Shown here: piece by piece, positions 1 to 64,000 of the stretch
How positions within the stretch are numbered: the first letter of the stretch is position 1
How the letters are laid out: every line of letters begins with the position of its first letter
NCBI GenBank assembly: GCA_943736015.1
Contig: OX031065.1
Span: 39,012,427 to 39,076,426 of the forward strand
DNA length: 64,000 bases
Reading direction: 5' to 3'
From: Tridacna crocea
Taxonomy: Eukaryota > Mollusca > Bivalvia > Cardiida > Cardiidae
Translations under genes and position numbers: made by a program
The notes under the pieces: model-generated
Database searches by the model: none
What the model saw: only the letters and a program-made list of their open reading frames with translations
What the model was told of the DNA's origin: nothing

Positions 1-208
1 TTAGGTCCGAAATTTCTACCCACGTCGGCGTTTCCACGGCGATTCGGAAGGTTTTGGAGAAGCACCACGATCGCCATGAGCGTACTGAGATCGCCGCCCA
101 GTGGAATGGGGGTTTTAGATTGTGATTTTAACACTTTACTAAACAACCAACTTTTGGACTGGACCAAATTCAACATATCTGCAGACAACAAATTAAATCT
201 TCAACTTG

Positions 209-435
209 TTAACCCTTTCCCAAACGGCACATTTTAGACTCGTCCAAACTGAAAGAATTTGCAGACAACAATTTTAAATTTGATAAAGATAATAGAAAGT
301 TCTCCTAAAGGGTAGAAAACACTGTGGGAAAAGGAGAAATTGCTCGTTAGGAGCAATTTCTCCTTTTCCCACCGTGTTTTCAAAAGACTTGTACTGCAGA
401 CACGTAAAACCAGGGCTTGTTTGGGAAAGGGTTAA
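209..435 (-). mobile_element. Palindromic TTAA MITE (piggyBac-like), hairpin variant
   Basis: Bordered by TTAA on both sides with CCCTTTCCCAAAC-type inverted ends. The central hairpin has the variant top GAAATTGCTC / GAGCAATTTC in place of the usual GAAAATGCTGG / CCAGCATTTTC, with both arms changed together. Strand is given relative to the copy at 32485-32714. Confidence 0.8.
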
Positions 436-587
436 TATGATGATTTCTAACTTTGATAGGGTAGAAAATATTGTGGGGAAAGGAGAAAATGCTGGTAAGC
501 ATGTGTTTAAATTCATGTTTGATCTATGCCACTAATGCAAGGGGTGGTATCACAGGATAGCCTGAAAAAACAGTTATGTTTAGCTCT

Positions 588-816
588 TATCCCCTTCCCA
601 AACAATCCCTGCCTTTTATGACCTGAGATAGGAGCCATTTGAAAACATTGTGGGAAAAGGAGAAAATGCTGGTAACCAGCATTTTCTCCTTTTCCCACAA
701 TGTTTTCTACCCTTCAAAAAAAACAGATTTCAATGTTTGATTTACATTTAATTTGTTGTCTGCAAGAGCTTTGAATTTGGAACAGGTTAAAATTTTGTCG
801 TCTGGTAAAGGGTTAA
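588..816 (+). mobile_element. Palindromic TTAA MITE
   Basis: Right TTAA is intact at 813-816; the left one is mutated. A hairpin of ~66 bases is centred near 675. A fragment of the same element (456-500) lies between this copy and the one at 209-435. Confidence 0.75.
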
Positions 817-1690
817 CCAAAGCATCAGTTAATTAAAATAATGCACAATGAGACACTCAAAGACTTAGCAAAGCTTCATGTCAAGGGGTGGATGGAGGTG
901 AAGGGTTTTATGAATCGATTTCGCCGGATTCCCGTCCAACCTGAGTTTCTGATACTTTTTGGATGTTGTGTGTTATATAGAGTGATAAATTTCTTGAATT
1001 ATTGGTTGAGTGGTGCATACTGGATTTTATGACGTTTTTTGTGCATGGCCTTATTTTACGTAGATAAAGACATGGACATAAATGAACTTACGGCAGCAAG
1101 GCTCCAACTATTTAGGTATTAAACTTTAACGTTGGAAAGTTTTGAAAAGCTTCGTTGCATTAAAGAGAAATTAGATCTATCGTTGATCGATGTGTTTTCG
1201 CGGTGTGCATGTTTTTGAACCCTAAATGCATCCCATATTTCTTAGGCACAATGAAGTGAAAGACGTCACCTTTTTTTTACGAACCCCTTATTGAAACGCA
1301 AACAATAGTTTCACTGCTGTTAATTTAGGAAATGCAACCAAAACAGAACCGTATGCATATTTTTAAAATAAAGATCGATTTTAGTGGTATTTTATGATGT
1401 TTTTCCAGACCACTCACTCTTATTACTGAGAGTGAATATTTCCAACCAGTCCTACTGAAATACGACATGTAGAACTTGTACGTCATGGATATGCCATGGG
1501 AGTTTTTGCATGCCACAGCTGTTCCATAGCAATGAAACCCTTTGAATACGACACTGAATATTTTCAGATGATATATGATAAAGTAGTTCCGAAGAAAATT
1601 CCTAGTCCTTCACAGCTGCTAATAAATTGATAGAAGGAACCGAAACCGGTACTTCCGCTCAGGGCACACTTAACCCCAGAGCTGTAAATC
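817..1690. other. No gene or classified repeat seen
   Basis: AT-rich sequence. A 63-codon open stretch beginning at 841 has no recognisable domain and no splice or repeat support, so I do not call it a gene. Confidence 0.4.
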
Positions 1691-1699
1691 TGTGGTTAA

Positions 1700-2070
1700 G
1701 TTCATATTAGAGGGTTGGATAATAATGATTCTAAACTGCATATTTATGATTTGCAACAAAACAAGTCTGTTAGATCAAGATAATTATATAAATTTTCTGT
1801 TTAAAGTAATTAAAAAGCTGAAAAGACGATCTGAAGTCTCTGACCGGGCTGAGTCTAACGGAACATTCTGTTGTGTCATGGGTTTCTGCGTTTTTTGCAA
1901 CAATCAATTTTTCATGTCTGTAAATTTATGGATACGTATTTCCGTATGATTTGAGAAAGATAATGTCAATAAGGGTGTCAAGTTACTGCATAATTGTCAT
2001 TTTACATGAGACAACGGGAAAATGACACTTTATTATTATTTTGTTTTGGCGTGAGGTTTCACGTGCGGCC
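1700..2070 (-). repeat. Degraded copy of the interior of the hAT-like element at 12485-13860
   Basis: Read on the minus strand, this matches roughly 12850-13180 through several landmarks in order: CACGTGAAACCTCACG, GGAAATACGTATCC, AACCCATGAC and GACTTCAGATCGTC. A third, more diverged copy is at about 11330-11600. No ends or target duplication are visible here. Confidence 0.65.
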
Positions 2071-2542
2071 AAAATTTAGGCCTATTACATGAATTTCAAT
2101 TCCACAACTTATTTTTTTTTTTAAATTTGCTGGAGCAGAAATACTGCAAAAAGTGTATTTTTTTTATTTTCTGGAATTCTAGTGCTGCTGTCAAGAGAAG
2201 ACCAATAGACGTTAAATTTTACACAAGTCCGTCCCGTTCATCGCGTTTCAAAAATTGAGCTAATTGACTTAGAGCAGTTCATTTATATTATGCAAACAGT
2301 TACTTCTGGTGATAGGAAGCATTTTACTTGAATTCTGGTATACGGTATGTTTTTCATGAACTGTCCAATGGATATATAAAGCCATGCAATGAGGCCGGGG
2401 TTTTCCATGTCTCAATTCAGCTTCTGGCACAAGACCGAAGGCTGAATATGTTGTTATCGTTGAATATACATGATTCAAATAGGGACTATGACTATACAGG
2501 CATTTCACATCAAGTTATGTTAGGGTTTTAGAAATAATTTTG

Positions 2543-4457
2543 CAGGGTTCGCTCTGGGTCTAAAAAAGTTGTCGCCAGCTCTTTCGCCAAATGAAAAAGG
2601 TTGGGGCCAATCTGGGGACAGTTGGGGCCAAATTTTCAGGAGTTGGGGCCAGATGAATAATGCAGCATGCTGGACAAAATTTTATACTGGTCGGAATTGT
2701 AAAGAGTTGCAGTCCATTCATAATGTATAATGTATGTTAAGGGGTAGAAAACTTTGTTAGCAAATGAGAATTATCTATGAAAAAGAAAAAGTAACACTTT
2801 CTCAGGGTCATATGAACAAGGTTTTTTAAATTTTTTTGCGTGTTTGATAATTGATTCTTTCTTCATGACAGAGCAGCCAGTGGTGAACGAGTTTGTTAAC
2901 TGACATTGTAGACACATTTTACATAGCATGACTTTTTGCAAGCATCGTATTTGAGAAAGCTAGAAAATTCATGGTCAGAAAGCCAATAGTTCTTAAATAA
3001 TCGTTTTGCAACTTTCGAAGGCGTGCCGAGTTGGTTAGATTCACTTTCATTATGGGAGGCATCAGCTTTACTTTTTCTCACAGACATTAACGTAGCCATT
3101 CATTTTTACATAGAAAGAAAGAGCTAAAAAGTTACCTATCTATAACCTATCAAATTGACAGCATTTGCAGCAGGCAAATACCGGTAGATAACCGCTCCAA
3201 GGCTGTAACTAATATTTAAAGATACATGTATATAAAAAAAATATATAGTCTGTCAAATGTAGAAAAGCTTACTTCCAGCATTTTCTCATATTGCCACGAT
3301 GTTTTCAACTTTCTATTGATAAGTTAGACCCAGTTTCAGAGTGAGAGAGAAATTGAAAATACAGCTGTCTGATTAGCGTTTGTCTTTGATTAATATCGGA
3401 TAAATCGTAAATAAAACCATCATTCAACAACTAAATCTAGATCTAACACCTAATTTACTTTCAAAGCCTTGTAGATTTGCGGTTCACAGCCCAATCAAGG
3501 AAATACTATAAAATCAACAGAATACTTAGATCTATCTAGAATCAAAGACAATAACTTTTTTTTTACATTTTATCTTATAGTTAGTATTCGATTTCATCCA
3601 AATGTTGTTGCAGTGACGAGCTACCATTTTGAAGTTGAATCATGTGACTTTGCTAAATTTCGCCGAAAGCCTTGTAACGTGATACTACATTGGCGCCAAA
3701 TTAGTCACATGATTTGAAAATACTGCCACATGATCTAGATGATCTAAGTATGTCATCATATCTGTTCGTTTGGAAAACTGCGAGTAGAGTCTAATAACTA
3801 ATTAGGATGGAGTAAATGGTTATATTCCATGGTTTTTAAAACTGGGATAATTCAATCCATTTAAAACTTTGGATATAAAAGTTGACGAAGATTGACCGAT
3901 GTCCGGGGTAGTACATTCACTTTCATATATAGTTACTAAATTTAGCAAACCGTGTTTCAAAAATAGAGGTCCGACAAACACAGATAGGCGGCGCTGATAT
4001 TTGTCAATAATATGGGATTATCCCATGGTGTTGTAAAGTTAATTAACAATGACTTGTCAATCAGACTCTCGGTATGTTGTAAACTAATTAAACTTGCTGA
4101 TTGGGCACTAACTGTAAATCGGGTACGGCACACGCTGATATGGTAGATTACACACAGGACGCTTTGATGATATACGAGAGGCGACTTCTAGATTTTTTTC
4201 AGTCAACTTGGACTTCGCTTTTCTTGGCGAAATGAACGAATTTGTTTTGAAATCCGACGACTTATTCGCCCAAGTCACCCACTCGACCGAGGCTATAACT
4301 CGCTTAGCTCGCGAACGCTTACGACAATGAATTTCAAAAGCATTTGTTTTGGGGGCCAGCTTGTAAAAAGTTGTCGCCATGCATTTTCGCCAAATGAAAA
4401 AATCTTGCGCCAAATTTTAATTTTTGTCGCAAATGGCGATTGACAGCGCGAACCCTG
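2543..4457 (-). mobile_element. hAT-like DNA transposon, degenerate
   Basis: Begins CAGGGTTCGC and ends GCGAACCCTG, perfectly inverted, and is directly flanked on each side by ATTTTG (a 6-bp duplication). The CAGGG start and a transposase-like zinc-finger remnant on the minus strand (2822-3099) support hAT. The block AGTTGTCGCCA...CTTTCGCCAAATGAAAAA is repeated near both ends (2566 and 4366) in direct orientation. At 1.9 kb it is too short for an intact transposase gene. Confidence 0.65.
2822..3099 (-). pseudogene. hAT transposase N-terminal zinc-finger remnant
   Basis: From 3099 leftward an open frame contains KNYWLSDHEFSSFLKYD followed by closely spaced Cys (KKSCYVKC), then meets a stop. 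In another frame directly after, the translation NSFTTGCSVMKKESIIKHAK appears. The order W...F.WL/FLKYD - Cys cluster - TTGC...KES..KH is what I know from the TTF/BED-type finger at the start of many animal hAT transposases. The frameshift between the two parts and the lack of a downstream catalytic domain mark it as broken. Homology is from recollection. Confidence 0.5.
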
Positions 4458-6366
4458 ATTTTGGTAAACAGAACTTCAGAAAATGGTTGCCAAATCTAAG
4501 GCTACAATCCGTGTGTGTGTGTGTGTGGGGGGGGTGTTTTATCGGATTTCGGTCAAAAATTGTTCGGAAATTCGTTTTTTTATTTAATCCAAAAGCGGCT
4601 TAGGTGAATTGTATCCAGTTAAGTTATCTATCATGTTTACTTGAGTGCTTTTTCACCATTATCCCGGATTTTAGGAAATCAAATTTGCTACATAGAACTA
4701 AGTAGGGCCCGTTTAGACGTAACATGCAAAAGAAAAGTAAAATGTGAAATGTCCGAAAAATAAATGTTGAACGGCAAACAAGCATGTGTACGTCTAAATA
4801 TTTGGACTAGTCTTTCACCAGTGGACAGAATGTCGTCTAATTCTTACACAAATCGGGTCAACACCAAAAGCTTCAACACAGGACTATTGTGTTTGCCTTT
4901 GTCTAGTGTAAAAGAAAACAGTAATACTAAATAAGAAGACATGGGCATATATCTTTTAGCGAAACAGCAATGAGCCAAACAAATCAGTGTTTGGGATGAA
5001 TCCCACGAAATGAAAGATGCCTCCATCTTGATTGTTTAATTGATTGAACGCACCCAACGCTAGGACGAATTTAGAAAATCTAAGGCCCCTGGGTCATTCT
5101 TAAGTTACTACTTGTAATCATGAGAAAAAGAAATAATCTAAGAAATAACAAGGCTCAATAGTGGGCGTGCTATTTACTTTTCCAATGGTGTTTCGCTGTT
5201 TTTATTGTCTACTTTCCTTCCTGTACGATAGATTATCCGGGCTCTTTTCCTAATTAGTCGCGTCGAAAGAGAGAGAAAATTTGATTGGCTCATTAATTTG
5301 GATATTGGTTTCCTGCACTGCAGACAGCCGGAAACATTGACTGTAATTCGAACTAACAAAATCAAAGAAAATATTAAGGCAAGTATAACAAGTAACGACA
5401 ATGAAGTTAATGAAAAAGAAAAAAATCTTTACGAAAAGTAAATTTTAACACTTTTACTGTTTACCTCTTTTGAAGGAGTTCGGCATCACATGTGTGTTTA
5501 TTAACTACTTTTAACTTATTGGTCTACTTAATTATGCAATGGATTTTTTTTCACGAAATGGACAATCGTTGAAATATGAAATGGAAAGCGCCTCTGACTT
5601 TAGTCTGGTACCCCTCTGTACTCCAAGATAACGTAGTAGTAGGGGCAGGTATTAAAGGTGGCCCTTCAGATTTTGGGACGAAAATTTTACAAAAATGCAA
5701 AGAAATCATCCTTATATTCCCAAAGCCTTTTAATTTGCGTCCATAAAACGCCAGTAGTCGAAAACCAGCCGACAACACGAGAAATTTGAGACTTACCAAC
5801 CCAGGTAGACACCAACTGGAGGCACATTCTATTTTTAGATGATCAGTTCTCTCATTTACATACAGGAATACACAGACGAAGTTTCAAACCTAGCGTCCGA
5901 AGAAGACATTATGGAAAATAATTATTGCATGTTTGTTATGTAATGGAATTTAACCGTTATTAGTGACGTGCCAGTCACTTGACATTCCCATAATTTCTTA
6001 TTGATTTTTGGTGCAAAATCTAAAAATACCTTAAGAGGCTACGTAACCTTTTAAGGGAGCACCATCAAAAACATTTTTTTGGATAATTTTATGAGTCTTA
6101 ATTATTGATGATTTGTATTATTTTTTCATATAAATTTCAGTGATATACATATTTGTTAATTTGGTAAGATGTAAAAATCCTAAATACCCACCTTTAATCT
6201 AGATGAGGTTGACTTCGTATTTGATACCTGCTATAATTTGTATCAAAATATTCACTCAATAATATCATTGCAGTAAGTTTGCAATGAATACTACATGACT
6301 TGTGTACTTTTTTGTATTATTATTTAGCCATTCACTGTTCTTTCTTTGTATTATTTAGAACTAAGT
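4458..6366. other. No gene seen; AT-rich with simple repeats
   Basis: Holds a (GT)n run followed by a G run at 4509-4537 and several poly-T tracts. No ORF here has coding character and I recognise no element ends. Confidence 0.4.
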
Positions 6367-7013
6367 CGAAATTTGGCTCTCCAGAGAAAAAGTCCCCTGG
6401 AGAAATCATCCCCATACTGCTTGATTTCTCCAGAAATCGTTCCCATATTCAAATTTCATACACAATTTTGCTATTAAAAGCTTGTATATGATTTTTTTTC
6501 TTTTTTTTTTTTTTTTTTTCTTCTTTTTATGATATGACTTAAGTGTTTACTTTGTGCAGAGACATAGATAGTGTATTGTAGTAGTAGTAGTAGTAGTTTA
6601 TTTTTGTAAAGTGACACATATAATACATAATAAATGTTGGTTATATATATATAAGTAAACAAACAGTATGTGTACAGCATCTTGTTTGTCTCTGCTTTGT
6701 GTTATGGCTTTCTTTATTCAAAAAAGTTGTTCTGTGTCATTGTTTATACAACAAATTTCACACTTACAGTTTATTGTTCATACATGTCACAGATACCTTA
6801 ACCTCTTAGATTTTCACTTTCTTCTTTTTGTTTGAATTTGATTTTTTAACTGTAGTCATTCTGTCACTGAGTGTATATTATGATCCTATATGAAGAGAAC
6901 AGAATTTTATAATTGTAAAAAATAATCGCATTATGAAATATATCTGCGCATGGGTATTCATGTGTTTTATGATGGTTTAGATCCTTTTCTCTCGATAGAT
7001 CTCTTTCTCTCCA

Positions 7014-7017
<4 letters not shown>

Positions 7018-7048
<31 letters not shown>
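7018..7048. repeat. (TC)n microsatellite
   Basis: About 15 uninterrupted TC units in the interior of the element at 6375-8109. Confidence 0.9.
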
Positions 7049-7049
<1 letters not shown>

Positions 7050-7659
7050 CGGCAAAATAAATCAACCCTTATCTCTATTTTTTGTGTATGCGTGGAAATT
7101 GTATGGTCTTCAAATAGCCAGGATTAAGTTATACAGTGTTTGGATTAATTTGGCCGTTTGGTCGTGAACGTGGTCATTGATTCTATCTCTAGTAAGATTT
7201 ATTATTGACTATAATCCATAGATTCTATATGTATAAGTAAGGTTAAATTGTCAAAGATACACTTTAGAAAACATTAACCGAAAGGTTGATTTAATTGAGA
7301 CATACACCAAAACTTTTTTTTTCTTTGAACAAAATTTTCATTTTTAAAACAATATTTTAGATAAATATCGAAAACATTACTGCAAAAGAGAAAAGACGTA
7401 CTCTTAACTGGCACTTCTTTGCTTGACCAACATTTTTTAAAGATATTTTTGTGCTGTTAATGAGGCGATACAATGTCGTTTTTGCTACCTTGATTTTTTT
7501 TTTATAGATCAGAAAGAAAGCCTTTAATTAATAGAAATAAAGCTCTATATGTACTTAAATTTTCTGTGGGAGTATGAACCTTTGTAACAAAGTCACTAAA
7601 ATCAAACAAATATAAAAATCCGTTTCTCGGAGAGAAGTGGGGACGAAAAACCTGTGTTG

Positions 7660-7692
7660 AGATAGATAGATAGATAGATAGACAGATAGATA
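7660..7692. repeat. (GATA)n microsatellite
   Basis: Roughly seven GATA units with one GACA variant. Confidence 0.9.
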
Positions 7693-8135
7693 TGGAAGAG
7701 GGAGAGATACGGCTTCAACATCTCAGTATTTAAATTATGGAAAATGACCTAAAGACTGCTAAATATATATTAATTTTATATTTCAAAGAAATCTTACATT
7801 TGTAAACTACCTGTGACAGGTGTGAAAAGCAACCTATTGGTGTGAAATTTGTCGTTTAAATAATGACTGTAATCAAATAGCTTTTGCATCAAGACTCTGC
7901 AACACAAAGTAAATAGTATACCAAAGAAAAAACTTCAAAAATATTATCAAACAGAACTTTAAAAGCAAACTTGTATATGAATTTTGAATATGAAATTTGA
8001 TTTGGAGACGATTTTTCCGGAGAAGTCGTCCCAGGGGACGAATCCTCCGGAGAAATCGTCCCCAAGCAGTTTGTGGACGATTTCTACAGGGGACGATTTC
8101 TACAGCATTCGAAATTTTCAGTATTCAAAAGAGGT

Positions 8136-8876
8136 CATCTTCGCAAGCCAAGGCTGACGATTCACTACGCTACTCTACCCTTGGCGGATCGAGCTTGATT
8201 TTTACATTCTCCCGATACGCTTTTTCATTGGATGCAGCCAGCTCTAACTGCAACGAATGAAATCGCTCGTAGCATTTCACCTTTGATAAAAATAGAACAA
8301 GATCGCTACCTTTCGAATAACCAGCCGATATACAGGTGGATATAGCTCAGTAGGTAGAGCGTAGCACTCGTGAACACAATGTTTCGGGTCACTACATGTT
8401 GTGGGTTCGAATCCTCGGCTGACCAACTAAAAGTAATAATAGTTTTTCGGATGAGACATTAAACCGAGGTCCCGTGTGACGGTGCTATACGCTGAGCACG
8501 TTAAAGAACCAGGCGAAGCTCTCAGTAGTTTCGACCTGTATCCTTGTATACTATCCACCGTAACAACTAATAGTCTTCTGGGGCCGTCGCTCAGATGGGC
8601 AACCTGTAGCGACGATAAATAAACGGAAATAGCCAACTAACTTTCGAATAGAAGGTAAACATGGAAACCCACCTGGATGTCTGCTTATCGCTTCATGTGT
8701 ATTCGTAAGCGGTTTGTAAAAGGATATTTCATTGGCTTTATATGATGTGAAAAGGGGGGAGGGGTGTAATAACCAGTATCCAATAGAGGGCGCATCGCAG
8801 GAATCTCGAAATCGGTCTCGATCAGCCAAGGTAAGATCCACGTAGTGGTCGATCGCAACCTTGGCTCGCGAAGATG
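8136..8876. mobile_element. Long-TIR element, Mutator-like, same family as 13879-14423
   Basis: Starts CATCTTCGCAAGCCAAGG and ends CCTTGGCTCGCGAAGATG; inverted similarity extends inward for several tens of bases. A SINE (8320-8640) sits inside. The flanks AAAAGAGGT and AAAATGGTG are only weakly alike, so the target duplication has decayed or the boundary is slightly off. Compared with the family member at 13.9 kb, the shared internal word is CATTGGATGC. Confidence 0.6.
8320..8640 (+). mobile_element. tRNA-derived SINE
   Basis: Perfect 10-bp target duplication CTTTCGAATA (8310-8319 and 8641-8650). The head has a pol III A box (TAGCTCAGTAGGTAGAGC, 8342) and B box (GGTTCGAATCC, 8404). It is followed by a central block GGATGAGACATTAAACCGAG / GTCCCGTGTG, which I recall as widespread in invertebrate SINEs without being sure which superfamily, and a short A-rich tail. 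The ~60 bp between A and B boxes is too long for a functional tRNA. Confidence 0.85.
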
Positions 8877-8885
8877 AAAATGGTG

Positions 8886-9244
8886 GGCGTAATGTAAAAT
8901 GCCTCTGAATGAATTTGACAGGACTCTGTTGTAGTTCTGTAGCGTACAGATTACTTCAAGATTGCATTAAGGTTCATCATATTTAAAAGCTGCTCAATAT
9001 AGGTTCATCTGCCCGACCGTAGTGATCCCAGAATAATGATGTTGATTCCTGGCACGCCTGAGCTATCGCATTCTTTTGAGTTTGCTCTAAAACAGGTGAC
9101 ATTGTGAGAACCTTCCGCAAATTTGTTGTGATCACTGTCTGTTTACTCTGCTATGTATACAGCCGGTGACCTACGATTGACCGGTTTCTGTCTGTTTCCA
9201 GTTTCATCGTTGACACAGGTACCCCGGCATATGTTTCAACTGCA
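8886..9244. other. No gene or element recognised
   Basis: Unique-looking sequence between the SINE-bearing element and the left inverted arm at 9245. Confidence 0.4.
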
Positions 9245-9540
9245 TATTCACACTGGAGAGACCTTACGAACTTGTTCCTGGTCAACGTTACTGTCCCTGT
9301 CAATTTTACGTACCCGTTCGAGTAAAAAACATGGCTGCGCCCACAAGATTACACAAGGTAAGCACAAAACATAATTTTTTAAACATGTTATTGAATAGAT
9401 ATGCAGTTGCAGGTTGTCGCACGGAATGTCTGGAATGTCAGTGCACGTTAATCTTTAGTTCTTTTGGTGGTTAATCGTCTGTTGAAGACGTTTAATCCAA
9501 CAAAGTTTCGCCGGGGACTACGATTTCTGAAAAAACACAA
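9245..9540 (+). repeat. Left arm of a ~290-bp inverted pair carrying a mini-exon
   Basis: Matches, inverted, 14826-15125 (landmarks CACTGGAGAGACCTTACGAA, GGTCAACGTTACTGTCCCTG, AACATGGCTGCGCCCACAAG, CATTCCGTGCGACAACC in the right arm). Includes an ATG in good context at 9331 that reads MAAPTRLHK and then runs into GTAAGCA, a consensus splice donor. Both arms preserve this ATG-to-donor unit without change. It could be a captured promoter and first exon, or the 5' end of a transposon gene. Confidence 0.75.
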
Positions 9541-10002
9541 CTTGGAGTCTCCAAAAATCCTTGTAAAACATATACACTCAATATTCTGAAGTGTGTGCCG
9601 TGTCAGATGACCATTACAGTGATTATCCTCAGCACTATAAACCGATAAAAAATCAAACTGCAGTTATTCAGGGATATTTTGCCATTTTTACATTACAACG
9701 TAAGATGCTCCGACAGTCAATACAACGATTCAGCTTCTGAGCTGAAAATACGGTATGCGTATGGGTTTGTGTTACAGTGAACAATTTTGTTATTAAGTTG
9801 GTCAAGATTCTATATTAATCATCGTAGTCACAGTCGTAGTGTAGTTAAATAAATACTTGAATGGAAGTACAATTCTACAACACATTGAACTCTTCTTTCT
9901 ATCAATAGGCCTAATGTTACTGGGCATGTTCAGGCGATCTCAGGTTTTCTTTTTCTATCCCCAATTTTATAAAGTTGGCAGAATCAGACACCCAACGTGA
10001 AA

Positions 10003-10008
<6 letters not shown>

Positions 10009-10042
<34 letters not shown>
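10009..10042. repeat. (AG)n microsatellite
   Basis: About 16 AG units after GTGAG. Confidence 0.9.
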
Positions 10043-10047
<5 letters not shown>

Positions 10048-11329
10048 TCATTAAGTAGACTGGTCCTTGAACATACAGAAAATTGACCTAAAGCGAAAAG
10101 TCTTGGTCCACTTCCGCCTGCACGGAATGCACAAGCTGACCTGGGCAGATTCTTTCCGCAGATGCATTAAGCCCCCTTTCCACAGAGGATCGCTGATCAA
10201 TATTTAAAGCATAGTATTAGATATTAATAGTTACTTTTAGGTGTGCCGCTTACAAGGCATACGAATGGTTGTTCGTTGATGATCATTATTATTAAATCAT
10301 ATTCACAAAAACGAGTCTCTTGATGACGATATCGAAGATGGTATTTATAATAGTTATGGATCTTCTGCAAGATAGTTATGATAGATATCCTTTGCATGAT
10401 ACTGTCTGTCATCAAGCTCTTCATCTATATCACAGGAATTTGACATTCTATAACCAAAATAAATGATAAAATATGAAAAAAAAATATCTCCCCTATATAA
10501 TGTAAACACAAGAAGTGCAACGTCTCGATTGTCTCATTCAAAATCCTAGAAATGCGCCAAAATGTCTCATAGGAATACGGAAGTTGCGCCTATATTTTTT
10601 GCAAATCTTTCTAAAACTAAAACAAAAGAAAGGTGAAGTTAGGTGTGTTTTGTGAATATTATTATTGATTGTATGCGTTAGAATCTAATTTTAACATCGG
10701 TATTCGGGAATGTTACTCGATAATACATTGTACGATTGATAAAATGCGACTTTATATCCGAGATATTGTGATTGAATCATCGGGACAGAAACATAAATTA
10801 AACTGCTCATTGCAGGAGGTCCTTGTATCTATCACTTGGTGGTGGGCAGATGATCGACTATAGTCGAAAGTCATTTGGTTTTGGCTTCCGATTCCGATAA
10901 TCGATTGAGAAAACCCGGAATCGATTGTAGTCGATTCTTGAACTCGCTTGGTGCCTAAACTTGAATTCTTGGTTTTGTGACTATCATTAATCACAATCTT
11001 CGATTGAACAGTAGATAACAAACATCAAAATTGGCCGGAAAAATGAGAAAGAAATTTTTGTCCATGAATTATTTGACAAAACTTGACAACTCGGCACGCT
11101 TCTCATTTGATCCCGGAATCCGGGTTTTGAGACTTGGAAATTTGAAATGATCTGTCTTTGACAGTGGAAAATATCTGACACATGAAATTATCGTCCAGAG
11201 CTTCATATAATCTAGCTTGCATACATCCGACAGAAAATTGGGCTAAACACGATCAGTATAAAATGCGAAGGACACGCGGATGATAATCAGGCTGTCGAAT
11301 CATTTATTAAAGAGTAACAAAGGTGTTAT

Positions 11330-11600
11330 TCCTCTTATCTAGTGTAAAGTGACAGATTTTTTAATTTATTTGCTATTCAAACTGACTGGATGATGTCAAA
11401 TCATGTAGCAATACTTCTCCAAAAATTAATTGTCACGAAAAAATAGATCGCCAAAAAAGCGTGAAAACCCATGACAATACAATGAGCAGCCTTGGTCTCG
11501 TCCGATCAGGGAGACTTCAAACTATCTTCTCATCAATAATAATGAATTTATACAGAGAATTTATACAAATCTCTGAAAAAAGCAATAAGTGAAAGCTAAA
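11330..11600 (+). repeat. Copy of the 12.85-13.18 kb segment
   Basis: Shares, in order and same orientation, AAACCCATGACA, GTCCGATCAG and GACTTCA with the hAT-like element interior, and is inverted relative to 1700-2070. Confidence 0.6.
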
Positions 11601-11653
11601 TTCCATTTATGAGTGAAAAAAATGTTATAGATCTATAGCAGACAGCTAGGATT

Positions 11654-11672
11654 GGGGGGGGGGGGGGGGGGG
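11654..11672. repeat. Poly-G run
   Basis: About 19 consecutive G; G-quadruplex-capable and a likely assembly-error site. Confidence 0.9.
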
Positions 11673-11898
11673 CGTTGAAGTCGTCGTCTGCAAATGCTTT
11701 TTTTTGTATATGGAAAAATGAACAGTATTGATTATTCATGTGCTAATAAAATAAAACAGAATAAAGTGCTTTACTAGAAATCTTTATAACGTCTCATCTG
11801 AAGATTTAAATGTCTCATTACTTTTGAAAATGTCCCATTGGTTTTCAAAGACAGGAGCCATTGTCTCATTGAAATAAGTTCTTCACCGATCACTGTTA

Positions 11899-12347
11899 GC
11901 CTAGCGATAGAAAACACAAAAATATACCTGCGACATTCGGCGATTTCTCAGTAGACACCTTTTAACCGGAAATATCCGCCATGTATTACATTTTTTTTGA
12001 CAATTTCTATCCATCGAGGAGGCCATTCGCTGACGTCACAGGATTCCCAGGAAGGGCCAGGAAGTGTATTTTCGGATTATGTATTAGAGTCAAATATCTT
12101 TTATTTAAAAGATAACACGGTCAAATACTTTTGTTAGTTACTTCTATTAAGTATCATGTGATGTCCATAAATATATCTTAAAAACGAAAAAAATAATAGT
12201 AATACGTAATCCGAAAATACGTTTCCTGGCTCTTCCCGTGACGTCAGCGAATGGCCTCGATGAATAGAAATTGTCTCCGGTTAAAAGGTGGCCACTGAGG
12301 AATCGCCGAATGTCGCAGGTACATTTTTGTGTTGTCTATCGCTAGGC
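11899..12347. mobile_element. Fold-back MITE with ~200-bp inverted arms, TA-flanked
   Basis: TA-GCCTAGCGATAG... at the left, ...CTATCGCTAGGC-TA at the right. The arms pair nearly throughout (ACCTGCGACATTCGGCGATT, CTTTTAACCGGA, GGCCATTCGCTGACGTCA). TA duplication and terminal inverted repeats suggest a Tc1/mariner-related MITE. It sits inside the element 10433-14458. Confidence 0.75.
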
Positions 12348-12484
12348 TAAAGGAAATTATGATCAATGTTTGTTTCGTGGGTAATTTTGGGTGGGAAAGA
12401 CTGTCTTGTGCTGTCGCTTGCAATCGAGACGTTGCATTCCTTGTGTTTATATTATATAGGGGAGATTTTTTTTTCCATATTTTA

Positions 12485-13860
12485 TAGGGATGGCAACGGT
12501 TAGTAAATTTGCTAACCGGTTAACCGTTCAATCTTTTGATCGGTTAACTGGTTAACCGAACGACCAAGTTAAAACATTTAAGATGAAGGTACCTGCTCGA
12601 TATGTCAACATTGACAACCGGTGCGTGAGTAATGCATTCCCGTGATGTTTACGATATCTGTACTTTAGCACAAAAGACGGCCAATCTATCGACGATATCT
12701 CACCCTCTCGGCAATAAAATAAGTTCCCCACAGTGTTTTCTATATAGGACTAGAAATTTATCAGGCCATTTCAGTTTTCCACTATGCAAATTATTGCGTA
12801 AATCACCTAATAGAACTGAAATTCACGTAAAAAAAAAGTTTGGTTTCACGTGAGACCTCACGTTTGAAAGAAAAAAAAAAAACAGTATCTGCTTAACTTG
12901 TGTAAAATACCATGATTTGAAGTTACTTGCTACCCATTTTGATAAATTATAGTCAAATCAGGCGGAAATACCTATCCATAAATTAAAACACATGAAAAAA
13001 TGCTCGATTAAGAAACACGGAAACCCATGACAGAACAAAATGTTCCTTTTTACATTGTCCGATCAGAGTCACTTCAGATCGTCTTTTCAGCTTTTTAATG
13101 ATTATAAGCAGTAAATTTCCATAGATATATTAATAACAGACTTTTGTGCTGCATCGATAGAAAAAACTAGTGGGATCACTGCTATTTACAACTTCAAAAA
13201 ATCTACAAACAGAATCATACAGATGGTGGTATGGTTAGTGATCGTCAAACGAAGCGGCTATCGCTAAGTGATCGGGTGTTAGCCATCGCCCAAACGACAG
13301 GTTTAAATTTTAGACTCTCCCAAATTCAAAACCTCTGCACTACTGCACTATACTATGATTTTCGAAGACACTTATCGAAGTGATAATGAACGAACGAAGA
13401 AAAACCGCTATGCCTGCTTGAACACAGAATGATTGACTTTATAAATTTCAATCCCTCTTACGCATATCCATGCATATATTTGATTAGGGGCGGGTATACT
13501 TAATGAAATAATCCAAGCAAATCAATTAGGATAAGCCAGTGCCTTTGATCCAAAGAGGACACGTGTTTGACTGTTTATTATCGGAGACAGGGAATAATTA
13601 GCGAATTAACAATGTTTAATATTGCACAGACATGTCAAACTGTATATCACACCTTCGCCGCGTCTCGGCGACACTGGATGTGCGTATGACGCAATTTTGG
13701 TTGTCAGAACCGGCAAAGTTAACTTTGTATTTTTTTTTATTATAATGATTATTTTGATAAAGTTTTTATAATATAGGCCTATATTTGTTTCTGGTTAACC
13801 GGTTACCAATTTCCTAATCGGTTAATCGGTCATTTGATCGGTTAACCGTTGCCATCCCTA
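12485..13860. mobile_element. hAT-like non-autonomous element with perfect 8-bp target duplication
   Basis: ATATTTTA flanks it at 12477-12484 and 13861-13868. Inverted ends begin TAGGGATGGCAACGGTTA, the classic hAT TAGGG-TG start, followed by further GGTTAACCGGTT palindromic words on both sides. Length 1376 bp with no convincing transposase frame. Part of its interior recurs at 1700-2070 and 11330-11600. Confidence 0.85.
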
Positions 13861-13878
13861 ATATTTTATCATTTATTT

Positions 13879-14423
13879 CATCTTCGCGAGCCAAGGATAC
13901 TAACTCCACTTTGTTCGTTACGTACCTTGGCCGCTCGCCTCTTTAAAAATCGAAACTCCCGCTGCGCCACCTATCGAATATCACAAGTTGCGTAACCTTT
14001 GCTGATGTTATTTCTGACCAATCAAGATGCTCGTAAAAAATTTGTTGGGCAATGCATCAAATATGGCTGCGCTTTCAGAATCATCAGATCAGAAACAAGA
14101 CGAACAGACATACGATAATCCGCAATCATTTGGCTGTAGAACCCGTCCTAATACTTCACATAATTGATCGTAAACTATGTAAAACTTATTAATTATCGTC
14201 TACTCTTGTTTGGCAAATTTTCGTCACAGACACGACAACTTCCGTTTTTGATGGGCGCCGCCATTGTTGTTTTCTGTTTCGCGAAAGATTTCTTATTACG
14301 AATGGTTTGATTGGACGCGATGGATTTTGATCGCATCCAATGAAATGGCGCAGCGGGAGCTTCGATTTTTAAAGAGGCGAGCGGCCAAGGGTACTACCTT
14401 AGTATCCTTGACTTGCGAAGATG
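13879..14423. mobile_element. 545-bp Mutator-like MITE with perfect 9-bp target duplication
   Basis: CATTTATTT lies at 13870-13878 and 14424-14432. About 100-bp imperfect inverted ends start CATCTTCGCGAGCCAAGGAT and include GGCCGCTCGCCTCTTTAAAA and CCCGCTGCGCCA. The long TIR and 9-bp duplication are the Mutator signature. It inserted into the right end of the element 10433-14458. Confidence 0.85.
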
Positions 14424-14825
14424 CATTTATTTTGGTTATAGAGTGTCAAATTCCCTTGTCTATATCATGGCATTTCGTTTCAAAAGCATCAAAAGGACAA
14501 TAAACTTGACGGAAAGAAAACTTGAAAGATGGACAAGTAGACAGTTATACATATTGATTAAAAAAAGGGGGAATAAAATCATTAAACTCGTACACAATCA
14601 CATTATGATATCGTTCTCAGTTTCAATTCAGGAACTGGATCGTTTTATTGTGTTGAGGAGCGTGGAGCGTTGCCTACAAAAATTGAGAGAAAAGTGCTTT
14701 TTAATGGATGTCGTATAGTTTTTTGTTTTCAACTGTGGTGAATAAAGCATATGTGATTCACTTGACACAACACAAACTTCGGATTATTGTGTTTGTATGT
14801 TTAAAAAAGCTTTTTGCTGACTTCC

Positions 14826-15125
14826 GGGTGTTGATTATTCAGAAATCGTAGTCGCTGACGTAAGTTTGTTGGATTAAACGTCTTTAACAAATAACAAACC
14901 ACCAAAGGAACAATACAGAACTATGCACTAACATCCCAGACATTCCGTGCGACAACCATCTACAGCACATCTACTCATCTGGTTGTTATAGAAGTATGTT
15001 TTTCTGCTTACCTTGTGTAATCTTGTGGGCGCAGCCATGTTTTTTACTCGAACGGGTACGTAAAATTGACAGGGACAGTAACGTTGACCAGGAACAAGTT
15101 CGTAAGGTCTCTCCAGTGTGATATT
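14826..15125 (-). repeat. Right arm of the inverted pair, same mini-exon on minus strand
   Basis: Reverse complement of 9245-9540 with modest divergence and small indels. The ATG...AAG|GTAAGCA segment lies at about 15010-15043 on the minus strand. The arms enclose the nested stack 10433-14458, and their outer limits coincide within a few bases (9245 and 15125). Confidence 0.75.
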
Positions 15126-15530
15126 ATCCTTGTATGCAAGACTAAAATCACGAGCAAAAATTATGTGTGTATGGAGTTATACCCATGCAAAATTATTTCA
15201 GTCCTTTTTTTCTGATCAAGGCTGTGGCTGGCAGTCCGGCCATGGCCAGACCACTGTGCCTATCGTTTACAGTAGATCTAGATCTAAGTAACTGAGCAAG
15301 TTTTCATGAGAAAAAAATCTAGCCTACGTATTTGAGTTTCAATAGCACGATTGGTCTCAAGATGTGTCAAAATTGCTGTAATTGAGATTATTTTTTTTAC
15401 GTATCCCATTTCAGACGATGATTGACAAACCCCTCTCCACATCCAAAACAAAGGGTAACCCTAACGTTATACTCATGAATGCTTCTCTGCTAAGGGTTCG
15501 AGCGTAGAGCGCTCCAGACAAAAATCAAAG
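15126..15530. other. No gene seen
   Basis: Unclassified AT-rich sequence between the right inverted arm and the long element beginning near 15531. Confidence 0.4.
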
Positions 15531-17028
15531 CGTTGAAAACGCTGAAGTGGTATTTGTCAAGGAAATCCATTTGTAGAATTAATAGTTTGAAAGAAACAGA
15601 GACATATTGTTCAGATATTGGCTTAAAAGTCAACCGACTAAGCAAATGAATACCTTTTCGGCTGAAGGGAGAGTATTCATGACAAAGTTTGGTCTCCTTT
15701 TGATCATGAGGAAGAAGCAGGAGTAACGCTCCTTGACAGTAGGATGCACGACGAGTAGAGAGAAAAATCCTGTTGATATATCGAACAAAATTAAGTTTGT
15801 TCCTGAAAACTATAGTTATGAAATATCTCTAGCCTTTTACATTCAATTTCCAACATCACAATCAATAGACGGTAAGCGATATTTCCATTTTATCGTAAGT
15901 GGCGCACCAACAGTATCACGTGACACCGGACAATCAAAGTGTTATTTCAGTAACAAATGCCGTATGTCCCGTTCGCAAATCCTTTAAATTTGGACAAATT
16001 CATAACTGAAAAGAAAATGACATAGCAAGAAATCTATGGAAATCAATTCTAACACAATTCAAACATATTTCATGATATTGCCTTTGCCTTTCAAGATATT
16101 GCCTTTGAAAAAGAAAATCACAAACAGGCAAAATATGCATTTTATAAAATCGTATTTAAATAAAAAGCATGTAGAGACTGAGAACGGACTTAGCCTCTGA
16201 AACCTGTATAAAATTCATAATCCTGACCATTAATGATAACCAAAGGTGTAAATTAATATGAAACAAAAGATAAGAAGAGTCAATGTGACACGTGTATGCT
16301 AATCTGTAAGAAGCAAGTACATTACAGCTGTTCTAATGGTCACCCACTCTGCAGTGCGATACCGAGATCAAAGGAACACCGATTTAATCCTTCACCTTTG
16401 GTAAGACTTCATTAGATATATACTTTTTACACTCAAAAGGAAGCTTAAAAGAAGTTATGGAAGGTCTGAATTTTGATCTGAAGCCACGTTTCTTTTGTTC
16501 ATGATCGATAACATGAAATTATTCGTCAATAGGTATATGCCTGAAAGTGCAACAAGGATGTTTGATGATAGTACTTTAAAATCACTAAATGGACTGTCCC
16601 TGTCCCTGAAGACACTAAACAGCTAATCAACCTTTTACCAAAGTATTTCGAGCGACCCGTGTAAAAAGGGGGCAGATGTGCTGATTTGTCCCACTGTCTG
16701 TTATTTGTCTCACTTTCTCAACCTTAACACATCCCCCCCACACATACACACTTTCAAAAACCGAAAACAGAAAGTAATCAATATGTACATGTAGTTCATA
16801 ACCATTTGTAAAAAAAAAAGAATTTTCAATGTGTGAGCGAAAATATTTGAGGAAAAAAGGAAGGGCTTACAACATGCATTTTCTCCTGTTTCAACAATAG
16901 GTTTTTTTTTTACTTTTTAAAAGACAATTACAACCATTTGACCCACGTTTATTCAATCGTCTCCATATGCTAAGTATCTGGACGAGTCCAAAGTGTTGTC
17001 GTCGGGTGAAAACATTCGCAGTAACTAT

Positions 17029-17241
17029 TTAAAACCCTATGCCCAAGTTTTTTACGACGCTTAGAAATATAGTTTTTTTAAAAATGTTGTTGAAAAGGGT
17101 TGAAATTCTAGTAACCAACCTTTTCTCCTTTTCCCTTGCTATCCTTCTTAAAAAAAAATGATTTTTAAGCCACATTCAATGTGTTATCTGCAAAGACTTC
17201 CAATTTGGGCGAGTCTCAAATTTTTGTTTCGTAAAGGGTTG
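17029..17241 (+). mobile_element. Degraded palindromic TTAA MITE
   Basis: Left TTAA present; right end reads GTAAAGGGTTGG, so the second TTAA is lost. The hairpin left arm is heavily mutated while the right arm keeps CTTTTCTCCTTTTCCC. Confidence 0.6.
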
Positions 17242-18020
17242 GTGAAAGATTCAGTGTTATAAAAAATGGGTTGTCGGGGTATAACATCAATATACCTGCA
17301 GTAGACCTTTCCTAATTTTATGTCTGGTCATTCAACCAATGTTTTCGTAATTCTGTAGTTAAGTTTGTAACGTACAGGCTCGAAGTCCAGGAATCTGTGG
17401 TTTGATTTATTTAAACTATTAATGTGATAATTTTTCCAAAAAATCGTTCCATTATCTGCTAAAAGACAGAGATAGTCTACTAACAAAAAACTGTGACATC
17501 AAACATTTGAATTTATAGCAAAAATCTTAACTTTGAAATAACATTTTTAAAAATCTGTATAGTTGCATGTTTGCCATGTTCCTGTTTGAACTAGCTTACA
17601 AGTTGACTATCGTAATAACAAAGTTTAATTCAGATTTCAAACCTTCCATTCCCACTAGAAGAAAAGATGTTACAGATTCATTTTCAGGAAGCGAATACGT
17701 GCTATACTTATTTTCATTGAAAAACTAGTCAAGGGTTAGCTGGGTGTACGTTTGATCTCGGTGTTTCACCGTCAAAGTGGATTATCTATTTGAAAAGCTG
17801 TTGTGTTCTTTTTAGGCACCGACTAATTAACACACACGTGTCATAATTAAGTGTTTATCGCGTTTAGTCTTACGTTGATCACTTGTAAAGGTTTGGAATT
17901 GTTAAAAGCTGTGACGGAGGGTAAGTCTGTTCTAATTACTGGTGCCAAAAGATGCATTTTTCTGCCTGAACATTTTTTTTTTCCAAATGCATTATGTAAC
18001 CTGGGGTAACAGGTCCCACT

Positions 18021-18249
18021 TTAACCCATTACTACACAATCCCTACTTTTGACACCACTGAAAAAGAGGCCTTTAAAAAACATTGTGGGAAAAGGACGAA
18101 ATGCTGGTAACCAGCATTTTCTCCTTTTCCCACAATGTTTTCTACCCTTCAAAAAACTAATTTCAAAATTTCAATCACTTTTATTTTGTCGTCTGCAAAT
18201 TCTTTCAATTTGGACCAGTCTGAAATATGGTTGTTTGGTAATGAGTTAA
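18021..18249 (+). mobile_element. Palindromic TTAA MITE, CATTACYACACAA subfamily
   Basis: TTAA at both ends; the hairpin is nearly perfect (one mismatch). Nested in the 15.5-19.8 kb element and absent from that element's short copy. Confidence 0.85.
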
Positions 18250-18339
18250 ACGGTATATTTGCACTAATTTCTTTAGGAATGGAGGGGGGGGGTTATTTGT
18301 TTAATTTAGGTTAAACCTTATCTTACTAAATATATTAAA

Positions 18340-18520
18340 TGCCACTTTTAAAGCCGATAGTAAAACCTCAAAAGTTATTTCAAAGGAATATCTCGAGGAA
18401 AAATATCTCCGTATCGGATAGTGTAGATCTAGAACCAGACTGCACGTTCTTCCTGGTGTGATCTGAATCTACATTGTCTGCAAAAGATCATTGAGTCGCA
18501 CTTGGTAGCCAAAGGGTTAA
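18340..18520. mobile_element. TTAA MITE of the GATCAGACTGCAC family
   Basis: Ends ...AGCCAAAGGGTTAA at 18520. The core has an inverted GTGTAGATC...CAGACTGCAC / GATCTGAATCTACA arrangement. Related to 38821-39041, 32378-32825 and 57790-57945. Confidence 0.55.
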
Positions 18521-19859
18521 TGCAGTCTGCATACAAAAAGCTCTATCAACACGCCCGGCAGGGGACAGCGCTTATTAATGATACCGCTTTACTCTCTGAA
18601 GTCTACCGAAAAATTGATAAAACAACAGTTCTTTTTTGTGTGTGTCTTCGAAAAAGATAATTGATGAAACTAATGGCACGGCCGTTTTAGGTTGTTTAGT
18701 TATCGCGTTTAGTGTGTAATCCATTTAAAAAATATGACACTTTCACTATTCGGGTATATACAGGATTGGGAAAAACTGTCGCGTGGAAACGGAAGTAACT
18801 CGTGGTGACGCGTCAGTAACTGTTTTGGCAAATGGTCTATTACCTCGATCTATAAATATTCATGAGCAATCAAATGGAGTAGCGTGCAATCATAGGACCA
18901 ACAAGCCATGGAACGAATTGGTTTTGGAACGAAAAAGCCCAAGGTCAGTTGGCAAATTTGTATCATTTCGCGAGAAGCTAGTTTCAAGTAAAAATAAGTA
19001 TCTCAACGATCGATAGCCACGCCCAATGTATTTTAATATGCCATTTCAAATTACACATTTGAGTGACACCGTAAAAGTCATTTGCCTGAGAAAAAATGAG
19101 TTTAACTGGGTTTATTTCCTTCGGTTTTGCACAAAATGGTTGAACTAAAACTCTACAAAGTTTGGGTACGCTGTCTCGGTATAGATTCGGTATATACACT
19201 AAAGAGTTTGGGTACGCTATGACAAAATGGATACGGTGGCATATGTAGAAATATGTATCATATAGAAGATCTGCAAATCAAGATTTAAATTGAAATGTCG
19301 TCCTAGATAGCTGCAGATTGTGAAGAAAATGGCAATATTCATGTATTTAAATTGAACTACTTTATGCCAAGTTTTATATTCTTGCGCTAAAGCCCGGGAC
19401 CTTTCGGAGGTTGACGACCGACTTTTTTTGAAAAGGGCTGAGTTATTACACTTGAAATTACGTTTTTTCAGCCCGTCTGGCTTTTTTTGCGATAAAAGAG
19501 CATATAATCATTGCTTTATCTGTTTGTATGTGGTTAGGACAGAGAATGTAGTAATGATATTCCAAAGCGTTTGAAGCATTTTCAAGCTAAAAACATCCGG
19601 GATATTCCGGCAAAATTTACGCGGGAACTACTTGAACTCAATCTCTTTCTACTGCTGTGTACCTAAACGCGATGGAGTATTAGATTCACGGTACAAAATA
19701 AGATACATGGTTATCAAAATTCAATCTTGAATTCATTGTGGTATTGTCTTCGACAAATACCACAAAAAGCAAATAATAACAAGAGAGCTAACTTCCAAAT
19801 AGAAGGTTGACCTCCTGTTCTAACCAGCCAACTACATGTATGGCTATATTGTGGTGTCT

Positions 19860-19985
19860 GTGGCTATCAGATAGAGAGCATTGGCCTCGTAACCGTAAGG
19901 TCCTGAATACCTGGGAGCAGCTGGCCTCGTAACCGTAAGGTCCTGAATACCTGGGAGCAGCTGGCAACCGCGGGATTTTTCATTT
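19860..19985 (+). repeat. tRNA-like (SINE head) fragment with 40-bp tandem duplication
   Basis: TGTGGCTATCAGATAGAGAGC resembles a decayed pol III A box. The following 40-bp unit, from TGGCCTCGTAACCGTAAGGT to GGGAGCAGC, occurs twice in immediate succession without a mismatch. A B box is only poorly preserved. It could be a truncated tRNA-derived SINE. Confidence 0.45.
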
Positions 19986-21609
19986 ACCCACACATTCGGC
20001 GCGAGTACTGGTGTAGAAAGCAGAGTTGAGAGACATTAGTATCAATTTTAACAACTTGTTTTTCAATCGATGTAAAATAAATATGTTTTAACTAAACTAA
20101 CTACATGTATATATGTAATAAGAAAATAATAATTTAATCAATCTAGATCTACAGATAAATTGTGAATAGAGATAGTAGGCAAAAGATCTAGGGTGTGGAA
20201 TATCCTTTAGATAGATAAAAATTGGAATAAAATAAAGAAAGCGAGAGAAAGCTCCTAAGTATCATTGTGGGTCGGTCTCGGGTCTGGAAACGGTCACCGT
20301 CAGATTCCATTACGATTTTGTGGTCAAAGGAAAAAGCTCATACAATCTTTCTCTCCTTAAGTTATGAAGAGTACTCTCCTTTATTGTCCCCCCCCCCCTC
20401 CCCAAGTCTTTTTTCCCCCAACCATAACAAGCAGTCACTCTGAAACTTTAAGAACTGGTGCAAGGTTAATTTATACCCAAACGGTCTATCTAAAAACCAG
20501 ACTCTCTCCATATCCTGCTAAATAAGTAAAATGAAACTCACAAGCCTATTTTAAAAACCTAATCTATGCTATTTTAAAGAGTACTGTTCTGACTGTGTAG
20601 ATTCAAGATCAGACTGCACGTTCATAAGTACACACAAGTTTAGTCTGTGCTGATTCTTAAAGTTATGGTTTGCCCATTGGATTTTTTTTTTTAGTCAAAG
20701 GCAGGATGTTAATTATGCGTTATTCTAAAATGTGTTCAAATCAGTATCTCATGGCATTCTATAAATACTCATCTATCTAATTTGGGCGTCCTGTGTACAG
20801 AACCGAACAACTTTTCTACGCGACAACCGATACTTTGAATTTCAAATTAAAATAAACGTTTACTCAATAAAACGCCACCTCGTGCGATTCACTCAGCTAT
20901 GATCAGCAGTTTAGAAAAATCTGGAGCTGAAACAGGCCTGATTTTTCCTAAAACGTATTGATAAAGACCATTTTCTCCATTGCTACTTTAAACGCGCGTA
21001 TTATTACAGTCTGCCCGTTATCGGGGATTAGTGATGCTTCATATAAGACAGGTCGAATCTTCGAAGAATATCATGCTCAGACAACGGTATTCAAATTAAT
21101 GGAGTGTGATCTCCCCTCTCATAACCCTTTTCCACTAAAAAAGGGGGAACTAAACTGGAATCAACATCAGTAATATCGGGAAAAAACAAAGATTTCATCT
21201 CTATAGTTATTAGCTTGGAAGATTCAGCCATGCTTTCGCTTTCTATCCCCTATTCCTTACGGTCAATGCATGATCAAAGAAATGACTGGAATTTAACATG
21301 TAAGTCCATATTAAACGATATTTGTTAACCTCGAAAACCTAACTGAACGAAAACATGTCATTGTTTTATAAGTTTAAATCGTAACATAAGACAGCTTTTT
21401 TTTTTATAGTATACATTAATCAGTTGATAAATTATATTAGAAAAAAATATATATATTTAGATTCTGCGTGAGCTTTTACTTTGATAACCGAATTGTTACT
21501 TCTAGTTTAAATTTTGGCGGTTGCTTTGTTTACAATGTTATGAGATACAAGGGAGACAACCACCTGTTTACAAACTAGTAACCACGTTTGCAATTGTGTT
21601 CACGTTTGC

Positions 21610-21616
21610 ATTTTCT

Positions 21617-21651
<35 letters not shown>

Positions 21652-21674
21652 TTCTTTTTCTTCTTCTTCTTCTG
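21610..21674. repeat. (CTT)n microsatellite
   Basis: About 20 CTT units with occasional CTC or TTT interruptions. Confidence 0.9.
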
Positions 21675-22179
21675 TCTACGGTCATGATATTGTTTAGAAG
21701 TAGCAGCATCTGCAATCCTGTCTTAAACTTTACCATAAATGATGACAGGTATATGAATATCTTTTTTTTTTGCGATACAAATCGTCATCACAACCTCCAT
21801 TGATCTTTATCGTGTTAGGTTTTATGCTGTCCACAAATATAAGGGATGTAACTTTGCCACAAATAAATAGATGTCAATAGGAATACGAGTTTTCTCCCCT
21901 TGACCATAAAATCTGTTCCCGTTTCGTGCCACACAGAACTTCCCATTGATGCACATTGATCAGCGTAAACAGAGTGGAAAGAAAATAAAACTGCTCATGA
22001 AATAGAGGAAATTCTAAAAGTCGCACAAATTGTTAGATAAATAAATTAATGAACGGGATGTTTAACCCCACCATACACTGTTCTAGTTTTAGGAAGAATC
22101 TTGTTCCTTTTATTTCCTGTGCCGTTTTCCCGGCAAAATGGAACTGGTGGATTAAATTGATGAAGGGTTTGAGTTGAAA

Positions 22180-22202
22180 TAATAATAATAATAATAATAA
22201 TG
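22180..22202. repeat. (AAT)n microsatellite
   Basis: Seven to eight AAT units. Confidence 0.9.
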
Positions 22203-22325
22203 AACAGATCCATTATAAACGTCTAATCTGCGGTCTGTAAATGCTTTCAGTATTGATGAGACAATAGATTTTTATAAAATTGAAATAGGAGATATGTGGC
22301 ATACTTTGTCAAAAGAGGCTTCATA

Positions 22326-22740
22326 CACAGGAATTAATGTGACATTCTATAACCAAAATAAATGATCAAATATGAAAAAAATCTCCCCTATATAATATAT
22401 TATATGGCTTGCAACACATGAAAAGGGGCATTCAGACATTTGCGTAAAGTGTCGTTTCGGTTTAGCCTGCCCAGTCCGCGCAGGCTAATCCGAAACGACA
22501 CTTTCCGTTTTAATGTATTTTTCTGTTTCATGCAAGTCTAACGTTACTGAGGGACAAAATCTAATGTAGCCGTAAAGTGCCGTCTCGTATCAGCCTGTGC
22601 GGACTGCGCAGGCTAATCCGAAACGACACTTTAGGCAAATGTCCGAATGTCCTTTATACCGCGTTGCTAGCCATATAGTGGAGATTTCTTTTTTTTCATA
22701 TTTGATCATTTATTTTGGTATAGAATGTCAAATTCCTGTG
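22326..22740. mobile_element. Short relative of the 10433-14458 element
   Basis: Ends CACAGG / CCTGTG and shares TGACATTCTATA, CAAAATAAATGAT and TATGAAAAAAATCTCC with the ends of the 10.4-14.5 kb element. Its centre is replaced by a GTAAAGTGTCG-family MITE (22403-22675). No convincing target duplication; left CTTCATA and right CTTCGTG are only similar. Confidence 0.65.
22403..22675. mobile_element. GTAAAGTGTCG palindromic MITE
   Basis: Inverted ends ATGGCTTGCAA / TTGCTAGCCAT, then CATTCAGACATTTGCG with its complement on the right, then two internal hairpins each built of AGCCTGCGCR and its complement. TA flanks suggest a TA target. Other copies: 51594-51866 and a half copy at 58045-58130. 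Confidence 0.8.
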
Positions 22741-23329
22741 CTTCGTGCTTCTGCAAAAAGTATGAATCAACGAAAGCACGCCGGGCAGACTGACATAAAT
22801 CGTAACTATTTGCTGTCGGTCGATTTTCTGCATATCAAAAGACAACTCCATCTTATAATTCAGTCCTAATACGGTATACAAAATAAATTTTAAGGATTAA
22901 TATTTGTGACCTATCACGCTAAAAGGGACCATTTGGAAATTATGTGCCTTAATAAGATGAAAACAGATCAACGATAGCGCAGGTCAGTTTAAGTTGATAA
23001 TTCAAAAATGATTGTATAACAAGGTACGTCATCCCCATACTGCTTGATTTCTCCAGAAATCGTCCCCATATTCAAATTTTGCTATTAAAAGCTTGTATAT
23101 GATTTTGTTTTGTTTTTTTCTTTTTGTGATGTGACTTAATAAAATGTTTACTTTGTGCAGAGACATAGATAGTGTATTGTAGTAATAGTAGTAGTTTATT
23201 AAATAAAGTGACACATATAATACATAATACATGTTGGTTATATATAAGTAAACGAACAAGTTTGTCATTAAAGCAAACAATGTCAACTCTGGTCAGTCTG
23301 CGCAATTTGAGCAGTCTGACTATCGCTAA

Positions 23330-24725
23330 AGTCACATAAAAGTCGGCGGCGCCGATTTGTCGGCGGTTGCCTATTTTATTTTGCCGATCGGTAGTAAATA
23401 GCAACAGACCGACGTCGGCGGTTGTTGGGGAGATCTATTTGTCAAACGGTCACATAAAAGCGACACCCCGGTGGCGGCTATTTCCTTTGAATGGGGAGTA
23501 TGCAGGACTTATATTACCGAACAATCGGTCATCAAACGCCGATATGCCGCTGATAAGCCAGCGTACTGTTGCCGACGCCTGACTGATTGTTGGTGGCGTC
23601 CGGCCGATCAAAGATACGTCGGCGTAGCATCAAAAGTAGTCGGCGATTGTACACCGAGCTACGGCCGGACTACAGCCTATCACATGTTTGTCCAGTCCTG
23701 TCCAAAGTCAACACAAAGGGGACGATTCCGGGTTATTTTTGCAGAGTTTGGAAGTACATGGATAATGGCATCCAAGACGACTCCTTCCTCCCATGCCGCC
23801 GCAAGTGCTGCTATCAGCATAATTATGGTCTTTTTGAAGAAGAGGGTACTGTGCCCTTTGGACCGCCAGCCTTCTCCTTCTTCTGTCACATAATGGCATT
23901 ATGACTTCTACACTGGATCGCAGTCGGACAACTTTTCAGATATTACCATGGCTACCAGTATATAAACTGCCGAAGTCGGAATTAGTTGCCGGTGTAATGC
24001 AGAGAAATTACCCCCATTACAAAATGACCTACGGTCATTTCGCGACGTAGAGGAATGACCCTTGGGTCATTTCTTTACGTAGAGAAATGACCCATGGGTC
24101 ATTTCTCGGCGTAGAATAATGATCCAGGTCATTTTTCTACGTAGAGAAATGACCGATGGGTCATTCCACTACGTCGAGAGATGACCCGTGGGTCATTTTG
24201 TAATGGGGGACATTTCTCTGCATTACACCGGCTACTCAACGATACGTCACAAAGTAATCAGCGAGTAATCTGCCAGAGATCAACGATTAGTCGATGGGAA
24301 CACGCCGATATACATGCCATCGGCCGGGGCCTGGCTGGGCGCCTGCAGTTCATCGAAAGAGACCCGGCGAGATGTCAACGACAAGTCTCCGATAATTTTA
24401 CGGCGGAGAAAAAGTCGGAAAAAGGTCAGAAACGTCGGCGATGTGTACAAAGTTGGCCGCAGTCCGTCAGATAGTCGGCAGTGCCCCGGTCGATTGCCGG
24501 CGATTAGTCACCGAGGCTCTATCGACTTCTCCAAAACCTAAAAGTCCCGCCGATTGATCGGGAAATTTTAACTTGGAGGTAAATTTGGCCGACACCTCGT
24601 CGATCATTTAAAAAAAAAAAAACGCCGTTTTTGTCGGCCGAGGCACCGATCAATCGATGAGGTATCACCGATTAATCTCCGAAATTATTCCCGATACTAC
24701 CAGAAATCCGTCGGTACCCTATCGC
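23330..24725. repeat. GC-rich, word-repetitive tract (CGGCG/CCGAT)
   Basis: Composition switches abruptly from AT-rich to GC-rich and is built of degenerate iterations of GTCGGCG, CCGAT and their complements. Left edge GTCACATAAAAGTCGGCGGC; a similar GGTCACATAAAAGCGACA recurs at 23450. Long overlapping open frames in several frames are a consequence of the composition and not genes. Comparable in style to 26357-27281. Confidence 0.55.
23991..24229. mobile_element. Fold-back element made of ~32-bp tandem palindromes
   Basis: Inverted ends GGTGTAATGCAGAGAAAT / ATTTCTCTGCATTACACC, then ATTAC / GTAAT. The interior has six TGACC-N-GGTCA palindromes alternating with five CTACGTAG-type palindromes at 30-32-bp spacing (24045, 24077, 24109, 24139, 24171). 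A lone end of the same type starts at 24727. Confidence 0.8.
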
Positions 24726-24726
24726 C

Positions 24727-24765
24727 GGTGTAATGCAGAGAAATGACCCCCCCCATTAAAAAATC
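24727..24765 (+). repeat. Solitary end of the GGTGTAATGCAG fold-back element
   Basis: GGTGTAATGCAGAGAAATGA followed by a run of C and ATTA, matching the left end at 23991 and then stopping. Confidence 0.65.
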
Positions 24766-25880
24766 AAAGTACTGATAGTACTGAAGGCCAGGAAATTGAG
24801 GATACGAAACAACACATGATGTCAATTTTAATTAATACAAACAGGTAGACGGACAGGGATACAAGCGGATTCCACTAAGCCCCTGAAATTCTTGGTTTTA
24901 TCTGGAAATTTTGAACTGATACTAGAAAGCACCAGCCAGAAACCAATTAAGCCAGAGCTAGGCATGTGCTCACAGTTATGGGGTGCTTGATAGTGGCTTA
25001 GAATACTTAGTAATTTGTTGTGCTTGTAAACAATCCCAAGTCAAAATTGAACCGTATTCAATCGGCGCAATACCAACTTTTGTTATCTATATTTTTTGAG
25101 ACATGTGATGTCTTGTAGTCCTGAATGACTTTATTTTTTACATTTATGACGCAAGAACATATTTATTTTTATTGATTTCAATGAAAATACATGTAAGATA
25201 GATATCAAGGTAAAATGTAATGAATAATAAAGATTGGAGTAATATGGCAGTTGGTCATGTTGTCTCTACCTTCCACAAGTCGACAAAATTTTGAACTGGT
25301 CATATTTGAAGGAAATTGTAGGTGAAAATCCAAAGTAGTTCTTCGTGTAAATTGAAAAGTAAGATTTTGGGAGGAATTGCTTGTTACATGCAAATTCTCT
25401 TTTAGCCAAAATATTTTCTCAATAAAATACTGTGAAAAGGTTGGATTGTTTTAGGAAAACGATAGGCTCGGTTTTCCTATTTTATTTGCCTATTTTACGG
25501 ACAAGTCACAGTGACTTGAGCTTCGATACTTATATCTACATAATATAAAAAGACGTTAATCCTAATTCATAATTTTTGTCCAAGGACAACTTGTGTCAAG
25601 CCCGCGGACACTTGACTCTCAAGCTTGACCTAGACCCTGGACCTGAATAAATGTTTCAAAGGGAACTTCTGCTCATGATGGAGAACAATGCATTATGCTA
25701 ATTTATATCGGAATCTATCCAAAAATGTAGAAGTTATGGTTCGGACGAAAAATGGTATTGGTCACAGATATGTCATATGACACCAGTAGAGAGAGAGAGA
25801 GAGAGAGATGAAAAAATACATTAAATGACAAGCGAACGACTACAGAAAAAATTATAAGCATTTATTTGGTTTCAAATTAA
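24766..25880. other. No gene seen
   Basis: AT-rich sequence inside the enlarged element copy; a short (GA)n run at 25788-25808. A 62-codon open stretch on the minus strand (25205-25393) has no recognisable features. Confidence 0.4.
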
Positions 25881-26356
25881 AGTCAATCAAAGACATTTTT
25901 AAGAATCACACAGGTGTAATCTATTTGTGACAGGTGTAAAAGGTGTGAAATACATCCTATCAGTGTGAAATAGGCAGTATAAACAATGACAAAACTACCA
26001 AATAACTCTTGGATAAAGGTAAATAATAAACATAATCTACATAATAAAGACAACGAAATTTCAAAAATATTTTTATAGACAACTTGATTAACGATATGAA
26101 TGAAACTTGATGTTGGGGTCGATTTTTCTAAAATTTTATTTGGGGACGATTTCACCAAAGAAATCGTCTCCAGGGGACGATTTCTCCGGAGTGATAAACA
26201 TAACACGGGCCAAGCAGTTTGGGGACGATTTCTCCAGGGGCCGATTTCTCCAGCATTCCGCTGAAGCACCCTAGATTTAGTCGATATACATAAGAAAAAG
26301 TGATGTGTTGGGATATTATGGTTACGAGCTTCAATATCAAAGTGTTAGAAACACTA

Positions 26357-27281
26357 CGGTCACAATTTGAAACTGCCGCCTGTCGATTTTTAGACATCGG
26401 TGGATTCTTAAACTTACATGCCACCGACCGATTTTTTACAAATCGGTGGGAGTGGTCATAAATAACTGCCAGTAAAAGGCCACCTGACGGGCTCCGGGCA
26501 GCGCCAGGCAGTACCTTAAGTTCGAGGGATGTGGGTCGTCGTCAGGGCGTCGGCCGGTGGCAGTTACGTGACAGGCCGGCAGCCGTCAGATTTTACCTGC
26601 CACCGCCCGTTGACCTGGCGGACACCGGCCATTTATACCTGACACCGGCCGGAAATCGGGCGTTCAAACTGCCACCGGCCGGCGCCCGCCCGATAATCTG
26701 ACGGCGGCAGGCTAGTTTACGGGGGATATATGAACCTAGATTGCTCTATCACACTACAAAGTGTTTATTATTATTATCAACCACAAGAAAAATGGATCTG
26801 ATTTTTTGAGAAATGTTTCCTTCCACGAGTTGCCCCTAAAGGCAGCGGCAAGGGGAAGGACAAGACACTGAAGCGCAAGAGATCAGAGCCCAAGACACAG
26901 CAATACGCAAGTCTCTGAGTCCTTTGGTGCTTTTAGAATCGCCATGATGACTATTTTGTATAATGTATGGCCTCAGATTTATTTTCAGGGGCCCCGAAGT
27001 CTGCACTCGGCAGATCGCCGACCTGCCACCTACCAACACCGACTGTCGGCTTCCAGCTGCTTTTCAATCTCTACCCTGCCGCCGGCAGATATTTTGAAAT
27101 CGAAGGGTGGCATGTGGGTAGCATAACGGCAGCAGGCCGCATGCTAGAGTGGAAGTTAGTTCCTCCCGCCTGCCGATTGTGCCTGCCACCGAGGTGCCAC
27201 CGGGCTGCCACCGGCCGAATTTGAGTGAAAACTGGCAGTTACCACGCCGGCAGGCGGCATTTACTGTTTTGTGACCGTACT
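26357..27281. mobile_element. GC-rich element with ends TA-CGGTCACA
   Basis: Left TACGGTCACAATTTGAAACT followed by GCCGCCTG; right CAGGCGGC...TGTGACCGTA, inverted, with TA outside each. The interior is dense in GCCACCGGC, CTGCCGG and their complements; a local AT-rich island with normal composition lies at 26725-26990. Similar word-rich structure to 23330-24725 but different words. Superfamily unknown; the TA flanks would fit mariner-like elements. Confidence 0.6.
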
Positions 27282-28451
27282 ATAAGAAAACGTTTCTAAA
27301 GATGTTTCGCTTTTTTTTTTATTGTTCTCGTACATCCTATGTATTTTCGGCTTTATTTTTTCTCCAAATCTCATAATCTCATAAAATCTCTTCGGCCACA
27401 CTGTTGAACAAATTTCATTCTATTTCAGTCCCTAGTATTAGTATTATTCACCCCCCCCCATCCAAAATTACTTCCTACGGGCCTGCTATTGGTGCAGTAT
27501 CTGTGACTATCGAGAAGTATTGAAGATCTAGAGAGATCGATTTAAAAATGGATCTTTGAATTGTCACCATGAAATAATTAAGTCCTGGTGACACAGCGTT
27601 ACACATCAAACAAGGAAACAAAGGCAGGAAATTCAAAGCTGTGGAAGTAGGTCTATAGATGTTTTCGCTTTGAAAATCGTTGTTTGATAAGGAGAAATCG
27701 CTCCCTTTGAGCAATTTCTATTTTTCTCGCTATGTCTGCTGAGCTTAACTATTCCTATTAAAAGAAAAATCCACACTGACCTTCAGTCTTATTTTCTGCA
27801 GAGATAAGCGCGGACCTGAGCCATTTTTTTCTGTTGTTTAAAATTCTAAATACCATAAGTATGGAAATTTAAAGAAAAATCTGTCCACTAGAAAGTATGC
27901 ATTTTTTTTTTTTTTTTTTAAAGATTAGCCCCTAATTCGGTCAAATTATCTTCCATTTTATCTCAATAGTTAAATCTATATATGATCCCTGTTTATAAAC
28001 ATGCATATATTTATTCTAACCGTGCTCAAAACCAGAATTTTACATATTTTTTAGAATCATTCATTAACATGGTGTAGATTGGTATGTTTTCCTGAAATCT
28101 TCCTATTTAACTGATGATTAAATCATATTTTGGAACTGTATAACCGTTTTCCAAAGACAATTAAATTCCTCAGTAACGAGCACGGTGACTCACATCTCTT
28201 TTAGCCGTAATCTCCTAGAGACATTCATGATGAGCTTTGTGATGTGTAGCCTACATTTTTTTTTTTCAAAAAATCTGTCGGTTAAAAAGATCGTAAAATA
28301 CGTCGTTAAGGGAGGCTAATTTTTCTGAAAAATAATACGGTTGTGAATGAATCGGTATTGCCCAATAACCCAAAAACCAGGGATAAAAAAAAAATAATAA
28401 TAAAATTACTTGTAAGCATCATAAAAGAATCACATACCAGAAGAAGCAAAC

Positions 28452-28503
<52 letters not shown>

Positions 28504-29015
28504 CAAGGTATGGTATGATGTTAATTCTTACTAAATGTCGACAGGCTTAGACCGAATCATAGCACACTTTATTATACGTCATGAAAATCTGAGCACACAT
28601 GCGGGATTTTTAAACAACAGTCGAAGAAGTAGTTGCAGAGTTCGAAGGTAAACAGAATATAAATACAATGAAAATTAGATCATCCATTGATGATAATACA
28701 AATAACTTAAGGTTTTTGCTGTTTGATTTTGAGTAAGCAGGATGGCTTAGAAAATACAAGATAATATAATTGCAGAATGAAATTACCGTTATCTCCCTTC
28801 GTCCATTTAACCGATCGACCTTTCCATAAAGCGAAACTTTTTCGCGTTATTTTACTCAAAAAATAATTATTCTGTAAGGGATAGGGAATAATTTTTAGAT
28901 TCAATAATTTGAAAGGTTCAGTAGAATCAATGGAAGATTTGCATCAATCATTTGAAGTTTAATAAAATTCATTTTTTTTTTAAACAATTCTAAATTTAGA
29001 TATTATGCAACAGTT
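27282..29015. other. No gene; a microsatellite and a MITE fragment
   Basis: 27685-27740 resembles the GAAATTGCTC hairpin variant of the TTAA MITE. A (GA)n run lies at 28453-28501. Nothing else recognisable. Confidence 0.45.
28453..28501. repeat. (GA)n microsatellite
   Basis: About 24 uninterrupted GA units. Confidence 0.95.
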
Positions 29016-29204
29016 TTAACCTTCTGTGCCTACCACACAAAAGAGCCCACTTTTAACAACCTTGAAGAGAAGCCTTTGAAATACAGTGAAAAAAGGGAAG
29101 GATAGAAAACTTTGTGTGCAAAAAGGAGAGAATGCTGGTCACCACAATGTTTTCTATACTATGAATTTGACATTTTCAGAATTTTGCTGCTTGTAAAAGG
29201 TTAA
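29016..29204 (+). mobile_element. Divergent palindromic TTAA MITE
   Basis: TTAA at both ends, but the hairpin has lost most of its right arm (GCTGGTCACC runs straight to ACAATGTTTTCT). Confidence 0.65.
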
Positions 29205-30438
29205 ATATGAATCTAGGTACAAATTCCAGATGTAAAAATGCTTTGTACTGAAATGCCAGAAACTAAAATACCAGAAATAAAAGTGTCAAAATAGTGAATA
29301 CACCAGACGTAATAATGCCATGGGTAAAAATGCCAACCATATTAACCAGGGGTGCGGAATTCCTTAGTCTCAATAATGAGATGTTCCAGTGATTTTTTTT
29401 TCATATTTGGACATTTATTGTGCACCATACCGTCTCAAGTCCATTGAAAAATTTCTGGTAGCAAAGGTAGAGCGCTATGCTGCCTTTCTGTTATGTCGGT
29501 TAAATCTGTATTGCAGCGAAATGCAACTACATTTAAGTAGCTAACATAACCAACGACGGATTATTGAACCTTTCATCACCCTAAAACCATGGGAGAAGTC
29601 ATTTATGACATTTAAATCTTGGAAAGAACACTGACGGAATTTACTATGCCTGGTGGCCATTTTGATCTTTTTCAGGAATGTAAATAACTTGAGTAACAGA
29701 TGAAATGCATGATTCTCTTATGTTTAGCATTTAGATAAAAAATATTTGCAATTAAAACAAAGGATTATTAAATATACAAGCAACAGTTATGTTTAAATCA
29801 TAGGTTTGTGCTCTATTTGCGAAATTATGAGAGTTTAAAGATGCCCGTCTACAGCTGCTGAGCAAAAACGCTGTTAAATTTCAAACAATTTAGAATGGTA
29901 CAGAAACCAATCCTTTGTGTAAACATGGATAAATTACTGTCATAGTTATGTGGTGTAATTGAAAAAACAAACAGGGAGATTTGTATTAGAAACCTAACAT
30001 TGGTCAGAAGAAAACTGGCTGACGATCAAAGCTGTAAAAAATGGTGGTGCATCACGGAAACTTATTGTTGGTTTCCACTGAGAGATGGATACGGTGTAAT
30101 TTGCATATAGGTTGAGACCTCCGTCTGAAAATCGAGGCTGCAACAGAGAAGCATCCATTTTCCTTTATTTACTGCATCAGGCGCAGGGCCAAGGTCAAAT
30201 ATAGTCACATGACAGAATGCATGATAATCATAGGAATCTACCAGAGTGTATAACGATTATCAAAAATCTTGGATTCAAAAACTGGAAACGATGAGTCTGT
30301 TTACATTGAAGGCTGCAATTCAGAGAAATACAAATTCTATTGACCGTAATCTAAGCAACCTTGTAACAGTCAGGTGCAATATTTGCAATGAAGATATAAG
30401 AATGACTATATCTTAATAAAATAAAGACAAAACGAGTT
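29205..30438. other. No gene; short degenerate tandem repeat
   Basis: 29235-29340 holds imperfect repeats of a ~14-bp AAAATGCCAGAAAT-like unit. The rest is unclassified AT-rich sequence. Confidence 0.4.
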
Positions 30439-31342
30439 CAAGGTTCGCACAGGCTTGAAAAGTGCTTGAAAATGAAGGGTAGTCTTGAAAAGTCCTTGAA
30501 ACAGTTTTGTCTTGAAAAGTTCTGGAAAATTCATATCTAGCCTTGAAAAGTACTTGAATTTCAGGCTTTATGCATAATGAATAGTAAATACTACTAAAAA
30601 TTGCTTTAGCAATGACAAAACAAATTATATCAAAAAATGGAGTCCAATACATCAACGTCGTTTCCGAGTACGAAAATGCACAAGGGAGCTTTATTAGGTA
30701 CGAAAGTATAATGGTACGAAATGACTGTATTTACACTGGTTCCCTGCTTTTAGGTGCTATCCTTACTTTATATGATAATCGACCGGGGTCTAGTTTACAC
30801 AGTATTGTACGCATTATCTCCCTTTGCATGATTTATCTTTTCGTAAAGTTATTGTCTGCAAGTTTTAGTGATTTACTTACGTTTTAATTCCGGATTTCTA
30901 GGAATTAGAATAAGAAAATGTGTTTTCCGTAGGGATTAGTCCAGAAAATACCCTTAGGTCAAGGAAACAAACGATATTTATAAAGCCGTTTGTCGTAGTT
31001 GCAGAAAAGAAATCGATATTGCTTGCATGTGTGAAAGCGCGGTCCGGTCTCACAAAAGCAAGTTGCATTAAGAAAGTGGAAAGTCCATGACTGGAATGTT
31101 TTCAGACTATTTTGTAAAATGTTCAGTCATAAAAACAAGTCCGAGTGTAAAAAAGAACATGAAAATGACATTTCCTAATCCCATTGTGTTTAAGAAAATT
31201 AAAGAAAACCTGTCTTTGGTTTAAAAAAGGTAGGTACATATGTATTATGTTTAAAAAAAAGTCCTTGAAAATGAGTTTTTTGTACTTGAAAAGTCCTTGA
31301 AAAGTCCTTGAATTTAGTCAGCTCTTGCTTGTATGAACCCTG
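30439..31342. mobile_element. hAT-like element, 5-bp target duplication
   Basis: GAGTT occurs at 30434-30438 and 31343-31347. Ends CAAGGTTCGCACA and complement CAGGGTTCATACA. Each end is followed by iterations of CTTGAAAAGTCCTTGAA, which form a short subterminal repeat array in inverted arrangement. Interior open stretch (30612-30887) is not recognisable. Confidence 0.65.
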
Positions 31343-32170
31343 GAGTTAAAACTGGCTGAAAATGAATATTAGGGCCTCTTTAAACTTGTGCACAAAATCT
31401 GTGCAAAACATTCAACTGGTTTTATCTTGATCGTCTCTGTACCCAAAGGCGACCGGTCAAAAAGTAGTATCAGCTTTTGGGACAGTTATCTGTTCTACAG
31501 AATTCCTATACCCCACTTGTCGGATTCGGGGACCTTTTCCGACTGACAAGTAGATTTTTCCCTAGCTCTAGTCTGCAGTCAAGTGAATTTCATAGCATAC
31601 ATAATGAGAAAATGGCCCATTTATTCAAACTTTTGCATAATCCATGTTTGTACTTCGTGGAAATAGACACTCATATGATACAAACTATTGTAGTTTCAGT
31701 GAAAACACTCTATCTGTTGGCCATATCGAGCCAGATTTGTGTTTTTTTTAGTAATATGATACCTGGTAAAAAAGTTACAAAATGGTTTTTATCGTGCACA
31801 GATTAAGCACCCTATTGCCAGAGCATGGCTCATACATTTGTATAGTAAGTTGATCGTCATGCTGCCACGTCCATGCTGAAGAAATACCTGGACACAGAAT
31901 TCTGAAGCTTACAAACTTCCTGTAAAATCATTAATTTATGAAAGATCTATAAAAAGTTCACATAAGAAGAGGGAATATTCATCAGGTGACAAGTCAATCC
32001 TTTACCAACAACAAAAATCCCACGATGTTTTCCAAAGGCTTCAGTCTCAGGTTTGTAAAAACTAGGGATTGTTTGGTAAGGTTTCAAGTTGTACAATAGC
32101 CACCTACAATGCTTGAAAAATTGTACAGAAAAGCACAGGCACTAAAGTCTAGTATAAGGTGCTCTAAATG
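31343..32170. other. No gene; a TTAA-MITE fragment at the right
   Basis: 31990-32085 holds the right half of a TTAA MITE (ACAATGTTTTCC-like arm, GGGATTGTTTGGTAAGG end). The open stretch at 31477-31806 shows no domain. Confidence 0.4.
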
Positions 32171-32374
32171 TTAACCCTTTACCCCATAAGGCATTTCTAT
32201 GGTATCTGTAATGGACCCTAATTAACAGCAAGGATGAAGCAGTTTCTTTTGTGTATATGAAACCTTTTGATAGCATAGAAAATATTACGAGCAATTTCAC
32301 CTTTTGCCACAATGTTTTCCAAAGGCTCCTACAAGCAATGCGTAGAAATGAGTATCTATGGAGTAAAGGGTTAA
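32171..32374. mobile_element. TTAA MITE, ACCCCATAAGGC subfamily
   Basis: Ends TTAACCCTTTACCCCATAAG and ATGGAGTAAAGGGTTAA. The hairpin is half lost: the left arm stops at GAAAATATTACGAGC while the right arm retains CAATTTCACCTTTTG. Related copies at 43583 and 44105. Confidence 0.75.
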
Positions 32375-32377
32375 GTG

Positions 32378-32825
32378 TTAACCCTTAGGCTGCTAATCAG
32401 GATTCACTGACCTTTTATGCACAGTGTAGATCGAAGAGCAAACAACACAGATTGTGCAATCTGATCTTGAATCTACACTGTCCGTTAAGCCTTTCCCAAA
32501 CAATCCCTGGTTTTTACGACCCAGAGTTGGAAGCCTTTTGAAAACACTGTGGGAAAAGGAGAAAATGCTGGTAACCAGCATTTTCTCCTTTTCCCACAAT
32601 GTTTTCTACCCTACTCGAAAAAAAATTCAATTTTTGAGTAAACCTTTATTTTGTTGTCTGCCACTGCTTTCAATTTAGACAAGTCTAAAATTTTGTTGTT
32701 TGGTAAAGGGTTAAGGAGATCTGTTTTTTCTCAGAAAGATAACTAAACTATGAAATTGGCAAAACTGTTGTTTTTCTTGCTATTAAATGGGAATTTTTGT
32801 CCCATTAATTTAGCAGCCAAACTCT
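32378..32825. mobile_element. GATCAGACTGCAC-family TTAA element split by another MITE
   Basis: Starts TTAACCCTTAGGCTGCTAA at 32378 and its presumed right end, TTTAGCAGCC, is at ~32810-32820. A standard TTAA MITE (32485-32714) sits in the middle at a TTAA. The hairpin core is GTGTAGATC...GATCTTGAATCTACAC. Confidence 0.5.
32485..32714 (+). mobile_element. Palindromic TTAA MITE, reference-quality copy
   Basis: 230 bp. TTAA both ends; TIR CCTTTCCCAAACAA / TTGTTTGGTAAAGG. A ~66-bp near-perfect hairpin from GAAAACACTGTGGGAAAAGG through CTGGTAACCAG to its complement (one stem mismatch, ACTGT versus ACAAT). After the hairpin comes CTACCC and an AT-rich arm with TTTGTTGTCTGC and TTTCAATTTAGAC. Confidence 0.9.
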
Positions 32826-33061
32826 TCACCAAACAATCCTGGGTGTTAGCTACCTTGAGGAAGGGGCCTTTTCAAAACTAAACATTGTTGGAAAAGAAGA
32901 AAATGTTGGTAACCAACTTTTCTCCTTTTCCAACAGTCAATGTTTTGTACTTTTCCAAAGTCAAGTGTCTGATTTTTGAGTCAAATTCATTTTGTCATCT
33001 GCAAATGTTTTCAGTTTCGACTTGTCTAAAATTTTGCCATTTCGTTTTGGTACAGAGTTAA
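32818..33061 (+). mobile_element. Palindromic TTAA MITE
   Basis: Right TTAA present. The hairpin is mutated around TTGTTGGAAAAGAAG and CTTTTCCAACAG, and the two arms have changed in parallel (both GTTGG-type). Confidence 0.7.
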
Positions 33062-33555
33062 AGGGTTTAGATTTTGTTCCTGTTCAAATACCCTGAACCT
33101 TTTCAATTAATAGGATTGTATTTTGTTACATTCTCACCTATAATGTGGGTAAATATTTGGCTTTATTGAAATGCCAACAGTATTATTAGGTACATAGGGA
33201 GACAGTGTAGATCAAGATCAGATGGCACAAACTGTTATGTCTGATCTATAATCAACACTTCCCAGGTTCTTGCTGATAACCACCAAGCCTGATCTTTTAT
33301 CTTCTTATAATATTGAAAATAAGGTAAACTTTTTACCTGTCATTTCCATTTGCGGGCAATTTAACCTTTTCAGTGTTTAATACTTTACCAGTCCGCACAA
33401 TCCAGACTTTAAAAGACCCTGAAATAAGATCTTTCTGAAAACAGGTCGAATGGTCCTCATACAGCAGAAATGGACAAAAGGCAAAAAGTTTTGTTCAAGG
33501 TCAGGGTACCCAGTCTACACAGGCTGATCTGGGTCGATTACTTTTTGCAGATGCA
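33062..33555. other. Intergenic; fragments of two palindromic repeat families
   Basis: 33205-33260 has GTGTAGATCAAGATCAGA...GTCTGATCTATAATC (GATCAGACTGCAC family). 33480-33550 has CAGTCTACACAGGCTGATCT...GCAGATGCATTAA, a family also seen near 10140, 35415 and 56865. Confidence 0.5.
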
Positions 33556-33778
33556 TTAACTCATTACCAAACGACAATATTTCAGGCTTGTCCAAATCGA
33601 AAGCATTTGCAGATGACAAAATAAAAGAAAATTTGAAATTTGTTTTGTGAAGGGTAGAAAACATTGTGAGAAAAGGAGAAAATGCTGGTTACCAGCATTT
33701 TCTCCTTTTCCCACAATGTTTTCTAAAGGCTTCTTTCTCAGGGGTGTCAAAAGTAGGGATTGTGTGATAATGGGTTAA
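33556..33778 (-). mobile_element. Palindromic TTAA MITE
   Basis: TTAA both ends; ATTACCAAACGAC / GTGTGATAATGGG ends. Hairpin intact except one G/A difference. Confidence 0.85.
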
Positions 33779-34736
33779 AGTACCATTTTGCAGAGCATGG
33801 CCCAAATCTATTGAGTGTACAATGTACTTTCTCTTTAAAGTAAAGCAGTTGTCTTCTTTGGGGATTTTTGGTACATGTTTATACACAAGCCCATAATTTC
33901 GTAAAACTTCTAAATATGGATTTCAAAACAATAATTATTGCTATGCAATTAGACATTCTGTCTAATCCAATCAGATGGCTGGTCTTGAGTTTTAAGAGCA
34001 GAGTCAAGAATATTAACTGAATAAGCCACCCCTGTCGTGTATAGACATTTTCAATAATCTTCACAAACACTTTCTGAGTTCAGCTTCGATTACTGTGCCC
34101 TCTAAGATTTAAATACAGGTTTTGCTCTAATAGAAGGTATTTCGATAATTAGTTCTGTATACATTTATAAATTAAAAGCTTTAAAATTGTAAGGGTTATA
34201 TTTGTGTTGAAATTGAAATTTCATGCTTTGTAAAGAAGTCAAACTGTATTAAATCTATTTGTATCAGTCTGTTTGAAATAACCCTTTTCATTTTATTGGA
34301 AAAAAAATATCACAATTTCAGATTAAAGAAATGTTGAAAACGGGGACTTTGGTCTTTGGACTATTGGAGATGGCACCATTTATAATTTTTAAAATCTTTT
34401 TATAAGATTTATTACTAATCTGTGAGGTCATGTTTTTATAAATTCCCTGAGAAAATTTTGAATACCTGTCTCGTTACAAAACTTATTTTTGTTTAGGAAG
34501 AATAAATGTAGAGCTTATGTTAGAAGTGGGAAAGTATAAATCAATAATTTTAACGTTGGCGTGAAATGTGAATCAAATGGGTTTATTGTAATACATGGGC
34601 TTAACTTTTTATATCAACCAGGAGTGTTTAAGTGGGTTTAAACAATTAAAGGTAATTTTTTTTTAATGAAAGAAAAAGTATTTTGGCTATCTGTATTTTT
34701 GTTGTGTAGGATGCCAGCTTTACAGAATTTCATGTT
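33779..34736. other. No gene seen
   Basis: AT-rich, no recognisable element ends and no coding character. Confidence 0.4.
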
Positions 34737-34964
34737 TTAATCCTTTATCAAACAATAGCTGGTTTTACGATCCTGAGATAGAGGCCTTTTGAAGACACTG
34801 AGGAAGAAGGAGAAAATGCTAGTAACCAGCATTTTCTCCTCTTTCAACAATGTTTTCTAACCTGCTGGAAACCAATTTCAATTTATTTAGATGCATTTGT
34901 TTTGTCGTCTGCAAGTGCATTTATTTGGGCCAGTCTAACATTATGTCTTTTGGTAAAGAGTTAA
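34737..34964 (+). mobile_element. Palindromic TTAA MITE
   Basis: TTAA both ends. The hairpin tip is intact; the stem has decayed (GACACTGAGGAAGAAGG versus CTCTTTCAACAATG). Confidence 0.8.
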
Positions 34965-35129
34965 AGATCTTGGAGAAGCCTTGAAAACATTGTTGGAAAA
35001 AAAAAAAATCTGGTAATTAGTATTTTTTCCTTTTCCCTCACCGTTTTTTATCCTTTCAATTACAAACGACATCTTCAAATGTGGCTTTTCAGTTGGATGA
35101 GTCCAAAATTTTGTGTCTGGTAAAGAGAT
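34965..35129 (+). mobile_element. 5'-truncated TTAA MITE abutting the previous copy
   Basis: Begins AGATCTTGGAGAAGCC directly after the TTAA of the preceding copy and ends GGTAAAGAGATCAA. Confidence 0.65.
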
Positions 35130-35186
35130 CAAACTGCAATCTCCATAAATAAGCAATACTTTGTTAATAAGGGGCTTAATGCTTTT

Positions 35187-35408
35187 TTAACCCTTTATCA
35201 AACAAACCTTGGTTTTTATGACCCCGAGACAGAAGCCTTTTAAAAACATTGAGGGAAAAGGAGAAAATGCTGGTCACCAGCATTTTCTCCATTTTCCTCA
35301 ATGTTTACTATCCTGTTGGAAATAATTTTTGAGTTTCATTTATTTTTGTATTTGCAAGTGCTTTCAATTTGGACCAGTCTAAAATTTTGTCATTTGGTAA
35401 AGGGTTAA
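35187..35408 (+). mobile_element. Palindromic TTAA MITE
   Basis: TTAA both ends. The hairpin carries the paired change CATTGAGGG / CCTCAATG, differing from the usual CATTGTGGG / CCCACAATG in both arms. Confidence 0.85.
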
Positions 35409-35555
35409 ACGTATTAACCCAGGTCAGCCTGCACTGTCCACGCAGGCTGACCTTGGCCAAAATGTTTTGCTATTGGTCAATTTTCTGCATGTCAAATGAC
35501 CAGCGTGCCTCAGTAGGTTGTTATACAGAACTGACTTTGAGATACATGTATATTA

Positions 35556-36795
35556 TTATACCCCCGCAAAACGAATGTTTTCGGGGGTATACTGGAATCA
35601 GCCTGTCTGTCTGTCCGTCCGTTCGTGTGTCTGTCTGTGTACAAAATACCAGTTGACTTTACACTCTAGCATAGATCTACAATTATCAGCAAATCAGCAC
35701 AAAACTTGGTCAAAACATATATGACTATTAGATCTTGGATTAATTCTATTGTGGGTCTTATCGAGAACAACTGGAGTTATTTGCCCTTGAATTAGAAAAT
35801 TTGCTTTATTTGACTTTGTTTATTAGAGTATAAACAATCTTCACCAAACTCGGTCAAAATATATATACCGTAAGATCTCAAATGAGTTTGACTATTGGTC
35901 TAATCAGACCAGAACAACTACAGTTATTTGCCCTTGGATTAAGAAAAATTGCAATAATTTGAATTTTTTATATTGTAGCATCTACAAATATCAACCTATC
36001 AGCTCCAAAATATACAAGATTATAGCATGGATGTGTTTGATTATAGGTCTGATGGGACCCAAAGGACATGAGTTATTTGCCCTTGAATTAGAAATTTCTT
36101 TAGAATAGTGCTTTAGTCAGAGCATAACTTTCTCATCTCCAGTATGATTGACTTGAAACTTGGCATTTATGTTTATTGCAATAATATGGAGTGAAGCTTG
36201 AAAGGACCATAACTACCTCGTACTGTCTGTGAGTTATTACCCTTTGATCCTCATTTTTACCGCATTTTCTGCTCGTCTGCAATGTAACTTTGTCATCTCC
36301 AGCCTAAACATCTTTAAATTTGGTATGCATGACTGTTGAAAAATTAGAGTGTAGTGCACAAGAACCATAACTCTTCTTAGCACAAATTTTGAGTTATTCC
36401 TCCTTTCACCTTCATTTTATAGCATTTCTTGCTTGACCAGAGCAAAACTTTATCATCTTTAGTAGGAATGAAATCTGGTATGTTTATTTGTTGCAACATT
36501 TGAAAGTGCTGTTCACAAGAATTGTAACTAGCTCATATTGTCTTTGAGTTATTTCCCTTTGAATGACATTTTTACAGCACTTAGTGCTTGTCTGAAATAT
36601 AACTTTGTCATCTCAAGTCAGAAGGACTTCAAACATGGTATGCATATTTGTTGCAATATTAACGAGTACAATGCGCAAGAACAATAACTGTACCTAGCAT
36701 TTCATTCTTGTGACTGACTGACTGTGTACAAAATACTACTAATTGTCTCTTTCTGTCAAAGAGCTGTATTAAGTCACATTCAGTGACAGCTCTAG
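35556..36795 (+). mobile_element. Helentron/HINE-like element with ~150-160-bp tandem units
   Basis: Begins with the hairpin ATACCCCCG...CGGGGGTAT and ends with the hairpin TCAC-ATTCA-GTGA followed by CAGCTCTAG. The interior has two kinds of repeat: units holding AGTTATTTGCCCTTGAATTAG at 35773, 35924 and 36072, then units holding ACTTTGTCATCTCCAG at 36126, 36288, 36449 and 36600. A 5' hairpin, 3' hairpin near CTAG, minisatellite core and lack of TIR are features I know from Helentron-associated elements of bivalves. A short copy is at 50075-50394. Confidence 0.6.
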
Positions 36796-36883
36796 TTAAA
36801 TACTGTGAAAACTTGCTCAGTACTGTGCATTACTGAGATGAATAAAGCCCCGTTTTGCCAGAATGGAAAGTTATTTGTTATTT

Positions 36884-37110
36884 ATCTCTTTACCAAATGA
36901 CAAAATTATAGACTGGTCCAAATTGAAAGCATTTGCAGACGACAAAATAAATGTGACTGAAAAATTGGAATTTGGTTTGATAAGGGAGGAAATCATTGTG
37001 GGGAAAGGAGAAAATGCTGGTTACCAGCATTTTCTCCTTTTCCCACAATGTTTTCAAAAGGCTTCTTTCCAAGGGTTGTTAAAAGTAGGGATTGTGTGGT
37101 AAAGAGTTAC
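36884..37110 (-). mobile_element. Palindromic TTAA MITE
   Basis: Ends have decayed to TTAT and TTAC; the hairpin is nearly perfect. Confidence 0.8.
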
Positions 37111-37570
37111 TTGAAAATACCCAGTCAGCAAAATTTATGGGGCCAATATGGGCCCCATGTCGGATTTTATATGGGTCCTAAAAGGGCTGCCCATGTGGGA
37201 CTGAGCTGGTTTTTGCAACAGGAATCCATGCGGGACCTACATGGGCAAACATATATGGGTTATACATGGGAACTATATGGGTCCAATACGGGTAATTTGT
37301 AAATACCCACACTGGACCCATATAGTTCCCAGATCTCTATAGGGCACTATATGGGAATCCTGTAGGTCCAATGTTACTACTTGGGTCCCATTTTAGTCCT
37401 GCTTTGCATAAAATTGGCTGGATACGGGAATCAAGTTGGTCCAGTTTTGGTGTACTGAGGTTGACCTGGTTATCCATATGGTTTGGCACAAACATCCTTG
37501 AACTTCACAGATAGAAAGCACAAATAGCCAAGCAATCAGAGGTGCTTGCCTTTAGCAATTCATACATGAG

Positions 37571-38296
37571 CAGGGTTTTCCATGACGCACAAATCCTGCG
37601 TCATTGACGCAATTTTAATTCAAATGACCCCCAAAATAAATGACAGTGCGTCATCGGTGACGCAATTCTCCAAAATCTAAATAATGTACGAAGTTGAATG
37701 AAGCGTCAAAATTCCAAGTCTGTTCTTGCTTCAATGTCAGACGAACACCGTTCTTTTTTTAACTACAGGGTTTATTTTAGATAAAAGTGGTTTTCCGGTA
37801 ATTTATTTATAGAATAAGACTGGTTTACGCATTATTGCCGAAATGTATATTGGACACGTGTCGTAAATATGGGCCCAGTCAAAGTCATGGTTGGGTTCTC
37901 TGTATTTCATAGCATATTTTATACGACTTCCGGTATATAAAAGTACACATTACCGGTCTGTGCTGTTAGCGGAAAAATAATGTCATGACGAAGAAAACTG
38001 TAGCATTCTTCTATCGTCTGCTTCCTACAACTGCTGATCAAGCCACGTCAAGCAGCGATTCAGACGAAAATGTTTGGTCTGTCAAAAAATAACATCGGCC
38101 TTTCCGTCAGAAATGATCGACCGACTTTTCAATCTTGGAAGTTGGCGTTTAAAAGGTAAAATGCATTATAAATCGTGTTTTAGTTGATGACGAGGAAATC
38201 CATATTTTTGACCCCCAAAATTAATGAAATGACCCGCAACTAATGAGGAAGGGGGTCACAATGACCCCCAATTTTCAAAGCCGAGGGAAAACCCTG
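37571..38296 (+). mobile_element. hAT-like element, 6-bp target duplication
   Basis: CATGAG lies at 37565-37570 and 38297-38302. Ends CAGGGTTTTCCATGACG and complement CAGGGTTTTCCCTCGGC. Subterminal words ATGACCCCCA and TGACGCA are iterated. It carries a short open frame (37985-38092). A solitary end of the same family is at 63554-63655. Confidence 0.75.
37985..38092 (+). pseudogene. Short ORF within the hAT-like element, possible transposase N-terminus
   Basis: ATG opens a 35-residue frame starting MTKKTVAFFYRLLPTT, then a Ser/Asp-rich stretch and a stop. Its position, in the first half of a hAT-like element with an unrelated remainder, suggests the leftover N-terminus of the transposase. 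No catalytic or finger motif is present, so this is a guess from context. Confidence 0.35.
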
Positions 38297-38820
38297 CATG
38301 AGTGAGGTAATATTCTAATGTCCTTTGTCCACGAAGTAATTTGGTTGACTTATAAGCACTGAAGACTAGAATGCATATCAACTTGCTGTAAAATCATCTA
38401 ATATTTAGGTAAAACTACCATAAACTACAGTAAAATAAGAAATGAATGTATTTTCAAGCCATCTCTTTATTTTGTTTCAGTATATTGCTTTCATTCAAAA
38501 TTACAATTGCAAAAGTGTAGAAAAAATAAGGTGCATGTAGTTAACATTCACAGATATATAAAACAAAACAATTGTGTTACTGCTTTGAAATAACATCATT
38601 ATGGTATGATATATCTTTAAACCTTTTAAGCTAGGAGTCTTATCTAATAAATGCAAAAAAGAAAAATATAAAATGTCAGATTTGTCAAAAGTCAAAGCAG
38701 CTGCAGGTGACAACAATTTAGTTTAACTCAAAAGATGTAATTTTCTTTCACAGAAAATTTTGGTTATCAGCATTGTATTTGTTTCCCAAGTGTATTCAGA
38801 AGATAACTTCCTATGGGTCA

Positions 38821-39041
38821 TTAATCCTTAGACTGCTAAGCTCATCTCAAGTACCTTTTGCTGACAAGGTAGGTCAAGATCAGACTGCAGAAAATGTGCA
38901 CTCTGATCTTGGATGCACACTGCCCATAAAATGATATTTCCCCCAAAAGATCACTGAAATTAACAACAAAAATTTGGAACTTACTGTTGGCTTGAAAGTT
39001 TCATTTCAGGTACTTGATGCATTTAGCATGTTAAGGGTTAA
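38821..39041. mobile_element. GATCAGACTGCAC-family TTAA MITE
   Basis: TTAATCCTTAGACTGCTAA at the left, TTAGCATGTTAAGGGTTAA at the right. Core GGTCAAGATCAGACTGCAG / TGCACTCTGATCTTGGAT is inverted. Confidence 0.7.
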
Positions 39042-39369
39042 AACGTGACTTTACAATGTAAGGGTAAATGTTTATATTCACTGTTGTTTACACAGATCAG
39101 GAATACCTGTTAGTAAAAAAATGAGAGTTTAAACAAGTCTTGAACATCCTTTTCTTGTATTGTAAATCAATCGAGGTCCTCATTTGCAGGACTTTTAGGC
39201 AACACGGTCCAAACATCTCTCTTTTCTGCCCTAGATCTCTGTGTTGAGCACTGCTCCACTGTAGGTCATGGCTTGCAGAATGTCGTGTTTAAGGCCTCTT
39301 ACACAGTCATCCTGTAAATTAATAAAATGCAGTTTTAATGATGCCATAAGCTGTTTTCAGCAAAATTGC

Positions 39370-39701
39370 AGTAATATCTCAACAAAACTTTGGACTTAGC
39401 CATACTGAAAGCATTTCTAGACGACAAAATAAACGGGACAGAAAAATTGGAATTTGTTTTCAGAAGGGTTGAACACATTATGCTAAAGAAGAAAATACTG
39501 GTTACCAGTGTTTTCTTCTTTTCCAACAAGACGACAAAATGAACATAGCTAAAAAATTGAAATTTGTTTCCAGCAGGGTAGAAAACATTATGGGAAAAGG
39601 AGAAAATGCTGGTTACCAGCATTTTCTCCTTTTCCCATAATGTTTTCAAAAGGCTTCTATCTCAGGGTCGTTAAAACCAGGGATTGTTTGGTAACGGTAT
39701 A
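39370..39701 (-). mobile_element. Compound of two palindromic TTAA MITE copies
   Basis: Two hairpins in tandem (near 39500 and 39615); the first has lost its outer right part and joins the second at GACGACAAAAT. The second hairpin has the paired change CATTATGGG / CCCATAATG. Confidence 0.75.
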
Positions 39702-41787
39702 AAGGACAATTCTACAGATACATAATGGATGTACACCTGATACACATACTGTTGAATTGGGTGCAAAAAAAGAAAACAGTTAAACTCACCAAATATTGTA
39801 ATTGTAAATCCAAGGTTTTCAAATTACAGCTTTCCCGTAGTTCCCATGGGTTTGTCCTTCCTCCATGTTCAGTTACAAGTACAAATTGTCTTTCCTCCAT
39901 GTTCAGCCAAGTGCTGCATCTCACCTATGAGTAAACAAGTGGCTTCTTTAAAAAAGAAGCCAGGAGAGGTCGACATCATTTTTTTCTAATACTTTTTATG
40001 CTTTTAGGTTGAATATATCTAGGTACATGTAAAGAAACAAGCAAGACAATAAACGGGTAGTTGAAATCTGTTCAGTTGTAAATATACATTCATCAAAGTG
40101 GATGGCAAATACAGGATTCCGTATTCATCCGTCCTTGTAATTTATGTACGTCACACGACCTTCTTCCCGCGTTTTAAGGTCACGTGATTTTTTCTGCTGT
40201 GTCCGTTTCTATTTTTAACGAAATTCTTTTTTCTTTTTCTTCTTTTTGTTAAGATTTAAGATTGTAATACAAAATTAAAATTGTTGGAAAGGGAATATGT
40301 AATTAAATCCTTACAATTTTGTTGAAATTCGTGATATAGAAACAAACCACGTCTATTTCCTATTTCAGTTTTTAGACTTCGATTTCTTTATAAAATCATG
40401 ACGAAACAGACTGTGTATCGGAACAATTCCCCTACAAAGATTGGATTTAGACAGCAATTTCTGAGGCAGTCTGCCTTTTAAACTCAACACTGTTGGAGAG
40501 GTCTGATGACCTCTCCAATAATACAATGTTATTAAAAATCACTTCATACCCTGAACTGATAAAAACTAAACTATTGAAAGTCGAAATATACCTCCAGCCA
40601 CTTTAAGCTGACACTCTGATACTGCACCTAAAAATTATCTAGTTCTTAATTTTCTGAATAACTTAAATAGTTTTCATTCTCCAGATTGTAAGTATTAGAT
40701 GTGTTAGTATTCTATTTATGACGGAAGTATGGGCTTGAACACCAGCAGAAATTCTTAGGTAAGAATTCCAATAGTAGGGAATTTGTATGATCTGTCATCC
40801 AAAACAGGGATCATATATAGAATCCCTGTCCAAAACAAGAAATACATGTATCTTTAAAAAAAAAAAAAGGATAGAAGGCGTAAATTTGCCCTGGGCCCCT
40901 TAAAATAAACATGTCTACATTTTTTTATCAATCATAAATTTCCATTTATTTATCAGTACTCAGTAGACCTAGCAAACATGACTTTTGAATGGAAGCTCAT
41001 CAAAATCCAGAACCTTGATTTAATATGGGCAGACGGATAATGCCATACATGTACAAACTTTAACAAAACAGCCGTGACGCGAATTCATGTGACAATACGA
41101 AATTTTTCTCCAATTTTGCGATAACCAGCTGACCGATTTACAAAAAAAGGGTAGTGAGTAAAGATTGAAATACATACCATATACATGCCTGCAACGAGGA
41201 GTAGATTTCATATGTAGAGCTTAACCCATTTTGAATATGATTCAAACCGCTTCAATCTTTCTCTCAACGGATATTTCTGTTTACATCACGTGATCGCGCG
41301 CAATTTGTTTTTGAATATCAGTTTAATCCGTAAATGTGTTTTCTTCACATTTTTTATCAAATAATATATGTTTGAAGGTGAAAAATGTAAAATGGCACAA
41401 TTAATCAGTAGAGAAATAGAATAAATGATAACTGTTGAAAAAAAAACTCTCATACCGACATTTATCGGTAATTTCCGTCTCCACCCGTCACTGCTGATCG
41501 ATAAATGGGACCCTAATGGGACCCGTGTGAATACCTTGTTACAGGTTTTGGAGTTTAAATCATCGCTAAACTTCTACTATAACAGACAGAAATAGTGTAC
41601 AATGAGAGATGGACTTGTTTGGATTTATTTTATGTTACATTGTAAAGGTTTATGAGTATAAAAATAACATGGGCTCTATGTGGGTTCCAGAAGGGCTGAA
41701 ATTCCCGCAAAGGACCCACATGGGTCCCATATAGATATTTAGCCCAGGATTTGCCCATATGGGACCCAGTTTATCATGTTTGCTGGG

Positions 41788-42155
41788 TATGTATGCCTCA
41801 ATACATGACATCAAGTTATCCTTTTTTTTTTCTATGTTATTTTCAGAGAAAGAGGAGTAAGTGCAGTGAATTTCAAATTGCCGTGAACATGTTTTAATTC
41901 AGTGCAGATTAGAAGTGGGGGATTAAGATAAATTGGATTACAGGGCAGGCAAGTATAATTTTATGAAAAGAATTTGTTATACGATACCTCTTTATCAAAG
42001 AAGAATGTGCAGCACTTTATTTCTTGAAGTAGACAGGTTTTGTAAACAGCATTAGTAATGAAATTTTTTTTCATTGTATTTGAAAAAAAGGTATCTTACT
42101 TTCCCTCATTTTAAATCGTGTTTGAATTCCGCTGGTATGACTTGACCTTTTAGTT
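41788..42155. other. No gene seen
   Basis: AT-rich, unclassified. Confidence 0.4.
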
Positions 42156-42362
42156 TTAACACACAATTACAAGTTTTAATTAATGACCCTGAAGGAGAAG
42201 GCTCTTGAAGAAATTGTGAAATGTCACCAGCATTTCCTTCTTTGCCTACAATGTTTTCTAACACTCCAAAATACATTTCAATTTCTCAGTCATATTTATT
42301 TTATTGCCACAAATGCTTTCATGTGAGACAGGTTTTAAATTTTGTCTTTAGATGGATTAAAA
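42156..42362 (+). mobile_element. Heavily decayed TTAA MITE
   Basis: GACCCTGAAGGAGAAGGCTC, CCAGCATTTCCTTC, ACAATGTTTTCTA and an AT-rich arm appear in the expected order. The left hairpin arm is deleted. Confidence 0.55.
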
Positions 42363-42569
42363 AACTTAAAAGTAAGCGGTGTGTCTTGACCTTCCATAAA
42401 ACAGGCAGGGATTTTAATATTCTTAAAGAAAGTGGTATTTGAAAATAATGTTGGAACAGGAAAATATGCAGGAAACTAGTATTTAGTGCTTTTCCCACAA
42501 TACTATTTTATTAAACCAGTAAAAATATTTGCTGCTGTTTTCAATTTTAAAAGTTTTCTTGTGTAGTGT

Positions 42570-42795
42570 ATAGACCTGAGGAAGAAGGCATTTGAAAACA
42601 TCACAAGTGGCTTTTGAAAACATCACAGGAAAAAGAAAATACTGGTAACCAGCATTTTCTCCTTTTCTCACACTTTTCCCTGCTCTTGCAGATTGAAATC
42701 CAGTGTGAGCCAAATGCAATTACAGTATCTACTATTGTCTGGAAATGCTTTGATTTTTGACCAGTCAAAATTTTTTTCAATCTGGTAAAGAGTTA
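42570..42795 (+). mobile_element. Palindromic TTAA MITE with short internal duplication
   Basis: TTTGAAAACATCACAAGTGGC / TTTGAAAACATCACAGG is duplicated in the left arm. Right TTAA at 42792. Confidence 0.7.
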
Positions 42796-42826
42796 AAAGC
42801 CTGTTTGGTATCAGGTGATATCATAC

Positions 42827-43055
42827 CTAACTCATTACCAAACGACCATATTATAGGCTTGTCCAAATTGAAAGCATTTGCAGACGACAAAATAAAAGTG
42901 ACTGAAAATTTGAAATTTGTTTTGTGAAGGGTAGAAAACATAGTGGGGAAAGGAGAAAATGCTGGTTACCAGCATTTTCTCCTTTTCCCACTATGTTTTC
43001 AAAGGGCTTCTTTCTCAGGGTCGCTAAAAGTCGTGATTGTGTGGTAAAGAGCTAT
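42827..43055 (-). mobile_element. Palindromic TTAA MITE
   Basis: Ends decayed (CTAA, GAGCTA). The hairpin has the paired change CATAGTGGG / CCCACTATG. Confidence 0.8.
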
Positions 43056-43429
43056 ATATTAGTGTAAAACCTAGCTCCTGTCCCTCAGTAGGCCTAACAA
43101 AAAATATCAGTGTTTCAGGGTTTTGGTTGGAGATCTATGCTGTAGGTAGTGTATGTAAGGAGTTCTTTTTTTTTTTCTGATTTTGCTTACATAGACCATG
43201 TACTGAAATTTCAAAAAAAAAATCAGCGGTAGGGAAAAAAGCTTAAGGGCCGGCAACATTTTCTAGGTATGGTCCGGAAACACTAAAACAGATATATACA
43301 TGTACAATTCATGTACAGTATATTTTTTATGCCTTGGTAGCATACAGGATTTGAGAACAGAAGGCTGCTGACTTGATCCCTGCCTTGGCCAGGCTACCAG
43401 GACTCAGCAGAAAACATACTGTAGTAATG

Positions 43430-43545
43430 TTGCAAGTAGAGAAAAATCCTGGAAACCAGCATTTTCTCCTTTTCCTACTGTGTTTCTGGAGGCCTTCTTT
43501 GTTAAGTTTGTTAAAACTTGGGATTTTGATATAACCCTATACCAG
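43430..43545 (+). mobile_element. TTAA MITE fragment
   Basis: Right half only: CCAGCATTTTCTCCTTTTCC then CTGTGTTTCTGGAGGCC. Confidence 0.55.
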
Positions 43546-43582
43546 AAGACACAATTTTAGCCCTGTTCAAATTAAAAGCATT

Positions 43583-43817
43583 TTAACCCTTTACCCCATA
43601 AGGCATTTCTATGGCATCTCTAATTGACCCTAAATGACAGCAAGGATGAAGCCATTTCTTATATGTAAATGACACCTTTTGACAGCAAAGAAAACATTGT
43701 GACAAAAGGTGAAATTGCTCATCGAGAGCAATTTCACCTTTAGTCACAATGTTTTCCAAAGACTCCTACAGGCAAGTTGTGGATTAAGAAATGAGTATCT
43801 ATGGAGTAAAGGGTGAA
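43583..43817. mobile_element. TTAA MITE, ACCCCATAAGGC subfamily with intact alternative hairpin
   Basis: Left TTAA intact; right end GGGTGAAC decayed. The hairpin is CATTGTGACAAAAGGTGAAA through TTGCTC-ATCGA-GAGCAA to its complement, with one mismatch. Its stem sequence differs from the main subfamily in both arms. Confidence 0.8.
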
Positions 43818-43839
43818 CAATATGGCTCAAATGGTGAAA

Positions 43840-43932
43840 CTGTTTATTGATAGCATTGAAAACATTGTGGAAAAAGGAAAAAATGCTGGTTACCAGCATT
43901 TTCCCCTTTTCTCACTTTGTTCTCAGAGGAAG
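43840..43932. mobile_element. TTAA MITE fragment (hairpin only)
   Basis: GAAAACATTGTGGAAAAAGG to its near complement around CTGGTTACCAG; no ends. Confidence 0.6.
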
Positions 43933-44104
43933 GAGAACCTGAATATAGTGTTAGAAAATCTATGAAGACTATATTCTAAAAAGTTAAATAATTGGAAAGG
44001 GTCGCAGCACTTGAAAATGCTAGATTTCAATCACTTTATACAAGCTGGTATTTGTTTTTTGAAGAGACTTATTGCTTTTCACCTGTGCAATATTTGTTTC
44101 TGTC

Positions 44105-44335
44105 TTAACCCTTTTCTACACAACAAAGTTTCTATCGTTATCTCTAATTGACCCTATATAACTGCAAGGATGAAGCCGTTTCTTATGTGTATATGACACC
44201 TTTTGATAGCATAGAAAAAATTGTGACAAAAGGTGAAATTGCTCATCACTAGCAATTTCACCACTTGCCACAATGTTTTCCAGACGCTCCTACAAGCAAT
44301 GTGTAGAAATGGGTATCTATGGAGTAAAGGGTTAA
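44105..44335. mobile_element. TTAA MITE, ACCCCATAAGGC subfamily
   Basis: TTAA at both ends; hairpin of the GTGACAAAAGGTGAAATTGC type with several mismatches in the right arm. Confidence 0.8.
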
Positions 44336-44498
44336 GCCTTGTCCAAATTGAAAACATTTGCAGACAATTTAAACTTTTCTTTGATAGAGTAAAAGATATT
44401 TTGGGAAAAGTTTCATTTGTCTAGGTTTGAATTGTTTGCTAGATGCTTAAGTCAGAGTTTCACACATCAGAGTTTCAGACTGATCCAAATTAGAAGTA

Positions 44499-44730
44499 TT
44501 AACCCTTTTCCAAATGACAAAATGTTAGACTGGTCCAAATTGAAAGCACTTGAAGACGACAAAATAAACATTCCTCAAAAATTTACATGTGTTTCCATCA
44601 GGTTAGAAAACCTTGTGGGAAAAGGAGAAAATGCTGGTTACCAGCATTTTCTCCTTTTTCCACAAGGTTCTCAAAAACTTTCCTTCCCTGGGGGGTCATG
44701 AAAACCAGGGATTGTTTGGTAAAGGGTTAA
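44499..44730 (-). mobile_element. Palindromic TTAA MITE
   Basis: TTAA both ends. Paired change CCTTGTGGG / CCACAAGG in the hairpin. Confidence 0.85.
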
Positions 44731-44933
44731 AAGATGACAAAATTTTAGTTAAGCAGGCCGAGATGATGAGATTAGTCTATAAAAGAGTAGAAAACATTGT
44801 TGGAAAATGAGAAAGGATTGGTTTCAAGATGTATTTTTACATTTTCACAGACAAATCAGATCACAAGCCAGATTTAATCTATCATCTACAATTCATTCAA
44901 AGCAAAAACTCTGTGAACTCATAGAGAAGCCAC

Positions 44934-45165
44934 TAACCCATTACCTGTAACATAATCCCTCCTTTTGATGACCTTGAGAATGAAGCCTTTAGAAAACATT
45001 GTGGGAAATGGAGAAAATGCTGATAACCAGCATTTTCTCCTTTTTCCACAATGTTTTCTACCCTTCACAAAACAAAGTTAAAATTTTCAGTCACTTTTCT
45101 TTTGTTGTTCGCAAATGCTTTCAATTTGAAAAACCCTAAAATATTGTTGTTTGGTAATGAGTTAA
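44934..45165 (+). mobile_element. Palindromic TTAA MITE
   Basis: Left end CTAACCCATTACC, right ...GGTAATGAGTTAA. Hairpin intact apart from two mismatches. Confidence 0.8.
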
Positions 45166-45241
45166 AGGGTTTTAAGAGTCTCTTGTCACAGATGTGGCAA
45201 GCAGGTTTATTTTTTGAAGTCCCAGTGTGCAAAGTGTTTCA

Positions 45242-45473
45242 GTTATCTCTTTACCAAATGACAAAATTTTAGACTGGTTCAAATTGAAAGCACTTGAGGA
45301 CAACGAACTAAACAAAACTCGAAAATTGATATTTGTTTTCTGCAAGCTAGAAAACATTGTAAGGAAAGGAGAAAATGTTAGTTACCAGCAATTTCTCCTT
45401 TTCCCACAATATTTTTTAAAAGGCTTCTATCTCAGGGTTGTAAAAACCAGGGATTATTTGATAAAGAGTTACA
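45242..45473 (-). mobile_element. Palindromic TTAA MITE
   Basis: Ends decayed to TTAT and TTAC. The hairpin has several mismatches (GTTAGTTACCAGC tip). Confidence 0.75.
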
Positions 45474-45558
45474 CACATAAACAAGATGTCTACATGAATG
45501 TTGTATTTTATGTTTTGTTCTTTTGATCTTTTACAACTCTTTACCTATGGAGAAAGTT

Positions 45559-45778
45559 TTAACCCTTTACCAAACAATCCCTGGTTTTTACGACCCTGAG
45601 ATAGAAGCCTTTTGAAAACATGGTGAGAAACATTAATAACCAGCATTTTCTCCTTGTCCTTCAATGTTTTCTACCCTGCTGGAAACAAATTTCAGTTTTT
45701 GAGTTACGTTTATTTTGTCGTCTGCAAGTGCTTTCAGTTTGGACCAGTCTTAAATTTTGTCATTTGGTAAAGAGTCAA
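45559..45778 (+). mobile_element. Palindromic TTAA MITE with shortened left hairpin arm
   Basis: Left TTAA intact, right decayed to TCAA. The left arm is deleted between GTGAGAAA and ATAACCAGC. Confidence 0.75.
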
Positions 45779-45852
45779 ATAGACTTGGCCAATTTGAAAG
45801 GATTTGCAGACTAAAAAATTTAATTCAGTGTCGCTAAAATTGGATTAGCCTT

Positions 45853-46012
45853 TTAACTTTTTACCAAATGACAAAACTTTAGACTGTTCCAAACTGAAAG
45901 AATTTGCAGACAACAAAAATTGGAAATTGTTTTCAGCAGGGTATAAAACATTGTGGGAAGAGGCTTCTATCGCGGGGTTGTAAAAACCAGGGATTGTTTG
46001 GTAAAGGGTTAA
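45853..46012 (-). mobile_element. TTAA MITE that has lost one whole hairpin arm
   Basis: TTAA both ends; the sequence goes from AACATTGTGGGAAG straight to AGGCTTCTATC, so the hairpin tip and second arm were removed. Confidence 0.75.
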
Positions 46013-46030
46013 AAAGTACGAAATGTTGAG

Positions 46031-46610
46031 GAAATCAAAGTGTTGAGAACGCTGAAGTGGTATTTGTCAAGGAAACCCATCGCGTGGAATCAATAGTTTG
46101 AAAGAAAAAGAGACATATTGTTCAAATATTGGCTTAAAAGCAAATGAATACCTTTTCGGTGGAAGGGAGAGTACTCATGTGCCTTAAAACTATAATTTTG
46201 AAATATCTTTAGCCTTTTACATTTAATTTCCAACATTACAATCAATTACTTCGATCTATAGATATTCATGAGCAATCAGATGGAGTAGCATGCAATCATA
46301 GGATGAACAAGCCATGGAATGAATTGGTTTTGGAACGAAAAAGCCCAGTAGGCAAATTTGTATCATTGCGCCAATAAAAGGCTATGAGCGAGAGAATCTA
46401 TTTTCAATCAAAAATAAGTATCGTGCCCAATGTATTTTAAAATGCCATTTCAAATTACATACCTGTGTGCCACCAAAAAACTCATTTGCCTGAGAAATAA
46501 TGAGTTTAACTGGGTTTATTTCCTTCAGCTTTGCCCAAAATAAGATACATGGTTATCAAAATTCAATCTTGAACTCATAGTGGTATTGTCTTGGACAAAT
46601 ACCACAAAAA
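46031..46610 (+). mobile_element. Short, internally deleted copy of the 15.5-19.8 kb element
   Basis: Joins segments corresponding to 15531-15866, 18838-19160 and 19694-19768. Ends carry inverted GTGGTATTTGTC / GACAAATACCAC. The second junction falls at ACAAAAT/CCAAAAT, a short word present at both break points of the long copy, as expected from a microhomology-mediated internal deletion. Smaller deletions relative to the long copy occur near 46140 and 46180. Confidence 0.75.
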
Positions 46611-47103
46611 TGGAAAACACTGCAACTAAGCCAGCATTATCACCTTTTCCTACAATGTTTCCAAAACTCTGAGAAACATAGGACTGTTTTCAGTTTGCCT
46701 CTCCTTAATTGTTAATTAACATTTTACCACAAATCCTGACTTAACGTAGTGGACCCGTAATAGAAAACAGCTATTTCCATTGTAATATTATCCTACAAAA
46801 TTTGCTAATTTTAAAAATGAGTATTATTGTAATACTTTCACCGACCCACTTTTTCCTATTTATCCTTCTTTGAATTATCATTTATAAATCTAAAACCACT
46901 ATATTCAAATTACAAAAGCACATGTAAATTACCTCCCTTTTCTGGAAACTAACAAAAGTATCAACAAATAATTTCAATATAGACATCACAGGAATTTCTG
47001 GTTGGTAAAAAATGTGCAAAAATATTATAGTTGTATAAATCTGTCCTTATCAGCTGTCAAGAAATTTTATGCCCTGTTGCACTAGAAGTATGGGTCCACT
47101 ACC
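46611..47103. other. No gene; one small MITE fragment
   Basis: 46617-46690 resembles the right half of a TTAA MITE. The remainder is AT-rich and may be promoter or 5' UTR territory for the gene starting at 47832, but I see no decisive signal. Confidence 0.4.
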
Positions 47104-47313
47104 TTAATGAACCTGAGAATTTTTAGAAAGCTTTTGAAAATATTGTGGGAAAAGGAGAAAATGCTGGTAACCAGCTTTTTCTCCTTTCCCACAATTTTTT
47201 CTACCCTTCACAGATCATATTTCAATGTTCGATTCACATTTGAAATATTGTCTGCAAATACTTAGAATTTTTGACTATTAAATCCAAAATTTTACTGTTT
47301 GGTAAAGAGTTAA
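47104..47313 (+). mobile_element. Palindromic TTAA MITE
   Basis: Right TTAA intact; left CTTAAT decayed. The hairpin has small mismatches in the right arm. Confidence 0.75.
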
Positions 47314-47452
47314 AGAGTATGAAATGTTGTAGAAAAAGGAGAAAATACTAGTACTAAGCCAGCACTGTCACCTTTTCTTACAATGTTTTTAAAACTTTAA
47401 GAAACATGGGATTGTTTTCAAATTGCCTCCACTGAAGGTTTATTAACTCTTA

Positions 47453-47752
47453 ACCACACAACCTCGACTTTTAACAACCCTGAGAAAGAAAGCTTTTGAA
47501 AACATTGTAGAAAAAGGAGCAAATGCTGGTTACACCACACAACCTCGACTTTTAACAACCCTAAGAAAGAAAACTTTTGAAAACATTGTAGGAAAAGGAG
47601 AAAATGCTGGTAACCAGTATTTTCATCTTTTCTCACAATGTTTTCTACCCTTCCCAAATCAAATTTCAATTTTTGAGTCCCATCTATGTTGTCATCTTTG
47701 TATGCTTTCAATTTGGGCAAGTCCATAGTTTTGTTGTTTGTTAAAGAGTTAA
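47453..47752 (+). mobile_element. TTAA MITE with ~75-bp internal tandem duplication
   Basis: The left block from ACCACACAACCTCGACTTTT to GAGCAAATGCTGGTTAC is present twice, then the element continues normally to TTAA. Confidence 0.8.
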
Positions 47753-47830
47753 ATTGAAAAATTGTTTGTTAAAGGGTTAATTCTCTTTCTTTCATTAGTC
47801 CATTTTCTGCATTGATTGTATAATTTACAG

Positions 47831-47894
47831 GATGGAAGACGGTGAAATATTGACCCCAAACTCAACCCCGTTTAGATACCAGCTAAGATCAAGG
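47831..47894 (+). CDS. First coding exon
   Basis: A pyrimidine-rich stretch and TTTACAG end at 47830. One base later ATG at 47832 opens 21 codons, ending MEDGEILTPNSTPFRYQLRS-R just before GTAAGC at 47895, phase 0. An acceptor directly upstream of the ATG implies a separate non-coding first exon further left, which I could not locate. The start is the first ATG of the exon, and no in-frame upstream codon exists within it. Two S/T-P sites and a basic tail are visible. The next exon continues in the same frame with the same Thr/Pro-rich character. Confidence 0.72.
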
Positions 47895-50800
47895 GTAAGC
47901 CATTGATCCTGTTGCAAAATAATCTGTTGTTTTAGCAAGTATTCAGGTACACATAATTCATATTTACATTGGACCTTCACGAAGCCATCATATTTGATTA
48001 CTCCTTTACCAAAACAACAAAAACTCTGGTTTTTATGACCTGGAAGCCTTCTGAAATTATTGTGGGAAAAGGAGAAAGTGCTTCTAAACCCAGAGTCCAA
48101 AAAATCCACTTGTCCGCTAGTCCTTTAAAAGTAGTAAAAATTTGGTGAGGGCAAGTTGATTATCCTTCTTTGTCTATCTGTAAGACGAGTGAAAAATTGC
48201 AGGGGGACAAGTAAGAATTCTCAAATTTTTTGGACTCTGAAACCAGCATTTTCTCCTTTTCTCACAATGTTTTCTTATCTTCTAAAGTCAAGTTTCATTT
48301 TTTGAGTCCTGTTTATTTTGTCTTCTGCAAATGCTTTCAGTTTGGAACACTCTAAAATATTGCTGTTTAGTAAAGAGTTAGTAAGAAATCATTTTTTCAT
48401 TAACTGTGGTTCTGAAGGTCAAAAGTTCAAGTCTGGGGAGGGTAGGAGTCTTTCTGTTGTGGCTGTCATTGAGACATTGTCCTTGGGCAGTATTATGTTT
48501 TCTTGTAAGGTAATTATTCTATGGTCCTACATCTTTTCAAGTTACTGAAAGTTGTTTTTGTCAGCAACAAATAGTTAGCCTTGTCCAAATATAAAACATT
48601 AATATTGTAGGTGACTCAAGTGTATATATATTCATTGATGGATATTGCTTTTGATAGGCTAGAAAACTGTGGAAAAGGTAACAGGCCTGTCACAAGCATT
48701 TTCTCCTTTTCCTACAATATTTTTGGTAGGATTGTTTCTTTGGGTTGTGTGGTAAAGGGTTAACTTTACCAGATGACAAATTTTCTAGATTTGTCTAATC
48801 TGAGAGTTTGTAGACAGCATAATGAATCTGGCTGAAGGATTACGACCACTCATAGGCAAATATCAGGTAACACTGACATTTTCGTAATATGATGGTTAGG
48901 GGCCATAGTCTCACTAAAGTCCTTTGCAAATATTGTGTAACACTGATGTTTTTGTGCACGCCATTTGGACAAAGTTGGGAACTTGCGTCTTTTGATATGA
49001 GAGTAAAGGACCATAGACCTTAAAGAATTCATACTGTCCGTAAAAGGGTTGGGAAAAAGATTGGGATAGGAGAAAATTCTGAATTCATACAAGCTACCTC
49101 CTTTTTGCCACAATGAATGTTCTCTCAATTACCCTCGCAGAATCATAAAAGCATGGGTTTATCTGCTGTGAAGGGTTTGAATAATGGACTGATTTTATTT
49201 ACAGACCCCCACTACACCAAATACCCCTTCAACTCCAAAGCAGAAAGTTTTACGATCAACAAGTACACCTACGACTGGGGACAAAGTGAAAAAGGAACTG
49301 TCACTACCACTTAAGTCTGTTAACAGCACACCACATGAGTCTGTCAGTAGCCCATGCACGCCCACACAGCGTATTACAAGGTCCATCAGTCTTGACAGCG
49401 ATAGCAAACCAGATGGAAAGCTCATATTCAAAACTCCAATGGCATTTAAGCCAAGATTGGTTGGCAACAAGCCGGTGCCATCTCCGTCAAGACAGGAAAT
49501 CTGGAAACAGCAGCTTGGCTTAACTGGTAATATTAGTGCTTAACCCATTACCACACAATCCCTACTTTTGACGCCCCTGAGAAAGAAGCCTTTTGAAAAC
49601 ACTGTGGGAAAAGGAGAAAATGCTGGTAACACCCACAGTGTTTTCTACCCTTCCCAGAACAAATTTCAATTTTTCAGTCACCTTTATTTTGTCCTCTGCA
49701 AATGCTTTCAATTTGAACCAGCCTAAAATATTGTTGTTTGGTAATGAGTTAACACTTTACCAAATAACAAAATTTTAGATCAGTCAAAAGCATTTGCAGA
49801 TTTCAAAATAATAAATTAAAATTTGTGTTGAGCAGGGAAGAAAACTTTATGGGAGAAGGAGAAAATGCTAATTACTGATATTTTCTACTTTACTGTTTTC
49901 AAAGCCTTCTTCTAAGAGTCGTTAAAACTTGGGATTGTGTGGAAAAGAGTTAACTCATTCCTGCATTTTGTAATCTATAGAAGTGCTCTTGCCTTAATAC
50001 TGTAACTGTGGAAAAACTTTAGAAGGCAAAATAAAAAGTATTTGCAGATGACAACTTGAATGTGGCTGTATATTTATAGCCCCCCCCGCTCCCCCCAAAC
50101 AAATGTTTTTGGGGGTATACTGGAATATCTGTCTGTATATCCACCCGCGTATCCAAACATCCGTGTGTCTGTCTGTGTACAAAATACTAATAATTTTGAT
50201 CACAAACTCCTCCTTCAGTTTTCCTTCAATTGTATTGAAACTTTCCACATATACTGATTATATATTTAAGATTTGCAAGACACAATTTTCAAGTGTCAAC
50301 TCTTCCTGGTTGAGGAATTATTTCCACTTGAACTTGACACTTTTTTCTGTCAATTGCTGGCAGTGGTATATAGTCACATTCAGTGACAGCTCTATTTATT
50401 TCTGTCTGATTTGGTAGTAAACATCATGAACATTGAAAAAAATGCTGGTAACGAGTGTACTCATCCCTTTTCTCGCAGTGTTTTTGAACCTGTAAATCTT
50501 AACCAGATGACAAAATCTTAGACTTGTCCAAATTAAAAGCATTCGTAGAAGACAATTTTTAAAGTCGAATTTTGTTTTTGAAATAGTAGAACACATTATG
50601 TGAAAAAGAGAAATACTGTTTACCTGCATTTTGCCTTTTTTTTTTTGATCACACCAAGACTTTCTTTCTAGGATCATTTCATGTTTGTTGTAAAGGTTCA
50701 AGACAAACATGGCTCTGACATTAGCTCTATGACATTATATTATTTGCCATTTTAACCCATTACTGCAAGCTCTAAGCACAGCTTGAGTGGTTCTGCTGAT

Positions 50801-53800
50801 TAAAACCTGGTTGTATACAGAGTGCAGACTGATCTTAGATTTAGCTTGTTTGATATTTTGGAAGCAATTTCTGGCTTTATTCATAATGAAAATTAGGCTA
50901 AATTATTGTTGTGTTTACATCAGTCAAACTACAGTACGTCTGTATGTTGGAGAGCAGCAATTTACATTTTACAGGACTGGTATTGTCACGTATACCGTCT
51001 AAGAAATGAAGTCAGTATGGACTGTTCCACTTACTTTCTTAACCCATTACCACACAATCCCTACTTTTGACGCCCCCCAAGAATGAAGCCTCTTGAAAAC
51101 ACTGTGGGAAAAGGAGAAAATGCTGGTAACCAGCATTTTCTCCTTTTCCCACAGTGTTTTCTACCCTTCCCAGAACAAATTTCAATTTTTCAGTCACCTT
51201 TATTTTGTACTCTGCAAATGCTTTCAATTTGGACCAGTCTAAATTTTTCTCGTGTGGTAAAGAGTTAACAAAGCTCAACACTTTCAAAGACAATTGTTTT
51301 AAAATCCCTAACAAATATTTACAATTCACCTGGGTATACAGATATATGACCTATGCTATGTGAAAAGGGACCTAAATGCATACATAAAAAGTATCAGCCC
51401 AGGTTTTTCTGCACAGATAGGAGTGTAGAAACAGTGTTTGGTAAATTGCTTCAGTGCTCAAGGACCATTCTACATCGTGATTCAGCAGCTTGTTGGCAAA
51501 ATAAAATTTCTCAATCTATAAATATGTGATGACATTGACATGCCTGCATTACGGAGATCCAGGTAATTCTCCCTGTGCCAGAGGATAGCCCATATATGGC
51601 TTGCAAAACGCAAAAATGGGCACTCGGACATCTGCGTAAAGTGTCGTCTCGGATCAGCCTGCGCAGACCGCGCAGGCTAATCCAAGATGGCAATTTACGA
51701 CTACATTAGGTTTTGTGATACAGTAGACTTGTGAAAATTAACAGAAAACTACATAAAAAACGGAAAATGTCGTTTCAGATTAGCCTGCGCGGACTGCATA
51801 GGCTGATCCGAGAGGACACTTTACGGAAATGCCCGAATGCCCCTTTTCGCGTGTTGCAAGCCATATTACGTATTTTCTACTACTAACAATCTCTTTTCCA
51901 GATGATCCCAGTTTTCAGGATGAGAGCGGTTGTGACAAAGAAAATACCACAGATGATGATGACGATGACCAGAGATGTAAGCTTACTTATTTAAGATGGT
52001 CATGTTTACCTCATGTTTCTGGTTACATACTCTTTTGATTGAAGATATGTGCAATCTCTTTCTTGAGATTTTCTTGGTTCCCCTCCCTTATCCCAAATTA
52101 AGTTTCTTTACCACACAATCCCGACTTTTAACGACCCTGAGAAAGAAACCCTTTGAAAACATGCTGGGAAAAGAAGAAAATGCTGGTAACCAGCATTTTC
52201 TCCTTTTCCCACAATGTTTTCTACCCTTTCCAAAATAAATTTTCAATTTCTGATTCACATTTATTTTGTCATCTGCAAATGCTTTCAATTTGGACAAGTC
52301 CAAAATTTTGTTGTGTGGTAAAGAGTCCATAAGGTAAAAACCTTTTTTTTTCCTGTGCTGCAAAGGGACATTTTTTTGCAGGATCTGAACTATTTTCCAC
52401 CTGTCACTTTTATTTCATTCTTGACACTTCCCTTCTTGTACTGCATACGAAGATCTTTCCAAGCCAACACCTGCCACCTAACTAGACCACTAAAATTAAG
52501 TCAAACTGGTAAATTTTGCATTTCAAATTAATTTGTTTTTTAAAATTTTTCACCTGAATACACGTCAAAACAGTTTGGCAAAAAGAAAATCGATTTGTAT
52601 GAGCAATATCTCATTTTCCTGGAGTATTTTTAAAAGTTCCTTGCTGCAAGACAGAAAAGGATGCTTTAGGTTATTGTTCATTGTGATTTCTATTGTAGGG
52701 GGTAGATTATACTGTATTGAAGTTACTAAGTTTTAACAATACAGCAGTGTTGAAGTAGATTCTCAGTCTGTCATATACATGTGTCAGAATATCCCCCTGT
52801 GTTTGAGATCCTAGATGAGGAAGGTTAGCCTTTGGAACTGCCTTTATTATGGTACAAGCTCTTGTTTGTAAATGTTGCAAGGGCGCATTTTGTCAGAGTG
52901 ACTTAATTGAACTGTCCAACTTCTTCACGATTAATAATAGAATTATTAGTTTTAAATGGCAAACCACTAAGATTCATGATTATGAGGAAATGTACAATAC
53001 AATCAGCTGAAATGAACCCTGTATTTTATAGCTTGGATAGGAAGTTTGTACCATAGAATTTGGTATTGATCATTTCTTTTACAACTCGGGTTCTTTTGTT
53101 TACTTTTCATAAGATAGGGAAGCAGTATTGATTGTGTAAAGTATTAATTTTACAGAGTATTGATTAAGTGTTACACATTGCTACTGTTTTATTGCTTAAC
53201 ATTATTATCCCATCACCATACAATCCAGAGGTTTAAAAACCATGTGAAAGAAAGCTTTTTAAAATACCATTGGGAAAGGAGGAATTTTTTTAAACATTGT
53301 GGAAAAAGGAGAAAATGCTGATAATCAGGGAAAAGAAGCAGATTTTAGCTCTGACTGCCCTTCCTTTAACCCTTTACCACGCAATCCTGGCTTTTAACAC
53401 CCCTGTGAAAGAAGCCTTTTGAAAACATTGTGGGAAAAGGAGAAAATGCTGGTCAGCAGCATTTTCTCCTTTTTCCACAATGTTTTCTTTCCTTCCTAAA
53501 ACATATTTTAATCCATTAGTCACTTTCATTTTGTTGTTGGCAAATGCTTTCATTTTAGACCAGTCTAAAATTTTGTCGTTTGGTAAAGGGTTAACACAGC
53601 AGTGACTTTTCTATTTTGCTATAGGTAATTTTCTAAGACATTGTGGATTTCAGAAAAATACGCCCGATGAATGATTTATTTGTTTGATAAATTTGATAAA
53701 CATTAACATGCATTAAGTCTTCAATACACTTGATAAATCTTTTTTTAGCTCACCTGAGCGGGAAGTGCTCATGTAGAGCTATTGTGATCGTGCTGTGTCC

Positions 53801-56800
53801 ATTGTCCGTCGCCAACTTTTTACCTTGTGTATGCTCTAGAGGCCACATTTTCAGTCCGATACTCATGAAAGTTGGTCAGGATGTTTGCCTTGATAAAATC
53901 TCGGACGAGTTCGAAAATGGGTCATGTTGGGTCAAAAACTAGGTCACTAGGTCAAATCTTAGAAAAACCTTGTGTACGCTCCAGCGGCCACATTTTCAGT
54001 CGGATACTCATGAAAGTTGGTCAGGATGTTTGTCTGGATAATATCTCGGACGAGTTTGAAAATGGGTCATGTGAGGTCAAAAACTAGGTCACTAGGTCAA
54101 ATCTTAGAAAAACCGTGTGTACTCTCTAGAGGCCACATTTTCAGTTGGATACTCATGAAAGTTGGTCAGGATGTTTGCCTGGATGATATCTCCGATGATT
54201 TAGAAAATGGGTCATGTGGGTCAAAAACTAGGTCACTTGGTCAAATCTTAGAAAAACTTTGTGTACGCTCTAGAGGCCACATTTTCAGTCCAAAACTCTT
54301 GAAAGTTGGTCAGAATATTTGCCTTTATGATATCTTGGACGAGTTTGAAAATGGGTCATGTGGAGTCAAAAACTAGGTCACCAGGTCAAATGTTAGAAAA
54401 ACCTTTTGTAGGCTCTAGAGGCCACATTTTCAGTCCAAAACTCTTGTAAGTTGGTCAGAATGTTTGTCTTGATGATATCTCGGACAAGTTTGAAAATGGG
54501 TCATGTCGGATCAAAAACTAGGTCACTAGGTCAAATCTTAGAAAAACCTTGTGTACGCTCTAGAGGCCACATTTTCAGTCCAAAACTCTTGAAAGTTGGT
54601 CAGAATGTTTGTCTTGATGATATGTCAGAGAAGTCCCAAAATGGTTCATGTGGGGAAAAAAACTAGGTCACTAGGTCAAATCTTAGAAAAACTTTGTGTA
54701 TGCTCTAGAGGCCACATTTTCAGTCCAAAACGCTTGAAAGTTAGTCAGAATATTTGCCTTTATGATATCTTGGACGAGTTTGAAAATGGGTCATGTGGAG
54801 TCAAAAACTAGGTCACTAGGTCAAATCTTAGAAAACCTTGTGTATGCTCCAGAGGTCACATTTTCAGTCGGATACTCATGAAAGTTGGTAAGAATGTTTG
54901 CCTTGATAATACATTACATGACTTTGAAAATGGGTCATGTGAGGTCAAAAACTAGGTCACTAGGTCAAACTTTAGAAAAACCGTGTGTACTCTCTAGAGG
55001 CCACATTTTCAGTTGGATACTCATGAAAGTTGGTCAGGATGTTTGCCTGGATGATATCTCCGATAAGTTAGAAAATGGGTCCTGTGGGTCAAAAACTAGG
55101 TCACTTGGTCAAATCTTAGAAAAACCTTGGGTACGCTCTAGAGGCCACATTTTCAGTCCAAAACTCTTGAAAGTTGGTCAGAATATTTGCCTTTATGATA
55201 TCTTGGACGAGTTTGAAAATGGGTCATGTGGAGTCAAAAACTAGGTCACCAGGTCAAATGTTAGAAAAACCTTTTGTAGGCTCTAGAGGCCACATTTTCA
55301 GTCCAAAACTCTTGTAAGTTGGTCAGAATGTTTGTCTTGATGATATCTCGGACAAGTTTGAAAATGGGTCATGTCGGATCAAAAACTAGGTCACAGGTCA
55401 AATCTTAGAAAAACCTTGTGTACGCTCTAGAGGCCACATTTTCAGTCCAAAACTCTTGAAAGTTGGTCGGAATGTTTGTCTTGATGATATGTCAGAGAAG
55501 TCCCAAAATGGTTCATGTGGGGAAAACAACTAGGTCACTAGGTCAAATCTTAGAAAAACCTTGTGTACGCTCTAGCGGCCACATTTTCAGTCTAAAACTC
55601 TTGAAAGTTGGTCAGAATATTTGCCTTTATGATATCTTGGACAAGATTGAAAATGGGTCATGTGGAGTCAAAAACTAGGTCACCAGGTCAAATATTAGAA
55701 AAACCTTTTATAGGCTCTAGAGGCTACATTTTCAGTCCAAAACTCTTGTAAGTTGGTAAGAATGTTTGCCTTGATAATACATTACATGACTTTGAAAATG
55801 GGTCATTGGGGGTTAAAAACTAGGTCACCAGGTCAAATCTTATAAAAACCTTGTATATGCTCTGAATGCCACATTTTCAGTCCAACACTCTTGAAAATTA
55901 GTCAGAATGTTTGCCTTTATAATATCTTGGATGAGTTTGAAAATGAGTCATGTTGGGTCAAAAACTGGGTCAATAGGTCAAATGTTATAAACACCTTTTG
56001 TATGCTCTAGAGGACACATTTTCAGTCTGATACTCTTAAAACTTGTTCATAATGTTTGTCCAGGTGATACCTTGAATGAGTTTGAAAATGGGTCATGTGG
56101 AGTCAAAAACTAGGTCAATGGGTCAAATATTAGAAAAACCTTGTATACACTCTAGAGGCTACATTTTCTTCCTGATACTCTTCAGACTTGGTCAGAATGT
56201 TTGTTTTGGTGATGTCTCAAAAGAGTCTGATAATGGGTAATTGTCGGGTCCAAAACTAGGTCACTTGGTGAAATCTTAGAAAAACCTGTTGTACGCTGTA
56301 GAGGCCACATTTTCAGTCCAATACTCATGAAACTTGGTCAGAATGTTTGTCTTATTGATATCTCAAAAGTGTTTGGTGATGGGTAATGTCTGATAAAAAA
56401 CTAGGTCACTGGGAAACTAGATGGTTCATGTTTGGTCAATAGACTCAGATGAGCGATTTCAGGGCCATCATGGCCCTCTTGTTTAACCCTTTACCAAACA
56501 ATCCCTGGTTTTTACGGCCCTGAGATAGAAGCTTCTTGAAAACATTGTGGGAAAAGGGGAAAATGCTGGTAACCAGCATTTTCTCCTTTTCCCACAATGT
56601 TTTCTACCATGCTGGAAACAAATTTCAATTTTTGGGTTACGTTTATTTTGTCTTCTGCAAGTGCTGTCAATTTCGACTGGCCCAAAATTTTGTCGTTTGG
56701 GAAAGGGTTAAAGAGAAAGAAGTTTCCGTGAAAATATAGTGGAAAAATGAGATAATGCTGGTAACAACCAACTTTTCATTTTCCCACAATGTTGTCTCTT

Positions 56801-59800
56801 CTACCAAAGACAAATTGATTCATGCTTTGTGAATAAGCACTTGCAAAAAAGTATCAACCCAGGTCAGCCTGCGCAGTCCATGCAGGCTGACCAGGGCAGA
56901 AACTTTTTTTGTATGTTCAGGGACCTGGTTACCTCAGGATTCAGTTGGTTGTATAACAAAATGGATTTTATAGATCCATGCTCATGTGATCACTTGGTTG
57001 GTGTCCTGCATCACCAAGATGATGCCCACTTTTGCCAGAGAGTGGCTCAATTATTTGAGCTCTATTTGGTTAGCTGTCTGCTTATCCTTTCAGTATGAAA
57101 CAAGTCCATAATTTTGTCGCCATTAAACTCAGTACCAGCATTTTCACCTTTTCCAACATTGTTTTCAGGGTCAATATTCACCAACCATTCTTAGGAACAT
57201 TCTGTGTCTTACTCTTCAAGATTTTTTAACTGTGAAAGTAACAGAACTTCTGATTGGGTAAACCATACGGTTTAGCCAATCAGAAGTTCTGTTACTTTCA
57301 CATTGACAAAATTCTGAAGAATAAGAATGGTTCTAAATAGGACTTGGTGAATACAGACTCTGATGCCTTTTACACCAAGGTTCGTAAAACTTGTGATTGT
57401 TTGGTAAGGGGTTAAAGAGTTGATGAATCTTTCTAGGTCAAACCTCCCAGGTAGAATATAGAGCATTGCAGAGAGTGTTGGCTGAAAGGAATGCCCAAAG
57501 AGATGAATCATTACTACAGATTAAGGTGACTACATTTTTTCTTGGTCTTATGGATATTATTGCGGTTGCATTTATAAATGATTTTATGATTTGCATTTAT
57601 GTGATAAAAATCTGATGTTTGAGGATGTTTCAGATAAAATGTTATTAAACATGTCAAGGAAAATGTTATCAAGCTCACCCAAGGCTCGCTTAATAATGTT
57701 TCCCTAGACACGTTTAATAAAATCTTATCTCAAAAGTCTACTTGTGTCAAATCGTATATATCCTGATAAAAACCTGATATAAAACTCTAGCCAATAGTGA
57801 AACCTCAAATTTTGCCATTTCAAAGGTATTCTTTGGGAAAATATTGTCTATTATCAGGCTGCACATTTTGTGCAGTCTGATCTTTAACTACACTGTCTGC
57901 AAAAGGTCTATAAGTCAAACTTAACAGCCTAAGGGCTAAGGATGTTTCAGGTTTTTTTTTTACCATGAGTAGCCCCATTATTGTGGTATGAACTTTCATT
58001 ATGGCCTGAAACAGGTGAAAAGTCTACTGTAGCACAAAATCGTATGTTGTCATAAAGTGCCATCTCGGATTAGCCTCCGCGGTAGTTCATGAAGGCTGAT
58101 CCAAGGCAAAACTTTAGGCAAATGTCAGAAAGTCATATATTCCAGGATTTGCTTAATATACAAATCTTTCCAAAGAATGGCCTAATTTACCCCAAAATGG
58201 AATATCACAATGACCCAATGCTTGCATATGAGGATAATTCCATGGTACATACAAAAGCTTCTCAAGAGTCAAAAATGTGTGATTGGTTAGTAAGTGTTAA
58301 ACATTGATTCCTTTTTCCATTACTAGTATTTTCTCCTTTGCCCAAAATGTCTTCAAATGACCTTTACCTCACCTTTAACCCATTACCACACAATCCCTAC
58401 TTTTGACGCCCCTGAGAAAGAAGCCTTTTGAAAACACTGTAGGAAAAGGAGAAAATGCTGGTAACCAGCATTTTCTCCTTTTCCAACAGTGTTTTCTACC
58501 CTTCCCAGAGCAAATTTCAATTTTTCAGTTGCCTTTATTTTGTCGTCTGCAAATGCTTTCAATTTGAACCAGTGTAAAATTTTGTCGTGTGGTAAAGAGT
58601 TAAGGTAATTTAAATCAGGAATGTGCAGTAAAATTTTGAAAGTGTACCTCCAAATGCTGGCAGAAAAATGAATACCAAAACTGATATAATGTAGCTAACA
58701 TAGTCACAATGCCACACTGTTGAATGGTAGGGATGAAATTTAAAAAAGTGTAGTGTTTATTGTTCACTCTAATTACAACATGATTAGTACTACCTGGAGT
58801 AGTGAGCTATCGCAGACTGTGAAGTTCAAGATCAGAATACAGAATTTGATTTGAATTTACCCTATCTGATTTCGCGTATACATGTATGTATGTATCGCCC
58901 CTATACTGCATAACCCAACCCTGCAAAAAGAGATCTTTATAAACATGGGATAAAGAAAAAATGCTGGTTACCAGTATTTTCACCTTTTTCCAATTATTTG
59001 TCTGTTCTTTCAAAGACATGTCTTATCATGATCATATTTTATTTAATTTCTCATGTTCAAAAACCTTGAATTTGGATAATCAACATCTTTTCCTTTTCCC
59101 ACGATGTTTTGTACCCTGTCAGTGACGTAAATCCTAATTTCAGCTACACCTATTTTGTTGGCTGTAGAAATGCTTTCAATTTGGTCTAGTCAAAAAACTT
59201 GTCGCTTGGTAAAGATTTATAGTTTATCACTCAACAACATAAGGCAAGAAGACTCTGAAAACATTTTGGGAAAAAAGAAAAAGCTGTTAACCAGCAAATA
59301 AAATTAAGGTTGTCGTCTGCAAATGCTTTCAATTTGGACAAGTATAAACTTTTTTGCTATGGTGAAGAGTTAAGCTAACAAAGACATGGATTTTTCTTAA
59401 CAACAGAATTGCAAAGACAAGATTCGGTTGTACAAATCACGGTTGGAAAGAGAAGAAAATACAAAGCGGCAACAGCTGAAAATTCTTAAGAAGACTCATG
59501 AGACACAGCTTCAGGAAAAAGAGAGAGTGATTGATAATTTGACAGCAATAGTTGATGAGCAGGAAGAGAAAATGAAAGAACTAGAAGAAAATGCAAGTAA
59601 GGCCATGTGAACTCTTCCCTTCTTTCACCTGAAATTGAATGTTTAGAGATAGATAAATATTTTAAATTCAATCAAGCATGCTATAAACCCATTGTTTCCC
59701 AGTTATATGTGGTTCATATACCTGGGATTGCAAGTCTAAATCCTAGCTGAGACAGTTTTTGTCCAAGGATTTTTGTGACATTCATTACAACTGAGAGAGT

Positions 59801-62800
59801 TATTTATTACAGCTATCATAACTGCATACGTTTCTTGTATAGCACTTGGTTAATGAGTGGAATTAACCTGCATTAACTCTTTTACGAAACAATCCCTGGT
59901 TTTTACATCCCTTAGACAGAAGCCTTTTGAAACCATTGTGGAAAAAGGAAAAATTCTGGTAACCAGCATTTTCACCTTTTCCTATAATGTTTTCTACCCT
60001 GCTGGAAACAAATTTCAATTTTTAAGTTACGTTCATTTTGTCATCTGCAACTGCTTACAATTTGGACCAGTCTAAAATTTTGTCGTTTGGTAAGGAGTTA
60101 AACTGAAAAAATCAATTTACCAATGAGAATGTCAATAAAATAATTTATCGCATAACTCCCCGTGTTTTCAATGTAATACAGCCATTATGAATTTTCTTGT
60201 CTCACACACATGTGAGATCTATAAGAAAATAGTGCTGTATTTGTTCAACACTATGTAATTATACAGTCCATTTCTAAAACAGTGCTGACCTAGGTTCCTG
60301 AAGGGAATTAATGGTCAAGTTTGAATCATGATAGGGTTGTTTGTCAATATCAATACAGTTGACTCTCATTTTGTGGAAATCTCTTATCTCAAAACTTCTG
60401 TTATGTCAGTCAACGCTATGTCAAAACTTTGTGCCTCTTTATCTTATGTTGATTTGGTTTATGTTTCAAAACCGTTACATCCAAAAGACTAATATGTCGA
60501 AGTAATTTTGAGAGCAGTATCTTACTTCAGATAATATTTTCATGCGCATATATCTGCTATTGTTTGTAGATAATAGGGTGCCAATTCACATGATAGATAC
60601 TATATTATCTTAACTCTTTACCAAATGACAATATTTTAGACTGGTCCAAATTGAAAGCACATGCAGACAACAAAATAAAGGTAACTCAAAAATTGAAATT
60701 TGTTCTGGGAGGGTAGAAAACAATGTGGGGAAAAGAGAAAATGCTGGTTACCAGCATTTGCTCCTTTTCTCATGTTTTCAAAAGGCTTTTCTCTCAGGCA
60801 GGGTCGTTAAAAGTCGGGATTCATTGTGTGGTAAAGAGTTAAATAATTCATTAGATAGAAGATTAAGGTGCGAATAAGTTTCAAGTGGTTCATGTAAGAC
60901 TTGCACCCATCATGAAAAATACAATGAACAATAAGGGTTGTTAGTTCCGCTCCCTTACTAATGGAGTGAGCAAATTGCCTTTATAACATAATCTCTGTAT
61001 GTCAACATTGTCCTCTATTAAGTCTTTACCACACAACTCCGACTTTAAACAATCTAAAAAAGAAGTTTTTGGAAAACACTGTGGGAAAAAGAGTAAGTGC
61101 TGGTAATCAGCATTTTCTCCTTCTCCCTCAGTGTTTTCAAAGAGAGACATCATCATGTCATCATTTCATCAATGTTAAATACTTCTTCTGCAAATGCTTT
61201 CAATTTGGTCACATCCCAAATTTTGTCGTTTGGTAAAGGGTTAAGTCAGTCTGCATGGATGAGGCTGCTACATTTTTTCAATGCTCATAATGTCATCAGG
61301 AAACCAACTAGAATGTTCTTTGGCTATGACTGAGGAAACCTGCAAGGGACCTTTAAATTTCCTGGGGATAACTGCTTCAGTCCTTTTGAACTAAGGCATG
61401 ATAGATAAGCTTGATGTGAAGTAGAAAAAGAGCCATTTTAGAGGTTGTTTCACAAAGCCACAACTTCAATTTATTTCCATTCTATTTTGGGTGTATTTCC
61501 GGATTTTGGTTAGTCTGTCTTCGAATTCTTATATTGAACTCCAGATATGTTGAATTATTTTTGCTGTCCCAAGGAATTTAAGATAGCAAGAGTCTACTGT
61601 ATATGCATTAATATATTACCCGGTATGCAAGTTTTTTCAAAGCTATTTTTCATTCATAATGTACCTGTCAAAGAAGCGCACAGGCTTCATGTTAATTTCA
61701 TTACATATTTTACATGTATATCCCTGGTTTAACACATTATGGACTATAATTCTTGTTACACAGTAATGTGATAAAGAGAAACTCATTGGCTTTTGAGGAA
61801 AAAGAGTTATTAAACATGTCCACAAAAAATGTTATTATAAAGCTCCCCAAAGACTTGTTTAAAAAAAAGAAAAAAAAGAAAAATCTCAAAAACCAACTCA
61901 TGTCAGATTTTTATTAGCATCTAATTGTTTAAAGAAATTCAAAAAGAAGTTTTTTCATGAATCAAAGGATCAACACCAAGAAGGAGAGGTAAACAGCCAA
62001 ATGTAATAGATAACTCAGTCAAAACCAGTCAGCTTATTGAAGAAATCAAAAGACTGCAGACAGAAAAATTAGCGCTCAGCACCCAGCTTAACGAAGTTCA
62101 ACTTGAACTGAACACAGTAAGGGAAGAATCGACAATCGAGATAGAGAGTTTGAAACAGAGAGTTGGTCAAACAGATAAAAGTAAAACCTTGGATGATTCT
62201 AGTCATGTGATAAAAAACCACAATCAGGTACTTCATGTGCTATTTTGTATCAATCCTTCATCTCTTATTTGACCACACAATCCCTGAGAAAGAAAGCCTT
62301 TGGAAACATTGTGATAAAGGAGAAAATGCTGGTAACCAGCATTTTCTCCTTTTCCCACAATGTTTTCTACCGTTCCCAAGGCAAATTTCAATTTTTCAGT
62401 CACATTTATTTTTGTGTTTTGTCTGCAAATACATTCAATTTGGACCAGTGTAAAATTTTCTTGCGTGGTAAAGAGTTAAGCAAACACGTGCAAGTCTCAT
62501 GGTTAGCAACAGTGGCATTCTGGGTGTGCAAAATTAAGTTTGGAGAGTTATCTAATTCTAATAGAAATGGTAATAACAATATTTTTATTTTAATTCATAG
62601 CATAAAGTAAAGTTTTGTTTTACCAGATATGTATTCCTGATTTCTTTCAAAATTAAAGTTAATATTTTGAACAGCTAGAATGGTCAAGTCATTGGCTAAG
62701 ATTGAGCAAATTGGATGATACCTAGTTGTAGAATTCAGAAAAGGAGTGGAAGGTCAGAGCTTCAGATTGAGAGAGTGATTTCAATTTTAAAGTTAAAGAT

Positions 62801-64000
62801 ATTGATAATTCTTCACGAAGCCGTATGTTATCGGTACTCATTAGGATTATCTTTTCAAGACAATTCCTATGGGTACCCACAACATAGGGTTTGAAAGAGA
62901 AATAATGTTTTAGAATACCGTCACTCCCCCTTATCTGGAGCTCTGGTAGGTAAATACATCCCCTAACCTTGTCAGTTCTGAGCACACCATAATGTCATTT
63001 TTCTGTTCTATGTCTAGTGTAATTTAAGAGTACTGTAAGAATCAGTTTTCTGTTTTATTTGCAGTCAGTTTTAAGCACTCCCTGCACGGACACAGAGAAA
63101 CATGTAGAAATTCTGCAGGCAGAAAATGATAGGCTTCTCCAGGAATTAACAGACTCAAGAAATGCCCATACAAAGGCATTGACTGTCTCAAAACTGACAG
63201 GTCACAGGCAGCAGGTACAAGTATCTATAGATTTCATCTAAAGTGATGCTGGTTCCCAAACAAAGATGAAAATATCATTTATATCGCACCCTCATTCCAA
63301 TGCCAAATGAATGTAATAAGGATAATGGATTTTGAAAGAATTTTTGATTGTACTGCTGGATTTATCAGCTATTGATTTGCAGTAAAATAATATTATTTGC
63401 TGCAGTCTATCCCAAAATTTTACATATCAATAAGCGCACAATTAGTTCTTCCTAACCCTGTGCACCTATTAAAATGGAATTCTTGCACCTAAGGCTATGG
63501 TCTTCTTTTTACTCCTTTTCAACATTTTTTCAGTCTTTTTCAATGCATCATCACAGGGTTTTCCCTCAGCCACAAAAATAGGGGATCATTGTGACCCCCT
63601 AGTCAAAAATAATGGGGGTCATTTTGGAATTTGTGGGGGTCACAACAAAATGTAATTCGCTAAATTGCTTAACTCTTTACCACACAAGAAAATTTTAGAC
63701 TCCTCCAAAGTCAAAGCATTTGCAGATGAAAAAATAAATTTGACTGAAAATTTGAAATTTGGTTTAGGAAGGGTAGAAAACATTGTGGGAAAAGGCGAAA
63801 ATGCTGGTTACCAGCATTTTCTCCTTTTCCCACAATGTTTTCAAAAGGCTTTTTTCTCAGGGTCGTTAAAAGTCGGGATTGTGTGGTAAAGAGTTAAACA
63901 AAAGCTACTATTTGTGAAAGTATAAGGTTTTTTTATGTGTAGCCTCTCACTGTGGTTAAGGGTTATTTTGTTTTTATCACAGGAATCGACCATTTCGTTG
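47832..64000 (+). CDS. Multi-exon gene for a coiled-coil protein of unknown identity (3' end outside window)
   Basis: Eight or nine exons (47832-47894, 49205-49526, 51902-51976, possible 52464-52508, 57437-57525, 59407-59596, 61968-62227, 63065-63214, 63983-64000) join with AG/GT borders and compatible phases into one open frame of 404 codons, or 389 without the 45-nt exon, which keeps the frame either way. The N-terminal ~130 residues are basic and rich in Ser, Thr and Pro, with at least ten S/T-P sites. An acidic run of six Asp follows, then highly charged segments rich in Glu, Lys, Gln and Leu typical of coiled coils. No catalytic motif is visible. S/T-P clusters plus coiled coil suggest a cell-cycle-phosphorylated cytoskeletal or chromosomal protein, but I do not recognise the family. 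Introns range from about 0.5 to 5.5 kb and are full of MITEs. No stop codon is reached before the window ends. Confidence 0.8.
47999..48380 (+). mobile_element. TTAA MITE interrupted in its hairpin by another element
   Basis: Left half 47999-48090, right half 48240-48380; the interruption lies at the hairpin tip. It sits in intron 1 of the gene. Confidence 0.75.
48091..48239. mobile_element. 149-bp hAT-like MITE, 5-bp target duplication
   Basis: AAACC at 48086-48090 and 48240-48244. Inverted ends CAGAGTCCAAAAAAT; subterminal GACAAGT / ACTTGTC words also inverted. Confidence 0.75.
48640..48764 (-). mobile_element. TTAA MITE fragment
   Basis: Hairpin remnant (ACAAGCATTTTCTCCTTTTC) and the GGTAAAGGGTTAA end. 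Confidence 0.6.
49205..49526 (+). CDS. Second coding exon, Ser/Thr/Pro-rich basic region
   Basis: Acceptor TTATTTACAG ends at 49204 and donor G|GTAATA begins at 49527. The exon is 322 nt (107 codons plus one base, phase 1 out). It begins TPTTPNTPSTPK and holds further TP and SP sites (STPTT, NSTPH, SSPCTPTQ, FKTPMAF, PSPSR), interspersed with Lys/Arg, and ends RQEIWKQQLGLT. Such S/T-P density is usual for disordered, proline-directed-kinase targets; that role is inference. A TTAA MITE begins only 14 bases after the exon end, so the donor is squeezed against a transposon. Confidence 0.85.
49540..49752 (+). mobile_element. Palindromic TTAA MITE 14 bp after exon 2, missing hairpin tip
   Basis: TTAA both ends. 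The left arm is complete but the right arm starts only at ACCCACAGTG, so the hairpin tip region was deleted. Sequence outside the hairpin is nearly identical to 51039-51268 and 58375-58603. Confidence 0.85.
49749..49953 (-). mobile_element. Palindromic TTAA MITE sharing its TTAA with the previous copy
   Basis: The TTAA at 49749-49752 serves both copies, which lie in opposite orientations. Its hairpin is decayed. Confidence 0.75.
50075..50394 (+). mobile_element. Short Helentron/HINE-like copy
   Basis: GCCCCCCCCGC...TTTTTGGGGGTATACTGGAA start and TCACATTCAGTGACAGCTCTA end, matching 35556-36795 but with almost none of the tandem core. Appears to lie in a decayed TTAA MITE, remnants of which flank it. 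Confidence 0.6.
50500..50700 (-). mobile_element. Decayed TTAA MITE
   Basis: AACCAGATGACAAAATCTTAG start, GACTTGTCCAAATT arm, remnant hairpin. Right end lost. Confidence 0.6.
51039..51268 (+). mobile_element. Palindromic TTAA MITE, young copy
   Basis: TTAA both ends. The hairpin is perfect over ~66 bp with paired CACTGTGGG / CCCACAGTG. Near-identical to the copies at 49540 and 58375, suggesting recent movement. Confidence 0.9.
51594..51866. mobile_element. GTAAAGTGTCG palindromic MITE next to exon 3
   Basis: Ends ATATGGCTTGCAAAACGC / GCGTGTTGCAAGCCATAT; internal AGCCTGCGCAG...GCGCAGGCTAA hairpins. Ends 35 bases before the exon-3 start. Confidence 0.8.
51902..51976 (+). CDS. Third coding exon, acidic segment
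   Basis: Acceptor CTCTTTTCCAG ends at 51901 and donor T|GTAAGC begins at 51977, phase 1 in and phase 1 out. It encodes DDPSFQDESGCDKENT followed by a run of six Asp, then QR. A palindromic MITE of the GTAAAGTGTCG family ends at 51866, about 35 bases before the acceptor, so the branch point probably lies in or at the edge of transposon-derived sequence. Confidence 0.8.
52108..52327 (+). mobile_element. Palindromic TTAA MITE
   Basis: Both TTAA sites decayed, but ACCACACAATCCCGAC and GTGTGGTAAAGAG ends are clear; hairpin with two mismatches. Confidence 0.8.
52464..52508 (+). CDS. Possible 45-nt cassette exon
   Basis: CTTTCCAAG ends at 52463 and ACTG|GTAAAT follows at 52509. The 15-codon segment (SNTCHLTRPLKLSQT, first Ser completed from the previous exon) is open in the required phase (1 in, 1 out). 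Because it is a multiple of three, skipping it also preserves the frame, so its reality cannot be decided from phase. It could be an alternatively spliced microexon or chance. Confidence 0.35.
53366..53594 (+). mobile_element. Palindromic TTAA MITE
   Basis: TTAA both ends; hairpin tip GCTGGTCAGCAGC slightly mutated. Fragments of another copy precede it at 53220-53340. Confidence 0.85.
53746..56481 (+). mobile_element. HINE/Helentron-like element with ~18 copies of a 145-bp minisatellite
   Basis: Starts AGCTCACCTGAGCGGGAAGT after a T run and ends in the hairpin GGGCCAT-C-ATGGCCC then TCTTG, followed by TTT. The interior is a tandem array with 144-145-bp period (unit landmarks: GAGGCCACATTTTCAGTC, CTTGAAAGTTGGTCAGAATG, AAAACTAGGTCACTAGGTCA). 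Distinctive variants recur 865-868 bp apart (GGATACTCATG unit at 54140 and 55010; ATAATACATTACATGACTTT at 54905 and 55771), showing a six-monomer higher-order repeat. Translations of the array are repetitive and not proteins. Confidence 0.8.
56483..56711 (+). mobile_element. Palindromic TTAA MITE abutting the minisatellite element
   Basis: TTAA both ends; perfect hairpin except one G/A (GAAAAGGGG). It starts two bases after the presumed 3' end of the minisatellite element. Confidence 0.85.
57100..57417 (+). mobile_element. Decayed TTAA MITE split by a fold-back element
   Basis: ACCAGCATTTTCACCTTTTC on the left of the insertion, GTTCGTAAAACTTGTGATTG and GGTAAGGGGTTAA on the right. Confidence 0.6.
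57175..57352. mobile_element. Fold-back element with 30-bp near-perfect hairpin, TA-flanked
   Basis: TA-TTCACCAA...TTGGTGAA-TA ends. Centre GTGAAAGTAACAGAACTTCT / AGAAGTTCTGTTACTTTCAC with GATTGG-GTAAACC completing an almost perfect stem. Likely mariner-type MITE. Confidence 0.75.
57437..57525 (+). CDS. Coding exon, start of coiled-coil region
   Basis: Acceptor CTTTCTAG ends at 57436 and donor AAG|GTGACT begins at 57526. It is 89 nt, phase 1 in and phase 0 out. The translation (QTSQVEYRALQRVLAERNAQ, then RDESLLQIK) is amphipathic and highly charged. It follows the largest intron of the gene, which holds the ~2.7-kb minisatellite element and several MITEs. Confidence 0.75.
57526..58374. other. 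Intronic; two MITE remnants
   Basis: 57790-57945 is a GATCAGACTGCAC-family copy (CTTAACAGCCTAAGGGCTAA end), 58045-58130 a half copy of the GTAAAGTGTCG MITE. No extra exon is evident. Confidence 0.5.
58375..58603 (+). mobile_element. Palindromic TTAA MITE, young copy
   Basis: TTAA both ends; hairpin with paired CACTG / CAGTG and a single stem mismatch. Confidence 0.9.
59075..59373 (+). mobile_element. Two truncated TTAA MITE copies
   Basis: 59075-59218 has the right half (CTTTTCCCACGATGTTTTGT to GGTAAAGA). 59236-59373 has a left arm (GAAAACATTTTGGGAAAAAA), a truncated tip and the AT-rich arm to GGTGAAGAGTTAA. They end 33 bases before the coiled-coil exon at 59407. Confidence 0.65.
59407..59596 (+). 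CDS. Coding exon, long coiled coil
   Basis: Acceptor TTAACAACAG ends at 59406 and donor A|GTAAGG begins at 59597. It is 190 nt, phase 0 in and phase 1 out. All 63 codons form a near-continuous Lys/Glu/Gln/Leu heptad-like pattern (for example KSRLEREENTKRQQLKILKK, later EQEEKMKELEENA) without proline or glycine, a clear coiled-coil signature. Confidence 0.85.
59873..60101 (+). mobile_element. Palindromic TTAA MITE
   Basis: TTAA both ends; hairpin with several mismatches. Confidence 0.85.
60102..60609. other. Intronic sequence, nothing recognised
   Basis: AT-rich, no element ends and no exon-like open frame with splice sites. Confidence 0.4.
60610..60842 (-). mobile_element. Palindromic TTAA MITE
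   Basis: TTAA both ends; right hairpin arm shortened (CCTTTTCTCATG). Confidence 0.85.
61018..61244 (+). mobile_element. Palindromic TTAA MITE
   Basis: TTAA both ends; the stem is mutated but retains paired CACTG / CAGTG. Confidence 0.8.
61245..61967. other. Intronic sequence, nothing recognised
   Basis: AT-rich; an A-rich run at 61860-61890. No supported exon. Confidence 0.4.
61968..62227 (+). CDS. Coding exon, basic linker plus coiled coil
   Basis: Acceptor ATCAAAG ends at 61967 and donor CAG|GTACTT begins at 62228. It is 260 nt, phase 1 in and phase 0 out. Other upstream AGs give immediate stops in the required phase, which selects this acceptor although its pyrimidine tract is modest. 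The product begins with a basic RSTPRRRGKQP stretch holding another TP site, then a leucine/glutamate-rich coiled coil (SQLIEEIKRLQTEKLALSTQ and on), and ends in a polar tail. Confidence 0.8.
62262..62479 (+). mobile_element. Palindromic TTAA MITE with small deletions
   Basis: Left end eroded (TGACCACACAATCCC) and missing the GACTTTTAACG block; right TTAA intact. Confidence 0.8.
63065..63214 (+). CDS. Coding exon, coiled coil
   Basis: Acceptor TTTATTTGCAG ends at 63064 and donor CAG|GTACAA begins at 63215. It is 150 nt, phase 0 both sides. It encodes SVLSTPCTDTEKHVEILQAE followed by a short coiled coil. An alternative donor ACAG|GTCACA at 63201 would also be possible but would end the exon in a different phase. 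Confidence 0.8.
63554..63655 (+). mobile_element. Solitary end of the CAGGGTTTTCC hAT-like family
   Basis: CAGGGTTTTCCCTCAGCC then GGATCATTGTGACCCCCTA, matching the complement of the right end of 37571-38296. Confidence 0.7.
63669..63897 (-). mobile_element. Palindromic TTAA MITE
   Basis: TTAA both ends; near-perfect hairpin (one GGCG/GGAG difference). Lies in the last visible intron, 85 bases before the exon at 63983. Confidence 0.9.
63983..64000 (+). CDS. Start of the next coding exon, cut by the window edge
   Basis: TTTTTATCACAG ends at 63982; the following 18 bases are open in phase 0 (ESTISL), matching the phase-0 donor at 63214. Too short to judge alone, but the acceptor tract and phase fit. 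Confidence 0.6.

Follow-up and report, generated by a model that had tools for sequence, protein, structure and literature searches.

A TTAA-flanked element with an internal palindrome

The window (the whole 64 000 nt stretch of Tridacna crocea DNA that was analysed) has a base composition of 64 % A+T, is without long reading frames and carries many copies of one TTAA-flanked element of ~226 bp, ~40 of which are recognizable. A profile built from 15 copies returned 134 nhmmer rows at a sensitive setting, many of which were the palindrome of the element read on the opposite strand. We retained the 41 rows in which 20 or more stem pairs could be scored, along with 60 or more flank positions. One of these (17135–16960) was a second reading of 17044–17246, leaving 40 non-duplicate copies; the duplicate row is excluded from the counts given for 40 copies, and is kept in those for 27 and 23 copies and in the mismatch counts. 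Representative copies are listed here, with paired variants numbered by stem pair.

51039–51275, + strand: full copy with TTAA at both ends; stem 51095–51161 perfect; paired variant at 64 (T-A to C-G)
58374–58610, + strand: full copy with the same pair-64 variant, plus an unmatched double change at 68 (A,A)
49540–49755, + strand: copy in which CACTGTGGG and CCCACAGTG lie 16 nt nearer each other; stem-internal deletion
39529–39703, − strand: copy matched to model position 176 of 239; stem 39581–39647 perfect; paired variant at 66 (G-C to A-T)
42818–43054, − strand: full copy without TTAA ends; paired variant at 65 (T-A to A-T); one-sided change at 71
44496–44731, − strand: full copy; paired variant at 63 (A-T to C-G); two one-sided changes
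35187–35416, + strand: full copy; paired variant at 67 (T-A to A-T); four one-sided changes
34737–34970, + strand: copy; paired variant at 70 (G-C to A-T); seven one-sided changes
32820–33069, + strand: diverged copy; paired variants at 68 and 85; pair 57 doubtful owing to stem insertions
205–435, − strand: copy with main-family flanks; paired variants at 64, 82 and 87; two one-sided changes
587–823, + strand: full copy; stem 641–707 with 66 positions unchanged despite diverged flanks (private middle-flank branch 0.160)
32485–32720, + strand: full copy; one-sided C-A mismatch at pair 64
18020–18257, + strand: full main-family copy; three one-sided changes
56482–56720, + strand: full main-family copy; one one-sided change
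63660–63898, − strand: full main-family copy; one one-sided change

Copy 49540 falls outside the pair counts because fewer than 20 of its pairs could be scored.

The ends of the element lie near CYCWTTACC and GGTAAWGRG. TTAA is present at both ends in 17 of the 24 full-ended copies, at one end in four and at neither in three, from which a TTAA target duplication at insertion is inferred. The element is short, multi-copy and non-coding, with short terminal inverted repeats and a fixed target, and is therefore a non-autonomous TTAA transposon (MITE). TTAA is the target site of piggyBac, and Kolobok transposons likewise insert at TTAA, with termini 5′-RR and YY-3′ (PMC9587614). Because of this common target, Kolobok membership was considered; the copies mostly start with CC or CT after the TTAA and finish with GG or AG before it, which is not the RR/YY signature, and Kolobok was set aside on this ground. 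The terminal motif CC[C/T]T has been stated to be a hallmark of piggyBac (PMC2872659). The starts of our copies vary, some reading CCCT and others CCCA or CTCT, or carrying single changes. The ends of the element are nearer to those of piggyBac than to those of Kolobok. No Pfam match above the cut-off was found in the eight of 37 window frames that were checked; a weak match to Transposase_29 (E 0.013) lay below it.

The palindrome comprises 33 pairs and one central base (67 nt; model positions 57–89 and 91–123). It sits off-centre, ~55 bp from one end of the element and ~105 bp from the other, and is near-perfect in the best-preserved copies. Five stems folded as DNA gave energies of −32.5 to −38 kcal/mol, with z-scores of −12.8 to −15.6. 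An exact search with the stem core in viral and prokaryotic contig collections gave no matches, a result that is uninformative about animals.

The copies are unevenly distributed: of the 40 counted, 33 lie between 32001 and 64000, the right half. At 49746–49755, two oppositely oriented copies overlap at a single TTAA, which suggests that one MITE inserted at the TTAA of an existing copy.

Matched changes in the two arms

The first-pass annotation of this DNA had named six variants of the hairpin in which both arms differed together, and all six are present in the window: CACTG/CAGTG (51095–51161), CATTATG/CATAATG (39581–39647), CATAGTG/CACTATG (42934–43000), CCTTGTG/CACAAGG (44606–44672), CATTGAG/CTCAATG (35242–35308) and the GTGAC..AAATTGC stem (43690–43756). 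Its wider statement, that the arms usually change together, did not survive counting. Among 1262 scorable pairs in the 40 copies, 1030 had the consensus, 97 were changed on the left only, 95 on the right only, 33 were matched doubles and seven unmatched doubles, so that 192 one-sided changes stand against 33 matched doubles. With the duplicate row included (41 rows), the figures were 202 one-sided changes, 33 matched and seven unmatched doubles.

What did hold was the idea that pairing is non-random, even with most stem changes one-sided. Independent mutation predicts 9.3 matched doubles in the 40 copies, compared with the 33 observed; the 27 well-preserved copies contain 14 where 2.0 are expected, and the best 23 contain seven where 1.4 are expected, all three expectations presupposing that 45 % of random double hits match. 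The most conservative null, whose column and copy rates were estimated from these same data, left seven against 2.9 for the best 23 copies (P 0.024), and six distinct matched variants (P 0.067).

Covariation was assessed in a set of 22 stems, made up of 20 of the 27 well-preserved copies (the seven with stem-length changes being omitted) and two copies of the second family described below. Ten of the 33 pairs were changed on both sides, compared with 3.2 in shuffles, and none of 500 shuffles reached ten. Slid registers, used as a control, gave between one and five covarying pairs, below ten in all six. Simulation with independent arms, on a tree made from those same 22 stems, gave 2.4 doubly changed pairs. 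The observed numbers of double-change pairs and of double-change cells were reached in none of 300 simulations, and that of pair types, one of four measures, in four of 300.

Seven of the 11 distinct classes of matched change are transversions (one of the seven being the doubtful pair 57 of copy 32820), whereas two independent hits should yield a transition fraction of 0.86 (P 0.00017). The outer stem holds 11 of the 14 matched doubles and 38 of the 78 one-sided changes in the 27 copies (Fisher P 0.046). Transversion richness is expected if the second change was copied from the first, as it would be if short template switching during replication, repair or transposition rewrote one arm from the other with no selection on pairing. 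Such stem-correcting template switching has been described (PMC8794818), and the strong folding of the perfect stems would favour it. We regard rewriting of this kind, possibly coupled to mobilization, as the main rival explanation, one that is possible and in our view rather unlikely. The old copies outside the second family, which might have been rewritten after insertion, give a mixed answer: the 11 of them contain 11 matched doubles against 6.0 expected (P 0.027), a weak excess that vanishes when copy 25451, which carries the pair-82 change of the second family, is left out (10 copies, eight against 5.4, P 0.16). Another palindromic family in the window, with core AGCCTGCGCAG, also speaks against general rewriting of arms; its four copies counted, out of 11 plus-strand matches, have 29 one-sided changes, one matched double and one unmatched double.

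Covariation is also the usual sign of RNA structure, and a near-perfect 67 nt hairpin (as folded with DNA parameters) could, if transcribed, be under selection for its double-stranded RNA or as a precursor of small RNAs, as the first-pass annotation had proposed. Such pairing on a single strand would lead one to expect G-U mismatches in excess of A-C. However, the one-sided mismatches in the 27 copies comprise 24 G-T and 26 A-C, and this lack of any bias of G-U over A-C, which speaks mainly of inserted copies, is joined by the predominance of transversions among the matched changes. Rfam gave no match at gathering scores in the window. Neither the mismatch types nor Rfam thus lends specific support to RNA pairing, and we consider a role as RNA very improbable.

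A second family and the pair-64 variant

Three copies form a second family, in which the terminal sequence TTAACCCTTTAC and the outer stem are common with the main family and the flanks are largely different.

43583–43767 (extent by the main profile), − strand: second family, copy a; stem 43690–43756
44101–44335, − strand: second family, copy b; stem 44214–44280
32168–32382, − strand: second family, copy c; left arm retained, right arm mostly deleted

The hairpin persists in the second family, where between three and five of its pairs are exchanged. Exchanges that keep pairing set copies a and b apart from the main family at 70, 77 and 82, and copy a alone at 69 and 87. Unpaired differences are found at 71, 88 and 89 in copy a, and unpaired or wobble differences at 62, 69, 73, 74, 87 and 88 in copy b. 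The right-arm T of pair 69 is common to the two copies and the left bases differ, giving A-T in copy a and G-T in copy b. This looks like stepwise compensation, its order unproven; copy c is deleted there and its partner base ambiguous. Pair 69 therefore suggests an inherited mismatch, short of proof, which would count against arm rewriting.

The pair-64 C-G variant is carried by copies 58374 and 51039, which are adjacent on the main tree, and by 205–435, 61018 and 49540. It clusters on one of four flank trees (two steps versus 3.8, P 0.003), with no clustering on the other three (P 0.15 to 1.0).

These observations raise the question of whether the paired variants come from a few source elements, in which they were slowly acquired or received by exchange of whole stems, with no continuing force on pairing. 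The sharing of the pair-64 variant between the neighbouring copies 58374 and 51039, and with 49540, would fit such an origin, as would the marking of the second family by pairs 70, 77 and 82. Copy 205–435 fits as well: it combines main-family flanks with the same changes at 82 and 87 as copy a, so that either stems have been exchanged between the families or the core is old. However, the variants at 63, 65, 66, 67 and 70 are in different copies and need separate origins, the shuffles and tree simulations fall short of the observed number of doubly changed pairs, and a few old subfamilies would leave the pairedness of the changes unexplained. We find this account distinctly improbable. The first-pass annotation had itself regarded mostly one-sided stem changes, or paired variants that were simply a few old subfamilies, as results that would tell against it; the former is what the window contains, and the latter fits the second family and, in part, pair 64.

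Inherited and private change in the stem

Trees built from the flanks are star-like, with 90 % of their length in terminal branches, and inheritance is therefore judged with weak power. As a positive control, left-flank columns placed on the right-flank tree clustered strongly, with 128 steps versus 153. In the 27 copies, recurrent one-sided changes fall into 14 classes covering 36 cells, and another 42 one-sided changes are private. The recurrent changes took 35–36 steps on four flank trees, compared with 35.1–35.3 for shuffled labels, and are thus scattered over these trees as at random; one class saved one step on each of two trees. Taken over all stem columns, clustering was seen on the right-flank tree (58 steps versus 62.4); it was barely seen on the left-flank tree (60 versus 62.3, P 0.075) and absent from the combined tree (62 versus 62.4).

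The rate of inherited change differed markedly along the element. On the middle-flank tree, change per site on internal branches came to 0.358 for those flanks, 0.368 for the terminal repeats and 0.060 for the whole stem; within the stem, the value was 0.000 for the inner 19 pairs and 0.150 for the outer 14. Left- or right-flank trees likewise gave 0.000 for the inner stem and 0.19–0.21 for the outer, and the tree of all flank columns gave 0.021 and 0.109, respectively. Inherited stem changes number ~4 to 5 overall; for the inner 19 pairs three independent trees show none, where the flank rate would predict ~14 (0.358×38 sites). This is difficult to reconcile with arm rewriting alone, which lets pairs change neutrally. 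Given this absence of inherited change in the inner stem, and an old-copy excess that is weak or absent, rewriting after insertion was not adopted as the sole cause.

In 23 of 27 copies the stem had diverged privately less than the middle flank (P 0.0001), and in 19 of 27 less than CpG-free flank columns (P 0.007); its private divergence resembled that in the terminal repeats (P 0.61). For the outer stem alone, private change was not clearly slower, being below the middle flank in 16 of 27 copies (P 0.046) and below the CpG-free columns in 15 of 27 (P 0.46). We infer that the stem, and above all its inner part, is kept from change as long as a lineage is mobile, and decays once a copy has inserted. 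Sequence as well as pairing appears to be constrained in the inner 19 pairs, and mainly pairing in the outer 14.

Conservation of inner-stem sequence could also mean that each arm is the half-site of a dimeric protein, with folding irrelevant. Paired C-terminal domains of piggyBac and piggyBat transposases do bind palindromes, as described in PMC11707139, but the sites described there are short (19 bp for piggyBac, and imperfect for piggyBat) compared with 67 nt here. Selection on half-sites would, moreover, act on each arm separately and favour one consensus base rather than matched departures from it. A symmetric binding site would by this reasoning account for the slow change and not for the matched departures, and as an explanation of the paired variants we think it scarcely probable.

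Proposed maintenance of pairing while the element is mobile

Any explanation has to account jointly for the matched doubles, the lack of visible inheritance of unmatched changes and the slow inherited change. Template switching in inserted copies would account for the first of these, but copying alone would not slow the inner stem. We therefore favour the reading that mobile lineages keep their pairing, which is lost once a copy has inserted, through selection for a folded form in mobilization; we give it a probability of about 0.5. The step from maintained pairing to a need for folding in transposition is one that we draw from the pattern of changes. A folded form, either a single-strand hairpin or an extruded cruciform, would help mobilization, and the arms of an element able to move would have to remain complementary. 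One-sided mutants would be lost, or completed by a matching change, so that mobile lineages would carry matched arms, and template-switch correction may occasionally supply some of the second changes. An inserted copy would be neutral, its arms decaying independently of each other, and one-sided changes would consequently be in the majority. The first-pass annotation had offered rewriting of one arm or selection on pairing as alternatives. Our results agree with it in that pairing is maintained, apparently in mobile lineages, and lend little support to the rewriting of inserted copies.

Several observations sit uneasily with selection for a folded form. The old copies outside the second family keep their weak excess of matched doubles, and unpaired differences are also found in second-family copies. 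The outer stem, which holds most of the matched doubles, shows no clear slowing of private change relative to the flanks, and the transversions among the matched changes bypass a wobble pair. A single mismatch would cost a 33-pair stem little stability, and selection against each one would need to be strong. The paired variants at 63, 65, 66, 67 and 70 are in one copy each, and may pre- or postdate insertion.

It is also conceivable, and to us improbable, that copying or mobilization of the element passes through a folded intermediate, single-stranded or cruciform, whose one arm serves as template for the other, with new insertions starting out freshly matched. Unpaired changes would then arise after insertion only, and paired changes would be the inherited form of mutation; proofreading of the palindrome would be built into such a DNA transposon.

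MITEs are often regarded as little more than filler between terminal repeats, and in this element the internal palindrome inherits change more slowly than the terminal repeats do. Pairing that is kept through base exchanges points to a role for DNA folding in MITE amplification. Since stranded copies decay freely, one genome gives both a constrained and a neutral record, and selected pairing versus templated copying of arms is directly testable in such a genome.

Comparison with known systems

The nearest parallels among known MITEs are the CMITE families of Acropora corals, which are piggyBac-related (PMC2872659). Like the present element they have a TTAA target duplication, ends such as CCCTTT and no coding capacity, and their internal region, which varies less from family to family than the terminal repeats do, is suspected of a role in transposition. 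CMITEs are ~100 bp long, compared with ~226 bp here; the strings 'palindrom' and 'secondary structure' have no occurrences in the text available, and matched arm changes are not described in the parts of the paper examined (PMC2872659).

Hairpins with exchanged pairs have been reported elsewhere. DINE-1, a non-autonomous element, has a 3′ stem-loop hairpin with a stem that varies in sequence from species to species and stays paired, from which the authors inferred compensatory mutation (PMC2374699). Unlike the palindrome described here, that stem is 7–11 nt long and near the 3′ end, the element is discussed as a MITE or Helitron and inserts between TT, and the changes are between species rather than between copies in one sequence (PMC2374699). 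Template switching that maintains hairpin stems gives matched changes in both arms, as here, but in the stems of RNA genes compared across species, whereas ours is a transposon palindrome with slowed inherited change (PMC8794818). The long inverted repeats of nematodes are actively maintained and, as here, more conserved in structure than in sequence; they are long and gene-bearing, unlike a short transposon palindrome (PMC1803023).

Among the matches listed for openly licensed literature, judged by titles and abstract openings, no report of covarying arms in a TTAA MITE was found. A literature search with the end and stem motifs of the element gave only papers unrelated by title, and the word 'hairpin' is absent from the available text of a paper on bivalve transposons (PMC10294476).

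Other repeats and reading frames in the window

The window contains further repeats and frames, as follows.

22443–22507, 22571–22635, 51635–51699 and 51761–51825: palindromic repeat family with core AGCCTGCGCAG, the copies lying in two pairs with centres 126–128 bp apart
24035–24160: short palindromes in a run around AAATGACCCATGGGTCATTT
57207–57326: longest listed inverted repeat, with 58 nt arms that are 88 % complementary
49193–49540 and 61961–62269, + strand: exon-like frames
54014–54376 and 54882–55244: similar stretches 868 bp apart, with frames both containing GHVRSKTRSLGQ

The long inverted repeat at 57207–57326 differs in sequence from the MITE stem. Neither of the exon-like frames had a Pfam match above the cut-off; they have a serine/threonine/proline-rich stretch and a likely coiled coil. 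The two stretches containing GHVRSKTRSLGQ represent a longer repeat that is unmatched by the MITE profile.
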